A stretch of 64,000 nt of DNA, taken from assembly GCF_001570405.1 (NCBI RefSeq), contig NZ_BBYM01000012.1, positions 145,560-209,559 on the forward strand, in the 5' to 3' direction. Below the pieces are notes generated by a model that was not told the DNA's origin, ran no database searches, and saw nothing but the letters and a program-made list of their open reading frames with translations. Origin of the DNA: Microtetraspora niveoalba. GTDB lineage: Bacteria; Actinomycetota; Actinomycetes; Streptosporangiales; Streptosporangiaceae. Positions 1-64,000 of this stretch are shown here, one piece after another. Every line of letters starts with the position of its first letter. Positions within the stretch are counted from its first letter, which is position 1. A program made the position numbers and the translations under genes.

Positions 1-830
1 AGCTGTCGGCGAGCGCGCCCTGGCTGATCGACGCCATCGTGGCCGCCGCCGCGCGCACCGGCCGCACCGCCCGTGTGCACCTGGAGGTCGACACCGGGAT
101 GTCGCGGGGCGGCGCGCCGCTCGCGGGCTGGTCCGAGCTGATCGACGCGGCGCTGGCGGCGCGGGCGGAGGGCGCCGTCGAGATCGCCGGAATGTGGTCC
201 CACTTCGCCTGCGCGGACATCCCGGGCCACCCGTCCATCGAGGCGCAGCTCGCCGTGTTCGACGAGGCGCTGCGCGTCGCCGACGCGATGCGCGTGCCGA
301 GCGACGCGATCCGCCACATCGCCAACTCCGCCGCCACCTTCACCCTTCCGCAGGCGCGGTACGACATGGTCCGGCCCGGCATCGCGTCGTACGGGCTGAG
401 CCCGATCCCGGAGATGGGCGACTTCGGGCTGCGCCCGGCCATGACGCTCGCGGCGCGGCTCGCGCAGGCCAAGCGGGTGCCCGCCGGGGCGGGCGTCTCC
501 TACGGCCATCTGTACGTCACGGAGCGCGAGACGACGCTGGCGCTGGTGCCCCTCGGGTACGCGGACGGCATCCTGCGCGGCGCGACCAACCGGGCGGAGG
601 TCCTGCTCGCGGGCCGCCGGCGGCGGATCGCTGGGCGGGTCTGCATGGACCAGTTCGTCGTTGACGCGGGGGACGACGCCGTCGCCGAGGGTGACGAGGT
701 GATCCTCTTCGGCCCCGGCACGCAGGGCGAGGCCACCTGCCAGGAGTGGGCCGATTCCCTCGGGACGATCACTCATGAGATCGTGACCAGGATTGGATCC
801 CGCGTCCCACGCGTTTACGCAGGCGACTGA
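1..830 (+). CDS. alr: Alanine racemase, 3' part
   Basis: This is the C-terminal part of a fold-type III PLP alanine racemase, which interconverts L- and D-alanine for peptidoglycan synthesis in the cytosol. The reading frame is open from base 3, so the start and the N-terminal PLP-lysine segment lie outside the window. Visible family marks are GVSYGHLYVT (about 495-525), carrying the second catalytic tyrosine at the start of the C-terminal beta domain, LVPLGYADG, and the substrate-site segment RVCMDQFVVD. The gene ends normally at TGA 828-830. It is followed in the same direction by a hydrolase and tsaE, an order common in actinomycetes. Confidence 0.95.
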   Translation, partial: LSASAPWLIDAIVAAAARTGRTARVHLEVDTGMSRGGAPLAGWSELIDAALAARAEGAVEIAGMWSHFACADIPGHPSIEAQLAVFDEALRVADAMRVPSDAIRHIANSAATFTLPQARYDMVRPGIASYGLSPIPEMGDFGLRPAMTLAARLAQAKRVPAGAGVSYGHLYVTERETTLALVPLGYADGILRGATNRAEVLLAGRRRRIAGRVCMDQFVVDAGDDAVAEGDEVILFGPGTQGEATCQEWADSLGTITHEIVTRIGSRVPRVYAGD

Positions 831-883
831 GGAGATCGGGTGGAGCCGGCCGGCAGCGCGCCGCCGACATGAGGAGAGCAGGT

Positions 884-1936
884 ATGAGCACACGCCGCAA
901 GGTCGGGATCGCCGGGGCCGTCGTGGGCGCCGCGTCGGCGGGCGCGGCGGCGGCGGCCATGGCGAAGCGGTACGCCGTCGGCCGGATACGGCTGCGCCCC
1001 GATCTGGAGGCGAGCGAACCCTTCGGTGAGGTGCGTGGGCACGAGGTCACGTTGACCACCTCCGACGGCGTGCTGATCCACGCGGAGGTCGACGGGCCGG
1101 ACGACGCCCCCCTCACGGTGGTGCTGTGTCACGGCTACTGCCTCGCCTCGGACTCCTGGCACTACCAGCGGCGCGAGCTGCGCGGGACGTACCGGGTGGT
1201 GACGTGGGATCAGCGCTGCCACGGCGCGTCGGCGCGGGCCGAGCCGAGCGACTGCACGATCGAGCGCCTCGGCGAGGACCTCGCGCTCGTGCTGGAGGAG
1301 CTGGTCCCCGGCCCGTGCGTGCTCGTCGGCCACTCCATGGGCGGGATGACGATCATGGCGCTGGCGGAGCGGCGGCCGGAGCTGTTCGGCGACAGGGTGC
1401 GCGGCGTGGCGCTCATCTCCACGTCGGCGGGAAAGCTGGCGGAGCTCACCCTCGGCCTGCCCGCGCTGGTGTCGAAGATCGTGCACAAGGCGGTCCCCTC
1501 GGCGGTGTCGGTGATGCGCAAGCGCGGCTCGCTGGTCGACCGGGGCCGCGAGGCGGGCAACGACGTCGCGTTCCTCGCGGTGCGCCATCTCGGGTTCGGC
1601 GACTCCCAGAACGTCAGCCCCACCGTGGTGGACTTCGTCGAGTCGATGATCAGGGCCACCCCGTCGGAGGTGATCGCCGACTTCTATCCGGCGCTCATGT
1701 CCCACGACAAGCTGACCGCGCTCGACGTGCTCAACAAGGTGCCGACCTCGATCATCGTCGGCGAGCGCGACTGGCTCACCCCGCCCGACCACAGCCGCGC
1801 GATCGCGGCGGCGGTGCCGACCGCGCAGCTGACCACCGTCCCCACCGCGTCCCATCTCGTGCAGTTGGAGAGCCCGGCGGTCGTCAACAACGCGCTGCGC
1901 GAGCTCCTCAAGCGAGCCGAACGCGGCGAAGCCTGA
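884..1936 (+). CDS. Membrane-anchored alpha/beta hydrolase
   Basis: A 350-residue alpha/beta-hydrolase-fold protein. The N-terminus has a short basic stretch then an Ala/Gly/Val-rich hydrophobic segment (about residues 6-26), probably a membrane anchor or signal. The fold is shown by LCHGYCLASDSW (oxyanion-hole HG), the nucleophile elbow GHSMGG with the catalytic serine, an acid in VGERDWLTPP and a histidine near the C-terminus (ASHLVQLE). The ATG at 884 is preferred over 869 because GAGGAG at 871-876 is well spaced from it. It lies between alr and tsaE, a conserved actinobacterial arrangement. The substrate cannot be told from sequence; lipase, esterase and haloperoxidase-like activities are all possible. 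Confidence 0.88.
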   Translation: MSTRRKVGIAGAVVGAASAGAAAAAMAKRYAVGRIRLRPDLEASEPFGEVRGHEVTLTTSDGVLIHAEVDGPDDAPLTVVLCHGYCLASDSWHYQRRELRGTYRVVTWDQRCHGASARAEPSDCTIERLGEDLALVLEELVPGPCVLVGHSMGGMTIMALAERRPELFGDRVRGVALISTSAGKLAELTLGLPALVSKIVHKAVPSAVSVMRKRGSLVDRGREAGNDVAFLAVRHLGFGDSQNVSPTVVDFVESMIRATPSEVIADFYPALMSHDKLTALDVLNKVPTSIIVGERDWLTPPDHSRAIAAAVPTAQLTTVPTASHLVQLESPAVVNNALRELLKRAERGEA

Positions 1937-2032
1937 GCCGCCTTCCCCTGCCTGTCACACGCAATACAGTGTTTACCGGTGTGGAGTGTCAGGCGAGCGG
2001 CCGGTGAGTCCGGCCGAACGGAGGAGCGACCA

Positions 2033-2488
2033 GTGAGAACCGTCCGTACGACCGAGGAGATGCGGGCGCTGGGCGCGGAGATCGCGGAGCTGCTGCGCGC
2101 GGGCGATCTGATGGTGCTCACCGGGCCGCTGGGCGCGGGGAAGACCACGCTGGTGCAGGGCATCGCCGAGGGGCTGAAGGTGCGCGGCCCGATCACGTCG
2201 CCGACGTTCGTGATCGCGCGGGTCCATCCGTCGTTGTCGGGCGGTCCGGCTCTGGTGCACGCCGACGCGTACCGCATCGGCGGCTCGCTGGAGGTCGACG
2301 ACCTCGACCTGGACGCGTCGCTCGCGGACTCGGTCACCGTGGTCGAGTGGGGTGAGGGGCTGGTCGAGGGCCTCGCCGACGACCGCCTGGAGGTCGTGAT
2401 CGAGCGCGACGCCGAGGGCGAGGACCGGCGGGTACGGCTTCGCGGGGTCGGCGAGCGCTGGTCGGACGTCCCGGCATCTCTGGGCTAA
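2033..2488 (+). CDS. tsaE: tRNA t6A biosynthesis ATPase TsaE
   Basis: A 151-residue P-loop ATPase of the TsaE (YjeE) family, the usual length. TsaE works with TsaB and TsaD in threonylcarbamoyl-adenosine (t6A37) formation on ANN-decoding tRNAs. The Walker A motif GPLGAGKTTLVQG is at about residues 30-42, followed by the family segments SPTFVIARVH and HADAYRIGG and the strand VTVVEWGEG. The GTG at 2033 is chosen because a GGAGG-type site lies about 8 bases upstream and it gives a family-length protein. tsaB, rimI and tsaD follow on the same strand but are separated from it by a secreted protein/sortase pair. Confidence 0.93.
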   Translation: MRTVRTTEEMRALGAEIAELLRAGDLMVLTGPLGAGKTTLVQGIAEGLKVRGPITSPTFVIARVHPSLSGGPALVHADAYRIGGSLEVDDLDLDASLADSVTVVEWGEGLVEGLADDRLEVVIERDAEGEDRRVRLRGVGERWSDVPASLG

Positions 2489-2629
2489 CCGGAATCCCCT
2501 CCTCGGAACAACCGAAAAGACCACTCCGGAGACACCCAACTGATTCGTTCTGAATCCTCCATTAAGAAGATCTTTAGCCCTGGGTTGGCATAGATTTTCT
2601 GGGTATACAGGGTCCGGAGGGGTGGTCGG

Positions 2630-3262
2630 ATGATCAAGGTCAGGCTTGTCGCCGTCACAGGGATGATCCTGCTCGGCGGGCTCGGCTGCACCGCCGAGGC
2701 GCAGACGGCCGGCACCAACCCCACGGCCACCCTCACACCCGGGCAACCGTCGCCGTCCGTCACCCTCCCCCGGCAGGACATCAAGGTCACGGTCGAGCCG
2801 GCCAAGGTCGAGGGCGGGTCCACCCGGACCGTCCACATCACGGCGTACTGCCCGCTGCCGCAGGGCGGGACCGACTATCGCGCCACCGCCCGGTCGGACG
2901 CGTTCACCGGACTGGTGACGCTGGTCGCCCCGACCGGCACGCCCGCGCCCGACTCCAGCCCCGGCGTTCCGGCGGTGCGCGGCGGCGCGAACGTCCGGGC
3001 CGAGGCCAAGCCGGGCGGCTACAAGGTCGAGGTGCGCTGCGAGGCCACCAACGACATCGGCAGCGCCTCCCTCAAGGTCACTCCCGGCGCCGCGCCCGAG
3101 CACACGAAGATCCCCACCCGCGCTCCGCACGCGGGCGGCGGCGGCACCGCCGCGGGCGGGCCCGAGGAGGAGTCCGGCGCGCCGATCGGGGCGAGCGCGG
3201 TCGCCGTCATCGTGGCCGCCGGCGTCGCCGTGGGCCTGGCCCGCAGGCGCGCGGGGCGTTAG
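2630..3262 (+). CDS. Secreted protein anchored at its C-terminus, sortase partner
   Basis: A 210-residue protein I do not recognise by family. It has an N-terminal hydrophobic signal (about residues 4-20) ending at GGLGC, only a weak lipobox. A Thr/Pro-rich stretch follows, then a beta-rich middle with two widely spaced cysteines (CPLPQ and EVRCEAT), which could form a disulfide. The end is a Gly/Glu-rich spacer, a transmembrane segment (about residues 185-203) and a basic tail. That layout resembles a wall-anchored substrate, but no LPxTG-type motif is visible. The start is supported by GGAGGGG upstream. The next gene, one base away, is a class F sortase, so the two probably form one unit. 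Confidence 0.75.
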   Translation: MIKVRLVAVTGMILLGGLGCTAEAQTAGTNPTATLTPGQPSPSVTLPRQDIKVTVEPAKVEGGSTRTVHITAYCPLPQGGTDYRATARSDAFTGLVTLVAPTGTPAPDSSPGVPAVRGGANVRAEAKPGGYKVEVRCEATNDIGSASLKVTPGAAPEHTKIPTRAPHAGGGGTAAGGPEEESGAPIGASAVAVIVAAGVAVGLARRRAGR

Positions 3263-3263
3263 C

Positions 3264-3827
3264 TTGGCCGGTTCGTCCCGGTGGGTGGTCATCGCCGGGA
3301 TCGCCACCGGGCTGGCGTTGTTCGCGATGAGCGGCCGGGAGGGCGAGCAGACGACCCCCGCCCCCGCCTCCGCCGTCGTGCCCAAGCGCATCGACATCCC
3401 CGCGCTGAAACTCAAGGCCCCGCTGATGAAGCTCGGACTCTCCACGGAGGGCGACGTCGAGCTCCCGCCGTACGACAAGCCGGGTATGGCCGGGTGGTAC
3501 ACGGGCAGCGCGGTCCCCGGCGACCGCGGAGCGTCGGTGATCATCGGGCATGTGGACACGAAGACGGCGCCCGCCGTCTTCTACCGGCTGCGCGAGCTGC
3601 GCAAGGGGCAGCTCGTCAGGGTGCTGCGCAGCGACGGGCGGACGGCCGAGTACCGCGTCGACTCAGTCGAGCGCATCCCCAAGAGCGACTTCCCCGCCGA
3701 GCGCGTGTACACCGAGGACGGCCTGCGCCTGATCACCTGCGGCGGCAGCTTCGACTGGGCCCGGCACGAGTACCGCGACAACGTCATCGTCTACGCCTCG
3801 CCGGCCGGGAGCGACCCCCGCGCGTAG
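3264..3827 (+). CDS. Class F sortase
   Basis: A 187-residue membrane-anchored cysteine transpeptidase. An N-terminal hydrophobic anchor (about residues 5-20) is followed by the sortase domain. The catalytic triad is visible: His in IIGHVDT (about residue 95), Cys in LITCGG (about 158) and Arg in EYRDNV (about 170). The LITCGGSFD form is typical of actinobacterial class E/F sortases. The TTG at 3264, one base after the upstream stop, is taken because it keeps the whole anchor; a later ATG at 3327 would remove it. The probable substrate is the secreted protein immediately upstream. Confidence 0.87.
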   Translation: MAGSSRWVVIAGIATGLALFAMSGREGEQTTPAPASAVVPKRIDIPALKLKAPLMKLGLSTEGDVELPPYDKPGMAGWYTGSAVPGDRGASVIIGHVDTKTAPAVFYRLRELRKGQLVRVLRSDGRTAEYRVDSVERIPKSDFPAERVYTEDGLRLITCGGSFDWARHEYRDNVIVYASPAGSDPRA

Positions 3828-3929
3828 CCCCCACCCGCCCCGCGAGTCCCGCGGCCCGGCCGCCCGGCGGGGCGCAGAGACGCGCGTGACGGGCCCGGGG
3901 GGACCCGACAGCGGCTAGGCTTGGCCTTT

Positions 3930-4703
3930 GTGCTGGTCTTGGCCCTCGATACCGCTACCCCCGCAGTCACGGCCGCGTTGCACGACGGCAGTCGCGTGCT
4001 GGCCGAGTCGACCACGGTCGACGCCCGCCGCCACGGGGAGCTGCTCGCTCCCGCGGTCGAGCGCGTGCTGCGTGACTGCGACGCCTCCCTGCGTGACGTG
4101 ACCGTCATCGTCGCCGGCTCCGGCCCCGGGCCGTACACGGGCCTGCGGGTCGGGTTGATGACCGCGAGCGCGCTGGCCGCGACCGTGGGCGTCCACGCGT
4201 ACGGCGTGTGCACGCTCGACGCGATCGCCTTCGCCTCCGGCAGGACCGAGCCGTTCCTCGTGGCGACCGACGCCCGGCGCAAGGAGGTCTTCTGGGCGCG
4301 GTACGGCGACGCGCGCACCCGCCTGGACGGGCCGCGCGTGGACCGGCCGCACGACCTGCCCGCGGAGCTGCCGGTGATCGGCGCGGGCGCCCGGATGTAC
4401 GCCGAGACGATCGGCGGCGATCGGGTCGGCGACCCGGAGTACCCGTCGGCGGGGGCGCTCGCGGCGCTCGCCGCGGAGCACCTGGCCGGGCTCGCCCCCG
4501 AGCGGGCGGCCGAGCTGGCCAGGGTGCCCGACGGGCGGATCGACTCGGTCGAGCAGGCGAGCGGGCTGGCGGTGCTCGGCCCGGCGCGGCCGATCTACCT
4601 GCGCAGGCCCGACGCGCAGATCCCCGGCGCCCCGAAGAAGGTGCTGGAGCAGGCCCGGCGCGGCGAGCCGCGGGACGAGCGAGGAGTGGTGAGCGGCCAG
4701 TGA
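3930..4703 (+). CDS. tsaB: tRNA t6A biosynthesis protein TsaB
   Basis: A protein of about 257 residues of the ASKHA fold, the non-catalytic partner of TsaD in t6A synthesis. Family marks are LALDTATPAVTAAL at the N-terminus and the signature GPGPYTGLRVGL around residue 65. The GTG at 3930 matches where homologues begin (LVLALDTATP); a TTG at 3921 would add three residues. No ribosome-binding site is evident, and TAGGCT at 3915-3920 could be a -10 box for a leaderless or nearly leaderless transcript, but this is weak. It overlaps rimI by four bases (GTGA), showing translational coupling. Confidence 0.9.
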   Translation: MLVLALDTATPAVTAALHDGSRVLAESTTVDARRHGELLAPAVERVLRDCDASLRDVTVIVAGSGPGPYTGLRVGLMTASALAATVGVHAYGVCTLDAIAFASGRTEPFLVATDARRKEVFWARYGDARTRLDGPRVDRPHDLPAELPVIGAGARMYAETIGGDRVGDPEYPSAGALAALAAEHLAGLAPERAAELARVPDGRIDSVEQASGLAVLGPARPIYLRRPDAQIPGAPKKVLEQARRGEPRDERGVVSGQ

Positions 4704-5170
4704 CCGCCCTCCTGCGCCAGATGACCATGGAGGACCTTCCGGCCGTGGTCGAGATCGAGCGGATCACGTTCCCGCTCGACGCCTGGAGCGAGGCCATGCT
4801 GCGTGGCGAGCTCGACGACCAGCCGCGCACCCGGCACTACGTGGTCGCCGTGGACGGTGACGAGATCGTGGGCTACGCCGGCCTGGCCGCCGCCGCCGAC
4901 CAGGCCGACGTGCAGACGATCGCCGTCCTCGCCGACCATCGCAGGTCGGGCATCGGCGCCGCGCTGATGTCCGAGCTGCTCGCCGAGGCGGAACGGCGCG
5001 GCGCGAGCGAGGTCTTCCTGGAGGTCCGAGCGGACAACTCGCCCGCCCGCGCGATGTACGAGCGGTTCGGCTTCGAGCGGCTCGGCGTCCGGCGGAACTA
5101 CTACGACGACGGAACCGACGCCATCACGATGGTGCGGGATCTCAGAGGAGGGGCGCATGAGCGGGCGTGA
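4700..5170 (+). CDS. rimI: Ribosomal protein S18-alanine N-acetyltransferase family
   Basis: A 156-residue GNAT acetyltransferase. RimI-type enzymes acetylate the N-terminal alanine of ribosomal protein S18, and in actinomycetes the gene usually sits between tsaB and tsaD, as here. The acetyl-CoA-binding motif A is visible as [15 protein letters not shown], followed by [20 protein letters not shown], the typical C-terminal strand-helix pair, and a tyrosine-rich YYDDG end. The GTG start at 4700 overlaps the tsaB stop, and the gene overlaps the tsaD start by 14 bases. The exact protein substrate is inferred from context. Confidence 0.9.
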
Positions 5171-6194
5171 CGAGCCGATCGTCCTGGGGATCGAGACGTC
5201 CTGCGACGAGACGGGGGTCGGTCTGGTCCGCGGCCACACGCTGCTGGCGAACACGATCGCGTCCAGCATGGAGGAGCACGCCCGCTTCGGCGGCGTGGTG
5301 CCCGAGGTGGCCTCGCGCGCGCACCTGGAGGCCATGGCCCCCACGGTGGAGAGCGCGCTGGACAAGGCCGGTCTGCGCTTCTCCGACATCGACGCCGTCG
5401 CCGTCACCGCCGGTCCCGGCCTGGCGGGCGCGCTGCTCGTCGGCGTCGCCGCGGCCAAGGCGTACGCGCTGGGGCTGGGCGTCCCGCTGTACGGCGTCAA
5501 CCACCTCGCCGCGCACGTCGCGGTCGACCAGCTCGAACACGGGCCGCTGCCCAAGCCGTCCATCGCCCTGCTGGTGTCCGGCGGCCACTCGTCGCTGCTG
5601 CTGGTCCCCGACGTCGCCCAGGACGTGATCTCGCTCGGCTCGACCGTGGACGACGCCGCCGGCGAGGCGTTCGACAAGGTGGCCAGGGTGCTGGGCCTGC
5701 CGTTCCCCGGCGGCCCGCACATCGACCGCTCCGCCACGTCCGGCTCGGGCACGGCCATCGCCTTCCCTCGCGGCAAGTACGACGACGGCACGCTCGACTT
5801 CTCGTTCTCCGGCCTGAAGACGGCCGTCGCCCGCTGGGTCGAGGCGCGTACGGCCGCGGGCGAGACGGTCCCGGTGGCCGACGTGGCCGCGTCCTTCCAG
5901 GAGGCGGTCGTGGACGTGCTGACCCGCAAGGCGCTTCAGGCGTGCCGCCGCTACGACGTCAAGGACCTGCTCATCGGCGGCGGCGTCGCGGCCAACTCCC
6001 GACTGCGCGCGCTGGCCCAGGAACGCTGCGACGCGGCGGGCGTACGGCTGCGCGTGCCCCGGCCCGGGTTGTGCACCGACAACGGCGCCATGGTGGCCGC
6101 GCTCGGCTCCGAGCTGGTCGCGGCGGGGATCCGGCCGTCGGCGCTGGACATCCCGGCCGACTCCTCGCTCCCCATCACGGCCGTCCACGTCTGA
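5157..6194 (+). CDS. tsaD: tRNA t6A transferase subunit TsaD
   Basis: A 345-residue catalytic subunit of the t6A enzyme, which transfers the threonylcarbamoyl group from TC-AMP to A37 of tRNA. It is an ASKHA-fold metalloprotein (Kae1/Gcp family). Visible signatures are [12 protein letters not shown] at the N-terminus, the metal-binding histidines in [12 protein letters not shown] (about residue 113), [24 protein letters not shown], and the later [11 protein letters not shown] and [10 protein letters not shown] strong GAGGAGG site at 5145-5151 precedes the ATG. Together with tsaE, tsaB and rimI this gives the bacterial t6A set apart from tsaC. Confidence 0.96.
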
Positions 6195-6203
6195 GACGGG
6201 AGG

Positions 6204-6992
6204 TCACGCCGGGGGCCCCGAGGCCGGCGTCCCGCGCTCGATCTCCGCGACCCGGCGGCCGATGTCGTCCACCCGTTGCCGTACCGCTTCCACGCGGCCG
6301 GTCAGGCGGGTCTCGGTCGAGATCAGGTGTTCGTCGAGGGCGGTGAACCGGCCGTCGATTCGTCCCTCCACCACGTCGAAGCGGTCGTCGTGGCGGCTCA
6401 GGTGCCCGTCGATCGTGTTGAGCCTGGCGTCGGCGGCGCCGAGGGTCGTGGTCGCGCCGCGCAGGTGTGCCCCGAGGTCCGCCAGATGCTCCTCGGCGGC
6501 CGCCAGATGGCCCTCGACGGCCGTGACCCGGCCCTCGACGCCGTCGAGCCTGCCGCCCAGCCGTTCGGCGGCTCGCGCCAGCTCGCCGACGGCGCCGTCG
6601 AGCCGGCTGAAACGCCCGGCGGCGGCGTCCATGCTCGCCTGGAGCCGGTCCACGCGCTCGCCGACCTCGTCGATCTGGTCGCGGACCACCTCGACGTGCC
6701 GGGCGAGGCTCTCGGCCCAGGTCGGGGGTTTCGCGGAGAGGACGTCGATCTGGTCGCCGAGCGACTCGATCATGCCGGCGAGGCCGCCGAGCCCCCCGAG
6801 TCCGCGCTCGCGAAGCTCGCGGAGCAGCCACTCCATGCCTTCGAGGCGCTGTCGGATCTCGTCGAGCGCGGCGCCCTGAGTGCGCTGCTCGTAGACGTGG
6901 TCCTGCGCCGCGCGGGCCAGCAGCTCGCGCATCCGCTCGGATACGGCGGTCTGGCTGCCAGATTGGAGGAGGCCGTGGCTGGAGTGGTCCAC
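6204..6992 (-). CDS. Coiled-coil protein of unknown function
   Basis: A 262-residue hydrophilic protein that I do not recognise. After about 60 residues it is an almost continuous predicted coiled coil with heptad-like repeats (RLDGVEGRVTAVEGHLAAAEE, then LNTIDGHLSRHDDRFDVVEG). There is no signal peptide, membrane segment or obvious catalytic motif, so it is likely cytoplasmic and structural, oligomeric or a scaffold. The GTG at 6992 is preferred to an upstream ATG because GGAG lies six bases before it. It is convergent with tsaD (9 bases between stops). The heptad-rich part superficially resembles apolipoprotein-like or DUF-type coiled coils, so homology searches will give low-complexity hits. 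Confidence 0.75.
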   Translation of the reverse strand: MDHSSHGLLQSGSQTAVSERMRELLARAAQDHVYEQRTQGAALDEIRQRLEGMEWLLRELRERGLGGLGGLAGMIESLGDQIDVLSAKPPTWAESLARHVEVVRDQIDEVGERVDRLQASMDAAAGRFSRLDGAVGELARAAERLGGRLDGVEGRVTAVEGHLAAAEEHLADLGAHLRGATTTLGAADARLNTIDGHLSRHDDRFDVVEGRIDGRFTALDEHLISTETRLTGRVEAVRQRVDDIGRRVAEIERGTPASGPPA

Positions 6993-7169
6993 CGAAAGCT
7001 CCTTCGCCCCGCCGGGACATGTACGGCGGGTTGATCCGGTTTCGAGGGATTCATGATCGGGCGGGACAGGCCCGACCGCCCACTGTAGCCGCGTACGGCG
7101 CCGGATTCCGGTGGGACGGTGAAACACTGTGGTTATCGCCGTATTGCCGGGATAAGTCGTAGCTCCAGG

Positions 7170-8414
7170 TCAGACGGCCTGGCAAATGAATGCGTAAGGA
7201 CGCTCGCCGATCCTGGTAAGAACGATTACCCCTGAATTGTCCCCTGAAAGACGCAAATTTCGTGACAATTGATCGATGTCGACGGCGGATCCGCGCTTCT
7301 TGATCGTCACGTTTCCGACGCCGCGCTTCCTCAGGGCCGCGCGCAGCGCCTTCAGCGAGAACGGCATGACCTCGTGTACCTCGTACGCCGCCGCCCACGG
7401 CGTGCGGACGAGCACGTCACTCGTGATGTAGGCGATCCGGGGGTCGAGCAGGTGCCCCTCGACCATGCCGGCCACCTCCGCCACCAGATGCGCCCGGACC
7501 GCCGCACCGTCGGGCTCGTACAGGTAGTGCGCGACCGGGCCGGCGCCGACCTCCGCCCCGGAGGGGACGAGTGTCTCGCCGGACGGCAGCAGGGTCGCCC
7601 GCCGTTCGGGGGGCGCGCTCCCGTGGACGACGGCCCCGGGGACGTGTGCCAGGCCGCCGAGCCAGATCACCGCCTCCTTCACCTCGCCCTTGTACGAGAC
7701 CCACTCGGCCTCGGCTCCCTCCGGGATGAGCTCGTACGGGATGCCGGGCGCGACCTTGAGGCAGGCCGCCGGGGCTCGGGACGCCAGCTCCAGCGTCACG
7801 GGCCACGAGGGCGAGTAGGCCATCGGGTCGAACACCCGCCCGCGCGCGCCCCGTCTCGCCGGGTCGGCGAAGAGCACGTCGTACGCCGACGGATCGGTGT
7901 CTGCGGCGTCGGCCGTACGGATCGCGACCAGGTCGGAGAGGCCGAGCGCGGCGGCGTTCGCCCGGGCGACCTCGGAGGTGAGCGGGTCGAGGTCCACGGC
8001 GTCCACGGCGCAGCCCGCGCGGGCGAGGGCGACCAGGTCGCCGCCGATCCCGCAGCACACGTCGAGCACGCGCGGGCCGCCCGCCCCGGCCCGTCCGGCA
8101 TCGCCCGGGGTCCCGGCGGGAACGGCGGCGGCGACGCGGCGGGCGCGGTGCGCGGCCACCTCGGCCCGGGTCGCCTGCTCCAGGCCGTGAGGGGTGAAGT
8201 ACATCACGGCGGCGTCCGCGCCGAACTTGGCCGCTCCCCGGCGGCGGAGGCCGGCCTGGGTCAGTGCGGCCGACGTCAGCGCCGGGTCGTGGGCGCGCCG
8301 CAGCCTGGTCGCCGCCGCCACCGGATCGAGCCCCTCGTCCAGCACACGCACGGCTTCGGCCAGCGCAGTACGCCCCTCCGGTGTCAGCAGCTCACGGAAC
8401 GCCTCAAGGTCCAC
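7170..8414 (-). CDS. THUMP-like class I SAM-dependent methyltransferase
   Basis: A 414-residue protein with a Rossmann methyltransferase domain and a C-terminal THUMP-like domain, a family common in actinobacteria. The SAM-binding motif I is VLDVCCGIGGDLVALA (about residue 120), followed by DAVDLDPLTSEVARAN, and FADPARRGARGR sits where the motif IV catalytic loop should be. The C-terminal part (MPFSLKALRAALRKRGVGNVTIKKRG) resembles the THUMP-like domain, suggesting an RNA substrate. The GTG at 8414 is chosen; longer upstream starts would run into the groES promoter. It is divergent from groES. The precise target nucleoside is unknown. Confidence 0.85.
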   Translation of the reverse strand: MDLEAFRELLTPEGRTALAEAVRVLDEGLDPVAAATRLRRAHDPALTSAALTQAGLRRRGAAKFGADAAVMYFTPHGLEQATRAEVAAHRARRVAAAVPAGTPGDAGRAGAGGPRVLDVCCGIGGDLVALARAGCAVDAVDLDPLTSEVARANAAALGLSDLVAIRTADAADTDPSAYDVLFADPARRGARGRVFDPMAYSPSWPVTLELASRAPAACLKVAPGIPYELIPEGAEAEWVSYKGEVKEAVIWLGGLAHVPGAVVHGSAPPERRATLLPSGETLVPSGAEVGAGPVAHYLYEPDGAAVRAHLVAEVAGMVEGHLLDPRIAYITSDVLVRTPWAAAYEVHEVMPFSLKALRAALRKRGVGNVTIKKRGSAVDIDQLSRNLRLSGDNSGVIVLTRIGERPYAFICQAV

Positions 8415-8496
8415 GACTCCCGACGCTATCGCCTCCCCGGACCCACCCCCGCCGCCCCGAGCGCCTTCGGTAGCTGACCTGCGACGGGGGTTCGTG

Positions 8497-8525
8497 TTGA
8501 CTGTCACGGTCCCCTTGCATACTGT
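8497..8525 (+). promoter_or_regulatory. groES-groEL promoter
   Basis: TTGACT at 8497-8502 and TACTGT at 8520-8525 are 17 bases apart and fit a vegetative sigma promoter. The expected start lies at the left edge of the CIRCE element, so a bound repressor would block initiation. Confidence 0.7.
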
Positions 8526-8531
8526 TTCGTG

Positions 8532-8558
8532 TTGGCACTCGACTAGCGAGAGTGCCAA
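8532..8558. promoter_or_regulatory. CIRCE operator for HrcA
   Basis: TTGGCACTC, nine bases, GAGTGCCAA: a perfect inverted repeat that matches the CIRCE consensus apart from one symmetric change (A to G, T to C). CIRCE is the binding site of the heat-shock repressor HrcA. It lies 90 bases before the groES start and just after the promoter. hrcA itself is not in this window. Confidence 0.95.
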
Positions 8559-8647
8559 CAGCGACGAGGCAGGTCTGACACCCGCGACGGCAGGCCGCTG
8601 GTCGCCTCTTCAGCTCATTCATCGCAATCTGAAGGGGAGGTCCGATC

Positions 8648-8959
8648 GTGACGACCGCCACTAAGGTTCCCGTTAAGCCGCTTGGTGACCGCATCGTGGT
8701 CCAGCCGCTTGAGGCCGAGCAGACCACCGCTTCCGGCCTGGTCATCCCGGACACCGCCAAGGAGAAGCCGCAGGAGGGCAAGGTCCTCGCGGTGGGCCCG
8801 GGCAACTGGGACGAGGACGGCGAGAAGCGCATTCCGCTCGACGTCAAGGAGGGCGACGTCGTCCTCTACAGCAAGTACGGCGGCACCGAGGTCAAGTACG
8901 GCGGCGAGGAGTACCTGGTGCTCTCGGCCCGTGACGTGCTCGCCATCATCGAGAAGTAG
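8648..8959 (+). CDS. groES: Co-chaperonin GroES
   Basis: A 103-residue co-chaperonin that caps the GroEL ring. Visible family features are [19 protein letters not shown] at the N-terminus, the mobile-loop segment [17 protein letters not shown], and the C-terminal [15 protein letters not shown]. The length is standard. The GTG start at 8648 has a GGGGAGG site just upstream. The gene is preceded by a housekeeping-type promoter and a CIRCE operator, so heat-shock control by HrcA is expected. groEL follows 72 bases downstream across a strong hairpin. Confidence 0.97.
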
Positions 8960-8974
8960 GCCGCGCAAAGCATG

Positions 8975-9008
8975 AGGAGCCCCGGGACATGTTGTGCCCG
9001 GGGCTCCT
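8975..9008 (+). other. Stem-loop between groES and groEL
   Basis: A perfect 12-base-pair stem (AGGAGCCCCGGG at 8975-8986 with its complement at 8997-9008) around a 10-base loop, with no run of T after it. It is more likely an RNA-processing or attenuation element than a complete terminator, since groEL must be read through from the groES promoter unless it has its own. The groEL start lies 23 bases beyond. Confidence 0.75.
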
Positions 9009-9031
9009 GTGCGCTCGTATAGGAGACGTGA

Positions 9032-10660
<1,629 letters not shown>

Positions 10661-10674
10661 TCCGGTGACGTGAC

Positions 10675-10699
10675 CCGGGCGAAGGCCCGGCGAACGGAC
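10675..10699 (+). repeat. 25-bp hairpin repeat, copy 1
   Basis: This repeat is identical to 10799-10823. It begins with CCGGGCGAAGGCCCGG, a perfect 6-base-pair stem with a GAAG loop, then CGAACGGAC. It resembles a short REP-type element. Confidence 0.8.
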
Positions 10700-10798
10700 C
10701 GCGTGGGGCGCGGCGGTGTCTGGACTGAGGAACGAGTGGGCTGAGGTACGAGGCCCCGAGAGACGAGGGAAGGCATCGCCTGAAGGCGCCCCGCGCAG

Positions 10799-10823
10799 CC
10801 GGGCGAAGGCCCGGCGAACGGAC
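10799..10823 (+). repeat. 25-bp hairpin repeat, copy 2
   Basis: This is the second perfect copy of the repeat at 10675-10699, offset by 124 bases and ending three bases before the groEL1 terminator stem. Confidence 0.8.
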
Positions 10824-10826
10824 AGG

Positions 10827-10864
10827 GTACGGCTCTCGCTGACGCGGGGGCCGTACTTCTTTTT
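10827..10864 (+). terminator. Intrinsic terminator of the groES-groEL1 operon
   Basis: GTACGGC at 10827-10833 pairs with GCCGTAC at 10850-10856 around a 16-base GC-rich loop, followed directly by TTCTTTTT. This is the clearest T-tailed terminator in the window. Confidence 0.8.
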
Positions 10865-11024
10865 GCGGTAAACCGAAGTGCGGGGTGGCGCGTCGTCCCT
10901 GGTCGTACATCTGACATGTAATTGCCAATTGGGCCATTCATCTGAAATATTCAAACCCTCTTGTGTTCAATCGATTACGTCTGGTTATCGACGCGTCAAT
11001 GTGACCAATCCGTAGCCGTTAACC

Positions 11025-11681
11025 ATGACGACATGCGCGATCGTGGCGGGCATCATGCCTAACGTGACCGAGGGACGCGTCGCCGACGCCGCAACTGGGG
11101 TAAGGCTTGCGACGAGATCGGATGAGTCCGACCTCAGGGAACTGACCAGCCTTGCCGTACAAGGAGATCGCACCGCGATCGAATCGCTTCTGGGGCACCT
11201 GCGCCCGATGGTGGTGCGCTATTGCCGTGCGCGACTGGGAAGGGTTTCCGGTCACTATCACATCGCCGACGACGTGGCTCAGGAAGTGTGCATCGCGGTG
11301 CTGTCCGCGCTGCCGCGTTATCGGGACATGGGGCGTCCGTTCGCGTCGTTCGTGTTCGGGATCGCGTCGCACAAGGTCGCCGACGCGCTGCGCAGCTCGG
11401 TGCGGTCCGCCGTGCCGACCCAGGACCTGCCCGACGGCCCGGACGACGGTCCCGGGCCGGAGGAGACGGTGGTGCGCTACATCGAGGCCGAGCACGCGCG
11501 GGCGCTGCTGTCGCGGCTGCCGGACAACCAGCGCGAGCTGCTGATCCTTCGGGTGGTGTCCGGGCTGTCGGCGGAGGAGACCGGGAACGTGCTGGGCATG
11601 TCGCCCGGCGCGGTGCGGGTCGCCCAGCATCGGGCGCTGACGAGGCTCAGGCAGATGGCCGATCTGGAGTCGATTGCTTGA
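11025..11681 (+). CDS. shbA: RNA polymerase sigma factor ShbA/SigD type
   Basis: A 218-residue ECF-like sigma factor with region 2 ([20 protein letters not shown] and [18 protein letters not shown], about residues 80-125) and region 4 with a helix-turn-helix ([20 protein letters not shown], about residues 185-205). Its position between groEL1 and guaB matches shbA of Streptomyces, which drives transcription of the principal sigma gene hrdB, and sigD of mycobacteria. The start is uncertain: ATG 11025 has no clear ribosome-binding site, and ATG 11055 would shorten the protein by ten residues. A 55-codon frame resembling an RsdA anti-sigma sigma-binding segment follows 52 bases after the stop. 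Confidence 0.9.
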
Positions 11682-11733
11682 TCAACGCCGTCCTCGTGCA
11701 CCGGGCTAGCCGGGGGCGTGCGACGATGCAGCA

Positions 11734-11901
11734 GTGGATGCGGATGTTGCGCGGACCGACGCCGTTCTGGACGCGCTGGCCCGGCGGGAGGCCGTCTTCG
11801 AGCTGGAGGCCGGAGATGTCGCCGTGCGCCTGCTCGGCGCGCTGATCGCCGATGTGGACGGTCACCGGCTCTCTTCTGTGTCGATCACGCCGTCGACGTA
11901 G
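11734..11901 (+). CDS. Small RsdA-like anti-sigma peptide, probably truncated
   Basis: A 55-residue frame starting at GTG 11734 and ending at TAG 11899-11901. The segment VARTDAVLDALARREAVF followed by DVAVRLLGALIADVDG strongly resembles, from memory, the N-terminal sigma-D-binding region of RsdA anti-sigma factors, which are encoded just after sigD in mycobacteria. Third-position GC is about 80 percent, consistent with coding. The transmembrane segment and outer domain of RsdA are missing: the frame stops shortly after the motif, overlapping the 3' end of the convergent DUF5319 gene by 40 bases. It may be a soluble mini anti-sigma factor or a decayed remnant. No good ribosome-binding site is visible. 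Confidence 0.55.
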   Translation: MDADVARTDAVLDALARREAVFELEAGDVAVRLLGALIADVDGHRLSSVSITPST

Positions 11902-12242
11902 CCTCGGGCGTACTCCCAGCTCACGTAGTCGCTGGGGTCGGGTTGGAAGGCGGGCTCGTGGACCTGGGGGCGGCCGTTGTCGATCATCTGTCGCAGGTTG
12001 CCCCGGAGCAGGTCCCAGCTGAAGTAGTGCTGCTCGCCGCACTCGGGGCAGTCGAGGACGAGGCCGAGCACGCCCTGAGGTTCGAGCAGGGAGCGGAACA
12101 CCTCGACGTCGGCGAGGTCGGTGAGGGCCTCGTCGCGCTCGGCGAGGGTCAGTGGCTCCTGATCGTCGGGCTCGCCCAGCTCGGCCGAGGGGTCGTTCGG
12201 GTCGTCCGCGAAGGGGTCGCGGGGGACGTCTTCCAGCACCAT
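11862..12242 (-). CDS. DUF5319 family protein
   Basis: A 126-residue acidic protein of the actinobacterial DUF5319 family, function unknown. An acidic, Asp/Pro-rich N-terminus precedes a compact domain with LDCPECGEQHYFSWDLLRGN, whose CxxC pair with a nearby histidine may bind a metal ion, and a conserved-looking C-terminal YVSWEYARGYVDGVID. There is no signal or membrane segment. It is convergent with shbA and the small RsdA-like frame; the association of this family with the sigma-D/shbA locus recurs in actinobacteria (recalled), hinting at a link to the sigma-factor system. Confidence 0.85.
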   Translation of the reverse strand: MVLEDVPRDPFADDPNDPSAELGEPDDQEPLTLAERDEALTDLADVEVFRSLLEPQGVLGLVLDCPECGEQHYFSWDLLRGNLRQMIDNGRPQVHEPAFQPDPSDYVSWEYARGYVDGVIDTEESR

Positions 12243-12372
12243 CCCACCTTATGACCCACCCCGCCCCCGCGAGCGGAAGTGGGCACACTCGGGACGGTCC
12301 ACGTGTTTTGACCGGCTCGTACGGAACCGGCCGTGGAAGGGCCCGTGCGGGACCGGGCGGCCGGGCGCCGGG

Positions 12373-13365
12373 TCAGAGCCAGGACCGGCGGCTGGCCTCC
12401 ACACCGGCCTGGAAGCGCGAGTTCGCGCCCAGCTCGGCGATCGCCTGCGCGAATCTCGCGCGCACCGTGCGTACGGAGAGGCCGAGGTGCCGGGCGATGG
12501 ACTCGTCGGAGAGCCCCTGGGCGGCGAGCCGGAGCACCTGGATGGCGCCTCCGGGACGCGCGACGGGCACCGCCCTGCCCCACAACTCGCCGAACAGGGC
12601 GCGGAGCGCGCCGACGACGACGGGCGACCGCACCAGGGAGCAGTTGTAGGCGTGTTCGGAAGGCGAGGCGCCCCACTGGACGGGCAGTCCGGCCGCGTCG
12701 GCCCCGAGCGCGAAGAACCAGCTCGGCACCTGGTCGAGGGAGCGCACCTCGGCCCCGGCCCTGTTGAGCAGCCCGGCGGTCTCGCGGAAGGAGGGGACGC
12801 CGAGCGCGGACACCGGAACGAGCAGGCGCGACGTGAGATCGCCCTCCTTGATCGCGCGGATCCACATGTCCGCGTGCTTCTCGAAGAAGTCGCCGGTCGT
12901 GCGCCGGTCGGGGAGCGCGGCGACCAGCTCGGCGCGGGGAGCCTGCCCGGCCAGCCCGATGACCGCCTCGTACAGCTCGTCGGCGCCCGTCAGGGACCGG
13001 ACGCTCAGCTCGCCCCTGCGGTAGTCGCGCCCGGAGTCGTAGTGCTGGGCCAGGTCGCCGACGGCGGCGAGCATCTCGTCGATCTGGCGGCTCTGCAGGG
13101 CCAGCAGGGAGAGCCGCTCGGCGACCAGCCGGCCGACCGGCCCCGCGGGATGGCGGGCCAGGTACTCCCCGGCGGCCTCGTCGACGGCTCCGAGCCGGAT
13201 GAGCGTCGCCAGGAGGCCGGCGACCCGGTCCGCGGGCTCGTCCACCGCCTGGGCGACCTCGTCGAGCGTGGCACGGTGCAGTCGCAGCACCGTGGTGTAC
13301 ACGGCGGTCTCCGCCTCGCCGAGACCGAGGGCCTGGAGAGGGTCGGCGTTTCGCGTCGTGTTCAT
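12373..13365 (-). CDS. TrmB/LuxR-type transcriptional regulator
   Basis: A 330-residue DNA-binding protein. The N-terminus (LGLGEAETAVYTTVLRLHRA, about residues 13-32) looks like a TrmB-type winged helix, the middle is a sensor region with a phospholipase-D-like fold feel (ELVAALPDRRTTGDFFEKHADM), and the C-terminus is a LuxR-type helix-turn-helix (AQGLSDESIARHLGLSVRTV, about residues 285-305). This mixed architecture is frequent in Streptomyces-like regulators. No partner gene is obvious: it is divergent from guaB with 459 bases between them. Ligand and targets are unknown. Confidence 0.83.
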   Translation of the reverse strand: MNTTRNADPLQALGLGEAETAVYTTVLRLHRATLDEVAQAVDEPADRVAGLLATLIRLGAVDEAAGEYLARHPAGPVGRLVAERLSLLALQSRQIDEMLAAVGDLAQHYDSGRDYRRGELSVRSLTGADELYEAVIGLAGQAPRAELVAALPDRRTTGDFFEKHADMWIRAIKEGDLTSRLLVPVSALGVPSFRETAGLLNRAGAEVRSLDQVPSWFFALGADAAGLPVQWGASPSEHAYNCSLVRSPVVVGALRALFGELWGRAVPVARPGGAIQVLRLAAQGLSDESIARHLGLSVRTVRARFAQAIAELGANSRFQAGVEASRRSWL

Positions 13366-13640
13366 GGCTCGCTCCGCGCGCTCGGGTCGCCAGCGCGGCG
13401 GGCCACGCGGGAACGTCTCCCGGCCGCGCCGCCTGGCGAGGATATCCCCGCGCCCCCGGCCTGTCCGGAGGTTCCGTCATTCCGCGGAACGCATGTGCAG
13501 CTTTGTGCAGTTGCAGGGTGAGACATTGCATATCAACGGAGTGTGACGCAGTCTTAACACAGCGTCGGCAAGTTACCGCGATCCGGCGCCACCGGGCGCG
13601 GAGGGGGGCTCGGGTCGCGGGATCGCGATTGTCGCCGATG

Positions 13641-13677
13641 GTGGGGGGACCGGTCAGCCGGTCCCCCCACTTCTTTG
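13641..13677 (+). terminator. Strong orphan stem-loop terminator
   Basis: A perfect 13-base-pair stem (13641-13653 with 13658-13670) closes on a four-base TCAG loop and is followed by TTCTTTG. It reads as an intrinsic terminator on the plus strand, about 60 bases before the guaB promoter. It could insulate guaB or end a small RNA. Confidence 0.65.
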
Positions 13678-13732
13678 TGCCCGCGTTTCTGTCGGGGGGA
13701 GGTGGGCCCCCCTCTTCCGTGAGGCGAGGGGG

Positions 13733-15306
<1,574 letters not shown>

Positions 15307-15400
15307 GTTCTGTCACGGACGGCGGACCACTGCGACGCCGGTACGGCTGCCGCCGCTCGGCGGGAGCCGTACAGGTATGGATCGGAAAGAGTAGGACGAT

Positions 15401-16519
15401 ATGACTCAGGTGGAGATCGGGCGCGGCAAGAGCGGGCGGCGCGCGTACGCGTTGGACGAGATCGGCATCGTGCCGTCCCGGCGCACCCGCGACCCCGAGG
15501 AGGTCTCGATCTCCTGGCAGATCGACGCCTACCGGTTCGACCTGCCCATGGTGGTCAGCCCCATGGACAGCGTCGTGTCCCCGCGGACGGCGATCGAGAT
15601 CGGGCGGCTGGGCGGCCTCGCCGTACTGGACCTCGAAGGGCTGTGGACGCGCTACGAGGACCCGACGCCGCTGCTCGAAGAGGTCGCGACCCTCGACAGC
15701 GACGCCGCGACCCGGCGGCTGCAGGAGATCTACACGGCGCCGATCGACGACGAGCTGATCGGCCGGCGGATCGAGGAGATCCGCGCGGCCGGCGTCACCA
15801 CGGCGGTGCGGCTGTCCCCGCAGAAGACGGCGCGGCACCACAAGGCCGTCATCGACGCCGGTGTGGACATCTTCGTCATCCGGGGCACGACGGTCTCGGC
15901 CGAGCACGTCTCGGGCCGGGCGGAGCCGCTGAACCTCAAGCAGTTCATCTACGAGCTGGACGTCCCGGTGATCGTGGGCGGCTGCGCCACCTACACCGCC
16001 GCGCTGCACCTCATGCGGACCGGCGCGGCGGGCGTGCTGGTCGGCTTCGGCGGCGGCGCGTCGCACACCACCCGCAACGTCCTCGGCGTGGTCGTGCCGA
16101 TGGCCACCGCGATCTCGGACGTGGCCGCGGCGCGCCGCGACTACATGGACGAGTCGGGTGGACGTTACGTCCACGTCATCGCCGACGGCGGCATGGGCGG
16201 CTCCGGTGACATCGCCAAGGCCATCGCCTGCGGCGCCGACGCGGTCATGGTGGGCTCGCCGCTCGCCCGCGCCGCCGAGGCGCCGGGCCGGGGCTTCCAC
16301 TGGGGCTCCGAGGCGCACCACCCCGAGCTGCCGCGCGGCAAGCGCGTCGAGTTCGGCACGATCGGGACGCTGCAGCAGATCCTGCACGGGCCCTCGTCGC
16401 TCGCCGACGGCTCCATGAACCTCATGGGCGCGCTGCGTCGGACGATGGCGACCGCGGGCTACTCCGACCTGAAGGAGTTCCAGCGGGTCGAGGTCGTCGT
16501 CGCCCCGCCCCAGCGCTGA
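15401..16519 (+). CDS. guaB3: GuaB3-family IMP dehydrogenase-related protein
   Basis: A 372-residue IMPDH/GMP-reductase barrel protein without CBS domains. It has barrel segments such as PMVVSPMDSVVSPRTA, GGLAVLDLEGLWTRYEDP, VPVIVGGCATYTAALHLM and VIADGGMGGSGDIAKAIACG. At the place of the catalytic GSxCTT loop I see FVIRGTTVSAEHV, with no cysteine, so ordinary IMP oxidation is doubtful by inspection. The gene follows guaB in most actinomycetes. A GTAGGA site precedes the ATG. Its function is not settled in this phylum; a regulatory or alternative purine role is possible. Confidence 0.9.
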   Translation: MTQVEIGRGKSGRRAYALDEIGIVPSRRTRDPEEVSISWQIDAYRFDLPMVVSPMDSVVSPRTAIEIGRLGGLAVLDLEGLWTRYEDPTPLLEEVATLDSDAATRRLQEIYTAPIDDELIGRRIEEIRAAGVTTAVRLSPQKTARHHKAVIDAGVDIFVIRGTTVSAEHVSGRAEPLNLKQFIYELDVPVIVGGCATYTAALHLMRTGAAGVLVGFGGGASHTTRNVLGVVVPMATAISDVAAARRDYMDESGGRYVHVIADGGMGGSGDIAKAIACGADAVMVGSPLARAAEAPGRGFHWGSEAHHPELPRGKRVEFGTIGTLQQILHGPSSLADGSMNLMGALRRTMATAGYSDLKEFQRVEVVVAPPQR

Positions 16520-16551
16520 CACACCGCCGGGCACTCCGGCATCCGGACGGA

Positions 16552-16586
16552 ACGCGGGCCCCTCGCCTCGGGTGAGGGGCCCGCGT
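16552..16586 (+). terminator. Stem-loop terminator after guaB3
   Basis: A perfect 13-base-pair GC-rich stem (16552-16564 with 16574-16586) around a nine-base loop, 32 bases after the guaB3 stop and without a T run. It lies between convergent guaB3 and nagA and may serve both directions. Confidence 0.65.
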
Positions 16587-16595
16587 GGTGTCTCC

Positions 16596-16671
16596 GGCCC
16601 GCGCCGGTCTCCGCGGCCCGCGCCGGTCTCCGCGGCCCGCGCCGGTCTCCGCGGCCCGCGCCGGTCTCCGC
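16596..16671 (+). repeat. Four tandem 19-bp repeats
   Basis: Four perfect tandem copies of GGCCCGCGCCGGTCTCCGC, directly after the guaB3 terminator stem and before the nagA stop. Nineteen is not a multiple of three and the array is non-coding; it is a candidate variable-number locus. Confidence 0.9.
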
Positions 16672-16699
16672 GGCGCGCGTCGCGGGCGGGCGGGTCAGA

Positions 16700-17842
16700 T
16701 CACGCGGCGGCCGGGCGGCGGACCCAGGCGCCGCGGCGCATCACGCCGTCGACCTCCAGGGTGTCGCCGAGCACCACCAGGTCGGCGTACTTCCCGACCG
16801 TGATCGAGCCGATCTCGTGGTCGAGGCCGAGCACGCGCGCGGGGGTGAGGGACGCCATCCTCGCCACCTCGACCGGTGGGACGCCCACCTGCTCGACCGT
16901 CCGCTTGAACGCGACGTCCATCGTGAGCGTGCTGCCCGCGATGGAGCCGCCGTCGGCGATGCGCGCCACCCCGTCCTTCACTTCCACGGTCATCGGGCCC
17001 AGGGGGTAACGCCCGTCGCCCATCCCGGCCGCCGCCATCGCGTCGGTGATCAGCGCCGTACGGCCGGGGCCCGCCACCCGCATCGCCAGCCCGAGCATCG
17101 CCGAGTGGACGTGGACGCCGTCGTTGACGAGCTCCACCGTGACCCGGTCGTCCTGGAGCAGGGCGGCGATCGGGCCGGGATTGCGGTGGCCGAGCTGCGG
17201 CATCGCGTTGTAGAGGTGGGTCGCCACACCGGCGCCCGCCTCGATGCCCGCGATCGTCTGGTCGTACGTGGCCTCGCTGTGGCCGAGGGCGGCGATCACG
17301 CCCTCGGCGACGGCGTCCCTGATCACGTCGAGCGCGCCGGGCAGCTCCGGGGCGATCGTCAACATCCGGACCCGGCCCCGGCCCGCCTTGACGAGCTGCC
17401 GGAACTCCTCGCGCGACGGGTCGCGCAGCAGCGCGGGGTCGTGCGCGCCGCACCTGCTCCGTGCGATGTACGGACCTTCGAAGTGGATGCCCGCGAGGAG
17501 ACCCTGCTCGCAGAGGTCGGCCAGGGCGGACGCCGCGCGGGCGATCCGGTCCGGCGTGGCGGTGACCAGGCTGGCGACCAGCGTGGTGGTCCCCCTGCTC
17601 AGGTGGAACGCCGCGACCTCGGCGGCGGTGTCCGGGTCGCCGTCGGGGAACGAGCCGCCGGCCCCGCCGTGGCTGTGGATGTCGACGAAGCCGGGGACGA
17701 CCAGCCGGCCGCCCAGGCTGTGGCCGTTCCCCGGCGCGGGGCCGTGCCCGATGTGGGTGATGCGTCCGTCCTCGATGGTGAGCCAGCCGTCGTGCTCGCC
17801 GTCGAGTGTGACGACGCGGGCGTCGGAAAGGGTGATGCTCAC
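16700..17842 (-). CDS. nagA: N-acetylglucosamine-6-phosphate deacetylase
   Basis: A 380-residue amidohydrolase removing acetate from GlcNAc-6-P to give GlcN-6-P, in amino-sugar catabolism and wall recycling. Marks in order: GFVDIHSHGGAGGSF (metal-site region of the barrel), HFEGPYIARSRCGAHDP (metal-binding Glu), ALGHSEATYDQ, THLYNAMPQ, VNDGVHVHSAM and LITDAMAAAG (catalytic Asp). The GTG at 17842 gives a family-length protein and has GAGGAGG upstream. It follows the SIS-domain gene on the same strand with an 86-base gap, so the two likely work together on GlcNAc. Confidence 0.94.
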   Translation of the reverse strand: MSITLSDARVVTLDGEHDGWLTIEDGRITHIGHGPAPGNGHSLGGRLVVPGFVDIHSHGGAGGSFPDGDPDTAAEVAAFHLSRGTTTLVASLVTATPDRIARAASALADLCEQGLLAGIHFEGPYIARSRCGAHDPALLRDPSREEFRQLVKAGRGRVRMLTIAPELPGALDVIRDAVAEGVIAALGHSEATYDQTIAGIEAGAGVATHLYNAMPQLGHRNPGPIAALLQDDRVTVELVNDGVHVHSAMLGLAMRVAGPGRTALITDAMAAAGMGDGRYPLGPMTVEVKDGVARIADGGSIAGSTLTMDVAFKRTVEQVGVPPVEVARMASLTPARVLGLDHEIGSITVGKYADLVVLGDTLEVDGVMRRGAWVRRPAAA

Positions 17843-17928
17843 GCCGTCCTCCTCGCCCGCGACGGTCGCGGTGATCGGTTCCCGGAGTCCTCGTTCATGG
17901 GTCCATCCTGCCGCGACCGGACGGAGGG

Positions 17929-18810
17929 TCACGCCTCCAGGATCACCGAACGGGTGAGGTGCAACGGCTCGTCCGGGTCGAGGCCGCGGGCCCTGGCGCG
18001 CTCGACCGCGACACGCTGGATCTTCACCAGCTCGGCCATGGCGTCCCTGCCGCCGGCCAGGAAGGAGCCGCCGGTGGCCGCGACCTGCTCCGCCAGGCCC
18101 GGGGGGACGTCCTGTCCGAGCATCCACGTGATCCGGCCCGGACCGGCGATGCTGATCGGCCCGTGGCGGTACTCCATCGCCGGGTAGCTCTCGGTCCACG
18201 ACCGCGCGGCCTCGCGCATCTTCAGCGCGGCCTCGGTGGCCAGGCCGCAGGTCCAGCCGCGGCCGAGGAACGTGAACTGCTCGGCCTCGACCAGCTCGGG
18301 GGAGACCGGCTCGGCGACGGCCTCCTCGGCGTCGGTGATGGCCTTGGTGAGGTCCTCGCCGAGGTGGGCGCGCAGCAGGGCGAGCTGCGTGGTGGCGAAC
18401 CGGGTCTGCACGACCGAGCGCTCATCGGCGAAGTCCAGCACCACCACGTCCCCGGCGAGCGACATGACCGGTGTCGCGGGGTCGGCGGTGATCGCGCTCG
18501 TCGCCGTGCCGGTGGCGCGGAGCAGGTCGAGCACCTCGGTGGTGGTGCCGGAGCGGGTCAGGGCGAGGATCCGGTCGTAGCGGCGGCCGGAGGGCATCTC
18601 CGAGGCGGCGAACGCGTCGGTCTCGCCGTGGCCGGCCCGCTCCCGCAGGTCGGCGTACGCCTGGGCGACGAACCACGAGGTGCCGCATCCGACGACGGCC
18701 ACCCGCTCGCCCTCGCGGGGCAGCGCCGTACCGGCCTCGGAGGCGAGCTCCACCGCCCTGCGCCAACAGGCCGGTTGCGATGCGATCTCCACCTCGGTGT
18801 GACTGGTCAA
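17929..18810 (-). CDS. SIS-domain sugar-phosphate isomerase
   Basis: A 293-residue protein with two SIS domains and no glutaminase domain, of the GlmS-isomerase/AgaS type. Visible marks are VVGCGTSWFVAQAYADL (first SIS), LTRSGTTTEVLDLLRATG (the SGxT sugar-phosphate loop) and FLGRGWTCGLATEAALKMRE (second SIS). Coupled to nagA, it most likely deaminates or isomerises GlcN-6-P, an NagB-II-like role, although tagatose-6-phosphate isomerase activity cannot be excluded. The start is TTG 18810 with AAGGAG about six bases before it. Its promoter region contains an operator-like dyad around a TATAGA box and a 52-bp palindrome further upstream. Confidence 0.88.
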   Translation of the reverse strand: MTSHTEVEIASQPACWRRAVELASEAGTALPREGERVAVVGCGTSWFVAQAYADLRERAGHGETDAFAASEMPSGRRYDRILALTRSGTTTEVLDLLRATGTATSAITADPATPVMSLAGDVVVLDFADERSVVQTRFATTQLALLRAHLGEDLTKAITDAEEAVAEPVSPELVEAEQFTFLGRGWTCGLATEAALKMREAARSWTESYPAMEYRHGPISIAGPGRITWMLGQDVPPGLAEQVAATGGSFLAGGRDAMAELVKIQRVAVERARARGLDPDEPLHLTRSVILEA

Positions 18811-18829
18811 AGCAGGCTCCTTCTGTTCA

Positions 18830-18853
18830 TTTCTGCATCATCTATAGCAGAAA
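18830..18853. promoter_or_regulatory. Operator-like dyad around the isomerase -10 box
   Basis: TTTCTGC (18830-18836) and GCAGAAA (18847-18853) form a 7-base-pair inverted repeat. On the minus strand a -10-like TATAGA lies in the spacer (18841-18846), about 30 bases before the isomerase start, so a bound protein would cover the promoter. Confidence 0.6.
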
Positions 18854-18884
18854 CGCGCATCTTTGTGCATACCCTGTTTATGGC

Positions 18885-18936
18885 CTCGCTTCGCTCGGCG
18901 GGCTCGGGGCGCCCCGAGCCCGCCGAGCGAAGCGAG
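18885..18936. repeat. 52-bp perfect palindrome
   Basis: Two 26-base arms are perfect inverted copies with no loop, centred at 18910/18911; TGGC and GCCA extend the symmetry after one unpaired base. It can form a cruciform or, once transcribed, a very stable hairpin. It sits between the divergent SIS-domain gene and glpD, an unusual place for a terminator-like structure. A short related segment (CAGCGAGCGCCAT) follows on the right. Confidence 0.9.
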
Positions 18937-19035
18937 CGCCATCAACGCAGCGAGCGCCATAGGCGCAGTTTGACCGGACAAAACGGGGTAGAACACCCAT
19001 AACGCAAGGCACTGCCGTACCTGACAGGGAGCTCT

Positions 19036-20778
19036 ATGACGGCGCGAACAGGCGCTGCGCGGCTCGGCCCGGCCGAGCGGGCGGGCGCACTGGCCCAGAT
19101 GGCGGCACAGGAACTCGACGTCGTCGTGGTCGGAGGCGGAGTGGTGGGCGCGGGTGTCGCCCTCGACGCGGCGACCCGCGGGCTCTCGGTGGGGCTGGTG
19201 GAGGCGCGGGACTTCGCCTCCGGCACCTCGTCGCGCTCGTCCAAGCTCATCCACGGCGGCCTGCGCTATCTCGAGCAGCTCAACTTCGACCTGGTCAGGG
19301 AGGCGCTGCGCGAGCGCGGGCTGCTGCTCCAGCGGATCGCGCCGCACCTGGTCAGGCCCATCCCGTTCCTGTTCCCGCTGACTCACCGGGGCTGGGAGCG
19401 TCCGTACATCGGGGCGGGCATGGTGCTGTACGACACGATCGGGTTCTCGCCCGGGATCACCCGCGGCGTGCCGGGCCACCGCCACCTGTCGCGGCGGCGG
19501 GCGCTGCGGCTCGTGCCGTCGTTGCGCAAGTCCTCCTTCGTCGGCGCGGTGCAGTACTGGGACGCGCAGGTGGACGACGCGCGCTATGTGATGACCATGC
19601 TGCGCACCGCCGCGACGTACGGGGCGTACGTGGCCTCGCGCAGCCAGGTCGTCGGCTTCCTGAGGGAGGGCGAGCGCGTCACGGGGGTGCGGGTCCGCGA
19701 CCTGGAGGCGGACACCGAGTTCGACGTGCGCGCCCGGCAGGTGGTCAACGCGACCGGCGTGTGGACCGACGACATCCAGCAACTCGTCGGAGGGCGCGGG
19801 CAGATCCACGTGCGGGCGTCCAAGGGCATCCACCTCCTGGTGCCCCGCGACCGGATCCAGTCGGCCACCGGGATCATCCTGCGTACGGAGAAGTCGGTGC
19901 TGTTCGTGATCCCGTGGGGCAGGCACTGGATCATCGGCACCACCGACACCGAGTGGACGCTGGACAAGGCGCATCCGGCGGCGTCGCGTGCCGACATCGA
20001 CTATGTGCTCGACCACGTCAACGAGGTGTTGTCGGTCCCGCTGAGCAGGGACGACGTCGAGGGCGTCTACGCGGGACTGCGTCCGCTGCTGGCGGGGGAG
20101 TCGGAGGAGACCTCGCGGCTGTCGCGCGAGCACGTCGTCACCCATCCGGTGCCGGGGCTCGTCATGATCGCGGGAGGCAAGCTGACCACGTACCGCGTGA
20201 TGGCGAGCGACGCGGTGGACGCCGTCGCCCACGGGCTGGACCAGCGGGTGCCGCCGTCCTGCACGGACCAGGTGCCGCTCGTGGGCGCGGAGGGCTACCC
20301 GGCGCTGTGGAACTCCCGGCATCGGCTCGCCCAGTCGTCCGGCCTGCACGTGGCGCGGATCGAGCACCTGCTCCATCGGTACGGCTCGCTGATCGATGAG
20401 GTGCTGCTGCTCATCGAGCGCGACCCGTCGCTCGCCCGGCCGCTGGCCGGGGCGGACGACTACCTGCGGGCCGAGGTCGTGTACGCGGCCACCCACGAGG
20501 GCGCCCGGCACCTCAACGACGTGCTGACCCGGCGTACCCGCATCTCGATCGAGACCTTCCACCGGGGGGTCGCGGTCGCGCAGGAGGTGGCCGAGCTCGT
20601 GGCCGGCCCGCTCGGCTGGGACGCCGACCAGGTCAGGCGCGAGGTCGAGTACTACACCAAGCGGGTCGAGGCCGAGCGGGCGTCCCAGGAGCAGGACACC
20701 GACCGGGAGGCCGACGCCATCAGGCTCGGCGCGCCGGAGATCGTGCCCGTGGCCGTCCCGGAGGCTCACCCGGCCTGA
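19036..20778 (+). CDS. glpD: Glycerol-3-phosphate dehydrogenase
   Basis: A 580-residue FAD-dependent enzyme oxidising glycerol-3-phosphate to dihydroxyacetone phosphate and feeding electrons to quinones at the membrane. The N-terminal FAD motif is VVVVGGGVVGAGVALDAATR (about residues 29-48), followed by SGTSSRSSKLIHGGLRYLEQ, the family signature. The length and C-terminal helical domain are normal for aerobic GlpD. The ATG has GGGAG upstream. The nearest promoter candidate is TTGACC at 18970-18975, without a clear -10. It is divergent from the amino-sugar operon across a long palindrome. Confidence 0.96.
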   Translation: MTARTGAARLGPAERAGALAQMAAQELDVVVVGGGVVGAGVALDAATRGLSVGLVEARDFASGTSSRSSKLIHGGLRYLEQLNFDLVREALRERGLLLQRIAPHLVRPIPFLFPLTHRGWERPYIGAGMVLYDTIGFSPGITRGVPGHRHLSRRRALRLVPSLRKSSFVGAVQYWDAQVDDARYVMTMLRTAATYGAYVASRSQVVGFLREGERVTGVRVRDLEADTEFDVRARQVVNATGVWTDDIQQLVGGRGQIHVRASKGIHLLVPRDRIQSATGIILRTEKSVLFVIPWGRHWIIGTTDTEWTLDKAHPAASRADIDYVLDHVNEVLSVPLSRDDVEGVYAGLRPLLAGESEETSRLSREHVVTHPVPGLVMIAGGKLTTYRVMASDAVDAVAHGLDQRVPPSCTDQVPLVGAEGYPALWNSRHRLAQSSGLHVARIEHLLHRYGSLIDEVLLLIERDPSLARPLAGADDYLRAEVVYAATHEGARHLNDVLTRRTRISIETFHRGVAVAQEVAELVAGPLGWDADQVRREVEYYTKRVEAERASQEQDTDREADAIRLGAPEIVPVAVPEAHPA

Positions 20779-20847
20779 GCCGCCACGGCCGCCGCCCGGG
20801 ACCCGGCACGGCGCCGCCCGTAGGAGAGCCGCGCCGGGTCGGGCGCG

Positions 20848-23070
20848 TCAGGTGAACGGGATCCAGGCCCGGTCGGCGAGGGTGCCGGCGTCGCTGACCT
20901 TGACGCCCAGCTCGGAGAAGGTCCAGACGGTGTCGCCGATGACGACGCAGCGGCGGATGCCGGGGTCGGCGGTCGGGGCGCCGTCCTCGTCCTTGACGCC
21001 CGGGTGCCGGATCGTGCCGGTCTTCGCGATCGCGCCGTCGGAGACCTTGAGCACGAGGGCCGAGCTGCCGTTCCGCCAGTCTCCGCCGTAGTTCTGCAGG
21101 GGGAGCATCGCCAGCCCGCTCTGCGGCCAGTAGAGGAACGCGTGGGGGTCCCACTCGGCGTCGGAGCCGGAGTTCCGCTGGTGGAAGCGCGAGAGCAGCC
21201 TCGGGGTCGCCGGATCGGCGACGTCGAACAGCGAGATCTGGGTGCCGAGGACGCGGCCCTGCGCGCTCGCCTCCTGGCCGACGCCGAGCAGCCGCCCGTC
21301 GCCCGCCGGGTGCAGGTACGACGAGTAGCCGGAGATCTTCAGCTCGCCGGTGACCCTCGGTGCCGCGGGGTCGCGCAGGTCGAGGGTGTAGAGCGGGTCG
21401 ACCTGGCGGAACGTGACGACGTAGCCGACGTCCCCGATGAAGCGCACGGAGTAGATGCGCTCGCCCTTCCCGAGCCCGGTCACCGCGCCCACCTGGGCGA
21501 GGGTGTCGGCGTTGAGCACGTAGACCCCGCTCGAGCTCTTCTCGGCCGGGCCGCCGAACACCTCGGCGTTCGACGTGGTCGCCACCCGCAGGTGGCCCGC
21601 GTGCTCGGACAACGAGTACTGGTTCAGCAGCCGTCCGGGCACGACGCCGGAGCTGACGTAGCGCGGCGTGCCCGTACCGGTGATGTCGAACCGGTGCACC
21701 TCGGTCTGCTCGGGAGGCGTCGTCGGCGTGGGCGAGGGGGTGACCTCCTCGGGGACGCCCGTGGCGGTCGCCGACGGCCGGACCTCCTCGGGGATGGGGC
21801 CGGCCGTCGGCGACGCGCCGCCCTCCTCCGGCGTCACCTCGGGTGTCGCGGGGACCTTCTCGGGGGCGCTCGCGCTCGGCTCGACCTTCGGAGCGACGCC
21901 CGAGGGGTCGACCTCGGAGGGGGCGACGACGGAGGGGGCGACGGCCGTGGGGGTGGGCTCGCCGCCCTGCCCGGGAGTGCTCCCCGCCGTGCTCTCCGCC
22001 GTTCCGGGCGTTTCAGGAACCGGCTCCGGCGGGACGTCGACCGGCATCGGACGGAACCACCAGTTGGGGTTGCTGGTCACGTACAGGCTGTCGTCCGTGC
22101 CGTACACGGTGTCGCCGTCGGCGGCCACGCTGATCGGCGGGACGGCGTCGAGCGCCCCGGCGAGGTCCACAGTGAAGACGGTGAGCAGGGACGTCCCGGT
22201 GAACTTCTCCGGGTGGCTGACCTGGTCGCACCGCACCCGGTCCGTACGGCTCCCGCCCCCGGAGGCGATCTCGAACCGCGGCAGCCACGCCTCGATCGGC
22301 GCGGCGCGTACGGCCTCGCGGTTGGCCTCGAGCATCTGCCGCGGGGACGCGTCGGGCTTGTGCTGCGGGAAGGCGATCTCGGGCTGGGACCTGACCACGA
22401 TCCGCACGGTGGAGCCGACCTGCCGGGCGTCGATGTGCGAGCCGCGGGCGCTGAGCGTGCCGAGCAGCTTCGGCGGGCCGGACAGGTCGACGAGCATGTA
22501 TCTCGGCCCGTCGGTGCCCGGCCGCATCTTGGCGACCGCCCCGAACGGGATGATCCCGCCGCTCTGGACCAGAACCAGCGCGCGGTCGCCGGAGACCAGC
22601 AGGTCGGCGGGGACCCAGCCGTCCTCCTCGGACACGAGCCGGAGCGTACCGGTGACCTCGCGGGTGGCGGTGTCGATCACGCGTAGCACACCCCGGTTGA
22701 CGGTGATCACGCGCTTGCCGTCGGTCTTGACCAGGTCGGGCTCGTCGACGCCGGCCTCCTGCACGTTGGTGGTGGAGTGCGCCTGCTCCGGGACCGCCGC
22801 CTGTTTGCCCGCCGCCGCCGTGTCCCTGGCCAGGAACGCCACGACCTCGCCGAAGCCCCACTCCGTCACGTTCTCGGCGGTCGTCCGGCGCAGCCCGGCC
22901 AGCATGTCGTCGCAGTTCGTGTAGGAGACCAGGCGGACCTTCCCGCTCAGGTCCGCCTTCTCGGGGGCGGACGCCGCACGGCTCCCGGAACACGCCGCGG
23001 CGAGCAGCCCGGCGAGCGCGACGGCCCCCGCCGTACGAATCGATGTCCTCATGCCCCTAGTACGGATCAT
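20848..23070 (-). CDS. Secreted beta-propeller lipoprotein
   Basis: A 740-residue exported protein of the bacterial beta-propeller domain family. The N-terminus is basic, then hydrophobic, ending AGLLAAACSGS, a plausible lipobox with Cys about residue 27. The propeller is formed by repeated blade-like segments (VKTDGKRVITVNRGVLRVID, HLRVATTSNAEVFGG, YVVTFRQVDPLYTLDLRDP). A Pro/Thr/Glu-rich unstructured insertion lies at about residues 350-455. Start ATG 23070 or ATG 23052, six residues later, are both possible. It begins 13 bases after the receptor kinase stop, so the two are probably co-transcribed and may act in the same envelope signalling route. No enzymatic motif is visible. Confidence 0.85.
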   Translation of the reverse strand: MIRTRGMRTSIRTAGAVALAGLLAAACSGSRAASAPEKADLSGKVRLVSYTNCDDMLAGLRRTTAENVTEWGFGEVVAFLARDTAAAGKQAAVPEQAHSTTNVQEAGVDEPDLVKTDGKRVITVNRGVLRVIDTATREVTGTLRLVSEEDGWVPADLLVSGDRALVLVQSGGIIPFGAVAKMRPGTDGPRYMLVDLSGPPKLLGTLSARGSHIDARQVGSTVRIVVRSQPEIAFPQHKPDASPRQMLEANREAVRAAPIEAWLPRFEIASGGGSRTDRVRCDQVSHPEKFTGTSLLTVFTVDLAGALDAVPPISVAADGDTVYGTDDSLYVTSNPNWWFRPMPVDVPPEPVPETPGTAESTAGSTPGQGGEPTPTAVAPSVVAPSEVDPSGVAPKVEPSASAPEKVPATPEVTPEEGGASPTAGPIPEEVRPSATATGVPEEVTPSPTPTTPPEQTEVHRFDITGTGTPRYVSSGVVPGRLLNQYSLSEHAGHLRVATTSNAEVFGGPAEKSSSGVYVLNADTLAQVGAVTGLGKGERIYSVRFIGDVGYVVTFRQVDPLYTLDLRDPAAPRVTGELKISGYSSYLHPAGDGRLLGVGQEASAQGRVLGTQISLFDVADPATPRLLSRFHQRNSGSDAEWDPHAFLYWPQSGLAMLPLQNYGGDWRNGSSALVLKVSDGAIAKTGTIRHPGVKDEDGAPTADPGIRRCVVIGDTVWTFSELGVKVSDAGTLADRAWIPFT

Positions 23071-23083
23071 CGTCCGGCGGGGT

Positions 23084-25363
23084 TCAGCCGCCGCCGGTCC
23101 GCGTGTAGAAGGGGCCGAGGACGTCGGACTGGGTGGTCTCCAGCAGGGTCCGCACGGTGGTCCCGTCGAGATCGACGACGATCACGCTCGCCTCGCCCGA
23201 CCGGGGCGTGGTCCAGCAGAACACGTGCGTCGCGTCCCACCAGCCGAGCACCTTGGAGCAGTCGGAGCCGAATCTCGTCGTCTCGGACCCGGAGTCGGAG
23301 TCCCACACGCACACCTTGCTCCGCGCGTCCGGGCACTCGGTGACCATCGCGTCGCCCGAGGGGGAGAACAGCCCGGACGACGTGTTGTACGGCGTGCCGA
23401 CGCCGCCGAGGGTCCTGACGATCTTCCCGTCGAGGTCGTAGACGCGGATCCCCGCGGTCTTCCCGCTGTGGAAGTAGGTGGCGACCGTGGTCTCGTCGCC
23501 GGTCCAGTAGAACCGGCCCTCCTTGATCGCGGGGTCGTTGATCTGCCTGACCTTCGCGGTCCCGGCGGCGACGTCGACGACGACGAACCCCTTGGTGGTC
23601 CACGTGCTGCCGCCCGGGTTCCTGATGCTGAGCAGCAGCCGGTCGCCGTCCCGGGTCCACTCGGCGTACTCGTAGGTCAGGGGGCGTTTCACCGTCGCCA
23701 CCGTGCGGACCTCGCCGGTGGCCCTGGTGATGATGTCGACGCCGTGGAAGTCGTCGTCGGTGTAGTTCTTGTTCCGGCCGGCGGAGAGCCTCCCGTCCGG
23801 GGAGATCGTCTGCTGCCAGTACTTCGTGCTCTTGGTGAACGACCCGTGCGTCGAGTTCCGCGGATAGTTGATCCACGTGTTCTTGGCGGTGTTCTCGACC
23901 TCGTAGTAGGTCAGCGTCATCGGGTCGGTGGGGTGCTCGTACAGCGTGGCCCGCACGCCGGGCAGTTTCACGCTGGTCAGCCCGGAGGTGGGAACGGGGG
24001 TCGCGGACGGGCTGGGCGGCGGCGTCGGCGAGGCGGCGAGCACGCTCGCGGACGGCGTCTCCGGTCCCGGGCCGGGGAGGGGCGTGTCGACGGGCCGCAA
24101 CACGAGCCAGGCCACCACGGAGACGACGGCCAGCGCCGCCACGGCGGCGACCGCGGCCATCGCCACCCGGCCCCCGGACCGGCCGCCCTGCTGCCCGCCG
24201 GGGACCGTGGGGTACGCCCCGGCCCGCGCGGGATAGGGGGAAGGCGGCGGCGGAGGGTACGGCGACGACCCGGCGTACGGCTGCGGGGAGTAGGGCCGCG
24301 TCGGGTACGCGTACCCGGGGTCCGCCGGGTACCCCGGTGGCGGCCGGTCCATCGGGTACGCGGAGGACCCCGGGGCCGGGACGCCGTGCCCCGGATCGCT
24401 GTGACCGGGACCGCTGTGACCGGGAATGTGACCGGGACCGCTGTGACCGGGACCGCTGTGACCGGGGCCGCCGTGAGCCGGGCCTTCGGGCGCCGGGCCG
24501 CCCGGAGCGGCGGCCGCGGCGGCCTCGCTCAGGATGGCCGGGCCGGGCGCGGAGTTCTGCAGCAGTCTGAGGAGCACCTGCTCGGCGGTGGGCCGGGCCC
24601 GGGGGTCCTTGGCCAGGCACGCGGTCACCACGTCGCGCAGCGGCGCGCCGAGGTTCCCCAGATCGGGCGGGGCGTTCAGGATCCGGTTGATCACCGCGGG
24701 CATGGTGTCGTTGCCGAACGGCGCCCGTCCGGTGGCGGCGCTGACGATCGTGCAGCCCCAGGCGAACAGGTCGGCGGGCGGCCCGGCCGGCTCGCCCATG
24801 ATCTGCTCGGGCGACATGTACGACGGCGTGCCGACCGGCTGGGAGGTGAGGGTGTGCGCGGAGTCCACCGCACGCGCGATGCCGAAGTCGATCACCCGGG
24901 GCCCGTCGGGGCCCATGATGACGTTGGCCGGCTTCAGGTCGCGGTGGACGACGCCGGCCTGGTGGATGGCCGCGAGCGCGGTGGCCGTGCCCACGGCGAG
25001 GCGGTGCAGCGCCGGGCCGGGGATGGGGCCGGAGGTCTGCACGCGCCGCTGGAGCGACGGGCCCTCGATGTACTCGCTGACGATGTACGGGCGCTCCTGC
25101 TCGACGCCGGTGTCCATGACCTGGGCGGTGCAGAACGGCGCGACGCGCTTGGCGGAGGTCGCCTCGCGCAGGAAACGCTCGCGCATGGCGGGGTCACCGG
25201 CGAGGTCGGAGCGCAGCCACTTGACGGCGACGCGCTCGCCGGAGGGCCCGACCCCGAGGTAGACGACTCCCTGGCCGCCCTCGCCGAGCCGTCCCGTCAG
25301 GTCGTAGGCGCCCAGGCGGACCGGATCCGCCGGCCGCAGCGGGGCGACGTCGGGGCCCGCCAT
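23084..25363 (-). CDS. Receptor-like Ser/Thr protein kinase with outer beta-propeller
   Basis: A 759-residue PASTA-less Hanks-type kinase. The cytoplasmic kinase domain (about residues 15-280) has GRLGEGGQGVVYLG, VAVKWL, the catalytic HRDLKPANV, DFGIARA, GTPSYMSPEQ and an activation loop, so it should be active. A Pro/Gly/His/Tyr-rich linker follows, with a tandem GPGHS array (about residues 294-323), then one transmembrane helix (about residues 398-420) and an extracellular domain of beta-propeller character (YAEWTRDGDRLLLSIRNPGG). The ATG at 25363 (MAGPDVAPLRP) matches where homologues begin; a longer frame extends 25 residues upstream. The next gene is a propeller lipoprotein. Confidence 0.92.
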   Translation of the reverse strand: MAGPDVAPLRPADPVRLGAYDLTGRLGEGGQGVVYLGVGPSGERVAVKWLRSDLAGDPAMRERFLREATSAKRVAPFCTAQVMDTGVEQERPYIVSEYIEGPSLQRRVQTSGPIPGPALHRLAVGTATALAAIHQAGVVHRDLKPANVIMGPDGPRVIDFGIARAVDSAHTLTSQPVGTPSYMSPEQIMGEPAGPPADLFAWGCTIVSAATGRAPFGNDTMPAVINRILNAPPDLGNLGAPLRDVVTACLAKDPRARPTAEQVLLRLLQNSAPGPAILSEAAAAAAPGGPAPEGPAHGGPGHSGPGHSGPGHIPGHSGPGHSDPGHGVPAPGSSAYPMDRPPPGYPADPGYAYPTRPYSPQPYAGSSPYPPPPPSPYPARAGAYPTVPGGQQGGRSGGRVAMAAVAAVAALAVVSVVAWLVLRPVDTPLPGPGPETPSASVLAASPTPPPSPSATPVPTSGLTSVKLPGVRATLYEHPTDPMTLTYYEVENTAKNTWINYPRNSTHGSFTKSTKYWQQTISPDGRLSAGRNKNYTDDDFHGVDIITRATGEVRTVATVKRPLTYEYAEWTRDGDRLLLSIRNPGGSTWTTKGFVVVDVAAGTAKVRQINDPAIKEGRFYWTGDETTVATYFHSGKTAGIRVYDLDGKIVRTLGGVGTPYNTSSGLFSPSGDAMVTECPDARSKVCVWDSDSGSETTRFGSDCSKVLGWWDATHVFCWTTPRSGEASVIVVDLDGTTVRTLLETTQSDVLGPFYTRTGGG
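24394..24480 (-). repeat. In-frame 15-bp minisatellite in the kinase linker
   Basis: Six consecutive units of 15, 15, 12, 15, 15 and 15 bases (core GACCGCTGTGACCGG on the plus strand) encode repeating Gly-Pro-Gly-His-Ser in the kinase linker. All unit lengths are multiples of three, so copy-number change would alter linker length without breaking the frame. Confidence 0.85.
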
Positions 25364-25525
25364 CACCGGGTGGCGCTCGGCGTCGGCGCGATAATCCCGC
25401 GTGGCTCGGCATTTCCTCGCATATCTGGATTCTGGCAATTAAGGGGAATCGCCGGAACCCTCGTGTCCCGATGGTTGCCTACCGGCCAGTAGCCGTGAGC
25501 GGTGCTCGCGAATATCCTTCCGGGC

Positions 25526-27061
25526 ATGGACCCCCTGATGCTTGAGCGCATTGTCCGGCACGTCACCTCGGAGGGGAAGACCGTCGAGGTGCCCGCGCCC
25601 TTCACCGGTCAGCCCCTCGTCGAGCTCCCCGTCTCGACCGCCGAGGACGTCCGCAGGGCGTACGCCACGGCCAGGGCGGCTCAGGAGGAGTGGGCGGCGC
25701 GGCCCGTCGCGGAGCGGATCGAACCCTTCTTCCGGCTGCACGACGCCATCCTCAACCGACGCGAGGAGATCCTCGACGTCGTCCAGATGGAGACCGGGAA
25801 AGCACGGCGGCACGCCTTCGAGGAGGTCCTCGACGTGGCCGGGTGCGCGCTCCACTACGCCCGGCAGGCGCCGAAGCTGCTCGCCCCGAGGAAGCGCAAG
25901 GGCATCTTCCCGATCGCGACCCAGGCGGCCGAGCTGCGCCACCCGAAGGGCACGGTCGCGCTGATCAGCCCGTGGAACTATCCGCTCTCCCTCGGCGTGA
26001 CCGACGTGATCCCCGCGCTGATCGCGGGCAACACCGTGGTCCACAAACCCGACACCCAGACGGCGCTCTCGACGCTGTGGACGATCGACCTCCTCGCCGA
26101 GCTGGGCATGCCGCGCGAGATCTGGCAGATCGTGACCGGCGACCCGGCCGACATCGGCGACCCGCTGATCGACGGCGCCGACTACGTCGCGTTCACCGGG
26201 TCGACCCGGGGCGGCCGGAGGATCGCCGAGGAGGCCGCCAAGCGGCTCATCGGCTGCTCTCTGGAACTCGGCGGCAAGAACCCGATGATCGTGCTGGAGG
26301 ACGCCGACCTCGACCGGGCCGCGCACGGCGCGCTGCGGGCCTGCTTCACCAACGCCGGCCAGCTCTGCATCTCGATCGAGCGGCTGTACGTCCACGACTC
26401 GATCTACGACGCGTTCACCGACCGGTTCGTCCGGGCGACCGGGAACATGAAGATCGGCTCCGGCCTGGAGTGGTCGGTCCAGATGGGCTCGCTCACCTTC
26501 CGCCGCCAGCTCGACGCGGTGACCGCGCACGTCGCCGACGCGGTCGAGAAGGGCGCGACGGTGCTCACCGGAGGGAAGGCCCGCCCCGACCTCGGGCCGC
26601 TGTTTTACGAGCCGACCGTCCTCGCGGGCGTCACCGACGATATGGACGTGTGCGGCAACGAGACCTTCGGCCCGGTCGTGGCGCTGTACCGCTTCCGGCA
26701 CGAGGACGAGGTCGTCGAGAAGGCCAACGACACCGTCTACGGCCTGAACGCCTCGATCTGGACGCGGGACGTCGCGCGCGGGCGCGCTCTCGCCTCCCGC
26801 ATCAAGGCGGGCACCGTCAACATCAACGAGGGGTACGGCGCCGCCTACGCCTCCTACGACGCGCCCATGGGGGGCATGAAGTCCTCCGGACTCGGGCGCA
26901 GGCACGGGGCCGAGGGCCTGCTGAAGTACACCGAGTCGCAGACCGTCGCCAGCCAGGCGTCGTGGCTCGGGTTCGACCCCGTCCTCGGCATGGCGTACGA
27001 CAGGTACGCCGACACCCTGGCCGGGCTGTTGAAGGCGATGCGCAAGCTCCACCTGAAGTGA
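25526..27061 (+). CDS. Succinic-semialdehyde dehydrogenase
   Basis: A 511-residue NAD(P)-dependent aldehyde dehydrogenase of the succinic-semialdehyde group (GabD2-like). Marks: LISPWNYPLSLGV (Rossmann cofactor region), the catalytic Glu in LELGGKNPMIVLED and the nucleophilic Cys in NAGQLCISIERLYV (about residue 285). GabD-type enzymes convert succinic semialdehyde to succinate in GABA or 4-hydroxybutyrate use. The start is uncertain: ATG 25526 gives MDPLMLERIV, GTG 25502 adds eight residues. It is divergent from the kinase. A GMC oxidoreductase follows on the same strand after 40 bases, and this pairing recurs in actinobacteria (recalled). Confidence 0.88.
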   Translation: MDPLMLERIVRHVTSEGKTVEVPAPFTGQPLVELPVSTAEDVRRAYATARAAQEEWAARPVAERIEPFFRLHDAILNRREEILDVVQMETGKARRHAFEEVLDVAGCALHYARQAPKLLAPRKRKGIFPIATQAAELRHPKGTVALISPWNYPLSLGVTDVIPALIAGNTVVHKPDTQTALSTLWTIDLLAELGMPREIWQIVTGDPADIGDPLIDGADYVAFTGSTRGGRRIAEEAAKRLIGCSLELGGKNPMIVLEDADLDRAAHGALRACFTNAGQLCISIERLYVHDSIYDAFTDRFVRATGNMKIGSGLEWSVQMGSLTFRRQLDAVTAHVADAVEKGATVLTGGKARPDLGPLFYEPTVLAGVTDDMDVCGNETFGPVVALYRFRHEDEVVEKANDTVYGLNASIWTRDVARGRALASRIKAGTVNINEGYGAAYASYDAPMGGMKSSGLGRRHGAEGLLKYTESQTVASQASWLGFDPVLGMAYDRYADTLAGLLKAMRKLHLK

Positions 27062-27101
27062 CGCCGGAGCGGAGGGGACGGGGAAACGATGGAGTGCAGC
27101 G

Positions 27102-28769
27102 ATGGACTATGACGTCGTCGTCATCGGCTCCGGGTTCGGCGGCAGCGTCGCCGCACTCCGGCTGACCGAGAAGGGATACTCCGTCGCCGTCCTGGAGGCG
27201 GGCCGCCGCTTCGACGACGGCACGCTGCCGAAGACCTCGTGGCGGGCGCGCGACTTCCTGTGGGCGCCCGCGCTCGGCCTGAAGGGCATCCAGCGCATCC
27301 ACGTGATCGGCGGCAAGAACGGCGTGATGGTCCTCGCCGGGGCGGGCGTGGGCGGCGGCTCGCTCGTCTACGCGAACACGCTGTACGAGCCGCTCGACCC
27401 GTTCTTCCGCGACCCGCAGTGGAGCGGCATCACCGACTGGAAGGCCGAGCTCGCGCCGTACTACGACCAGGCCGGGCGGATGCTCGGCGTGGTGCGCAAC
27501 CCGACCCTCACCCGGGCGGACGAGGTGATGCGCACGGTGGCCGGGCGCATGGGCGTGGGCGACACCTTCCGCCTCGCCCCCGTCGGGGTGTTCTTCGGCG
27601 AGCCCGGCGTCGAGGTGGAGGACCCGTACTTCGGCGGGGCCGGGCCGCGCCGACGCGGCTGCACCGAGTGCGGCGAGTGCATGACCGGCTGCCGCCACGG
27701 TGCCAAGAACATGCTGATCAAGAACTACCTCTACCTGGCCGAGCGCGCCGGCGCCCGGGTCCACGCCGAGACCACGGTCACCGGCGTGCGCCCGGTGGAG
27801 GGCGGCTACGCCGTCGCGGTCAGGAGGACCGGCTCGCCGCGCGGACGCCGGGTCGTCACCGCCCGGCAGGTCGTCTTCGCCGCCGGGACGTACGGCACGC
27901 AGCGGCTGCTGCACCACCTCCGGAGGGGGCCGCTGCCTCGGATCTCCCCCCGGCTGGGCACACTGACCAGGACGAACTCCGAGGCGCTGCTCGGCTTCGA
28001 GCGGCCGTCGGCGAAGGGCGGCCGGCTCAACCGCGGCGTGGCGATCACCTCTTCGTTCCACCCCGACCCGCACACCCACATCGAGCCGGTCCGGTACGGC
28101 GACGGGTCCAACGCGATGGCGCTGCTGCGCACGCTGCTGATCGACGGCGGCGGCGCGCCCCGCTGGTTGCGGTTCCTCGGCGAGGCGGCACGCCGCCCGC
28201 ACCTGGTGCCGCGCCTCTTCTACAACCGCAGGTGGTCGGAGCGGGCGATCATCGCCCTGGTCATGCAGGCGAAGGACAATTCGATCACGCTCTCGATGCG
28301 GCGGGGCAGGCTGCGCGCCGGGCCCGGCCACGGAGAGCCGAACCCGACCTGGATCCCGGCCGGGCACGAGGCGGTCCGGATCGCGGCCGAGGAGATCGGC
28401 GGCATTCCGGGCGGATCGTGGCTGGACCTGTTCGACATCCCCGCGACCGCGCATTTCCTCGGCGGCTGCGCGATCGGGGACTCACCCGAGACGGGCGTGA
28501 TCGACGCCTACCACCGGCTCTACGGCTACGATGGCCTGCACGTGGTCGACGGGTCGGCGGTCTCCGCCAACCCGGGCGTGAACCCGTCGCTCACGATCAC
28601 CGCGCAGGCCGAGCGGGCGATGGCGTTCTGGCCCAACAAGGGCGACATCGACCCGCGTCCCCCGCTCGGCTCGGACTACGTGCGGCTCGCGCCGGTCGCC
28701 CCGCGCCGCCCGGTGGTCCCCGCCTCCGCACCGGGCGCGCTGCGCCTGCCCATCGTGGACATCACGTAG
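27102..28769 (+). CDS. GMC-family oxidoreductase with four-cysteine motif
   Basis: A 555-residue FAD-dependent oxidoreductase of the glucose-methanol-choline / cholesterol-oxidase-like group. The FAD-binding Rossmann motif is DVVVIGSGFGGSVAALRL at residues 4-21, with GAGVGGGSLVYANTLYEP following. A distinctive insertion CTECGECMTGC (about residues 187-197), then HGAKN, has a CxxCxxCxxxC pattern, as in ferredoxins, suggesting an Fe-S cluster that could relay electrons. The C-terminal GMC segment FLGGCAIGDSPETGV and HVVDGSAVSANPGVNPSLT carries active-site residues. It follows a succinic-semialdehyde dehydrogenase. The substrate is unknown; alcohol or sterol oxidation is the family guess. Confidence 0.87.
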   Translation: MDYDVVVIGSGFGGSVAALRLTEKGYSVAVLEAGRRFDDGTLPKTSWRARDFLWAPALGLKGIQRIHVIGGKNGVMVLAGAGVGGGSLVYANTLYEPLDPFFRDPQWSGITDWKAELAPYYDQAGRMLGVVRNPTLTRADEVMRTVAGRMGVGDTFRLAPVGVFFGEPGVEVEDPYFGGAGPRRRGCTECGECMTGCRHGAKNMLIKNYLYLAERAGARVHAETTVTGVRPVEGGYAVAVRRTGSPRGRRVVTARQVVFAAGTYGTQRLLHHLRRGPLPRISPRLGTLTRTNSEALLGFERPSAKGGRLNRGVAITSSFHPDPHTHIEPVRYGDGSNAMALLRTLLIDGGGAPRWLRFLGEAARRPHLVPRLFYNRRWSERAIIALVMQAKDNSITLSMRRGRLRAGPGHGEPNPTWIPAGHEAVRIAAEEIGGIPGGSWLDLFDIPATAHFLGGCAIGDSPETGVIDAYHRLYGYDGLHVVDGSAVSANPGVNPSLTITAQAERAMAFWPNKGDIDPRPPLGSDYVRLAPVAPRRPVVPASAPGALRLPIVDIT

Positions 28770-28830
28770 CCGGTCCGGCTCCGCGTCGGCTCGGAGTCCG
28801 GCCCGATGACTCCCGCGGGCCGGCCCGGTG

Positions 28831-29334
28831 TCATTCGTCACAGTCGTCGGTGAAGCACGCCCCGTCGCCGCACACGTTGTCGCTGACCACGTCGAGCAGC
28901 GCGTACAGCGTCGCGACCTCGTCCGGCGTCAGTCCCCGGACCATGCGCCGGTGGACCTCCGTCATGATGCGGAAGACCTCGGGCCGCAGGGCGTCGCCCT
29001 TCGGCGTGGTGCTGACCATGCTGATGCGACGGTTGGAGGGACTGGGGGCGCGGCTGACGAACCCGCTCCGCTCAAGGCGTTGCAGGCTCCTGGTCATCGT
29101 CGAGACGTCGATGCCGAGCAGGGCGGCCAGCTTGTTCTGAGACTGGGGGCCGTGCTCCCACAGGGCCATCAGCACCCGGTCCTGGCCGGGGTAGAGATCG
29201 ATCTCGGCCAGCAGCCCGGCGAGCAGCACCCGATGGCCGAGCGACGCCCTCGCCATCCGGCAGCTCAGCCCGTTGAGATCCTCTTCGTGGTGCCCTGACC
29301 GCGTGGTCGCGTCGTCGATCACCGGCTCCGCCAT
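28831..29334 (-). CDS. MarR-family regulator with Cys-rich tail
   Basis: A 167-residue winged-helix regulator. The DNA-binding helix-turn-helix is SQNKLAALLGIDVSTMTRSL (about residues 65-84), with the wing RRISMVSTTPKGDAL. The tail VCGDGACFTDDCDE (last 14 residues) holds three cysteines, and another is in LSCRMA near the N-terminus; these could sense oxidants or electrophiles. The gene is divergent from an Old Yellow Enzyme-type reductase, a pairing in which the regulator often represses the reductase until an electrophile appears. Operator-like repeats lie in the 105-base gap. Confidence 0.9.
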   Translation of the reverse strand: MAEPVIDDATTRSGHHEEDLNGLSCRMARASLGHRVLLAGLLAEIDLYPGQDRVLMALWEHGPQSQNKLAALLGIDVSTMTRSLQRLERSGFVSRAPSPSNRRISMVSTTPKGDALRPEVFRIMTEVHRRMVRGLTPDEVATLYALLDVVSDNVCGDGACFTDDCDE

Positions 29335-29371
29335 GTCGGCCTCCTCTGGCGATCAGCCTACCTCTTGCAAA

Positions 29372-29426
29372 TTGGCTGGCCAAGATGTAGAAGTACTTCT
29401 TGCGTGCCCAAGTTGGCCGACCAAGA
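29372..29426. promoter_or_regulatory. Operator cluster between MarR and ene-reductase genes
   Basis: Two near-identical sites TTGGC-N3-CCAAGA (29372-29385 and 29413-29426) lie 41 bases apart, about four helical turns, with TTGG-N4-CCAA symmetry. Between them is the perfect palindrome AGAAGTACTTCT (29389-29400). This fits a cooperative MarR-type operator controlling both divergent genes. Confidence 0.7.
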
Positions 29427-29439
29427 ATGGAGTTCTGTC

Positions 29440-30498
29440 ATGCTTTTCACCCAGTACGAACTCGGTGACCTGCTGCTGTCCAACCGTCTCGTCATGGCTC
29501 CCATGACTCGGTCCCGGGCGTACGTGGACGGGATCCCCTCGTCGTTGACCGCTCTCTACTACGCCCAGCGCGCCTCGGCCGGTCTGATCGTCACCGAGGG
29601 GGTCCAGCCCAGCGCGGCCGGCCAGGGATACGTGAACACCCCGGGACTGCACACCGACGAGCAGGTGGCCGGCTGGCGGGAGGTGACCGACGCCGTGCAC
29701 CTGGCGGGCGGCCGGATCTTCGCCCAGCTCATGCACGTCGGCCGGGTCGGCCATCCGGACAACACCGGATCGACGCCCGTCGCCCCCTCCGCCGTACGGG
29801 CCTCCGGGCAGATCCACACGCACGCGGGGCCGCAGGACTATCCGGTGCCGGTGGCGCTGACCACCGCGGAGGCGGAGGCGACCGTACGCGACTTCGCGGA
29901 CGCCGCCCGCCGGGCCGTCGACGCCGGGTTCGACGGGGTGGAGCTGCACGGGGCGAACGGCTATCTCATCCACCAGTTCCTGTCCCAGAACGCCAACCTG
30001 CGCGACGACCGGTACGGCGGCTCGGTGGAGGGCCGGATCCGGTTCGCCGTGGAGGCGGCCGAGGCGGCCGTGGACGCGATCGGCGCGTCCCGGGTCGCCA
30101 TCCGGCTCTCGCCCGGGAACGGCGCCCAGGACCTGGTCGAGGAGGACAGGAGCGAGGTCTACCCGGCCCTGGTCCGCGCCCTCGCCGGGCTCGATCTGGC
30201 CTACCTGCACCTGATGGCGACCCGCGACGACGACCTCGACCGCCGGATCCGCGACCTCTGGCCGAACACCCTCATCGTGAACGACGCCGGGGCGGGCGAC
30301 CCCGACGCCACCGCCTCCCGATGGCTGGGGTGGGGAGCGGACCTCGTCGCGTTCGGCTCGGCGTTCCTGGCCAACCCCGACCTGCCGCTGCGCCTCCGGC
30401 TCGGCGCGCCGCTCAACGACCCCGACTTCGCCACCGCCTTCGGCGGCGACCACCGCGGATACACCGACTATCCGGCCCTGGCCGTCCACCCCGTCTAG
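29440..30498 (+). CDS. Old Yellow Enzyme-family ene-reductase
   Basis: A 352-residue FMN-dependent alkene reductase (NemA-like). OYE barrel segments are NRLVMAPMTRSRAY near the N-terminus, LMHVGRVGHPD, VELHGANGYLIHQFLSQNAN (active-site HGAN), RDDRYGGSVEGRIRF and GADLVAFGSAFLANPDLP. Such enzymes reduce activated double bonds and nitro compounds and help detoxify electrophiles. The ATG at 29440 has GGAG upstream. The divergent MarR regulator and the intervening operator sites suggest substrate-induced expression. Confidence 0.94.
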   Translation: MLFTQYELGDLLLSNRLVMAPMTRSRAYVDGIPSSLTALYYAQRASAGLIVTEGVQPSAAGQGYVNTPGLHTDEQVAGWREVTDAVHLAGGRIFAQLMHVGRVGHPDNTGSTPVAPSAVRASGQIHTHAGPQDYPVPVALTTAEAEATVRDFADAARRAVDAGFDGVELHGANGYLIHQFLSQNANLRDDRYGGSVEGRIRFAVEAAEAAVDAIGASRVAIRLSPGNGAQDLVEEDRSEVYPALVRALAGLDLAYLHLMATRDDDLDRRIRDLWPNTLIVNDAGAGDPDATASRWLGWGADLVAFGSAFLANPDLPLRLRLGAPLNDPDFATAFGGDHRGYTDYPALAVHPV

Positions 30499-30621
30499 CC
30501 CTCGCGGCACCCGCGGCCATCAGCGGCGATCCCCTTTCCACAGGGGCACTCGCGTGGGTCGTGCGCCGGAAGGCCGCCGATAGACTGGGCGTACCGCTCG
30601 CAGCCTTTGGGGGTCCTTCCG

Positions 30622-32169
30622 GTGTCTGAGTTCGACACTGTCCTTGTCGTCGACTTCGGCGCGCAGTACGCGCAGCTGATCGCGCGACGAGTGCGTGAGT
30701 GCCATGTGTACTCCGAGATCGTGCCGTCCACCATGCCGGTCTCGGAGATGATGGCCAGAAAGCCGAAGGCGATCATCCTGTCCGGCGGTCCCTCGTCCGT
30801 GTACGCCGAGGGAGCCCCGGCGGTCCCGGAGGGCCTGTTCGAGACCGGTGTGCCGACGTTCGGCATCTGCTACGGCTTCCAGGCGATGGCCCTGGCGCTC
30901 GGCGGCGAGGTCGCCAGGACCGGCGCCGCCGAGTTCGGCGGCACCGTGCTCAACGTCGTCCGGGAGGGCGAGCTCTTCGCCGGCCTCCCGCCGGTCCAGC
31001 AGGTCTGGATGTCGCACGGCGACTCCGTGGTGGCCGCCCCTGCCGGGTTCGCGGTGACCGCCTCGACCGCCGACACCCCGGTCGCCGGCTTCGAGCACCC
31101 CGAGCGCGGCTTCTACGGCGTGCAGTTCCACCCCGAGGTGCTCCACTCCGAGCACGGCCAGGCCGTCATGAAGCACTTCCTGGACGCGGCCGGCTGCCGC
31201 CCCTCCTGGACGATGCTCAACATCGTGGACGACGCCGTCGCGGCGGTGCGCGAGCAGGTGGGCGACGGCCGGGCGATCTGCGCGCTGTCCGGCGGGGTGG
31301 ACTCGGCGGTCGCCGCCGCGATCGTGCAGCGGGCCATCGGCGACCGGCTCACCTGCGTGTTCGTCGACCACGGCCTGCTGCGCAAGGGCGAGGCCGAGCA
31401 GGTCGAGCGCGACTTCGTCGAGGCGACCGGCGTCAAGCTGCGGGTGGTGGACGCTGAGGAGCGGTTCCTCAAGGCACTGTCCGGGGTGGTCGACCCCGAG
31501 GAGAAGCGCAAGATCATCGGCCGGGAGTTCATCCGGGTCTTCGAGGACGAGCAGCGTGCGATCCTCGCCGACGGGCCGGTCGACTTCCTGGTCCAGGGCA
31601 CGCTCTACCCGGACGTCGTCGAGTCCGGCGGCGGCACCGGCACGGCCAACATCAAGTCCCACCACAACGTGGGCGGCCTGCCCGAGGACCTGCGGTTCGA
31701 CCTCGTCGAGCCGCTGCGGACGCTGTTCAAGGACGAGGTCAGGCGGGCCGGCGAGGAGCTCGGCCTGCCCGCCGCGATGGTGTGGCGGCAGCCGTTCCCC
31801 GGCCCCGGGCTGGGCATCCGGATCATCGGCGAGGTGACCCGCGAGCGGCTCGACATCCTGCGCGAGGCGGACGCGATCGCCCGCGAGGAGCTGTCGCGGG
31901 CCGGGCTCGACCGCGAGATCTGGCAGTGCCCGGTCGTGCTGCTCGCCGACGTCCGCTCGGTCGGCGTCCAGGGCGACGGCCGCACCTACGGCCACCCCGT
32001 GGTGCTCAGGCCGGTCACGTCCGAGGACGCGATGACCGCCGACTGGGCCCGCGTGCCGTACGACGTGCTCGCCCGGATCTCCACCCGCATCACGAACGAG
32101 GTGCGCGAGGTCAACCGGGTGGTCGTCGACGTCACCAGCAAGCCCCCGGGCACCATCGAGTGGGAGTGA
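30622..32169 (+). CDS. guaA: GMP synthase, glutamine-hydrolysing
   Basis: A 515-residue two-domain enzyme converting XMP to GMP with ATP and glutamine. The class I glutamine amidotransferase domain starts [18 protein letters not shown] and has the nucleophile in [12 protein letters not shown] and the HPE triad in [12 protein letters not shown]. The synthetase domain has the PP-loop [13 protein letters not shown] and the C-terminal dimerisation part ([30 protein letters not shown]). The GTG at 30622 is chosen; a TTG at 30607 is possible but less like homologues. guaB and guaB3 are upstream in the same window but not in the same operon. Confidence 0.96.
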
Positions 32170-32345
32170 CCCCCGCGCCCGCGGGGAACCCCGGCGGTCC
32201 ATGACGGCCGCCGGGCCCGGGAGTCCGCGGACCCGCAGCCCGGGCTCCCACTCCACAACCGATCATCCGAGCCGCGCCGGGCGCGCGGCACGAGACGGAA
32301 CCGCCGTCCCGTGCCACGCCCCGGCGCGACGCGTCTCCGGAGAAA

Positions 32346-32420
32346 GTGTCTCCGCAGGCAGTGTCTCCGCAGGCAGTGTCTCCGGAGGCAGTGTCTCCGG
32401 AGGCAGTGTCTCCGGAGGCA
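32346..32420 (+). repeat. Five tandem 15-bp repeats after guaA
   Basis: Five tandem copies of GTGTCTCCGSAGGCA (two with C and three with G at the variable base) end nine bases before the deacetylase stop. The array is non-coding, between convergent guaA and the deacetylase. The G variants contain the symmetric hexamer CTCCGGAG, so they could also form small hairpins. Confidence 0.88.
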
Positions 32421-32429
32421 GAGGCGGGG

Positions 32430-33191
32430 TCAGTCGCCGCTCAGGGGGAGCTGCTCGGGATAGCTCTCTCCCGGGACCAGCTCCTGGCCTTCGAGCAGCT
32501 TGGAGACCGTCACGAACGAGTAGCCCTCGGCGGCCAGCTCCTCGAGCACCGCGGGCAGGGACTCGATGGTCTGCTTGACGGTCTCGTGCATCAGCACGAC
32601 CTCGTCCTGGTCGGCGATGTCCAGCGCCCGGCCGGTCAGGAACTCGACATCGCGATAGTCCTTGATGTAGTCCTGCGTGGACACCGTGCCCGGGATCTGG
32701 AGCAGGCCGAACTTCGCGATGACCGTGCGGACGCCGTCGTTGATCAGCCCGCCGGGCGCCCGGAAGAGCACCGGCGTCTTGCCGGTGGTCTTCTTGATGA
32801 TGTCCTGACCCTTCTTCACCTCGGAGTAAATGGCCTTGTACTCGAGGTCCGTCAGGTACTTGTGACTCCAGCTGTGGTTGCCGACCTCGTGGCCGCCCTT
32901 GACGATGTTCATCGTCAGCTTCGGGTGCTTCTGCACCCGGTTGCCGATCAGGAAGAACGTCGCCTTCGCCTTGTATTTCTTCAGCACCTTCAACAGGTCG
33001 TTCGTGTATTCGGCCGGGCCGTCGTCGAAGGTGAGCGCGATGCATTTGTGCGTCACGCAGTACGGCTCCGCGGCACGCTGCTTGGCGGCCGTGGAGGGCG
33101 CCTGAACCTGGGCCTGGGCGGGTGCGGTGAGGGTGGCCGACAGGGTAAGCGCGCATATGGCGGTTAGAGGGACTAAACGCTGCAATGCCAT
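32430..33191 (-). CDS. Secreted polysaccharide deacetylase
   Basis: A 253-residue NodB-homology (carbohydrate esterase 4) enzyme. The N-terminal signal peptide (about residues 1-27) ends APAQAQ. Motifs: ALTFDDGPAEYTND with the catalytic Asp pair, the metal-binding NHSWSH, the RAPGG motif and the C-terminal VVLMHETVKQT. CE4 enzymes remove N-acetyl groups from chitin, peptidoglycan or other GlcNAc polymers. The ATG at 33191 is preceded by GAGGAG. It is adjacent to, and divergent from, the surface-glycopolymer locus, so action on that polymer or on peptidoglycan is plausible but unproven. Confidence 0.92.
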   Translation of the reverse strand: MALQRLVPLTAICALTLSATLTAPAQAQVQAPSTAAKQRAAEPYCVTHKCIALTFDDGPAEYTNDLLKVLKKYKAKATFFLIGNRVQKHPKLTMNIVKGGHEVGNHSWSHKYLTDLEYKAIYSEVKKGQDIIKKTTGKTPVLFRAPGGLINDGVRTVIAKFGLLQIPGTVSTQDYIKDYRDVEFLTGRALDIADQDEVVLMHETVKQTIESLPAVLEELAAEGYSFVTVSKLLEGQELVPGESYPEQLPLSGD

Positions 33192-33488
33192 GGTGGTGCT
33201 CCTCGGGGGTTTGTAAGGCGGCATCGTAACGTGTCCGCCTGGTAATCCCCTTGAAGGGGACTGAACGCCCAGGCGGCGGCATCCCGGAAGAACCCCGGAT
33301 GACCTGCGAGAACTCGCCTCTTTCCGGCCCTGGTCGTGAATGCCGTCCGGAACACCCTCCGTCGCGTATCCGCCGTCTCCAGTGGCGGTAAATGTTGCCC
33401 CAAGGATGGGGGTGCCGGGGGTGCCCTTCGCGATGCTGGCTCGGCGTCAGAACGACGAAAAGTGACACTCCCGGAGGTGGTGGGCACC

Positions 33489-35360
33489 ATGAGCGCGACC
33501 TGGGGAGGCTGCGCCGGGTTCGGTTCCCACCCGGCTTTGCTCGACCGCGTGTGCGACGACTTCGCCGGGCAGTGGACCGTCCTGGACGGCGCCGACCCCG
33601 GACAGCCCCTGCCCGGTGAGGCGGTCGAGCGCGCCGTCATCGCGGCCAGGACCCCGGCCGACCTGCGGCGGCTCGTGCCGTTCGGCGCGCTGGTCCCGGA
33701 CGCGGCGCAGGTGTGCGTCGTCATCGCGGAGGCGCCGCCGTGGGCCGCCCAGCCGCTCCCCGTCGCGGGCCAGAGCGCTGCATGGCACCTCCTGGCGGAC
33801 ATGCGGATCCTGCGGCGCAGGCGGGGCTGGCGGATCGAGGCGACGTTCTCCGCGCCGGTGCCCGGGGGCGAGATCCTCGCCCACATCCTGTACGGCCTGC
33901 TCGGGGGGCGCCGGCACCTGGCCCAGCCGGTGGTCGGCCTGGCGGGCGAGGGCGCCTTCGGGTGGCGGCCCGGCGACCCGAACGTGACCCTGACCGGCGT
34001 GGACGGGCCGGTCGTGGCGCGGCGGGACGCCCCCGGCTGCGACCTGGTGCTCCGGGTCGTGGACCGTACGGACCGGCCGTGGCCGGACGGGCGCATCCCG
34101 GTCGTGGAGCGGGCGCCGCTGACGGCCGTCCCCGACGGTCCGGCGTACCCCGACCTGCTGCCGCCGGTGGACGAGACCGTGGTCAACCCCATCGGCTTCC
34201 GCCAGAACGCCAGGGGACCGGTGGCCACGCTGACCCGCAGGGCCGGCGGCTACTCGATCACCAGCGGGCTGGACGAGCTGGTCCGGCTCTCCCCGTCCGG
34301 GGAGCTGACGGACGTCGACGTGGCCCGGCTCCGCGACGCCGTCGGCGTCGCGGTCCGGGAACCGGACCCGTCCGGCCTGGTCCGGGCGCGGATCGTCACC
34401 GGGCTCGCCGCCGCCGGCATCCCCGTGCTCATGGACGGCGACGGGATCGGGGACCCGGCCCTCGGCGCGGAGTTGTCCGACGCGCTCGCGACCGTGGACG
34501 AGGACCAGCTCGCGTCCGAGCTGCGGCGCGAGGAGATCAGCGTACGGCTTCGCCGGGCCGCGCTCCGGACGCACGGCGCGATCCCGCGCTGGCGGAACAT
34601 CGCCGTCTCGGCCGGGCTGGCGCTGCCCCACGAGCCGCCCGTCTCCGTCCTGCTGTGCACGTGCCGCAAGGACATGGTCCCGTTCGCCCTGGAGCAGATG
34701 GAACGGCAGCGCGGTGTACGCGCCGAGGTCATCCTGGGCCTGCACGGGTTCTCCGCCAGGGAGGCGGGAGTCCAGGGGGCGATCGCCGACTCGTCGCTGC
34801 GGATCACGGTCGTCGAGGCGGCGGCCGGCGTGCCGTTCGGAGAACTGCTGAACCGCATGGCCGCCGTCGCGTCCGGGTCGTTCCTCGCCAGGGTGGACGA
34901 CGACGACTGGTACGGCCCCGACCACCTCGCCGACCTCCTGCTCGCCCAGCGGTACTCGGGGGCCGAGCTGGTGGGGGCGGCGGCCGAGTTCGTCTACCTG
35001 GAGCCGATCAACACCACCGTCCGCCGCCGGCTCGGCACCGAGCGGTTCACGTCCCTCGTCGCGGGCGCGACCATGCTCGTCACCCGCGAGATGTTCGAGA
35101 CCGTCGGCGGTTTCCGTCCGATCGGGACGACGGTGGATGGCCAGCTCCTGGAGTCCGTGGAGGCCGCCGGAGGGCGGATCTACCGCACTCACGGCCTCAA
35201 CTACGTCCTGCGCCGGCGCCACTCCCGGGCGCACACCTGGAGACACCCCGTCCAGGCGTTCCTCAAGTCGTACCAGGAGCAGTGGCGCGGGCTCCATTTC
35301 AACCATCTGATGGAAAGCGCTTCGACGCCCCATGTGGGCTACTGGAGGCAGGAACCGTGA
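33489..35360 (+). CDS. GT2 glycosyltransferase with large novel N-terminal domain
   Basis: A 623-residue protein. Residues up to about 380 form a region I cannot place, with no recognisable motif. From about residue 384 a GT2 (GT-A fold) domain begins: VSVLLCTCRKDMVPFALEQM, then the nucleotide-sugar/metal motif ARVDDDDWYGPDHLAD (about residue 470) and GATMLVTREMFETVGGFRP. The catalytic role should be sugar transfer in a surface-polymer pathway. The ATG at 33489 has GGAGG about 11 bases upstream. It overlaps the next glycosyltransferase by four bases (GTGA), so they are translationally coupled. Confidence 0.82.
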   Translation: MSATWGGCAGFGSHPALLDRVCDDFAGQWTVLDGADPGQPLPGEAVERAVIAARTPADLRRLVPFGALVPDAAQVCVVIAEAPPWAAQPLPVAGQSAAWHLLADMRILRRRRGWRIEATFSAPVPGGEILAHILYGLLGGRRHLAQPVVGLAGEGAFGWRPGDPNVTLTGVDGPVVARRDAPGCDLVLRVVDRTDRPWPDGRIPVVERAPLTAVPDGPAYPDLLPPVDETVVNPIGFRQNARGPVATLTRRAGGYSITSGLDELVRLSPSGELTDVDVARLRDAVGVAVREPDPSGLVRARIVTGLAAAGIPVLMDGDGIGDPALGAELSDALATVDEDQLASELRREEISVRLRRAALRTHGAIPRWRNIAVSAGLALPHEPPVSVLLCTCRKDMVPFALEQMERQRGVRAEVILGLHGFSAREAGVQGAIADSSLRITVVEAAAGVPFGELLNRMAAVASGSFLARVDDDDWYGPDHLADLLLAQRYSGAELVGAAAEFVYLEPINTTVRRRLGTERFTSLVAGATMLVTREMFETVGGFRPIGTTVDGQLLESVEAAGGRIYRTHGLNYVLRRRHSRAHTWRHPVQAFLKSYQEQWRGLHFNHLMESASTPHVGYWRQEP

Positions 35361-37027
35361 CATCCCCGACCCGGCAGCCGCGCATCCCGGCCAACGACCA
35401 CGGCGTCCTCGGCGGCGTTCCCGAACTGGGCGAGTGGACGCCCCACCTCTCCGTGAGCGTGGTGGTCCCGACCGGCGGCGCCGGTGACACCCTTCCCCTG
35501 ACCCTGGCCGCCCTGGCCGCCCAGACCTACCCCCGCCACCTGCTCGACGTGATCGTCGTGGACGACGGGGAGCGGCCGACGGCCCGGCTCCCCGAGATCC
35601 GGCCCGAGCGCACCCGCCTCGTACGGCCCGAGGCCGGGCGGTGGGGCAAGCCGCACGCCTGCAACGTGGGCGCGGCCGCCGCCGAGGGCGACGTCATCCA
35701 CTGGCTGGACGACGACGTCGTGCCCTTCCCCGAGCACGTCGAGGCGCACATGCGCTGGCACCATCTCGCCCGCTACCTCGTCGTGCTCGGCCATCTGCGG
35801 ACCGTGGAGTGGGAGCCGGGCGAGCTGTCGGCGAGCGAGGTCCTCGCCGCCGCCGAGGCGGGGGCGGTGGCCAAGCTGTTCCACGAGGAGGACAGCAGCC
35901 CGCAGTGGACGGAGAAACGCTGGAACCGTACCGACGATCTGCGGACCGCCGGGGCGGACGCGTTCGCGGTCCACGTGGGCGCCGCCGCGTCGCTGCCCGC
36001 GGAGCTGTTCCGTGCGGCCGGCGGCATGGACGAGTCGTTGCCGCTCGGCGAGGACACCGAGCTGGGCTACCGCCTCGCCCAGGCCGGCGCGGTCTTCGTC
36101 CCCGATCGGGCCGCCCGCGCGTGGCGCCTCGGCGGCTCCGCGGTCATGCGCCGCGAGCAGGAGGTGAAGCGGCACAACCGGCCGTACCTCGGAGAGCGTG
36201 TGCCGAGCTTCCGCTGGTTGCGCGCGACCCCGGGGCGCGGATACCGGGTGCCGTACGTCGAGGCGGTCGTGGACGCCCGGGGCGCGTCGCTCGAAGAAGT
36301 CAGGGCCACGGTCGACGGCCTGCTGGCGAGCTGGACCCCGGACGTGTCCGTACGGATCACCGGGCCGTGGAGCGGGCTCGGCGAGGCCCGCCGCGCGCCC
36401 CTGGACGACCCGGACCTGGACCTGCGCCTGATCAGGGCGCTGTACGAGGCGGATGCCCGGGTGACGCTCGCCGACGACCTGCCCGAGTCCTGCTTCCCGA
36501 CGCCGTTCCGGTTCCACTGCCCGGCGGGGTGGGTGCCCGGGCAGGACGCGCTGGGCCGCCTGGTCGCCTTCGCCGACCGGAACACCCTGGGGGTGCTCTC
36601 GCTCGCCCTCGACGAAGGGGACGACGTCGTCCGCGCCCGCCTGGAGCGTACGGCGGCGCTGAGCAGGGCGCGCCTGGTGGCCGAGCCGGGAGAGGACCTC
36701 GACGACGTGGTCCACGAGGTGTACGGCACGCTCTGGGACGTCGGCGAGAAGTGGGGCGTCGTGCGGGCGGAGGCGGCCACCACGATCAGCCCGCAACGGC
36801 TGCAGGCCGAGCTGGAGAAGTGCCGGGCCAGGTCGCTGGTGCTGCAGGACCGGGCCAACCGGTGGCGCAGGCAGGCGACGCGGGGGCAGGCGACGCGGCG
36901 GCGGTGGCGGAACGCGAGCCGTCGCGTCACACGGTTCCTCGCACGGCGGGTCGCGCGGCCGGTGATGCGCCGGGTCGCCCGTCCGGTCGCGCTGCCGTGG
37001 GCCGCGGCGGGACGGGGCCGCGCATGA
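35357..37027 (+). CDS. GT2 glycosyltransferase
   Basis: A 556-residue glycosyltransferase. The GT2 domain spans about residues 28-300: VSVVVPTGGAGDTLPL, DVIVVDDGERP, the DxD-type HWLDDDVVPFPEHVEAHM (about residue 118) and the acidic GEDTELGYRLAQAG (about residue 230). The region after residue 300 is of unknown fold, and the C-terminus (from about residue 480) is Arg-rich and helical, possibly for membrane association. The GTG start at 35357 overlaps the preceding stop. A 35-codon frame overlaps its own stop by four bases. Confidence 0.88.
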   Translation: MTSPTRQPRIPANDHGVLGGVPELGEWTPHLSVSVVVPTGGAGDTLPLTLAALAAQTYPRHLLDVIVVDDGERPTARLPEIRPERTRLVRPEAGRWGKPHACNVGAAAAEGDVIHWLDDDVVPFPEHVEAHMRWHHLARYLVVLGHLRTVEWEPGELSASEVLAAAEAGAVAKLFHEEDSSPQWTEKRWNRTDDLRTAGADAFAVHVGAAASLPAELFRAAGGMDESLPLGEDTELGYRLAQAGAVFVPDRAARAWRLGGSAVMRREQEVKRHNRPYLGERVPSFRWLRATPGRGYRVPYVEAVVDARGASLEEVRATVDGLLASWTPDVSVRITGPWSGLGEARRAPLDDPDLDLRLIRALYEADARVTLADDLPESCFPTPFRFHCPAGWVPGQDALGRLVAFADRNTLGVLSLALDEGDDVVRARLERTAALSRARLVAEPGEDLDDVVHEVYGTLWDVGEKWGVVRAEAATTISPQRLQAELEKCRARSLVLQDRANRWRRQATRGQATRRRWRNASRRVTRFLARRVARPVMRRVARPVALPWAAAGRGRA

Positions 37028-37131
37028 CCGCGCCGGTCCTGCTGCCGGTCCTGCTGCCGGTCACGACGGGACGGGAGCCGGTCCTGCGGCGGCTCGGCGC
37101 CGCCCTGCTCAGGAGGGCACGCCTCCAGTGA
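37024..37131 (+). CDS. Possible 35-residue coupled small protein
   Basis: A short frame that begins at ATG 37024, overlapping the previous stop as ATGA, and ends at 37131, 31 bases before the next glycosyltransferase. It encodes a Leu/Pro/Val-rich N-terminus and an Arg-rich C-terminus, an amphipathic or membrane-associated look. There is no recognisable family. The coupling geometry is the only positive sign; it may instead be non-coding leader for the next gene. Confidence 0.25.
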   Translation: MTAPVLLPVLLPVTTGREPVLRRLGAALLRRARLQ

Positions 37132-37162
37132 GCGACTCCCGACGACCTCGAAGGACCCGTCC

Positions 37163-40100
37163 GTGCCTCGCGTGAGCGTCATCATCCCCGTCCACGACGT
37201 GAAGCGGTACCTGGCGGCCTGCCTGGAGTCGGTCGCCGCGCAGACGTGGCACGACCTGGAGGCGGTCGTGGTGGACGACGGCTCCTCCGACGGCGGCGCC
37301 GCCGTCGCCCGCGGCCACGCCGAGCGCGACCCCCGGTTCCGGCTCGTACGGCAGGCCGGCGCCGGGCTCGGCGCGGCGCGCAACACCGGCCTGCGCCACG
37401 CCGGCGGCGAGTTCGTCTGCTTCCTGGACGGCGACGACCTGCTGCCGCTCCACGCCGTGGAGTACCTGCTGGCCGAGCTGCGCCGCACCGGATCCGACCT
37501 GGCCACCGGCGACGTCCGGCGGTTCAACCCGCGCGGGGCGCGGCCGTCCGCGATGCACCGCGAGATCTTCACCGGCCCGGCGCCCGCAACCCATGTCAGC
37601 GCCCGGCCCGCGCTCCTGAAGGACCGCCTGGTCACCAACAAGATGTGGCGTCGTTCGTTCTGGGACGCCCGCGGCCTCCGCTTCCCCGAAGGCGTCCTGT
37701 ACGAGGACATCTCGGTCGCGCTGACCGGCCACTTCCTGGCGCGCTCGGTGGACGTGCTGCCCGCGCCCGTCCATCTGTGGCGCGAGCGCGACGGAGCGGG
37801 GCCGTCGATCACGCAGGACAAGAACCATGTCCGGGGGCTGGAGGACCGCTTCGCCGCGGTGACCTCGGTGCGGCGCTTCCTCGCCGCGCACGGCCTGGAG
37901 GAGCACATCCCCGCCTGGGACCAGGTCGTGCTCGACCACGACATGGTGAACTTCCTCGACGTCGTGGACACCGCCTCGGACGCCTTCCGGGCCAGGTTCC
38001 TCGACCTCGCCGGGGCGTACCTCGACCGCGTGGCGCCGTCCGTCACGGAGGCGCTGCCCGCCGCGCGCCGGCTCAGGTGGCACCTGGTCGGCGAGCGGCG
38101 GCTCGACGACCTGATCGCGCTCATGGAGTGGGAGAGGCGGGCGCGGCCCGGCCGGCAGGTCGTCCGGCGACTGGGCCGCCACTACCTCGACACGCCGCTC
38201 CTGGCCAGGCGCGACATCCCCGCCGAGGTCTCGCGGCTGCGCGGCGAGCTGTCCCCGGTGACCCGCGTCGACCGGGTCGCCTGGGAGGAGGACAGGCTGG
38301 CCGTCGAGGGACGGGTGACGCTCCGGCACCTGCGCCCGACCAGGCGCTTCCATCAGCAGGTCTTCGCGACCCTCGTCCAGGAGGGGACCGGCCGCCGGGT
38401 CCGCGTGCCCGCCGCCGTCACCCGGACGGCGATCTCCGCCAGGCGCGGCAGGCCGCGCGGACGCCGCGACTGGGGAGGGTTCCGGCTCGTCGTCGACCCC
38501 CGGCGTCTGGCCGACGCGAGCGAGGGCGGCGCGCTGTGGCGGTTCGAGCTGCACGTGGTCCACCGCGGGCTCATGCGGCGCGGGCCGCTGGCCGACCCGG
38601 GCGCCTCCTTCGCCGACCAGGCGGGGGCCCGGAGCCTGGAACCGGCGCTGCCCGGCCACTACGTCACGCCGACGCTGACCGACGCGGGCGCGCTCGCCCT
38701 GCGGGTCGAGTGCGAGGCCGTCCGCGTCACCGGCCACGCCGTACGGGACGGGCGGCTGCACCTGCGCGGCGAGGTGGTGGGCGAGCTGGGGCCGCAGCCG
38801 GTGCTGCGGTTCACCCGGGAGCCCGGCGGCGTGCCGCTGGCCGTCCCCGTCAGCACCGACGGCCGGACCTTCGAGGTCGAGGTGGACCCGGCCGCGCTCC
38901 TGCCCGCGCGCCGGTTCGGCCTCGGCGGTGTCGAGGCCGGGCTGCTCGACCTGCCCGTACGGTGGCGGGTCACCGTCGACCGGGCGGGCGGGGCGGTGAC
39001 GCCGGTGACCGTGGCCGAGGACCTGTCGCCGCGGCGGTTCGGCCGCGGCGACCGGGAGATCGTCGTGCTGCGCGACCCCTCGGGCGAGCTCGTGCTCAGG
39101 GACCAGGCCGCCGCCGCGTACGCCGAGTACGCCGAGTGGCTGGCCGGCGGGGAGCTGCTGGTCGAGGGCGGGTTCGCCGAGCCGCAGGAGGGGCCGCGCG
39201 CCCTCGTGGTCGCCTCGCCCGACCGCTCCGTCGAACGGCTCGTCCCCCTGGACGGCACGGGCGCCCGGTTCGGCGGGCTGCTCGCGCCCGAGGCCGTGGA
39301 CACCCCGGCCGGCCCGCTTCCGCTGCCCAAGGGCCGGTACGGCCTCGCCGTACGGGCCGGGGGGCGGGATCTGCCGCTGGAGTTCGAGCCGGACTTCCCG
39401 CCGGTGCTGGAGACCGCGCGGCGGAGGTTCGAGCTGGCCGCCGACGACGCGGGACACGCCGTGCTCACGGTCGGCGGCGACCTGGCCGCGAGCGAGCGCG
39501 GCAGGAAGGCGCAGCGCGTGCTGCGGCTGGAGGCGTACCCGGCGATGCGGGAGCGCCCACTGCGCGCCGAGGTGTTCTTCAGCAGCCACGCGGGCAGGCG
39601 GTTCTCCGGCAGCCCGCGCGCCGTCTACGAGGAGCTGCGCGACCGGGGCGCCGACCTCGCCTTCCTGTGGAACGTCAGGGACGGGCAGGTCGCGCTGCCG
39701 CCCGGAGTCGAGCCGGTCCGCACGGCGGGCCGGGAGTACTACGAGGCGCTGGCCCGCTGCCGGTACGTCGTCGTGGACGACCACCTGCCCCCGTGGTTCG
39801 AGCCGCGCGCCGGGCAGACGGTGCTGCAGACCCGGCACGGCTGCGTTCCCACTCGTGTGGAGCGCGAGGCGGGCCGGTGGACCCACCTGCTCTCGCCGGG
39901 GCCGCGCTGCACGCCGCTGCTGCGGGAGGCTTTCGGCTTCCAGGGGGAGATCGTGGAGACCGGGCTGCCGCGCAACGACTTCCTGAGCGCCCCCGGCCGG
40001 GACGCCGTCGCGGCCGAGACCGCCCGCGCGCTCGGCCTGCCCGAGGGCAGGAAGGTCGTCCTGTACGTCCCGGCCCGGCGCGCCGCCCGGGAGAAGACGC

Positions 40101-40573
40101 GGCTCGACCTGGAACGGATGCGGGCGGCCCTGGGCGACGACCACGTCGTCCTCGTGCGCAGGCACCCCTCGCTGGCCGCGCAGGCCCCCGTGACGGCCCC
40201 GGGGGACTTCGTCCGCGACGTGTCCGTCCATCCCGACGTGCGCGAGCTCTACCCGCTCGCGGACGTCCTGGTCACCGACTACTCGTCGGCGATGTTCGAC
40301 TTCGCGCCGACCGGCCGCCCCATGCTGTTCTTCGCGTACGACGTGGACGAGTGGGCGGGCCGGTTCCCGTTCGACTACGCGGCCGAGGTGCCGGGGCCGC
40401 TGCTGGCCACCGCCGACGAGGTCGCCGAGGCGGTGGCGAACGCCGGCGAGGTCGCCGCCAAGTACACGGACGCGCGCCGCGAGTTCGTGGCGAAGTTCTG
40501 CCCGCTCGACGACGGCCAGGCCGCCCGCCGGGTGGTCGACCGCATCTTCGGCGCGGCGGCCGACCGCACATAG
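37163..40573 (+). CDS. GT2 / CDP-glycerol glycerophosphotransferase fusion, degenerate motif
   Basis: A 1136-residue two-domain protein. The N-terminal GT2 domain (about residues 1-230) has VSVIIPVHDVKRYLAACLES, VVVDDGSSDGG and CFLDGDDLLPLHAV. A long middle region of unknown fold follows, then a TagB/TagF-like domain (about residues 780-1130): FSGSPRAVYEELRDRG, VVDDHLPPWFEPR and VLVTDYSSAMFDFA. These transfer polyol- or sugar-phosphate units. The usual QTWHGTPLK stretch here reads QTRHGCVPT: the histidine is kept but neighbours changed, so activity may differ from its paralogues. GTG start at 37163 with a GAAGGA site. Confidence 0.87.
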   Translation: MPRVSVIIPVHDVKRYLAACLESVAAQTWHDLEAVVVDDGSSDGGAAVARGHAERDPRFRLVRQAGAGLGAARNTGLRHAGGEFVCFLDGDDLLPLHAVEYLLAELRRTGSDLATGDVRRFNPRGARPSAMHREIFTGPAPATHVSARPALLKDRLVTNKMWRRSFWDARGLRFPEGVLYEDISVALTGHFLARSVDVLPAPVHLWRERDGAGPSITQDKNHVRGLEDRFAAVTSVRRFLAAHGLEEHIPAWDQVVLDHDMVNFLDVVDTASDAFRARFLDLAGAYLDRVAPSVTEALPAARRLRWHLVGERRLDDLIALMEWERRARPGRQVVRRLGRHYLDTPLLARRDIPAEVSRLRGELSPVTRVDRVAWEEDRLAVEGRVTLRHLRPTRRFHQQVFATLVQEGTGRRVRVPAAVTRTAISARRGRPRGRRDWGGFRLVVDPRRLADASEGGALWRFELHVVHRGLMRRGPLADPGASFADQAGARSLEPALPGHYVTPTLTDAGALALRVECEAVRVTGHAVRDGRLHLRGEVVGELGPQPVLRFTREPGGVPLAVPVSTDGRTFEVEVDPAALLPARRFGLGGVEAGLLDLPVRWRVTVDRAGGAVTPVTVAEDLSPRRFGRGDREIVVLRDPSGELVLRDQAAAAYAEYAEWLAGGELLVEGGFAEPQEGPRALVVASPDRSVERLVPLDGTGARFGGLLAPEAVDTPAGPLPLPKGRYGLAVRAGGRDLPLEFEPDFPPVLETARRRFELAADDAGHAVLTVGGDLAASERGRKAQRVLRLEAYPAMRERPLRAEVFFSSHAGRRFSGSPRAVYEELRDRGADLAFLWNVRDGQVALPPGVEPVRTAGREYYEALARCRYVVVDDHLPPWFEPRAGQTVLQTRHGCVPTRVEREAGRWTHLLSPGPRCTPLLREAFGFQGEIVETGLPRNDFLSAPGRDAVAAETARALGLPEGRKVVLYVPARRAAREKTRLDLERMRAALGDDHVVLVRRHPSLAAQAPVTAPGDFVRDVSVHPDVRELYPLADVLVTDYSSAMFDFAPTGRPMLFFAYDVDEWAGRFPFDYAAEVPGPLLATADEVAEAVANAGEVAAKYTDARREFVAKFCPLDDGQAARRVVDRIFGAAADRT

Positions 40574-40783
40574 CGAGGCGCGGCGCCGGGCGGACACGGC
40601 GTGGACATGGCGTGGACATGGCGAGGCGTGCGGCCGGGCGCTGGCGAGGATGGCGAGGCGCGGCGGCCGGGTGCAGCCGGGTGGTTTCCGGACGCGGGCC
40701 CCGGGTCAAGGATGGCCCAAGCCACGGTAAGGCGCACGACGTCCGAGCGGCCCGGGACCGCTGATCGCGGGCATCCTGGCCGC

Positions 40784-43700
40784 GTGCGTACGGTTCCCAG
40801 GCTCTCGGTGATCGTTCCGTTCCACGACGTGGAGGAGCACGTCGGGGAGTGCCTCGACTCGCTGCGCGCGCAGACTCTCACGGACGTCGAGTACATCCTC
40901 GTGGACGACGGCTCCACCGACGGCGGGCCGTCCGTCGCCGCCGCGTTCGCCGCCGCCGACCCCCGGTTCACGGTCATCCGCGGACCGGGCAGGGGGCCGG
41001 GCCCGGCCCGCGACGCCGGGATCGCCCGCGCCACCGGGGCCTATCTCGCGTTCGCGGACGGCGACGACATGGTCCCCCCGGACGCCTACCGGACCATGGT
41101 GGAGACGCTCGACGCGACCGGGTCCGACCTGGCCTGCGGCGCGGTGACCCGGGTGCGGCGCGACGGCACGGTCAAGTCGCGTTCCGTGACGCCCGGGTTC
41201 GGCCGGACCGTCCTGCGTACGCACGTCCGGGCCAACCGCGACCTGCTCCAGGACCGGCACGTCACCAACAAGGTGTTCCGCCGCTCCTTCTGGGACGCGC
41301 ACGGCCTCACGTTCCCCGAGGGGCCGTACGAGGACGCGCCGGTCGCGATCCCGGCCCATGTCCTGTCCACCGCGACCGACGTGCTCGGCGACGCCGTCTA
41401 CCTCTGGCGGGCCAGGCCCGGGTCCGCGCGCGACCGACGCGGCGATCCCGAACGCGTCGCCCGGTCGCTCGCGTCGGCCGCCGCGGTCTCCGCGTTCCTG
41501 GCCGCGCACGCACGCAAGCTGCGGCGGCGGCACGACCAGCACATCGCCGAGACCGAGTTCCCGCTCCTCCTCGACATGCTCGCCACGGCGCGGGCCGGGA
41601 TCGCGCGCCGGCTGTTCGACAGCGCCCGCGCGTCCCTCGACGCGCTCCACCCCGCCGCGGCCGTCGGGTTGCCCGCGCTCCAGCGGCTCCAGATCCATCT
41701 CGTCCGCGAGGGCATGCCCAAGGAGCTGGCCGCCGTCCAGCGGTTCGCCCGCACCGAGATCGACGACCACGGCCTGGTACGGCACGGCACACGCTGGTAC
41801 TTCGACTACCCCTTCCTCGGCGATCCCCGCGTCCCCGAGGAGGTCTACGAGGCCGGGCCCGAACTGCGGGCCCACGCCGTGGTCGACGACGTACGGCCGG
41901 GCGGAGGGGGGCTGCGCGTCACCGGACACGCCTACCTCTCCCGGGTGGACAGCAAGCTCTGCGACGTCGAGGTCTGGCTCGCGTCCGGCGACCGGCGGAT
42001 CCCGCTGAAGGCGCGCCGGGCGGAACGGCCCGACGTGACCGCGGACTCCCGCCAGTCCGCCGTGTCACACGACAGGTCGGGGTTCGTCGCCGACGTCGAT
42101 CCGGTCCGGCTGCCCGAGGGGACGTGGACGCTGCACGCCCGGGTCTCCGCCCGCGGCGTCGAGCGCGCCGAGCGGGCCAGCGGCCACCGGGACGCGGGAG
42201 AGCGTGCCTTCCGGCTGGGCGACCTCCACGTGTCCCTCACCGCGCACGACGGCCTCGTCCTCACCGCGGGCGCCGCGACCGCCGAGGCGCCCGGCGCCCC
42301 GGTTTCCGCGCCCGTGGTGACCGGTGTCCGCTGGACGGACGCGCACGAGCTGGTCCTCGGCGGCGAGGGCGGGAGCCGTACGGACCGGGTCGCCCTCCAG
42401 CTCGGGGACGCGGGGGAGCGGCACGAGTGGCCCGTCGAATGGTCGGGCTCGCAATTCACCGCGACCGTCGGCGTCACCCCGTGCGGCCTGCCGCCGCGCA
42501 GCGGGCGATGGCGCGTGCTCCTCGGTGACCGGCCGCTCACGCTCGCCCCCGAACTGCTCGCCGCCCCGCCGGAGCCGCACACGACCTCCGTGCACCGGAT
42601 CTCCTTCCTCCCCGGCCCGGGCGGGGAGCTGCGGCTGCTGGTCAGACCGGCGCTGCGCCCGGACGAGCGCGGCAGGTACGCCCTGCGCCGGCTGCGCGGC
42701 ACGGCGCGCCACCATCGCACCCGGATCAGGGACGCGGCGTTGTTCGACAGCTACGGCGGCGGCCAGTACTCCTGCAACCCCCGCGCGATCTGCGAGGAGT
42801 TGCGGCGGCGCGACCTCGGCCTGGACCTCGTCTGGGTCACCAGGGACGGCCAGTTCACCGTCCCCGCCGGGATCCGCACCGTGCTGTACGGCTCCCGCGA
42901 ACACGAGGAGGCACTCGGGACCAGCCGGTTCGTGGTCGCGAACCGGCGCACCCAGCCGTCCTGGTACGCCAAGCGGCCGGACCAGACGTTCGTGCAGACC
43001 TGGCACGGCACGCCGCTCAAGCGCCTGGGCCGCGACGTCAGGGGCAAGCCGCTGGCCAACCGCGACCTCTACGAGGGACTCGACCGCTACGCCCCGATGT
43101 GGGATGTGCTCGTGTCGCCGAACCCGTTCTCCACCCCCATCCTGTGCCGGGCGTTCGGCTACGAAGGGGAGGTGCTGGAGTCGGGCTACCCGCGCAACGA
43201 CGTGCTTCTGCGCCCGGGCCATGCCGAGCGGACGCGCCGGGCGCTCGGCATCCCCGACGGCCTGCGCGTCGTCCTCTACGCCCCCACCTGGCGCGACGAC
43301 GAACACGCCCGCCGGGGGCGCGCGGCACTGGAACTGGACGCGGCCCGGGTCGCCGGGGCGCTGGGCGACGACGTCGTCCTGCTGGTCCGGACCCACTACC
43401 TGATGACCGGGCGGGTGGCGACGCCGATCCCGTGGGCCGGGGGAGACGCGACTCCTGGGGTCCCCGGTCGCGCGCCGGAAGTGCTCGGCGGACGCGCCTT
43501 CGATGTCTCCAGCTTTCCCGACATGGCGGACCTGCTGGCCGTCACGGACGTGCTCGTCACCGACTACTCGTCGGCGATGTTCGACTTCGCCTGCACGGCG
43601 CGGCCGATGGTCTTCTTCACCTACGACCTGGAGCGGTACCGCGACCAGGTCCGGGGGTTCTACTTCGACTTCGAGAAGGAGGCCCCGGGACCGGTCGTCC

Positions 43701-43852
43701 GCACGTCCGACGAGGTGGCCGGCGCGGTCGGCGCGGCGCTGGCGAACCTCTCCCGGCCGTCTCCCGCGCGGTACCGGGACTTCGCGGTGCGGTTCTGCCC
43801 GTACGACGACGGCCACGCGTCCGAGCGCGTCGTCGACCGGATGCTGACCTGA
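40784..43852 (+). CDS. GT2 / CDP-glycerol glycerophosphotransferase fusion
   Basis: A 1022-residue protein with the same layout as the preceding gene: GT2 domain (about residues 1-220; LSVIVPFHDVEEHVGECLDS, ILVDDGSTDGG, AFADGDDMVPPDAY), a long middle region, and a TagB/TagF-like domain (about residues 640-1020). The catalytic motifs are intact: QTWHGTPLKRLGRD (about residue 738), PRNDVLLRPGHAERTR, VLYAPTWRDDEH and VTDYSSAMFDFACTARPMVF. It should therefore be an active phosphodiester polymerase or primase. The GTG at 40784 is best by similarity; an upstream in-frame ATG would add 23 residues. A 210-base GC-rich gap precedes it. Confidence 0.88.
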   Translation: MRTVPRLSVIVPFHDVEEHVGECLDSLRAQTLTDVEYILVDDGSTDGGPSVAAAFAAADPRFTVIRGPGRGPGPARDAGIARATGAYLAFADGDDMVPPDAYRTMVETLDATGSDLACGAVTRVRRDGTVKSRSVTPGFGRTVLRTHVRANRDLLQDRHVTNKVFRRSFWDAHGLTFPEGPYEDAPVAIPAHVLSTATDVLGDAVYLWRARPGSARDRRGDPERVARSLASAAAVSAFLAAHARKLRRRHDQHIAETEFPLLLDMLATARAGIARRLFDSARASLDALHPAAAVGLPALQRLQIHLVREGMPKELAAVQRFARTEIDDHGLVRHGTRWYFDYPFLGDPRVPEEVYEAGPELRAHAVVDDVRPGGGGLRVTGHAYLSRVDSKLCDVEVWLASGDRRIPLKARRAERPDVTADSRQSAVSHDRSGFVADVDPVRLPEGTWTLHARVSARGVERAERASGHRDAGERAFRLGDLHVSLTAHDGLVLTAGAATAEAPGAPVSAPVVTGVRWTDAHELVLGGEGGSRTDRVALQLGDAGERHEWPVEWSGSQFTATVGVTPCGLPPRSGRWRVLLGDRPLTLAPELLAAPPEPHTTSVHRISFLPGPGGELRLLVRPALRPDERGRYALRRLRGTARHHRTRIRDAALFDSYGGGQYSCNPRAICEELRRRDLGLDLVWVTRDGQFTVPAGIRTVLYGSREHEEALGTSRFVVANRRTQPSWYAKRPDQTFVQTWHGTPLKRLGRDVRGKPLANRDLYEGLDRYAPMWDVLVSPNPFSTPILCRAFGYEGEVLESGYPRNDVLLRPGHAERTRRALGIPDGLRVVLYAPTWRDDEHARRGRAALELDAARVAGALGDDVVLLVRTHYLMTGRVATPIPWAGGDATPGVPGRAPEVLGGRAFDVSSFPDMADLLAVTDVLVTDYSSAMFDFACTARPMVFFTYDLERYRDQVRGFYFDFEKEAPGPVVRTSDEVAGAVGAALANLSRPSPARYRDFAVRFCPYDDGHASERVVDRMLT

Positions 43853-44010
43853 ACCCCCGCCCCGTGCCCGGGGGCTCCGGGTCGGGTCCGCCCGCGGGTC
43901 TCGGACCCGGGCCCGCCCGCGGGCGCCGGCCCGCGTACCATCCCCGCCGACCGTGCCCTGCGGAGCCCGGGGCCCTCCCGATATGTGGCCCGCCCGTCCA
44001 AGGAACCGAG

Positions 44011-45501
44011 ATGAGCCTTTTCCCGACCGGCGCGCCCACGCGCCCCTTCGTGCTTCCCCGCCCGCGCCGTACCGGGCTCCTGCTTCCCGCGCTGCCCGCG
44101 GCGGTCGCGCTGGCCGCCGGGCTGTGGGGACTGGACGCCCCGCCGGTCTGGCGGGACGAGGCGGCCACGGTCAGCGCCGTCACCCGCACCCCCGCCGAGA
44201 TGCTCGACCTGCTGCGCCAGGTGGACGCCGTCCACGGCGTCTACTACGCGTTCATGCACGTCGTGACCGCCGTCTTCGGCACCGGAGACCTGGCGCTGCG
44301 GCTGCCCTCGGTGCTGGGCGGCGTGCTGGCCGCGAGCGGCCTCGCCGTCCTGGGCCGCGACCTGGGCAACCCCCGGGCGGGCCTGTACGGCGGGCTGCTC
44401 CTGGCGCTGATGCCGACCTTCTCCCGCTACGCCCAGGAAGGCCGGCCGTACGCCCTGACGATGGCCGCGGCCGTCGGGGCGACCCTGCTGCTGGTGCGTG
44501 CGGTCCGCGCGCCTTCCCGGCGGCGCTTCTGCCTGTACGGCGCGGCCCTGGCCGGGCTGGCCCACCTGAACCTGTTCGCCTTCCTGGTCGTCGGCGGCCA
44601 CGGCCTGTACGTCCTGGCGGAGGCGCGACGACTCCGCCGTCCGGCCGGGGGCGGGCCGCGGGCCCTCCTTATCCCCTGGTGCGCGGCGGCCGGGGCGGCG
44701 CTGGTGGCGGTGCTGCCGCTGGCGTGGTTCTCGTCGCGGCAGAGCGCCCAGGTCGGCTGGATCCACTCTCCCGGTCCCGAGGAGCTGCGCCTGCTCGCGG
44801 TCCGGATCTTCGGCGATCTGGGCGCGCCCGGATCGCTGTGGCCGGGCGTCGCGCCGCTGGTCCTCGCGCTCGCGCTGTACGGCATGGCCCGGTGCGGAGC
44901 GGTGGCCCGGTTGGCGCTGCCCTGGTTGCTGCTGTCCCCGCTCGTCCTGCTGGCGGCGTCCTGGGCGGTCCATCCGTACTACGTGTTCCGTTACGTGCTG
45001 TGCTGCGTGCCCGCCGCCGCGCTGCTGGCCGGAGCCGGGCTGGCCGCCCTGTCACGCGCCCTCGCGGTCCCGCTCCTCGTGGCGGGGGTCGGGCTGGCGG
45101 TCCCCGGCCACCTCGCGACCCGGGGACCCGACGGGCGGCAGGACAATCCGGAACCGCTCATCGCGGTGCTGCGGGAGGCGGCGCGGCCGGGCGACGCGGT
45201 GGCCTTCGCCCCCGGACTGACCCGGAAGTACCTGGCCGTCTATCCGGGCGTCTTCGCCCGCCTGGACGACGTGCTGCTGCGCAGGACGCCCGAGCGGGAC
45301 GGCAGCTTCTCCGGGCGGGACGTGCGCCCCCGGGTCGCGGCCACGCGGCTGGGCGGCGTGCGGACGCTGTGGGTGCTCGGCTACGCCAGGAAGATGCGCG
45401 GCGCCGGGTGGGGGGACGACCTGTACCCCGGCTCGTTCGAGTGCACCGGGCACTGGGTCTCCGGCGGGCTCGCGGTCGCCCGCCTGCGCGCCCTCGCCTG
45501 A
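44011..45501 (+). CDS. GT39-like integral membrane glycosyltransferase
   Basis: A 496-residue polytopic membrane protein resembling the GT39 (PMT/ArnT-like) GT-C fold, which uses lipid-linked sugars on the outer face of the membrane. The first membrane helix is followed by PPVWRDEAATVSAV (about residues 43-56), with the Asp-Glu pair of the first outer loop, then about ten hydrophobic segments and a soluble C-terminal domain. AAGGA precedes the ATG. It ends three bases from the convergent Stealth gene. It could add sugars to the polymer or to surface proteins. Confidence 0.87.
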   Translation: MSLFPTGAPTRPFVLPRPRRTGLLLPALPAAVALAAGLWGLDAPPVWRDEAATVSAVTRTPAEMLDLLRQVDAVHGVYYAFMHVVTAVFGTGDLALRLPSVLGGVLAASGLAVLGRDLGNPRAGLYGGLLLALMPTFSRYAQEGRPYALTMAAAVGATLLLVRAVRAPSRRRFCLYGAALAGLAHLNLFAFLVVGGHGLYVLAEARRLRRPAGGGPRALLIPWCAAAGAALVAVLPLAWFSSRQSAQVGWIHSPGPEELRLLAVRIFGDLGAPGSLWPGVAPLVLALALYGMARCGAVARLALPWLLLSPLVLLAASWAVHPYYVFRYVLCCVPAAALLAGAGLAALSRALAVPLLVAGVGLAVPGHLATRGPDGRQDNPEPLIAVLREAARPGDAVAFAPGLTRKYLAVYPGVFARLDDVLLRRTPERDGSFSGRDVRPRVAATRLGGVRTLWVLGYARKMRGAGWGDDLYPGSFECTGHWVSGGLAVARLRALA

Positions 45502-45504
45502 CGG

Positions 45505-47058
45505 TCAGGACAGCTCGAACGGGCTCGGCGTCGGATAGTACGCCTCAAGGAAGCGCATCAGCAGCGCGTCCTGCTCCTCGGTGGTCGGCGCGGTGTCGTT
45601 GAGGCAGAAGGCGTCGTGCTTGCGCTTGGCGAGCATGCGCCGCAGCTTGGCCGGGGTCTCCTCCAGCGCCAGGTCGACGTACGTGTACTCGAGCACGCCG
45701 GGCACCGCGCGGCCGGTCAGATAGCCGTAGTAGTGGGCGAGCGACGACACGACCGAGATGTCGCTGGACTTGCGGAAGGCGCCGCGCGCCGTCGCCGCCA
45801 CGTCCTCGGCGAACCGCTCCTCGATCTCGTACATCAGCGAGCGGCGCAGGGCGTAGGGGACGTGCTTCATCTTCTGGGTGAGCGTCCGGCCGGACAGCGT
45901 CTCCAGGATCCGCCGGTTGTTCATCCCGGCCGCGTGGACCGGCGACTCCTCGTCCGCGGGGGAGCCGAACGGCACGTGCACGATGCTCGGGAAGAAGTGC
46001 GGCATGCCGTTCCCCTCGAAGAACGTGTGCGCCGGCAGCGGCCGCCCGAGGAAGAAGTCGTCGTTCAGGTAGAGGAACTGCTCCGACAGCCCGTCGATGT
46101 GGTGGAGCTGCGTCTCGATCGCGTGCGAGTTGAACACCGGCAGCACGGACGGGTCGGTGAAGATCTCCTTGTGGTCCACGACCGTGACGAGCGGGTCGGA
46201 GGCGTCCAGCCAGGAGGGCCGCTGCCCGTCCGTCACCACCCACACCCGGTTCACCCACGGCGCGTACGTCAGGAGCGAGCGCAGCGAGTAGCGCAGCTCG
46301 TCCCTGCTGACGAAACGGGCGTCGGTCGTGGCCAGCTCGCTGAACCCGCCGGTCAGCGCGAGATCCCTGCGGGCCCGCCAGGCCGGGTCGGACCCGTCCA
46401 CCCAGGTGTAGACCGCGTCGATCGGGAAGTCGATGTCGTCGATCAGGCGGCGGGTGAACTCCGGCCGCGTCGGATAGGTTCCGATGCTCCGCGACGGCGA
46501 GACGAGGTTGTTGAACAGCTCCTCGCCGCCCTCGACGGTCTGCCCGCGCAGGGGCACGATGTCGCACGACCGGTTGGGGCGCGGAGCCACGAGCGTGTCT
46601 CCCTCGGGCGTCCAGAACTCCAGGTCGCAGCCGTAGTCCGCGCCGAGCGTGAGGGTGCGGGACGGGCTGGTGAAGTAGAGCGCGACCCGCAGGACGCGGG
46701 CGCCGTCCAGGCCTCCGGCGCGGCGGAGCGGGCGCATCTCGCCCACCTCCGTCGACCGCTCGCCCCGCCTGCCGTACGGCTGCCGCCCGGCGAGCAGCGG
46801 CCGGTCGCAGCGGGCGAGGGCCGACAGCGCCTCCGACCGGTGCGTCGTGGCGACGGCCACGGCCGGCGGTCTGCCTCGCGGCGGGCGGACGCAGAAGTAC
46901 GGCACTCCGGCCTCCGCGAGCACCGAGCACACCAGCCCGAAGGTCTCGCGCTGGGCCTGTAACGGGCTCGCGTCCTCCCTGATCAGTGCCGCGCCCGGTG
47001 TGGTCCCCCCGGCGGCCAGGCGCTTTCGCAGCCGTTGATACAACGTTCCGACCTGCAT
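45505..47058 (-). CDS. Stealth-family sugar phosphotransferase
   Basis: A 517-residue Stealth protein. Conserved regions in order are CR1 (IDAVYTWVDGSDPAW, about residue 222), CR2 (SRDELRYSLRSLL and NRVWVVTDGQRPSWLD, about 252-280), CR3 (NSHAIETQLHHIDGLSEQFL and YLNDDFFLGRPL, about 315-340) and CR4 (LEYTYVDLALEETPAKL, about 455). Stealth enzymes (like GlcNAc-1-phosphotransferase and capsule transferases) move hexose-1-phosphate units and build phosphodiester-linked glycans. The N-terminal 200 residues are variable. ATG 47058 has GGGGGAG upstream. It is the only gene on the minus strand in the middle of the locus and is divergent from a CDP-alcohol phosphotransferase. Confidence 0.93.
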   Translation of the reverse strand: MQVGTLYQRLRKRLAAGGTTPGAALIREDASPLQAQRETFGLVCSVLAEAGVPYFCVRPPRGRPPAVAVATTHRSEALSALARCDRPLLAGRQPYGRRGERSTEVGEMRPLRRAGGLDGARVLRVALYFTSPSRTLTLGADYGCDLEFWTPEGDTLVAPRPNRSCDIVPLRGQTVEGGEELFNNLVSPSRSIGTYPTRPEFTRRLIDDIDFPIDAVYTWVDGSDPAWRARRDLALTGGFSELATTDARFVSRDELRYSLRSLLTYAPWVNRVWVVTDGQRPSWLDASDPLVTVVDHKEIFTDPSVLPVFNSHAIETQLHHIDGLSEQFLYLNDDFFLGRPLPAHTFFEGNGMPHFFPSIVHVPFGSPADEESPVHAAGMNNRRILETLSGRTLTQKMKHVPYALRRSLMYEIEERFAEDVAATARGAFRKSSDISVVSSLAHYYGYLTGRAVPGVLEYTYVDLALEETPAKLRRMLAKRKHDAFCLNDTAPTTEEQDALLMRFLEAYYPTPSPFELS

Positions 47059-47210
47059 GATCTCCCCCCGGCACAGGACTGTAACGGACTGTAACGGATG
47101 ACAGTGATGCCTGCGGGACCCTTTGACGAGGTCGGGGGGAGAGTCAAGAAGTGGCAACGAGTTGACCTCCCTAGCACCGATTCGCATGTGACCGGCTACT
47201 GACCGTAGTC

Positions 47211-48119
47211 ATGCTTGCCCCCATGGGACGCTTCACGCTGGACGATGTGCTGGCCGTGCGGAAGCGCAGGGACTCGTGGTGGACCGTTTTCCTGGTCGAT
47301 CCGATCGCCTGCCGGCTCGCGCTGCTGGTGGCCAACCACACCTCGATCACACCGAACGGGCTGACCCGGCTCTCCATGGTCGTCGGCCTCGGTTCAGCCG
47401 TGTGCTTCGCCCAGGAGCTGCTGGTCGCGGGGGCGGCCCTGTTCTTCGTGAGCTTCACCGTCGACTGCATGGACGGGAAGATCGCGCGGCTCAAGGGCAC
47501 CGGCACGCCGTTCGGGCTGTGGCTCGACTACGTCGGCGACCGCGTCCGGGTGCTCTGCTGCGCGTTCGGCATCGCCTCCGCGCTGTACGCGCGCACCGGC
47601 GACCTCGTCTACATCGTCGCGGGGGCGGGCGTCGTCATCCTCGACCTGTTCCGCTACATCAACGGCCCGCAGCTCAAACGGGTCAGGGACACCACGCGGG
47701 CGGCCGCCAGGGAGAACGCCGGAGCCGAGTGCGTGTTCATGGACGAGCTGCTCGGCGCGGCCCCGGGCAGCAGCACCGAGGACGTGCGGCGCGACTTCGA
47801 GCGGGTCGCCGACGAGGACGGCCGCGCGCTGGTCGACCTGCAGCGGGGCTTCCGCGCGCAGTTCCCCTGGTACGACCGCGTCCGGATGTTCCTCGTGGCG
47901 CACCGCGTCCGCTCACACCTGATCAGCGGCATCGAGTTCCACGCCGCCGTCTTCGTGATCGCGCCGATCCTCGGCGCCGTGGCCTGGCTCTGGACCTCCG
48001 CCGTGATGGGCGCGTTGCTGCTGGCGTTCGAGTCCGTCCTCGTCTACCGCGCCTGGCTGGGGACCAGAGAGGTGGCCCGCGCCGTGTCGGTGAATGAAAG
48101 GGAGAAGATTCTTGTCTGA
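47211..48119 (+). CDS. CDP-alcohol phosphatidyltransferase family protein
   Basis: A 302-residue integral membrane enzyme. The signature DG-x2-AR-x8-G-x3-D-x3-D is complete in DCMDGKIARLKGTGTP followed by FGLWLDYVGD (about residues 84-110), so the metal-dependent CDP-alcohol phosphotransfer should work. A cytoplasmic helical insertion with acidic and Arg-rich stretches (about residues 150-235) and two C-terminal membrane segments extend the usual fold. Start choice is uncertain: ATG 47211 or ATG 47223; neither has a clear ribosome-binding site. It overlaps the sulfotransferase by eight bases. In this locus it may make the lipid or polyol-phosphate acceptor of the polymer. Confidence 0.87.
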   Translation: MLAPMGRFTLDDVLAVRKRRDSWWTVFLVDPIACRLALLVANHTSITPNGLTRLSMVVGLGSAVCFAQELLVAGAALFFVSFTVDCMDGKIARLKGTGTPFGLWLDYVGDRVRVLCCAFGIASALYARTGDLVYIVAGAGVVILDLFRYINGPQLKRVRDTTRAAARENAGAECVFMDELLGAAPGSSTEDVRRDFERVADEDGRALVDLQRGFRAQFPWYDRVRMFLVAHRVRSHLISGIEFHAAVFVIAPILGAVAWLWTSAVMGALLLAFESVLVYRAWLGTREVARAVSVNEREKILV

Positions 48120-49158
48120 CCGGCCGATCTTCGTCGTGGGGTGCCCGAGGTCGGGCACCACCCTCCTCCAGCTCATGTTGCACGCCCACCCCCGGCTGGC
48201 CGTGCCGCCGGAGACCCGGATCATCGTCCACGCCTACAACAAGCGCCACAAGTACGGCGACATGCGGCAGGCCGCGAACCGGCGCAGGCTCGCGGAGTGG
48301 ATCGCCGACGGGAGCCGCACGCAGTTCGGCGACCTCGGCGTCGACCGCGACACGTACGTCACGCGGGCCGTGGAGGGGCCGGGCAGCCTCGGCTCGGTCG
48401 TCGGCCTCGTCTACCAGATGTTCGGCGAGCGGTTCGGCAAGCCGCGCTGGGGGGACAAGCGGCCGCCGTACATCCGCCATCTCGACGAGATGCTGGCCAT
48501 GTTCCCCGACGCCCAGATCATCCACCTGATCAGGGACGGCCGGGACTGCGTGGCCTCGCTCAAGGAGATGCCGTGGTTCGGCGAGGACGTCTACCACGCG
48601 GCGCACCGCTGGGCTGAGGCGATCGACCTCGGCCGGCGGGCGATGCGCAAGTTCTCGCCCGACAGCTACCACGAGCTGCGGTACGAGGACCTGACCGCCG
48701 ACCCGGAGCACGAGCTGACCCGGCTGTGCGCGTTCATCGGCGAGGAGTACCACCCCGCGATGCGGGAGCCGTACCGGGTCGCGGACGTCGTGCCGGAGCG
48801 CAAGACCTGGCACGTGAACACCCGCTCGGAGGTGACGACGCAGCGGTCGGGCACCTGGGCCGAGCGGCTGGAGCCGTGGGAGATCGGGCTGTGCGAGGCG
48901 GTGCTGGGGGAGCGCCTGGTCGACCAGGGCTACTCGCTCAGCGGGGCGCCGCGGCCGGCCCGCGAGCACCTGGCGGCCTACCGCAAGGTGGAGCAGCGAT
49001 TCCGCAGGAAGCGCTGGCGCAAGAGCGTCACCGAGCAGATCGACCGGTTCCGCGAGCCCGGCCCGGTGGCCGCGCTGCTGACCGAGGGACAGCGCGCCCT
49101 CGCGGGGCTCCCCGCGCGGCCCGACCACCGGCCCGCGCACCGCGTCGCCGCACGCTGA
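48112..49158 (+). CDS. Sulfotransferase, copy 1
   Basis: A 348-residue PAPS-dependent sulfotransferase. The 5'-phosphosulfate-binding loop GCPRSGTTLLQLML lies at residues 10-23, and the 3'-phosphate-binding region LIRDGRDCVASLKEM at about residue 139. The start is taken as TTG 48112, because AGGGAGAAG precedes it and because its paralogue begins with the same DRPIFVVGCPRSG; ATG 48094 would add six residues. It overlaps the CDP-alcohol transferase by eight bases. The two copies share most of their length (for example RFGKPRWGDKRP), showing recent tandem duplication. The expected substrate is a surface glycan hydroxyl, not proven. Confidence 0.9.
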   Translation: MSDRPIFVVGCPRSGTTLLQLMLHAHPRLAVPPETRIIVHAYNKRHKYGDMRQAANRRRLAEWIADGSRTQFGDLGVDRDTYVTRAVEGPGSLGSVVGLVYQMFGERFGKPRWGDKRPPYIRHLDEMLAMFPDAQIIHLIRDGRDCVASLKEMPWFGEDVYHAAHRWAEAIDLGRRAMRKFSPDSYHELRYEDLTADPEHELTRLCAFIGEEYHPAMREPYRVADVVPERKTWHVNTRSEVTTQRSGTWAERLEPWEIGLCEAVLGERLVDQGYSLSGAPRPAREHLAAYRKVEQRFRRKRWRKSVTEQIDRFREPGPVAALLTEGQRALAGLPARPDHRPAHRVAAR

Positions 49159-49216
49159 GTCACCGGCCGTCTGAGCCGTCGCACGCTGAGTTTCCAACAC
49201 AGGGGGATTGATTTCC

Positions 49217-50257
49217 ATGCAGTCGGACAGGCCGATCTTCGTCGTCGGCTGCCCGCGCTCGGGCACGACGATGTTGCAGCTCATGCTGCACTCCCACCCG
49301 CGCATCGCGGTTCCGCCGGAGACCCGGTTCCTGGTCCCGGCCTACTTCTCGCGCAAGTCGTACGGGGACATGCGGCAGGCGGAGAACCGCCGCAGGCTCG
49401 CCGAGTGGATCGCGAACGGCAGGAACACGAAGTTCCGCGAGCTGGGCCTGGACAAGGCCGAGTTCGTGCAGGCCGCGATGATGGGACCGGGCAGCTTCGG
49501 ATCCGTCATCGGGATGGTCTTCAAGAGCTACGCCGAGCGGTTCGGCAAGCCGCGCTGGGGCGACAAGCGGCCCAGCTACTTCAAGCACGTGGACATGCTC
49601 ATGCGCATGTTCCCCGACGCCCAGTTCATCCACCTGATCAGGGACGGCCGCGACTGCGTCGCCTCCCTCAAGGAGATGCCCTGGTACACGCTGGACAGCT
49701 TCCACGCGGTGTCCAACTGGGCGGAGGCCATCGACTTCGGCCGCCGCAACTCCCGCAGGCTCCCCGCGGACACCTTCTACCAGCTCCGCTACGAGGACCT
49801 GACGTCCGACCCGGAGAACGAGCTCAGGAAGTTGTGCGCGTTCATCGGCGAGGACTACGACCCGGCGATGTGCGAGCCGAGGCACGTCGCCCGCGTGGCG
49901 GTGCCCGCGCACAAGGTCTGGCACCGCAACACGCACGGCGACGTCACCACCGCCCGCGCCGGGAGCTGGTCCAGCCGCCTGGAGCCGTGGGAGATCGCGC
50001 TCTGCGAGGAGGTGCTCGGCGAGCGGCTCTCGGCCTGCGGGTACGAGCTGACCGGCGCGCCCAAGGCGGAGCGCCAGCACATCTCCGCGTACAAGGCCGC
50101 GGCGGGCAAGCGCAGGGCCGCGCGGTGGCGCAAGCGCAACCGCGACCTGCTGGTCCGCCTGCGCGAGCCCGGCCCGCTCCCGGCGCTGCTGACCGACGGC
50201 CAGCGCACCCTGGCCGGCGTCCCCGCGCAGCGTCCTCGTGAGCTCGTCAACGGCTGA
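49217..50257 (+). CDS. Sulfotransferase, copy 2
   Basis: A 346-residue paralogue of the preceding gene, with the same PAPS motifs (GCPRSGTTMLQLML and LIRDGRDCVASLKEM). The ATG at 49217 is nine bases from AGGGGGA; a TTG at 49208 is less likely. The copies differ mainly in the middle substrate-facing region (TYVTRAVEGPGSLGS versus EFVQAAMMGPGSFGS), so they may sulfate different positions. It overlaps the convergent GT4 gene by 11 bases at their 3' ends. Confidence 0.9.
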   Translation: MQSDRPIFVVGCPRSGTTMLQLMLHSHPRIAVPPETRFLVPAYFSRKSYGDMRQAENRRRLAEWIANGRNTKFRELGLDKAEFVQAAMMGPGSFGSVIGMVFKSYAERFGKPRWGDKRPSYFKHVDMLMRMFPDAQFIHLIRDGRDCVASLKEMPWYTLDSFHAVSNWAEAIDFGRRNSRRLPADTFYQLRYEDLTSDPENELRKLCAFIGEDYDPAMCEPRHVARVAVPAHKVWHRNTHGDVTTARAGSWSSRLEPWEIALCEEVLGERLSACGYELTGAPKAERQHISAYKAAAGKRRAARWRKRNRDLLVRLREPGPLPALLTDGQRTLAGVPAQRPRELVNG

Positions 50258-51335
50258 CGTGCGCCAGCAGCGCCGTCCAGCGGTCGAGCACGCGTTCGGG
50301 CCGGAACCGCTCCGCGTGCAGGCGGGCGGCGGCGCCCAGCCGCCGCCGCTCGTCCGCGGAGCCCGTCAGCCGTGACAGCGCGGCGGCCAGGCCCGGGACG
50401 TCCCCCGGGGGGACGAGCAGGCCGGTACGCTCCGGCAGCACCAGCGTCCGGACCCCTCCGGACACGTCGAACGCCGCGCACGGCACCCCGTACGACGCCG
50501 CCTCCCCGATGACCAGCGGCAGCCCCTCGTGCTCGCTCGACAGCGCGACCGCCGACGCCTTGCGGTACTCCGACGGCATCCCCGCCGCCGGTATCCGTCC
50601 CCGGAAGACCACCCGGCCGGCCACCCCCTCCGCCGCCGCGTGCAGCCGGAGCCGCCCCTCCTCCGGCCCGTCCCCGATCAGGTGCAGCTCCCAGCCCGCG
50701 GCCCCTCCCGTACGGCGGGCCAGGGCGAACGCGGAGATCAGCCGGTCGAAGCGCTTGACCCCGGCCAGCCTCCCCACGCCGAGGATCCGGCGGCCCTCGA
50801 CCGGCGACACCGCCGAGGGCCAGCCCGGGAGCGGGTTCGGCAGGTGGCAGGCGTTCGGCAGCAGCGCCTCCTCGGAGAACCGCCGCGCGTCGTCGGCGCT
50901 GAGGAAGACGGCCTGGTCGAGCGCTCCGTAGTGCGCCCGTACGGAGCGGAAGTGCCACGAGCCGAGGGCGTGGTCGAACGATCCGTGGTACTGGCCGATG
51001 CCGAGGTGGCGGCCCGGGACGAGCAGGTCCCGCATCGCGGTCACCACGGCGGGCGAGGTCATCACCACGTAGCAGGGGCCGATCCCGGCGAGCAGCCGGG
51101 TGATCGCCCGCCGGCCCGACCGGCCGTGCCACCGCTTCGCCGGCGCCGCGCTCAGGGCGGGGTGGCGGGTGTAGGCGGGGCGCTCGACGTAGCGGACGGG
51201 GTCCGCGGACGCGTGCAACCCGGCCACGTGGACCTCGTATCCGCGCTCGGCGAGCCCCTGGGCGACGGTGTGCGTGACGCGCTGGACGCCGCCCAGGGTG
51301 TCGGCGTCCAGGCACACGAACAGGACGGTCCGCAT
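50247..51335 (-). CDS. GT4-type glycosyltransferase
   Basis: A 362-residue GT-B-fold glycosyltransferase. The N-terminal acceptor domain starts VLFVCLDADTLGGVQRVTHT, and the C-terminal nucleotide-sugar domain has RRILGVGRLAGVKRFDRLI, LIGDGPEEGRLR, and the EX7E-type SSEHEGLPLVIGEAASYGVP. The ATG overlaps the upstream stop by one base (TGATG), so it is coupled to the large GT2-TagF fusion. It is convergent with sulfotransferase copy 2. Confidence 0.92.
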   Translation of the reverse strand: MRTVLFVCLDADTLGGVQRVTHTVAQGLAERGYEVHVAGLHASADPVRYVERPAYTRHPALSAAPAKRWHGRSGRRAITRLLAGIGPCYVVMTSPAVVTAMRDLLVPGRHLGIGQYHGSFDHALGSWHFRSVRAHYGALDQAVFLSADDARRFSEEALLPNACHLPNPLPGWPSAVSPVEGRRILGVGRLAGVKRFDRLISAFALARRTGGAAGWELHLIGDGPEEGRLRLHAAAEGVAGRVVFRGRIPAAGMPSEYRKASAVALSSEHEGLPLVIGEAASYGVPCAAFDVSGGVRTLVLPERTGLLVPPGDVPGLAAALSRLTGSADERRRLGAAARLHAERFRPERVLDRWTALLAHVSR

Positions 51336-54157
51336 CACACCGGCCGCTCGGGGAGCGGCAGCTCGCGGACCCGGCGCCCGCGCCCGGCGAACGCGGGCAC
51401 GACGACGCCCGCGACGAGGGACGCCAGGGACCGGGCGAGCGAGCGGCGTGGCGACGCGGCCTCGGCGAAGAACGCGTCCACCACCCGGGCCGCCGCCTCT
51501 CCGGTCTCCCTGGCGCACCACATCTGGCGGAAGGCCGCGTACCGCTCCTCGTACGGCGTCCAGGCGTGGCCGTCGCGCGGGAGGTCGCGGAGCACGCGGA
51601 CGAGCTCCTCGGTCGTGGTGACGCACGGGCCGGGTGCGATCTCGGTCAGGTCGTGGTGGAGGCCGCGCTCGACCCGGCGGTACTCCTCCCAGTCGTCCGT
51701 GTACAGCACGATCGGCTTGCCGGTGACCGCGAAGTCGCACATGACCGACGAATAGTCGGTGAGCAGCGCGTCCGCGGCGAGGATGAGGTCGTTGACCTCG
51801 GGATACCCGCCCGCGGGCCGGACGAAGTGGCGCAGCCGCTCGGGCACCGCGAACCGCTCCACCGGATGGGTGCGCAGGATCAGCGCCCATTCCGGGTGCA
51901 GCTCGGCCGCCAGCCGGTCGAGATCCACCCGCACGGACCGGCCGGAGTGCTTCGCGCGGTCCCGGTAGGTCGGCGCGTACAGCAGGACGCGGACGCCCTC
52001 GCCGATCTCCAGGAGGTCCCTGGCGCGGGCGGCCGCCGCCGCGTCCCCGTGTACGAGCACGTCGCAGCGCGGGGAGCCGAAGCGCAGCAGCGGCCCGGCG
52101 TACTCGTTGGCCGGCACGAAGATCCGCTCGAACTCGGCGCTCGGCGCGACCAGCGCGTCCCACCGGGCGACGTTCGCCCGCCACTGCTCGCGAGGGCCGG
52201 GGAAGTCCCCGCGCATGTCCGGCGAGTCGAGCCCGACCGACTTGGACCCCTGGCCGTGCCACGTCTGCAGATAGCGGGTGCCGGGCGGCTTGGGGAAGCC
52301 GAGCGGCATGCCGTGGCTGTCCACCCACCATCCGGCCCGCGCCATCGTCCACAGGTAACGCCAGCTCATCCTGCGGACCTTGGCGACGTCGCCGGGGAAG
52401 TTCCGCCGGTGCGCGGACACCGACCAGACCGCCCGGAGCGGCAACCCCCTGCGGCGGATCTCCTCGTGGATGTACCGGGGGTGCCCGGTGTAGCCCCTGC
52501 CGCAGTCGGCCTCGAACAACACCAGGTCGCGCCGCCGGGGGACCACCCTGACCAGGCCCCGGTAGACCCGGATCTTGAGATCCCGGTACCGCGGATGCCG
52601 GATGATCCGCCTGCGCAGGGCGAGCAACGGCCGCACCACGCGCCCGGTCGCGCCGCGCCGCTCCCACACCGTCCGCAGCACGGCGCTGTCGCCCTCGGGG
52701 CGTACGGTCACCCGGTGCGCGGGCGTGGACGCGGTGAGCGGCGGCAGCGAGGGTTCGGCGAGGAGGCGGTCGCTCGTGACGTGCCCGTCCGCGCGGGTGA
52801 AGGCGATCCGCGGCTCGTGGAACCCCGCCCACCAGAAGGCGCGGGGGTTCGCCCCGGACAGATCCGCCTCCGCCCGCACGGTGTAGCCGCCCTCCGGGTG
52901 CCGTTGGGGCGCGAGCCGTACGCGCTGGGCGCCCACGACGAGATGGGCCGCCGTGGGCGGGTGGCGGTCGAGCACCCCGAACGGGTCGTACGTGCGGACC
53001 GTGAGGGAGAGGACGGTCCCGGACAGGGACGCCTCGGTGACCTCGTGCCTGATCCGGGACGCCGAGAACGGCAGCTCGGCCAGCCGCATGTCCGTGATGT
53101 CGTACGCGTCGCCGGGGACGGCGCCCCAGTAGGTGCGGCCGTCGCGGACGACGGCCTCGCGCGGACCGGCCCTGGCCCCGGTGAGCGACCGGGCCGCCAC
53201 CCGCAGGTCCGCCACCCGGTCGGCGAGGATGAGCCCCGCGCACACCCGCACCATCGGCTCCGCCCGGTCGAGCACGCCCGGTTCGAGCGCCGCCAGGTAC
53301 GGCCGGACCACGGCGGCGAACTCCTTGGCCCACACCGCGTCGAAGCGCGGCAGCGCGTTGAGGTAGACCCGCAGGTCCTGGACGACGAACCGGCGCTGCC
53401 GCTCGTGTACCAGCTCGGCCAGGCCGCCGCGCCTGAGCACACGGTCGGCCGCCTCGGCGGCGACCACGCGGTGGCGGGCGTTCTCGACCGAGCCGAGGCG
53501 GAGCGAGATGGACGGATCGGCGCCCGCCGACCGGTGCCACAGGTAGACCGGCCACGGCACGACCGCGAACCGCCGCGCCGCGCGGTACACGGCGGCGGTG
53601 AAGATGTGGTCCTCGTAGAGCAGGTCCTCGCGGAACCGGATGCCGTGCTCGCGCAGGAAGCCGAGGCGGTAGAGCTTGTTCGTGGAGAACCCGTCGAGGA
53701 ACATCGCGGGGTCGGCGGCGATCCCGGGCACGACACGTCGCGGCCGGAAGAGCGAGGGGTAGTAGGGGGCCGTCCTGCCGCTCCACTCGTACAGGCGCGA
53801 GATCTGGCCGGTCACGAAGTCGGCGCCGGTCCGCTCGATCTCCGTCAGCAGGCTCTTGCAGGCGTGGCGCGGCAGCTCGTCGTCGCTGTCCAGGAACATG
53901 ACGTACGGCGCGCGGGCGGCGTCCATCCCCGCGTTGCGCGGCGCTCCGCAGCCGCCGCTGTTGGACCGGCGGCGGATGTAGCGGACGCGCGGCATGTCGC
54001 GTACGACCCGCGCGGTGTCGTCGGTGCTCCCGTCGTCCACCACGACGATCTCCAGGTTGCGCAGGGACTGGCGCAGGAGCGAGCCGACCGCCCTCGGAAG
54101 CCGGGCGGCGTCGTTGTAGGTGATCACCACAACGGTCACGTCCGGTCGCACCGCCAT
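51335..54157 (-). CDS. GT2 / CDP-glycerol glycerophosphotransferase fusion, third paralogue
   Basis: A 940-residue fusion protein. The GT2 domain (about residues 1-230) shows TVVVITYNDAARLPRAVGSL, VVVDDGSTDDT and MFLDSDDELPRHA; the middle is of unknown fold; the TagB/TagF-like domain (about residues 560-900) has YLQTWHGQGSKSVG (about residue 636), VLLYAPTYRDRA and LLTDYSSVMCDFAVTGKP. The key histidine and DYSS region are present. A basic, hydrophobic tail may touch the membrane. The ATG at 54157 has a G-rich site upstream. It is coupled to the GT4 enzyme. With the two plus-strand fusions it suggests several distinct phosphotransfer steps in one polymer. Confidence 0.88.
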   Translation of the reverse strand: MAVRPDVTVVVITYNDAARLPRAVGSLLRQSLRNLEIVVVDDGSTDDTARVVRDMPRVRYIRRRSNSGGCGAPRNAGMDAARAPYVMFLDSDDELPRHACKSLLTEIERTGADFVTGQISRLYEWSGRTAPYYPSLFRPRRVVPGIAADPAMFLDGFSTNKLYRLGFLREHGIRFREDLLYEDHIFTAAVYRAARRFAVVPWPVYLWHRSAGADPSISLRLGSVENARHRVVAAEAADRVLRRGGLAELVHERQRRFVVQDLRVYLNALPRFDAVWAKEFAAVVRPYLAALEPGVLDRAEPMVRVCAGLILADRVADLRVAARSLTGARAGPREAVVRDGRTYWGAVPGDAYDITDMRLAELPFSASRIRHEVTEASLSGTVLSLTVRTYDPFGVLDRHPPTAAHLVVGAQRVRLAPQRHPEGGYTVRAEADLSGANPRAFWWAGFHEPRIAFTRADGHVTSDRLLAEPSLPPLTASTPAHRVTVRPEGDSAVLRTVWERRGATGRVVRPLLALRRRIIRHPRYRDLKIRVYRGLVRVVPRRRDLVLFEADCGRGYTGHPRYIHEEIRRRGLPLRAVWSVSAHRRNFPGDVAKVRRMSWRYLWTMARAGWWVDSHGMPLGFPKPPGTRYLQTWHGQGSKSVGLDSPDMRGDFPGPREQWRANVARWDALVAPSAEFERIFVPANEYAGPLLRFGSPRCDVLVHGDAAAAARARDLLEIGEGVRVLLYAPTYRDRAKHSGRSVRVDLDRLAAELHPEWALILRTHPVERFAVPERLRHFVRPAGGYPEVNDLILAADALLTDYSSVMCDFAVTGKPIVLYTDDWEEYRRVERGLHHDLTEIAPGPCVTTTEELVRVLRDLPRDGHAWTPYEERYAAFRQMWCARETGEAAARVVDAFFAEAASPRRSLARSLASLVAGVVVPAFAGRGRRVRELPLPERPV

Positions 54158-54333
54158 GCGAACCCCCCGAGTGCCGGTTTCGACACTCCGTGGTCTTCCC
54201 CTGCCTTAGGCGACTCGTCCTGGTTTGGGAGAAGGTGACGGGATTTTTGCCGACGTGCCGGGAAGATCCCGCGTACCAGGAAGGCCCTGCTTCCTCGAAG
54301 GGGTCGACTCGCCGGGAAGGCTCGCGTGCCGGG

Positions 54334-55221
54334 TTATCGGGACGAACGTCGCCGGAACAGGTAGACGACGATCGCGATGCCGGCCAGCGCGCCCGCGACG
54401 GGGGCCAGCCGCTTGAGGGTGGGCACCCCGGCGACGCGCAGCAGGTCGAGCGCCTCCTCACCGGTGGATCCGGGGGTCGCGGGCCCGCCGGCCGGGCGGA
54501 TCTCGACCTTGCCGCCCGCCCGCTCCGTCGGGGACGGCACCGCCGTCAGATGCCGCTGCGGCGCGGGCACCCCGGCCGGCTCCCCGGGGCGTTCCGGTGC
54601 CCCGGTGGCGATGGGCCGGATCGTCCCGCCATGGGCCGGCTCCGGTTCGCCCGTCCCGGGGGTGGTCGCGCCGGCCTCACCGGGAGGTCTGTCGCCTGCG
54701 GGACCGCTCGGGCCGATGGGGGTGACCGACGCGACGGGCTCCGCCGCCGGCGCCTCCTCTCCCAGGTCTTCCCGGCTTTCCAGCAGGGCCGCCAGGTTGC
54801 CCGCGAAGCGGTCGATCAGCTTGGCCCCGACTTCCGCCATGACGCCCCGGCCGAACTGCGCGGGCCTCCCGGTGACGTTGAAGGACGTCTCGACCCGCAC
54901 CCTGGTGTGACCCCCTTCGGGGACCAGCCGGGCGTGTACGGTGGCTCCGGCCGTGCCCGAGCCGCGTGCCTCCTTGCCGGACGCCGTGAGCGTCAGCGTG
55001 TGCGCCTCCTCGTCGACGTCCTCGAACGACGCCCTGCCCCGATAGGTCACGGTTATCGGGCCCACCTTGACCCGCATGCCGCCGGTGAAGGCGCCGCCCT
55101 CGACCGACTCCAACGTCGCTCCCGGCAGGCACGGCGCGACCCGCTCGACGTCCAGCAGCACCGACCACGCCCGCTCGACCGGGACCGGCACCGTGAACTC
55201 GTGCTCGAACCGCATCGCCAT
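54334..55221 (-). CDS. CoxG-like SRPBCC protein with C-terminal membrane anchor
   Basis: A 295-residue protein. The first 150 residues form a CoxG/SRPBCC domain (FEHEFTVPVPVERAWSVLLD, APCLPGATLESVEGG). A Pro/Gly/Ala-rich linker of about 110 residues then leads to a C-terminal transmembrane helix (about residues 273-291) with a basic end. In aerobic CO dehydrogenase, CoxG helps recruit the enzyme to the membrane and quinone; the built-in anchor fits that role. ATG 55221 has GGAG upstream. It lies 190 bases downstream of the medium subunit. Confidence 0.88.
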   Translation of the reverse strand: MAMRFEHEFTVPVPVERAWSVLLDVERVAPCLPGATLESVEGGAFTGGMRVKVGPITVTYRGRASFEDVDEEAHTLTLTASGKEARGSGTAGATVHARLVPEGGHTRVRVETSFNVTGRPAQFGRGVMAEVGAKLIDRFAGNLAALLESREDLGEEAPAAEPVASVTPIGPSGPAGDRPPGEAGATTPGTGEPEPAHGGTIRPIATGAPERPGEPAGVPAPQRHLTAVPSPTERAGGKVEIRPAGGPATPGSTGEEALDLLRVAGVPTLKRLAPVAGALAGIAIVVYLFRRRSSR

Positions 55222-55411
55222 GGGACGACTCCGTTCCGTCGGCCGCGCCGATCTTGCGACAGCGAAAAGGGCTTCCAACCGAGACAGGGCTTCCAACTGC
55301 GACAGTACGACCCGGTCGCCCGTCGCCGCCACCGGGCGACGGGCACCGGCTGGAGCCACCACGCGGGGCGGCGCGCGGGGGGAGCCGCCCCGCCGAGGCG
55401 TGTGGCCGGCG

Positions 55412-56284
55412 TCAGCCGGCCGCGGCGAGGAGGGCGCGGTGGGTGAGGACCCGGGCCAGGTGTCTGCGGTAGTCCGGCCGCGCGTGCAGGTCGGCCGGCG
55501 GATCGGTGTCCTCGTCCGCCCGCTCGGCCGCGGCGCGCAGTGCCCCGCCCGCCGCTCCGCCGTTCCCGCCCGGCTCCGCGCCGCGTACCGCCTGCTCGAC
55601 GGCGGTGGCGCGGACCGGCGTCGGCCCCATGTTGGTCAGCGCGACCCGCGCCTCCTCGACGACGCCGCCCGACCGGCGCACCGCCGCCGCCACGCCGACG
55701 ATCGCCCACGCCTGGGCCGTACGGTGGAACTTCTCGTAGTGGAACCCCCACCCCGGCCCGAGCTTGGGCACCCGGACGCCCGTGAGGATCTCCCCGGGCG
55801 CGAGCGCGGTCTCCAGGTAGTCGAGGAAGAAGTCCGCCGCCGGGATCACGCGCTCCCCGGCCGCCGACCTGACCACGAACTCCATGTCCAGCGCGAGCGC
55901 CACCGCGGGCAGGTCGCCGGCCGGGTCGGCGTGCGCCAGCGAGCCGCCGAACGTGCCGCGATGCCGTACGGCGGGGTCGGCGACGGTCGCCGTGGCGAGC
56001 GCGACCAGGGGGCAGTGCTCCCGCACGACGGGCGAGGCGACGACGTCGTAGTGCGTCGTCATCGCCCCGATCAGGACGTGGTCGCCGCGGTCGGCGACGC
56101 CGCGCAGCTCCTCGACGCGCCCCAGGTCCACCAGCGTGCCGGGGTAGGCGAGCCGCAGCCGCAGCAGGGGAAGCAACGACTGGCCTCCGGCGAGGACCTT
56201 CGCCTCCTCGCCCTGCTCGCGGAGCGTCTCCAGGGCCTCGTCCAGCGACGACACCCGGACGTAGTCGAACGACGCGGGGATCAT
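55412..56284 (-). CDS. Molybdenum hydroxylase medium (FAD) subunit
   Basis: A 290-residue FAD-binding subunit of the xanthine dehydrogenase / CO dehydrogenase family. The start FDYVRVSSLDEALETL, the FAD pyrophosphate segment LAGGQSLLPLLRLRL (about residues 32-46) and the second FAD motif TFGGSLAHADPAGDLP (about residue 112) are typical. Its ATG overlaps the large-subunit stop by four bases (ATGA). It passes electrons from the Fe-S subunit to the acceptor. Confidence 0.93.
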   Translation of the reverse strand: MIPASFDYVRVSSLDEALETLREQGEEAKVLAGGQSLLPLLRLRLAYPGTLVDLGRVEELRGVADRGDHVLIGAMTTHYDVVASPVVREHCPLVALATATVADPAVRHRGTFGGSLAHADPAGDLPAVALALDMEFVVRSAAGERVIPAADFFLDYLETALAPGEILTGVRVPKLGPGWGFHYEKFHRTAQAWAIVGVAAAVRRSGGVVEEARVALTNMGPTPVRATAVEQAVRGAEPGGNGGAAGGALRAAAERADEDTDPPADLHARPDYRRHLARVLTHRALLAAAG

Positions 56285-58710
56285 GACAGACCTCCGTCCG
56301 TGCTCTTGGTCGTACGGGCCGGGCCGAGGGCGCGCCACACGCGCTCGGGGGTGCAGGGCATGGGCACGTCGCGCACGCCGTACGGGCGCAGCGCGTCGAC
56401 GATCGCGTTGACGACGGCGGGGGTCGAGGCGATCGTGCCCGCCTCGCCGACGCCCTTGACGCCGAGCGGGTTGGTCGTCGCGGGCGTCTCGGTGCGATCG
56501 GTCGTGTACGCGGGCAGGTCGGCGGCCGACGGCAGCAGGTAGTCGGCCATGGTGGTCGTCAGCAGGTTGCCGTCCGCGTCGTGGACCGCCTCCTCGAACA
56601 GCGCCTGGGCGATGCCCTGCGCGATGCCGCCGTGGACCTGGCCCTCCACGATGAGCGGGTTGACGACGTTGCCCACGTCGTCGACGGCGACGTACGACCT
56701 GATCCTGGTCGCGCCCGTCTCGGTGTCCACCTCGACCGCGCACAGGTGCGTGCCGTGCGGGAACGAGAAGTTGTCCGGGTCGAAGGTCGCGTCGGCGTCC
56801 AGACGCGGCTCGAAGCCGTCCGGCAGGTCGTGGGCGGCGAAGGTGGCGAGGGCGACCTCCTGGATCGTCCGCGACGTGCCCGTGCCGCGCACCCGGAACT
56901 CGCCCCGCGAGAACTCGACGTCGTCCGGCGACGCCTCCATCAGGTGCGCCGCGACCTGCTTCGCCTTCTCCTTCACCTTCTCGCACGCCTGCACGACCGC
57001 GACGCCGCCGACGACGAGCGAGCGCGAGCCGTACGTGTCCATGCCCTTGTGCGAGGAGGACGTGTCGCCGTGGATGACGGCGACGTCCTCGAACGGCACG
57101 CCCAGGGCGTCGGCGACGATCTGGCTCCACGCCGTCTCGTGGCCCTGGCCGTGCGGGCTGGTGCCGGTGACGACCTCGACCTTGCCGGTCGGCAGCACCC
57201 GGACGGAGGCGTGCTCCCAGCCGCCCGCCCCGTAGGAGAGGCTGCCGAGGACGCGGCTCGGCGCGAGACCGCACATCTCGGTGTACGTGGAGACGCCGAT
57301 GCCGAGCTGGACCGGATCGTCGCGCTCCCTGCGGTCGGCCTGCTCGGCGCGCAGCTTGTCGTAGCCGAACAGCGCGAGCGCCCGGTCGGTGGCCGCCTCG
57401 TAGTTGCCGGAGTCGTACGTGAGGCCGCAGATCGTGGTGTACGGGAACTCGGTGTGCCCGATCCAGTTGCGCCGTCTCAGCTCGATCGGGTCCATGCCCA
57501 GCTCGGCCGCCAGCTCGTCCATGATCCGTTCGATCGCGAACGTGGCCTCCGGCCGGCCCGCGCCCCGGTAGGCGTCGGTCGGCATCTTGGTGGTGAAGAC
57601 GCCCGTGCAGGTGAAGTCGTAGGCGTCCATCTTGTAGATGCCGGAGTACATGAACGCGCCGAGCAGCGGCACGCCCGGCGTGACCAGCATGAGGTACGCG
57701 CCCATGTCGGCCAGCAGGTCCACCTTGACGCCCCGGACCCGGCCGTCGGCGTCGGCGGCGACGCTGATCCGCTGGAGCTGGTCGCGGCCGTGGTGGACGG
57801 TCAGGTTGCCCTCGGAGCGCGACTCCGTCCACTTGACCGGCTTGCCGAGGCGGCGCGTGATCAGCAGGCAGAGCACCTCCTCGGCGGTCACCTGGAGCTT
57901 CGAGCCGAAGCCGCCGCCCACGTCGGGGGCGATGACGCGCAGCTTGTGCTCGGGGATCCCCGTGGTCAGCGCCAGCATCACCCGCAGGATGTGCGGGATC
58001 TGCGTCGCGGAGTGGAGCGTGAAGGAGTCGCCGTCGGTCTGCGCCACCACCGCGCGCGGCTCCATCGCCGACGGGATCAGCCGCTGCTGGACGTACGTGC
58101 GGTCCACGCGCACGGGCGCGTCGCGGAAGGCGGCGTCGATGTCGCCCTGGGCGAACGTCCAGGTGAACGCCTTGTTGCCGGACTCGTGGACCTTCGGGCT
58201 GTCGTCTTCGAGTGCGGCCGTCATGTCCGTCACGGCGTCGAGGGGCTCGTAGTCGATCTCGATGGCGTCCAGGGCGTCGGCGGCCTTGTAGCGGTCGGTG
58301 GCGACCACGCAGGCGACCGCCTCGCCCGCGTACCGGACCTCCGTCACCGCCATCGGTGGATGGTCGGGGATGACGATGTCCTCGCTGACCGGCCACGCGC
58401 ACGGCAGGCTGCCCTGTTCGGCGGCGAAGTCGGCGCCGCTGAAGACGGCGACCACGCCCGGCTGGGTGCGCGCCACCGACGTGTCCACCCGGGTGATCCG
58501 GGCGTGCGCCATCGGGCTGCGCAGGAACGCCACGTGCAGCAGCCCGGGGAGCTGGATGTTGTCGGTCCACTGGGTGCGGCCCGTGACCAGGCGCGCGTCC
58601 TCCTTGCGCCGCCGGGCCCGGCCGACCTCGTTCCCGCCGCCGGGGCCGCCGAGCAGGTCGCTCTCCTTGATCTGCCGGGCCACCACGCCCGCGTCGAGCT
58701 GCTCGGTCAT
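56281..58710 (-). CDS. Molybdenum hydroxylase large (molybdopterin) subunit
   Basis: An 809-residue catalytic subunit with the molybdopterin cytosine dinucleotide domain. Marks include PDVGGGFGSKLQVTAEE, PTDAYRGAGRPEATFAIER (about residue 380), TGTSPHGQGHETAW and the late GVKGVGEAGTIASTPA with the catalytic Glu. The AYRGAGR sequence is the form-II type of CoxL; true CO-oxidising form I has AYxCSFR. So the substrate is more likely a purine, aldehyde or other heterocycle than CO. Start and stop overlap the neighbours by four bases, showing one tightly coupled operon. Confidence 0.94.
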   Translation of the reverse strand: MTEQLDAGVVARQIKESDLLGGPGGGNEVGRARRRKEDARLVTGRTQWTDNIQLPGLLHVAFLRSPMAHARITRVDTSVARTQPGVVAVFSGADFAAEQGSLPCAWPVSEDIVIPDHPPMAVTEVRYAGEAVACVVATDRYKAADALDAIEIDYEPLDAVTDMTAALEDDSPKVHESGNKAFTWTFAQGDIDAAFRDAPVRVDRTYVQQRLIPSAMEPRAVVAQTDGDSFTLHSATQIPHILRVMLALTTGIPEHKLRVIAPDVGGGFGSKLQVTAEEVLCLLITRRLGKPVKWTESRSEGNLTVHHGRDQLQRISVAADADGRVRGVKVDLLADMGAYLMLVTPGVPLLGAFMYSGIYKMDAYDFTCTGVFTTKMPTDAYRGAGRPEATFAIERIMDELAAELGMDPIELRRRNWIGHTEFPYTTICGLTYDSGNYEAATDRALALFGYDKLRAEQADRRERDDPVQLGIGVSTYTEMCGLAPSRVLGSLSYGAGGWEHASVRVLPTGKVEVVTGTSPHGQGHETAWSQIVADALGVPFEDVAVIHGDTSSSHKGMDTYGSRSLVVGGVAVVQACEKVKEKAKQVAAHLMEASPDDVEFSRGEFRVRGTGTSRTIQEVALATFAAHDLPDGFEPRLDADATFDPDNFSFPHGTHLCAVEVDTETGATRIRSYVAVDDVGNVVNPLIVEGQVHGGIAQGIAQALFEEAVHDADGNLLTTTMADYLLPSAADLPAYTTDRTETPATTNPLGVKGVGEAGTIASTPAVVNAIVDALRPYGVRDVPMPCTPERVWRALGPARTTKSTDGGLS

Positions 58711-59198
58711 GACGCCGCCGCCCCTTCCTGCTCCTGTGACATCTCCCGGGCGGCCCGCCGTACGGCGCGGACGATGGTGCAGTAGCCGGTGCAGCGGCAG
58801 AGGTTGCCCTCCAGTCCCTCGCGGATGTCCTCCTCCGAGGGGTCCGGGTCGTCGTGGAGCAGGTCGATCGCCGCCATGATCATGCCCGGGGTGCAGTAGC
58901 CGCACTGGAGCGCGTGCTCCTCGTGGAACGCCTTCTGCATGGGGTGCCAGCTCTCGCCGGCGGCCAGGCCCTCGATCGTGACGATGTCGCAGCCGTCCGC
59001 CTGTACGGCCAGCACCGAGCAGCTCTTGGCGCTCCTGCCGTCGAGGAGCACCGTGCAGGCGCCGCAGTTGCTCGTGTCGCAGCCGATCGGCGTGCCCGTC
59101 TTCCCCAGTCGATCTCTCAGGAAGTGGACGAGGAGAAGGCGCGGTTCCACCTCCTCGTCGTATCGGATGCCGTCGACGGTGACGGAGATTCGGGGCAT
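58707..59198 (-). CDS. Molybdenum hydroxylase small (2Fe-2S) subunit
   Basis: A 163-residue protein with two [2Fe-2S] clusters. The ferredoxin-like N-terminus has [15 protein letters not shown], with a fourth Cys in AKSCSVL; the C-terminal helical domain has [12 protein letters not shown] and [11 protein letters not shown]. It transfers electrons from the molybdenum centre to the FAD subunit. The start has GGGAGG upstream, and this is the first gene of the operon, so the promoter should lie in 59199-59275. Confidence 0.95.
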
Positions 59199-59275
59199 TC
59201 ATCCTCCCGGACAAGAGGTGAGACCGGATATCTGCGAACGTACGCCGCCGTTTGGCCCGGTCAACCCCCCAAATG

Positions 59276-59728
59276 TCAGGCGAGAGGGAAAGTCTGGCCC
59301 CGCTCCTCGACGGGCCTGGGACCGAATATCCGCCGCTCGTGCTCGTCGATGCGCAGGTCGTTGATGCTCGCCTCCCTCCGGCGCATCAGCCCGTCGCCGT
59401 CGAACTCCCACAGCTCGTTGCCGTAACTGCGCCACCACTGGCCGCTCGCGTCGCGGCACTCGTACTGGAAGCGCACCGCGATCCGGTCGCCGGTGAAGGA
59501 CCAGAGGTCCTTGCGGAGCGCGTAGTCGAGCTCCCGCGCCCACTTGCGGGCCAGGAACCGCTCGATCTCCTCGCGGCCCGTGACGAACTCGTCCCGGTTG
59601 CGCCAGACCGAGTCGGGTGTGTACGCGAGGGCGACGGTCGCGGGATCGCGGGTGTTCCAGGCGTCCTCGGCCGCCTGCACCTTCACGCGCGCGGTCTCCT
59701 CGGTGAACGGAGGAACCGGTGGCTTCAT
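59276..59728 (-). CDS. DUF1348 / NTF2-like family protein
   Basis: A 150-residue small protein of the nuclear-transport-factor-2-like fold (DUF1348). The family sequence [20 protein letters not shown] and the conical-barrel residues [19 protein letters not shown] are visible. The function is unknown. The ATG at 59728 has AAAGGAC upstream. It is on the same strand as the molybdenum hydroxylase operon but 77 bases before it, possibly co-regulated. Confidence 0.88.
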
Positions 59729-59811
59729 GGCGGTCGTCCTTTCTGCGTGGCTCTGTAGGGGCGCCGCTCTCGGCCCGGTCCCGGCCCCGGAGTGCGGCTT
59801 CCCGGTCCCGA

Positions 59812-60003
59812 TCAGTCGTGGAAGGAGATCGCCTGCACCGGGCAGAGCAGGGCGGCCTCCTCGACGGCCGGGAGCAGCGATCCGTCCGGATCGATGACGT
59901 AGTGCAGTTCGTCGTTCTCGTCGAGCTCGAACACCTCGGGTGCCGCGAAGACGCACTGGGCGTGTATCCGGCAGAGTTCCCTGTCCACCTGGACGCGCAT
60001 CAT
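59812..60003 (-). CDS. Small [3Fe-4S]-type ferredoxin
   Basis: A 63-residue ferredoxin. The cluster motif CRIHAQC, then LLCPVQAI near the end, gives the pattern CxxHxxC...CP, in which histidine replaces the second cysteine of a 4Fe-4S motif, as seen in P450-associated and some mycobacterial ferredoxins. The ATG overlaps the stop of the preceding oxidoreductase (ATGA), so it is probably the electron partner of that gene or of a P450 elsewhere. Confidence 0.92.
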
Positions 60004-60995
60004 CGGTTCCTCACCTGAGGGTTGAAACGGGAGTAATTTCCGAAGGTCCAGCGCAGCGGGCTCGCGCCGCCGACCTGGACCACCTCGTCGACGTCGAACT
60101 CGACCAGGCGCTGCGCGCCGGGGACGTCGCCCGGGTCCCAGTCGACCCGGGCCCGGCCCGTCAGGTGCAGCGCGTCGCCGGTGGTCCAGTCGAGGAAGAG
60201 CAGCCCGGCGGCGGGGTTCAGCTCCAGGTTGCCGAGCGTCATGTACATCGAGTTGCCGACGTAGTCGGGCCAGACCAGCCGGCGCTCGTCCACGACCCGG
60301 ACGAAACCGGGGTTGCCGCCCCGGTGGGACACGTCCGAGCCGAACCCCTCCGCGTGCGTGGCGACGAAGAACGTGTCCGCCTCCTCGATCCACTCCCGGT
60401 GCCCGGGGCCGAGTGCGGCCCTCCTGTGAGTGATGGCCGTCGAGATGGCGGGCTCTTCCGCGATTTCGCGGGTCTGTAGGTACTTGGGGCAGTTTGCGTA
60501 GACCTGCTCGGTGGTGACGAGGAGGCCGTTCCCCTCTCGCCGGGCACGGCCGTTGATCCGCATCCGCCTCCGGGTCCTCGGCTCGATGGCGAGCATGCCG
60601 ATGTCGTGCCCGCCGCCCTGCCCGTCGTTCCGCCCGCCGACCTGTCGGTCGTTCCGTACGGGGACCTGCCCGGCGTCGTGTCCGTCGTTCCGTACGGGGA
60701 CCCGCCCGGTGGTCCGCTCGGCGTCGAAGACGCCGGACAGCGGGTCGTGCGGGCCGGGCAGCGCGTCGATCACCACCGTGCGCGGCCCCGACGCCGCGGC
60801 GAAACCGGCGGGCCCGGTCAGCGGGCCGGCCCAGACGCGCCCGTCCGGGCCGGCCGTACCGATGACGAGCATGCGCTGGGCGGCCAGGAAGCCCGCCGCC
60901 ACCTCGGGGATGTCCGGCCGCGTGTTCGCCGACCCCCAGTTTTCGGCCCGGACGCCCGCGCGGCGCTGTACCGCGACCTCTCCGGTGTGCCGCAT
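60000..60995 (-). CDS. Pyridoxamine 5'-phosphate oxidase-like flavin-binding protein
   Basis: A 331-residue protein of the split-barrel PNPOx-like superfamily, probably FMN or F420 binding. [19 protein letters not shown] looks like the first barrel strands, and [20 protein letters not shown] the last. An insertion at about residues 92-130 repeats VPVRND and GRND-type units, Asp/Arg-rich, encoded by partly repeated DNA. The start has GGAG upstream. It overlaps the ferredoxin gene by four bases, so it likely forms a short electron-transfer unit. No activity can be assigned. Confidence 0.83.
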
Positions 60996-61048
60996 CCTCG
61001 TCTCCTTCCCCGACGACCGTTCGATGCCAGTTGCCCTGATGCCGGTTT

Positions 61049-61492
61049 CTAGAAGAAACCGCAGGTCGGAGCGCCCGGTGTGGGGGCGGGCCGCTCGTCG
61101 GCGCCGGTGGCGGCATAGATCTCCAGGCGGATGCCGTCGGGATCCTCGAAGAACACGCCGCCGGAGGACGCGCCCTCGCCGTGCGGTACGACGCCGTCGT
61201 GGAACACGGTGACGCCGGTCTCCCGGACGGCGGCCTCGGCCCTGCGTACCGCCTCGATGTCCGGGACCTCGAAGGCCAGGTGGTGCAGGCCGGGGATCCC
61301 CGTGCCGAACCTGCCCTCGCTCTGCTCCCAGAGGGTCAGCATCAGCGTGCCGTCGAGTGCGAGGAAGGCGAAACGCCGCCCCTCCTCGCGGGACTCGCCG
61401 ACGACGTCGAAGCCGAACACCTTGACGTAGAACGCCGTGGACGCGTCGAGGTCCGACACGTTGAGACCGACGTGGCCCGTCTTGAAGGTCAT
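61049..61492 (-). CDS. VOC-family (glyoxalase/dioxygenase-like) protein
   Basis: A 147-residue vicinal-oxygen-chelate fold protein. The two beta-alpha-beta-beta-beta units are visible: TGHVGLNVSDLDASTAFYVK with a possible metal His, HHLAFEVPDIEAVRRAEAAV with another, and FFEDPDGIRLEIY with the conserved Glu. Metal-dependent isomerase, lyase or dioxygenase activities fit. ATG 61492 has GAGGAG upstream. A strong palindromic operator lies 17 bases before it, so regulation by a TetR-type repressor is likely. Confidence 0.9.
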   Translation of the reverse strand: MTFKTGHVGLNVSDLDASTAFYVKVFGFDVVGESREEGRRFAFLALDGTLMLTLWEQSEGRFGTGIPGLHHLAFEVPDIEAVRRAEAAVRETGVTVFHDGVVPHGEGASSGGVFFEDPDGIRLEIYAATGADERPAPTPGAPTCGFF

Positions 61493-61821
61493 GGGACTGC
61501 TCCTCACCATTCCTAACGGATTGATCCGTTAGGAATATAACGGATTCTGCGGATTGGCTCCGTTATATGTGAGTGTCATACGTCACACAACATGCGATTT
61601 GTGTCATCTGTGCGCCCCACTACGGCAGCGGAGGGCCTGACGCATGACATGGGGCACCGGCCGGGCCACGAGACCGGTCGGCGCCGGCCTCTCCGGAGTC
61701 ATGGCCGGTCGTCGCCCGCGGTGATGAGGTGTCCGGAGGTGATGCGGCAAACCCGCGGCTGTGCAGCGCCGCCGCGCGCGGCCCGGTCAGCGGGTCGGTG
61801 CGGGGTGCCGGTGCGGGGGCC
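61493..61821. other. Intergenic region before the VOC gene
   Basis: This 329-base stretch has no convincing gene. Its left 76 bases are an AT-rich operator region (61509-61568), described separately; the rest (about 61570-61821) shows only GC-rich sequence with no recognised signal. Confidence 0.5.
61509..61568. promoter_or_regulatory. Double palindromic operator of the VOC gene
   Basis: ATTCCTAACGGAT-TG-ATCCGTTAGGAAT (61509-61536) is a perfect 13-base-pair inverted repeat, and ATATAACGGA (61535-61544) with TCCGTTATAT (61559-61568) a second with 10-base arms. Both share the half-site AACGGA, in the style of TetR-family operators. They cover the likely VOC promoter on the minus strand. Confidence 0.85.
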
Positions 61822-62400
61822 TCAGTGTGCTTTGTGCTGCCGGTAGTGCCGTGCGGCACGGGCGCGGTTGCCGCAGGCGACGGAGCACCATTCCTGCCGT
61901 GCGTGGTCCTTGACGAAATAGAGCACGCAGCGCGGGGCGGGGCAGGTCCGCAGCCGCTCGCGGGAGGGACCGGCGAGCAGCTCGATGGCGGAGCCGGCGA
62001 GGGCGGCGCGGACCCGCGCGGACTCGCTCGCCGGATCCGCCGGGACGATCGCGAGGTTCGGCGCGCCGTCGGCCGGCCAGTCGAGCCGGGGCACGAGCGG
62101 CACCGCCGCCGCCGTGGCGTTCACCAGGTGGAGCGCCTCCGCGAACGGCGGCAGCAGATGCGCGTCGGCGCTGCTGGGCGGCTCCGGGGAGACGGCGCGG
62201 GCGAACAGGGCGCGCACCGCCTGGCGCAACTCGACCACCTCGGCCCGCAGCGTCTCGTCGGCGACGAAGGAGGTCGCGTCGAGCCCGAACACGTCGGCGT
62301 GCGCTCGTCCCCAGGCCGTCATGCCCGCGACGTCGGCCAGGGTGTCCGTCAGGCCCGTACGGCTCGCGCGGATGGTGCTGACGAGGTCCAGGGCCAACAT
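61822..62400 (-). CDS. CGNR zinc-finger/ABATE-domain protein
   Basis: A 192-residue protein with an N-terminal ABATE-type domain (LALDLVSTIRASRTGLTDTL) and a C-terminal CGNR zinc finger: CPAPRCVLYFVKDHARQEWC, then SVACGNRARAARHYRQHK. The finger would bind zinc through four cysteines and probably DNA through the basic end. Such proteins are regarded as stress-response transcription regulators, but targets are unknown. It precedes the VOC gene on the same strand. Confidence 0.92.
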   Translation of the reverse strand: MLALDLVSTIRASRTGLTDTLADVAGMTAWGRAHADVFGLDATSFVADETLRAEVVELRQAVRALFARAVSPEPPSSADAHLLPPFAEALHLVNATAAAVPLVPRLDWPADGAPNLAIVPADPASESARVRAALAGSAIELLAGPSRERLRTCPAPRCVLYFVKDHARQEWCSVACGNRARAARHYRQHKAH

Positions 62401-62453
62401 CGTTCCAGTCTAACGGGGGGTGGCGGGTCGTTCCGTGAGACGGCCGGCCGGTC

Positions 62454-62660
62454 TCAGCGCCTGCGCACGGCCGACGCGATGATCGCGACGAAGGCGGAGA
62501 AACCGAGGCCGACGATGAGGACCAGCAGCATCATGAGCGCGTCGGGCGTGGGCCCGATCATGTAGCGGACGCCGATCCCGATGAACAGCAGGCCCCCCAG
62601 GAGGGCCAGCCAGTCGGTCGGATGGGTCAGACGGGTACGCCGCTCGGGGTCACGCGCCAC
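62454..62660 (-). CDS. Small two-helix membrane protein
   Basis: A 68-residue protein with a charged N-terminus and two transmembrane helices (about residues 17-36, LALLGGLLFIGIGVRYM, and 43-63). There is no recognisable family. The GTG at 62660 overlaps the preceding large gene by 11 bases and has GAGGTG before it, so it is translationally coupled. It may be a partner of that envelope protein. Confidence 0.75.
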   Translation of the reverse strand: MARDPERRTRLTHPTDWLALLGGLLFIGIGVRYMIGPTPDALMMLLVLIVGLGFSAFVAIIASAVRRR

Positions 62661-64000
62661 TGGGCACCTCCACGTTGATCCGGTTCGGCACACGCGGCTC
62701 GGCCGGCGGGGTGTCGCCGCTCCCGCGCGTCTTCCCGTCGAGGAGCCTGTCCAGCGGGTCCGGGACGCGCTCGGGCTCGTCGCCGCTCCGGCGCACGTCC
62801 ACGTCGCCGATCCCGGCCTTGACGTACAGCTCGATCGTCGGGGCGTCGCCGGAGGACTTCTCCGGCTCCAGGATCCGGCTGAACTGGACGTCCATGCCGT
62901 CCTCCACCCTGTGATCGATCTTGACCTCGCCGATCCGGGCGTGTCCGTGGACCTCGACCCGTGCGTCGGGCGGCACGATCACCACAAGCTGCCCGATCGA
63001 GACGGACGCGTCGAAGCGGGTGCGCGAGCCGGGCGCCAGCTTGAGGTCGCTCAGGTCGAGCCTGCCCTCGCCGATCCCCACGGCGTACTCCCTGCCCGGC
63101 TGTGAGATCTCGCTCGGGTGCCAGGTGAAGGAGCCGACGCTCTTGGGGAAGCCCCCCAGCGTCGACCCCGCGACGAGGGCCAGCGACACGATGACCCCGG
63201 CGGCGACCAGTCCTGCCCCTCGTCCGAACCACGTCGCGATGAGCAGGCCCGTGCCGATGGTGGCGAGGACCGCCCCGCCGATCACCGGCATGCTCGGAGA
63301 ACCGGTGCTCTGCTGCACCGCGACCATGATCCCTCCAACGATCAGGGCGAGGCAGATGGTCAATCCGCCGATGAAGGACTTCGACTTGGGCTGCCGGGCC
63401 GGCTTGCGGGGGGCGGGCTCCTCCACGCCCCGCAGGTACGGCGAGTCGACGGGCGGGTAGGGCGTGCGGCCGTATCCCGCGTAGGGGCCGTGCGGCGCGA
63501 ACGGCTCGCCGGACGCGTAGTCGTACGGGCCGCGCCCGGCCTCCCTGGCCAGGTCCGAGAGCCGGCGGAAACCGGGCCCGGCGTTCCCGCCGGGGGCCGG
63601 AGGCGTGACGGGGGGACGCGGCGGCGCCTCGGCCGCGAAGGGAAGCGGCGCCTCCCGCGTCGGCGTCGCCGGGGCCCCCTCGGCCGGAGGCGTACCCGGG
63701 TTCTTCTCGGTCGTGGACGTGACCGGAGCGGCCGTGACGCCGTCGCCCGGGGACGGAGCCGCCGTGGCGGCGGCCTCCTCGGCCGTGGTGTCGTCCGCTG
63801 TGGTGTTGCCGGCCGGGGCCGGGGGAGCGGGCGGCGTCAGCGGCATCGTGACGCCCTCCCGGGCGGCCGCGGGCGCCTCGGCCGCGAGGGCGCGCCCGCT
63901 CGCCTCGCCCGCCGTGTCCTCCGGGGCGTCGGCCGTGGCGCGGACCGTGGTGCCGGCCTCGTCGCGGGTCGCACCGCCCGCGCTCGGCTCGCTCTCGATC
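62650..64000 (-). CDS. Multi-pass membrane protein with LiaF-like C-terminus, partial
   Basis: The frame is open to the window edge, so the start is outside and the ATG at 63846 is internal. Visible from the right edge: an acidic, Ala/Pro/Thr-rich linker (64000 to about 63500), a Tyr/Pro-rich segment, then about four transmembrane helices (about 63340-63140; SFIGGLTICLALIVGGIMVA and following), and a soluble beta-rich tail (RLDLSDLKLAPGSRTRFDAS; VGQLVVIVPPDARVEVHGHA-like repeats) resembling the LiaF/cell-wall-active-antibiotic-response domain. Such proteins often begin with a PspC domain, expected upstream. The role is probably envelope-stress sensing. Confidence 0.8.
   Translation of the reverse strand, partial: IESEPSAGGATRDEAGTTVRATADAPEDTAGEASGRALAAEAPAAAREGVTMPLTPPAPPAPAGNTTADDTTAEEAAATAAPSPGDGVTAAPVTSTTEKNPGTPPAEGAPATPTREAPLPFAAEAPPRPPVTPPAPGGNAGPGFRRLSDLAREAGRGPYDYASGEPFAPHGPYAGYGRTPYPPVDSPYLRGVEEPAPRKPARQPKSKSFIGGLTICLALIVGGIMVAVQQSTGSPSMPVIGGAVLATIGTGLLIATWFGRGAGLVAAGVIVSLALVAGSTLGGFPKSVGSFTWHPSEISQPGREYAVGIGEGRLDLSDLKLAPGSRTRFDASVSIGQLVVIVPPDARVEVHGHARIGEVKIDHRVEDGMDVQFSRILEPEKSSGDAPTIELYVKAGIGDVDVRRSGDEPERVPDPLDRLLDGKTRGSGDTPPAEPRVPNRINVEVPSGA

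Follow-up and report, generated by a model that had tools for sequence, protein, structure and literature searches.

What could a bacterium build with a locus in which enzymes for phosphodiester-linked polymers stand next to two sulfotransferases? The question is raised by a window of 64,000 nucleotides (the whole stretch of DNA analyzed here) from Microtetraspora niveoalba, in which such genes lie between guaA and coxG, a site common to many Streptosporangiaceae. An earlier note on this DNA had proposed a sulfated, teichoic-acid-like polymer of the wall or capsule. Read most simply, the genes would yield an anionic surface polymer that is sulfated in part. We hold with modest confidence that the locus builds a phosphodiester-containing surface polymer, and that predicted PAPS-dependent sulfotransferases would sulfate it in the cytoplasm before export.

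Gene content of the locus

Positions 33489 and 54157 are both gene boundaries, and a Pfam scan finds between them every family that the earlier note had named (Table 1). That gene set stands, with the qualification that GT2a is a likely and not a certain member of the GT2 family, judging by its Pfam score; among relatives, G001-G003 (Microtetraspora) keep GT2a, as do 10 of the 20 loci compared.

Table 1. Genes of the locus and of its two flanks, by position in the window
Gene	Position	Strand	Pfam match and remarks
guaA	30607..32169	+	Pfam; same flank in relatives; flanking anchor gene outside the pathway
Polysaccharide deacetylase	32430..33191	-	PF01522 E 2e-42, scanned as 32430-33224; guaA edge of the site
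GT2a, GT2-like glycosyltransferase (likely)	33489..35360	+	PF00535 E 8.5e-4, 19.7 bits vs. cut-off 23.3
GT2b glycosyltransferase	35357..37027	+	PF00535 E 6.8e-16
TagF1, GT2-TagF fusion	37163..40573	+	PF00535 + PF04464 (Glyphos_transf) E 9e-77
TagF2, GT2-TagF fusion	40784..43852	+	PF00535 + PF04464 E 2e-101; start approximate, open frame from 40601
PMT_2 (GT39-type) membrane glycosyltransferase	44011..45501	+	PF13231 E 6e-12
Stealth-type sugar-phosphate transferase	45505..47187	-	PF17101, PF11380, PF17102, PF17103
CDPOH, CDP-alcohol phosphotransferase	47211..48119	+	PF01066 (CDP-OH_P_transf) E 7e-12
ST1, predicted sulfotransferase	48094..49158	+	PF13469 (Sulfotransfer_3) E 2e-44; overlaps CDPOH end
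ST2, predicted sulfotransferase	49208..50257	+	PF13469 E 2e-46
GT4 glycosyltransferase	50247..51335	-	PF13692 E 2e-27; start overlaps TagF3 stop
TagF3, GT2-TagF fusion	51335..54157	-	PF00535 + PF04464 E 1e-79
coxG	54334..55362	-	PF06240; flanking anchor gene outside the pathway

The polyol-phosphate transferase domain PF04464 is present in all three fusions (E 9e-77 to 2e-101), and TagF3 matches the TagF of S. epidermidis (3l7i) at E 2e-59. The Stealth protein has CR1 to CR4, all above the Pfam cut-off, and its catalytic part aligns with CpsY (8j2n, E 5e-71). The PMT_2 protein weakly resembles a mycobacterial mannosyltransferase model, at a score far under the cut-off of that model. By Pfam, nonulosonate synthesis genes (NeuB, CMP-nonulosonate synthetase) are absent from the locus in the window, and none of its proteins belongs to the Wzx flippase or Wzy polymerase families. 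It is uncertain whether the deacetylase is a member of the pathway; a deacetylase-like gene lies at the guaA edge in many relatives too. Three genomes of the same genus (G001, G002, G003) have an extra gene of ~500-518 aa, partly TagF1-like, between GT2b and TagF1, which the window does not have (37028-37162). The counterparts of ST2 in Microtetraspora fusca, glauca, malaysiensis and strain NBRC 16547 are 92-95% identical to it.

Conservation in relatives

The arrangement is more than chance, because it is conserved in relatives. A search of 200 genomes of the family with TagF3 finds matches in 70 of them at E 1e-120, and one with ST2 finds matches in 125 at E 1e-80. When neighbors are counted using the listed sulfotransferase matches, which go down to about E 1e-125 and leave weaker ones out, there is a sulfotransferase within 10 kb of 65 of the 66 TagF3 orthologs (at least 57% identity, own genome included). 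In the sole exception (G093), TagF3 is at a contig end and the sulfotransferase is on another contig. None of four weak TagF3 matches (35-45%) is near a listed sulfotransferase. Among the matches listed, 28 of the 65 loci have one sulfotransferase copy, 34 have two and 3 have three. The listed sulfotransferase matches also include 34 genomes with no TagF3 match, several of which hold CDPOH and a sulfotransferase with TagF1- or TagF2-type genes.

We also scanned species genomes with an alignment of the sulfotransferase and obtained 329 relatives; the analysis covers the best 80 of these, which come from 11 named genera and one more strain. These loci were found through the sulfotransferase, and their figures tell what accompanies it, not how often it accompanies CDPOH. 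In all 80 (best 80 of 329), CDPOH is immediately upstream of the sulfotransferase and on the same strand, with a gap of -23 to 215 bases (median 27). Within ~10 kb of the sulfotransferase, 76 of these 80 loci have a PF04464-type domain, and three of the four that do not are short stretches (6-13 kb). The fourth, L135 (Planotetraspora), is a full stretch with CDPOH and a sulfotransferase and no TagF domain within ~10 kb, which counts against our reading. Over the same distance, and again among the best 80 of 329, we find GT4 in 61, TagF3 in 60, Stealth in 36, NeuB in 30, GT39 in 21 and a polysialyltransferase in 8.

The earlier note had made its proposal depend on TagF and sulfotransferase genes being conserved together in relatives, and they are, both around the TagF3 orthologs (65/66, listed matches) and around the sulfotransferases (76/80, best 80 of 329); this co-conservation rules out that the two are chance neighbors. 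The region is broadly syntenic, so shared descent accounts for some of the co-conservation, a point against our reading. The same note had seen three phosphate chemistries meeting with sulfation. They do co-occur here, but not as a fixed set, as the frequencies of Stealth, GT39 and TagF3 indicate (36/80, 21/80 and 60/80). The invariant unit is CDPOH with the sulfotransferase, not the joining of three phosphate chemistries.

Glycan genes that swap around a constant part

The constant part is CDPOH and the sulfotransferase, usually with GT4 and TagF3, and the glycan genes around it swap. Among the best 80 of 329 loci, those of Microtetraspora, Planotetraspora, Sphaerimonospora and Microbispora have Stealth (22/22) and GT39 (21/22), those of Herbidospora have Stealth and a polysialyltransferase (7/7), those of Nonomuraea have NeuB (27/32) and never Stealth (0/32), and those of Streptosporangium have NeuB in 2/6. 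Stealth and NeuB are nearly exclusive: one of these 80 loci has both, 35 have Stealth only, 29 NeuB only and 15 neither, and we rejected the three chemistries as a fixed set. The Fisher p-value is about 1e-9, which is indicative only, given that the loci are related.

As an example of the NeuB cassette, Pfam finds NeuB+SAF, a cytidylyltransferase, Polysacc_synt_2, DegT and GNAT in G006; by similarity, NeuB, cytidylyltransferase, Polysacc_synt_2 and DegT occur together in 25 of the best 80 of 329 loci. Three NeuB-type cassette genes (L050:4921-5898, 10736-12403, 12349-13215) have relatives in other loci and no Pfam match at E 0.001. That the swapping part holds nonulosonate genes, polysialyltransferase and Stealth points to a surface glycan. 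It also means that the description of the product as teichoic-acid-like fits some members, while others, with NeuB in 30 of the best 80 of 329, may be teichulosonic-like.

The guaA-coxG site

In 9 of 14 locus-bearing relatives the locus has guaA on one side and coxG on the other; in the remaining ones one flank is beyond the stretch or unrecognized. A coxG gene is within ~10 kb in 64 of the best 80 of 329 loci. What is at this site when the locus is not? We searched for guaA in 20 genomes in which no locus with a TagF3 ortholog had been seen, and read downstream of it in 18 (all except G005 and G035). A coxG-like gene is found downstream in 11 of the 18 and is not found in the stretch in the other 7.

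Seven of these 11 guaA-coxG stretches have none of the locus genes (in G026, coxG comes directly after guaA). Three (G143, G196, G092) have CDPOH with neither sulfotransferase nor TagF; two of these also have a gene that weakly resembles GT4. The last one (G154) has two GT2-TagF genes with neither sulfotransferase nor CDPOH, which counts against our reading. A sulfotransferase is at the site in 0/11 of these stretches, which come from genomes picked as lacking the locus; G143, G196, G092 and G154 each have a sulfotransferase match elsewhere. Also counting against our reading is G028, which has CDPOH, TagF1, GT4 and TagF3 at the site and no sulfotransferase match at E 1e-20. From such varied contents it follows that wall-polymer genes recur at this site, and that CDPOH can occur there without a sulfotransferase. 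At the edge of the site, an Acyl_transf_3 gene adjoins guaA in 10 of 20 loci (e.g., L111:10726-11946); it is not seen in the window.

In a quick tree, the sulfotransferases of the locus form one group (support 97), separate from 14 outside sulfotransferases taken from 12 genomes; the tree was built without the sulfotransferase matches of G040, G051, G053 and G054, the G052 region and the second region of G019. ST1 falls in a group of 18 first copies (support 100) from Microtetraspora, Acrocarpospora, Herbidospora and NEAU-GS5, and the Streptosporangium pair falls outside it. The retention of two copies suggests that they have two jobs.

Active-site motifs and enzyme models

Both sulfotransferases of the locus belong to PF13469 and have the motifs that bind the 5′-phosphosulfate and the 3′-phosphate; ST1 reads GCPRSGTT, PPETR and RDGRDCVAS. 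The glutamate of PPETR aligns with that of GEETR in TPST, and we take it to be the catalytic residue. Genes in the relatives were called from codon usage with a home-made finder that often starts them late, and the sulfotransferase motifs were read on frames extended upstream. In the best 80 of 329 loci, all 103 sulfotransferases keep PRSGT and RDGRDC, and all 103 keep the glutamate (97 PPETR, 4 APETR, 1 APETK and 1 PPESR). With their motifs intact, ST1 and ST2 are predicted to be PAPS-dependent sulfotransferases. They are probably cytoplasmic, because the fold is of the soluble type and PAPS is made in the cytoplasm.

CDPOH has the full motif DxxDGxxAR(8x)GxxxDxxxD, which is kept in 80/80 loci (best 80 of 329). 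A relative of CDPOH at L043:18991-19935 has lost motif aspartates, although the neighboring sulfotransferase, GT4 and TagF3 are kept, and this counts against our reading. In an alignment with S. epidermidis TagF, TagF2 (which reads WHGTPLK) and TagF3 retain the WHG motif and the second histidine, which are presumably the catalytic ones. TagF1 has RHG in place of WHG and is ~20 residues shorter behind the motif.

The AlphaFold2 model of ST2 (pLDDT 86) finds its nearest solved structures among tyrosylprotein (TPST1/2) and polyketide (CurM, olefin-synthase) sulfotransferases. That these are not carbohydrate sulfotransferases counts against our reading, and they do not name the acceptor. For the CDPOH model (pLDDT 91) the nearest folds are AF2299 and PIPS. 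Its substrate cannot be read from the fold, as AF2299, PIPS and DIPPS are equally good matches (TM against the query 0.32-0.47), nor its function from relatives elsewhere in the genomes, most of which are single among varied genes, several of them near an IMPDH-like gene.

Functions encoded elsewhere in the genome

The earlier note had found no exporter, LCP ligase or CDP-polyol synthesis gene, and a Pfam scan of 36 window proteins (50 called, less 14 small ones) finds none, either in the locus or around it. These families are present elsewhere in the assembly (8.47 Mb in 98 contigs), which has 8 LCP matches and 20 matches to ABC2_membrane, 19 of them above the cut-off, together with four matches to PF01467 (CTP_transf_like), at the family level only. 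On contig C8 (L090, G000:C8:149501-169500, 6947-17857) there are LCP, GT2, a TagF-like gene, an IspD+SDR (TarIJ-like) fusion, Fe-ADH, a nucleotidyltransferase and two CDP-alcohol enzymes. This is a second wall-polymer-type region, adjoining ATP synthase genes. One strong APS kinase match is on contig C33 (G000:C33:82438-94438), with three other sulfotransferases 6-12 kb away, a separate sulfation region.

The donor and ligase families are outside the locus, and the pathway is therefore split, as had been proposed: LCP, the TarIJ-like fusion and APS kinase are all encoded elsewhere in the genome. The C8 genes may serve this locus. We considered a TagF gene on contig C20 as another polymer locus and rejected it, as it adjoins helicase-nuclease genes and is near siderophore-type (IucA/IucC) genes.

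What the locus may build

In the pathway that we propose, sugars would be linked to one another by the GT2, GT4 and Stealth enzymes, in the case of Stealth via sugar-1-phosphate. The GT2-TagF fusions, supplied with CDP-polyol by the TarIJ-like fusion on contig C8, would contribute glycosyl and polyol-phosphate units. CDPOH, a membrane enzyme, would make a phosphodiester bond in a conserved portion of the molecule, either an anchor or a linkage unit. Sulfate would be put on this portion, or on the chain as it grows, by ST1 and ST2, with PAPS that the APS kinase outside the locus would provide. The polymer would reach the wall through a general ABC exporter and an LCP ligase, and there receive further sugars from the GT39-type enzyme.

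Which part would be sulfated? A sulfotransferase acting on the repeat unit would be expected to differ, or to be lost, where the repeat differs. Here the sulfotransferase is constant while the repeat genes change, and CDPOH stays with it, from which we infer a conserved acceptor, perhaps the anchor made by CDPOH. This leads to a reading that we put forward only tentatively, in which CDPOH and the sulfotransferase are a portable anchor module: a phosphodiester-linked anchor or linkage unit, sulfated by the sulfotransferase, would be the base for unrelated chains, whether glycosyl-polyol-phosphate, sugar-1-phosphate, polysialate-like or nonulosonate. A sulfated linkage unit, if true, accounts for a pair that is fixed in 80/80 loci (best 80 of 329) while the chain-building genes vary. 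In mammalian glycans, sulfation has been proposed to signal that a chain should stop growing, in the part of that work available (PMC8587909), and by analogy chain capping may be a further possible role.

Alternatively, the sulfotransferases could act on protein (tyrosine) or on a small molecule, and be next to polymer genes through inherited order only. The identity of their closest solved relatives (TPST1/2, CurM and olefin-synthase sulfotransferases) speaks for it, as do the other sulfotransferases of the genome and the fact that, in two genomes examined, homologous sulfotransferases outside the locus have unrelated genes as neighbors. We nevertheless regard it as unlikely, given that CDPOH is adjacent in 80/80 (best 80 of 329) despite the swapping of other neighbors, and given 0/11 sulfotransferases in the guaA-coxG stretches of genomes picked as lacking the locus.

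Rather unlikely, too, is that CDPOH and the sulfotransferase serve a distinct product, a sulfated polar lipid, while TagF, Stealth and NeuB make a separate, unsulfated wall polymer at the same site. A TagF-type domain is close by in 76 of the best 80 of 329 sulfotransferase loci, and TagF3 orthologs are nearly always with a sulfotransferase (65/66, listed matches), which argues against two independent products. In favor of such a lipid, CDPOH resembles phosphatidylinositol-phosphate synthases, L135 has the pair with no TagF domain nearby, and CDPOH is at the site without TagF or sulfotransferase in G143, G196 and G092, each with a sulfotransferase match elsewhere. Finally, inactive or vestigial sulfotransferases next to genes for a usual polymer of the teichoic or teichulosonic type, free of sulfate, which could be supposed from the Streptomyces wall polymers described without sulfate (PMC11481543, as far as its available text goes) and from the TagF locus without sulfotransferase in G028, are very improbable against cofactor and catalytic motifs kept in 103/103 (best 80 of 329 loci) and an ST1 duplicate kept in Microtetraspora, Acrocarpospora, Herbidospora and NEAU-GS5.

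Relation to known systems

Wall-polymer loci as such are known; new here is one with a CDP-alcohol enzyme and a sulfotransferase as its fixed core. The wall teichoic acid and teichuronic-acid-like (utr) loci of Streptomyces (PMC13274773) likewise have a fixed chromosomal place, with a small core of genes and wide differences among species, and their pathway has TagF and TarIJ, as here. They are tracked by the ribosomal proteins L21/L27, whereas the locus here is tracked by guaA and coxG, and the available part of that description mentions no sulfotransferase and has no CDPOH-sulfotransferase core. The closest case with sulfotransferases is perhaps wps-1 of Actinoplanes missouriensis (PMC13390465), a polysaccharide cluster with two predicted sulfotransferases; in both systems sulfation is a prediction. 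In contrast to our locus, wps-1 has a Wzx/Wzy/Wzz pathway and sulfotransferases of two other families, and no TagF-type or CDP-alcohol enzyme is found in the accessible portion of its description.

Streptomyces coelicolor has teichulosonic acid and poly(diglycosyl 1-phosphate) (PMC11481543, PMC13011467), chemistries that the NeuB and Stealth cassettes may suggest here; for those polymers neither sulfate nor sulfotransferase is described in the portions of these sources available, whereas this locus has sulfotransferases. TagF, TarL and the TagF-like capsule polymerases (such as Cps3D) transfer glycerol phosphate or ribitol phosphate with a TagF domain that stands alone or is joined to further transferase domains, while here three fusions with an N-terminal GT2 are in one locus beside sulfotransferases. 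CpsY, AF2299, PIPS, TPST1/2 and CurM are relatives of single enzymes, and none is seen to come from a joint pathway of this kind.

In the literature searched, where subscription journals are thinly covered, we found no TagF-type locus with sulfotransferases in actinobacteria, nor, among the papers listed, the phrase "sulfated teichoic acid". Sulfated capsules are reported in marine Gram-negatives (PMC11641403, PMC11766843), and in the parts of the sources available the sulfated surface polymers we found are from Gram-negative marine bacteria and cyanobacteria, plus one actinobacterial prediction (PMC13390465).

If our reading holds, a link between sulfate assimilation and wall building would follow, with CDPOH and the sulfotransferase as a fixed module seemingly paired with different chains. 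It would also offer a genetic handle on the walls of the Streptosporangiaceae, a family that includes antibiotic producers, and the 11 named genera among the best 80 of 329 relatives would provide many culturable strains for tests. Even a genome of 4.2 Mb (G065) still holds a locus (L117) with CDPOH, sulfotransferase, Stealth and two TagF-type genes.
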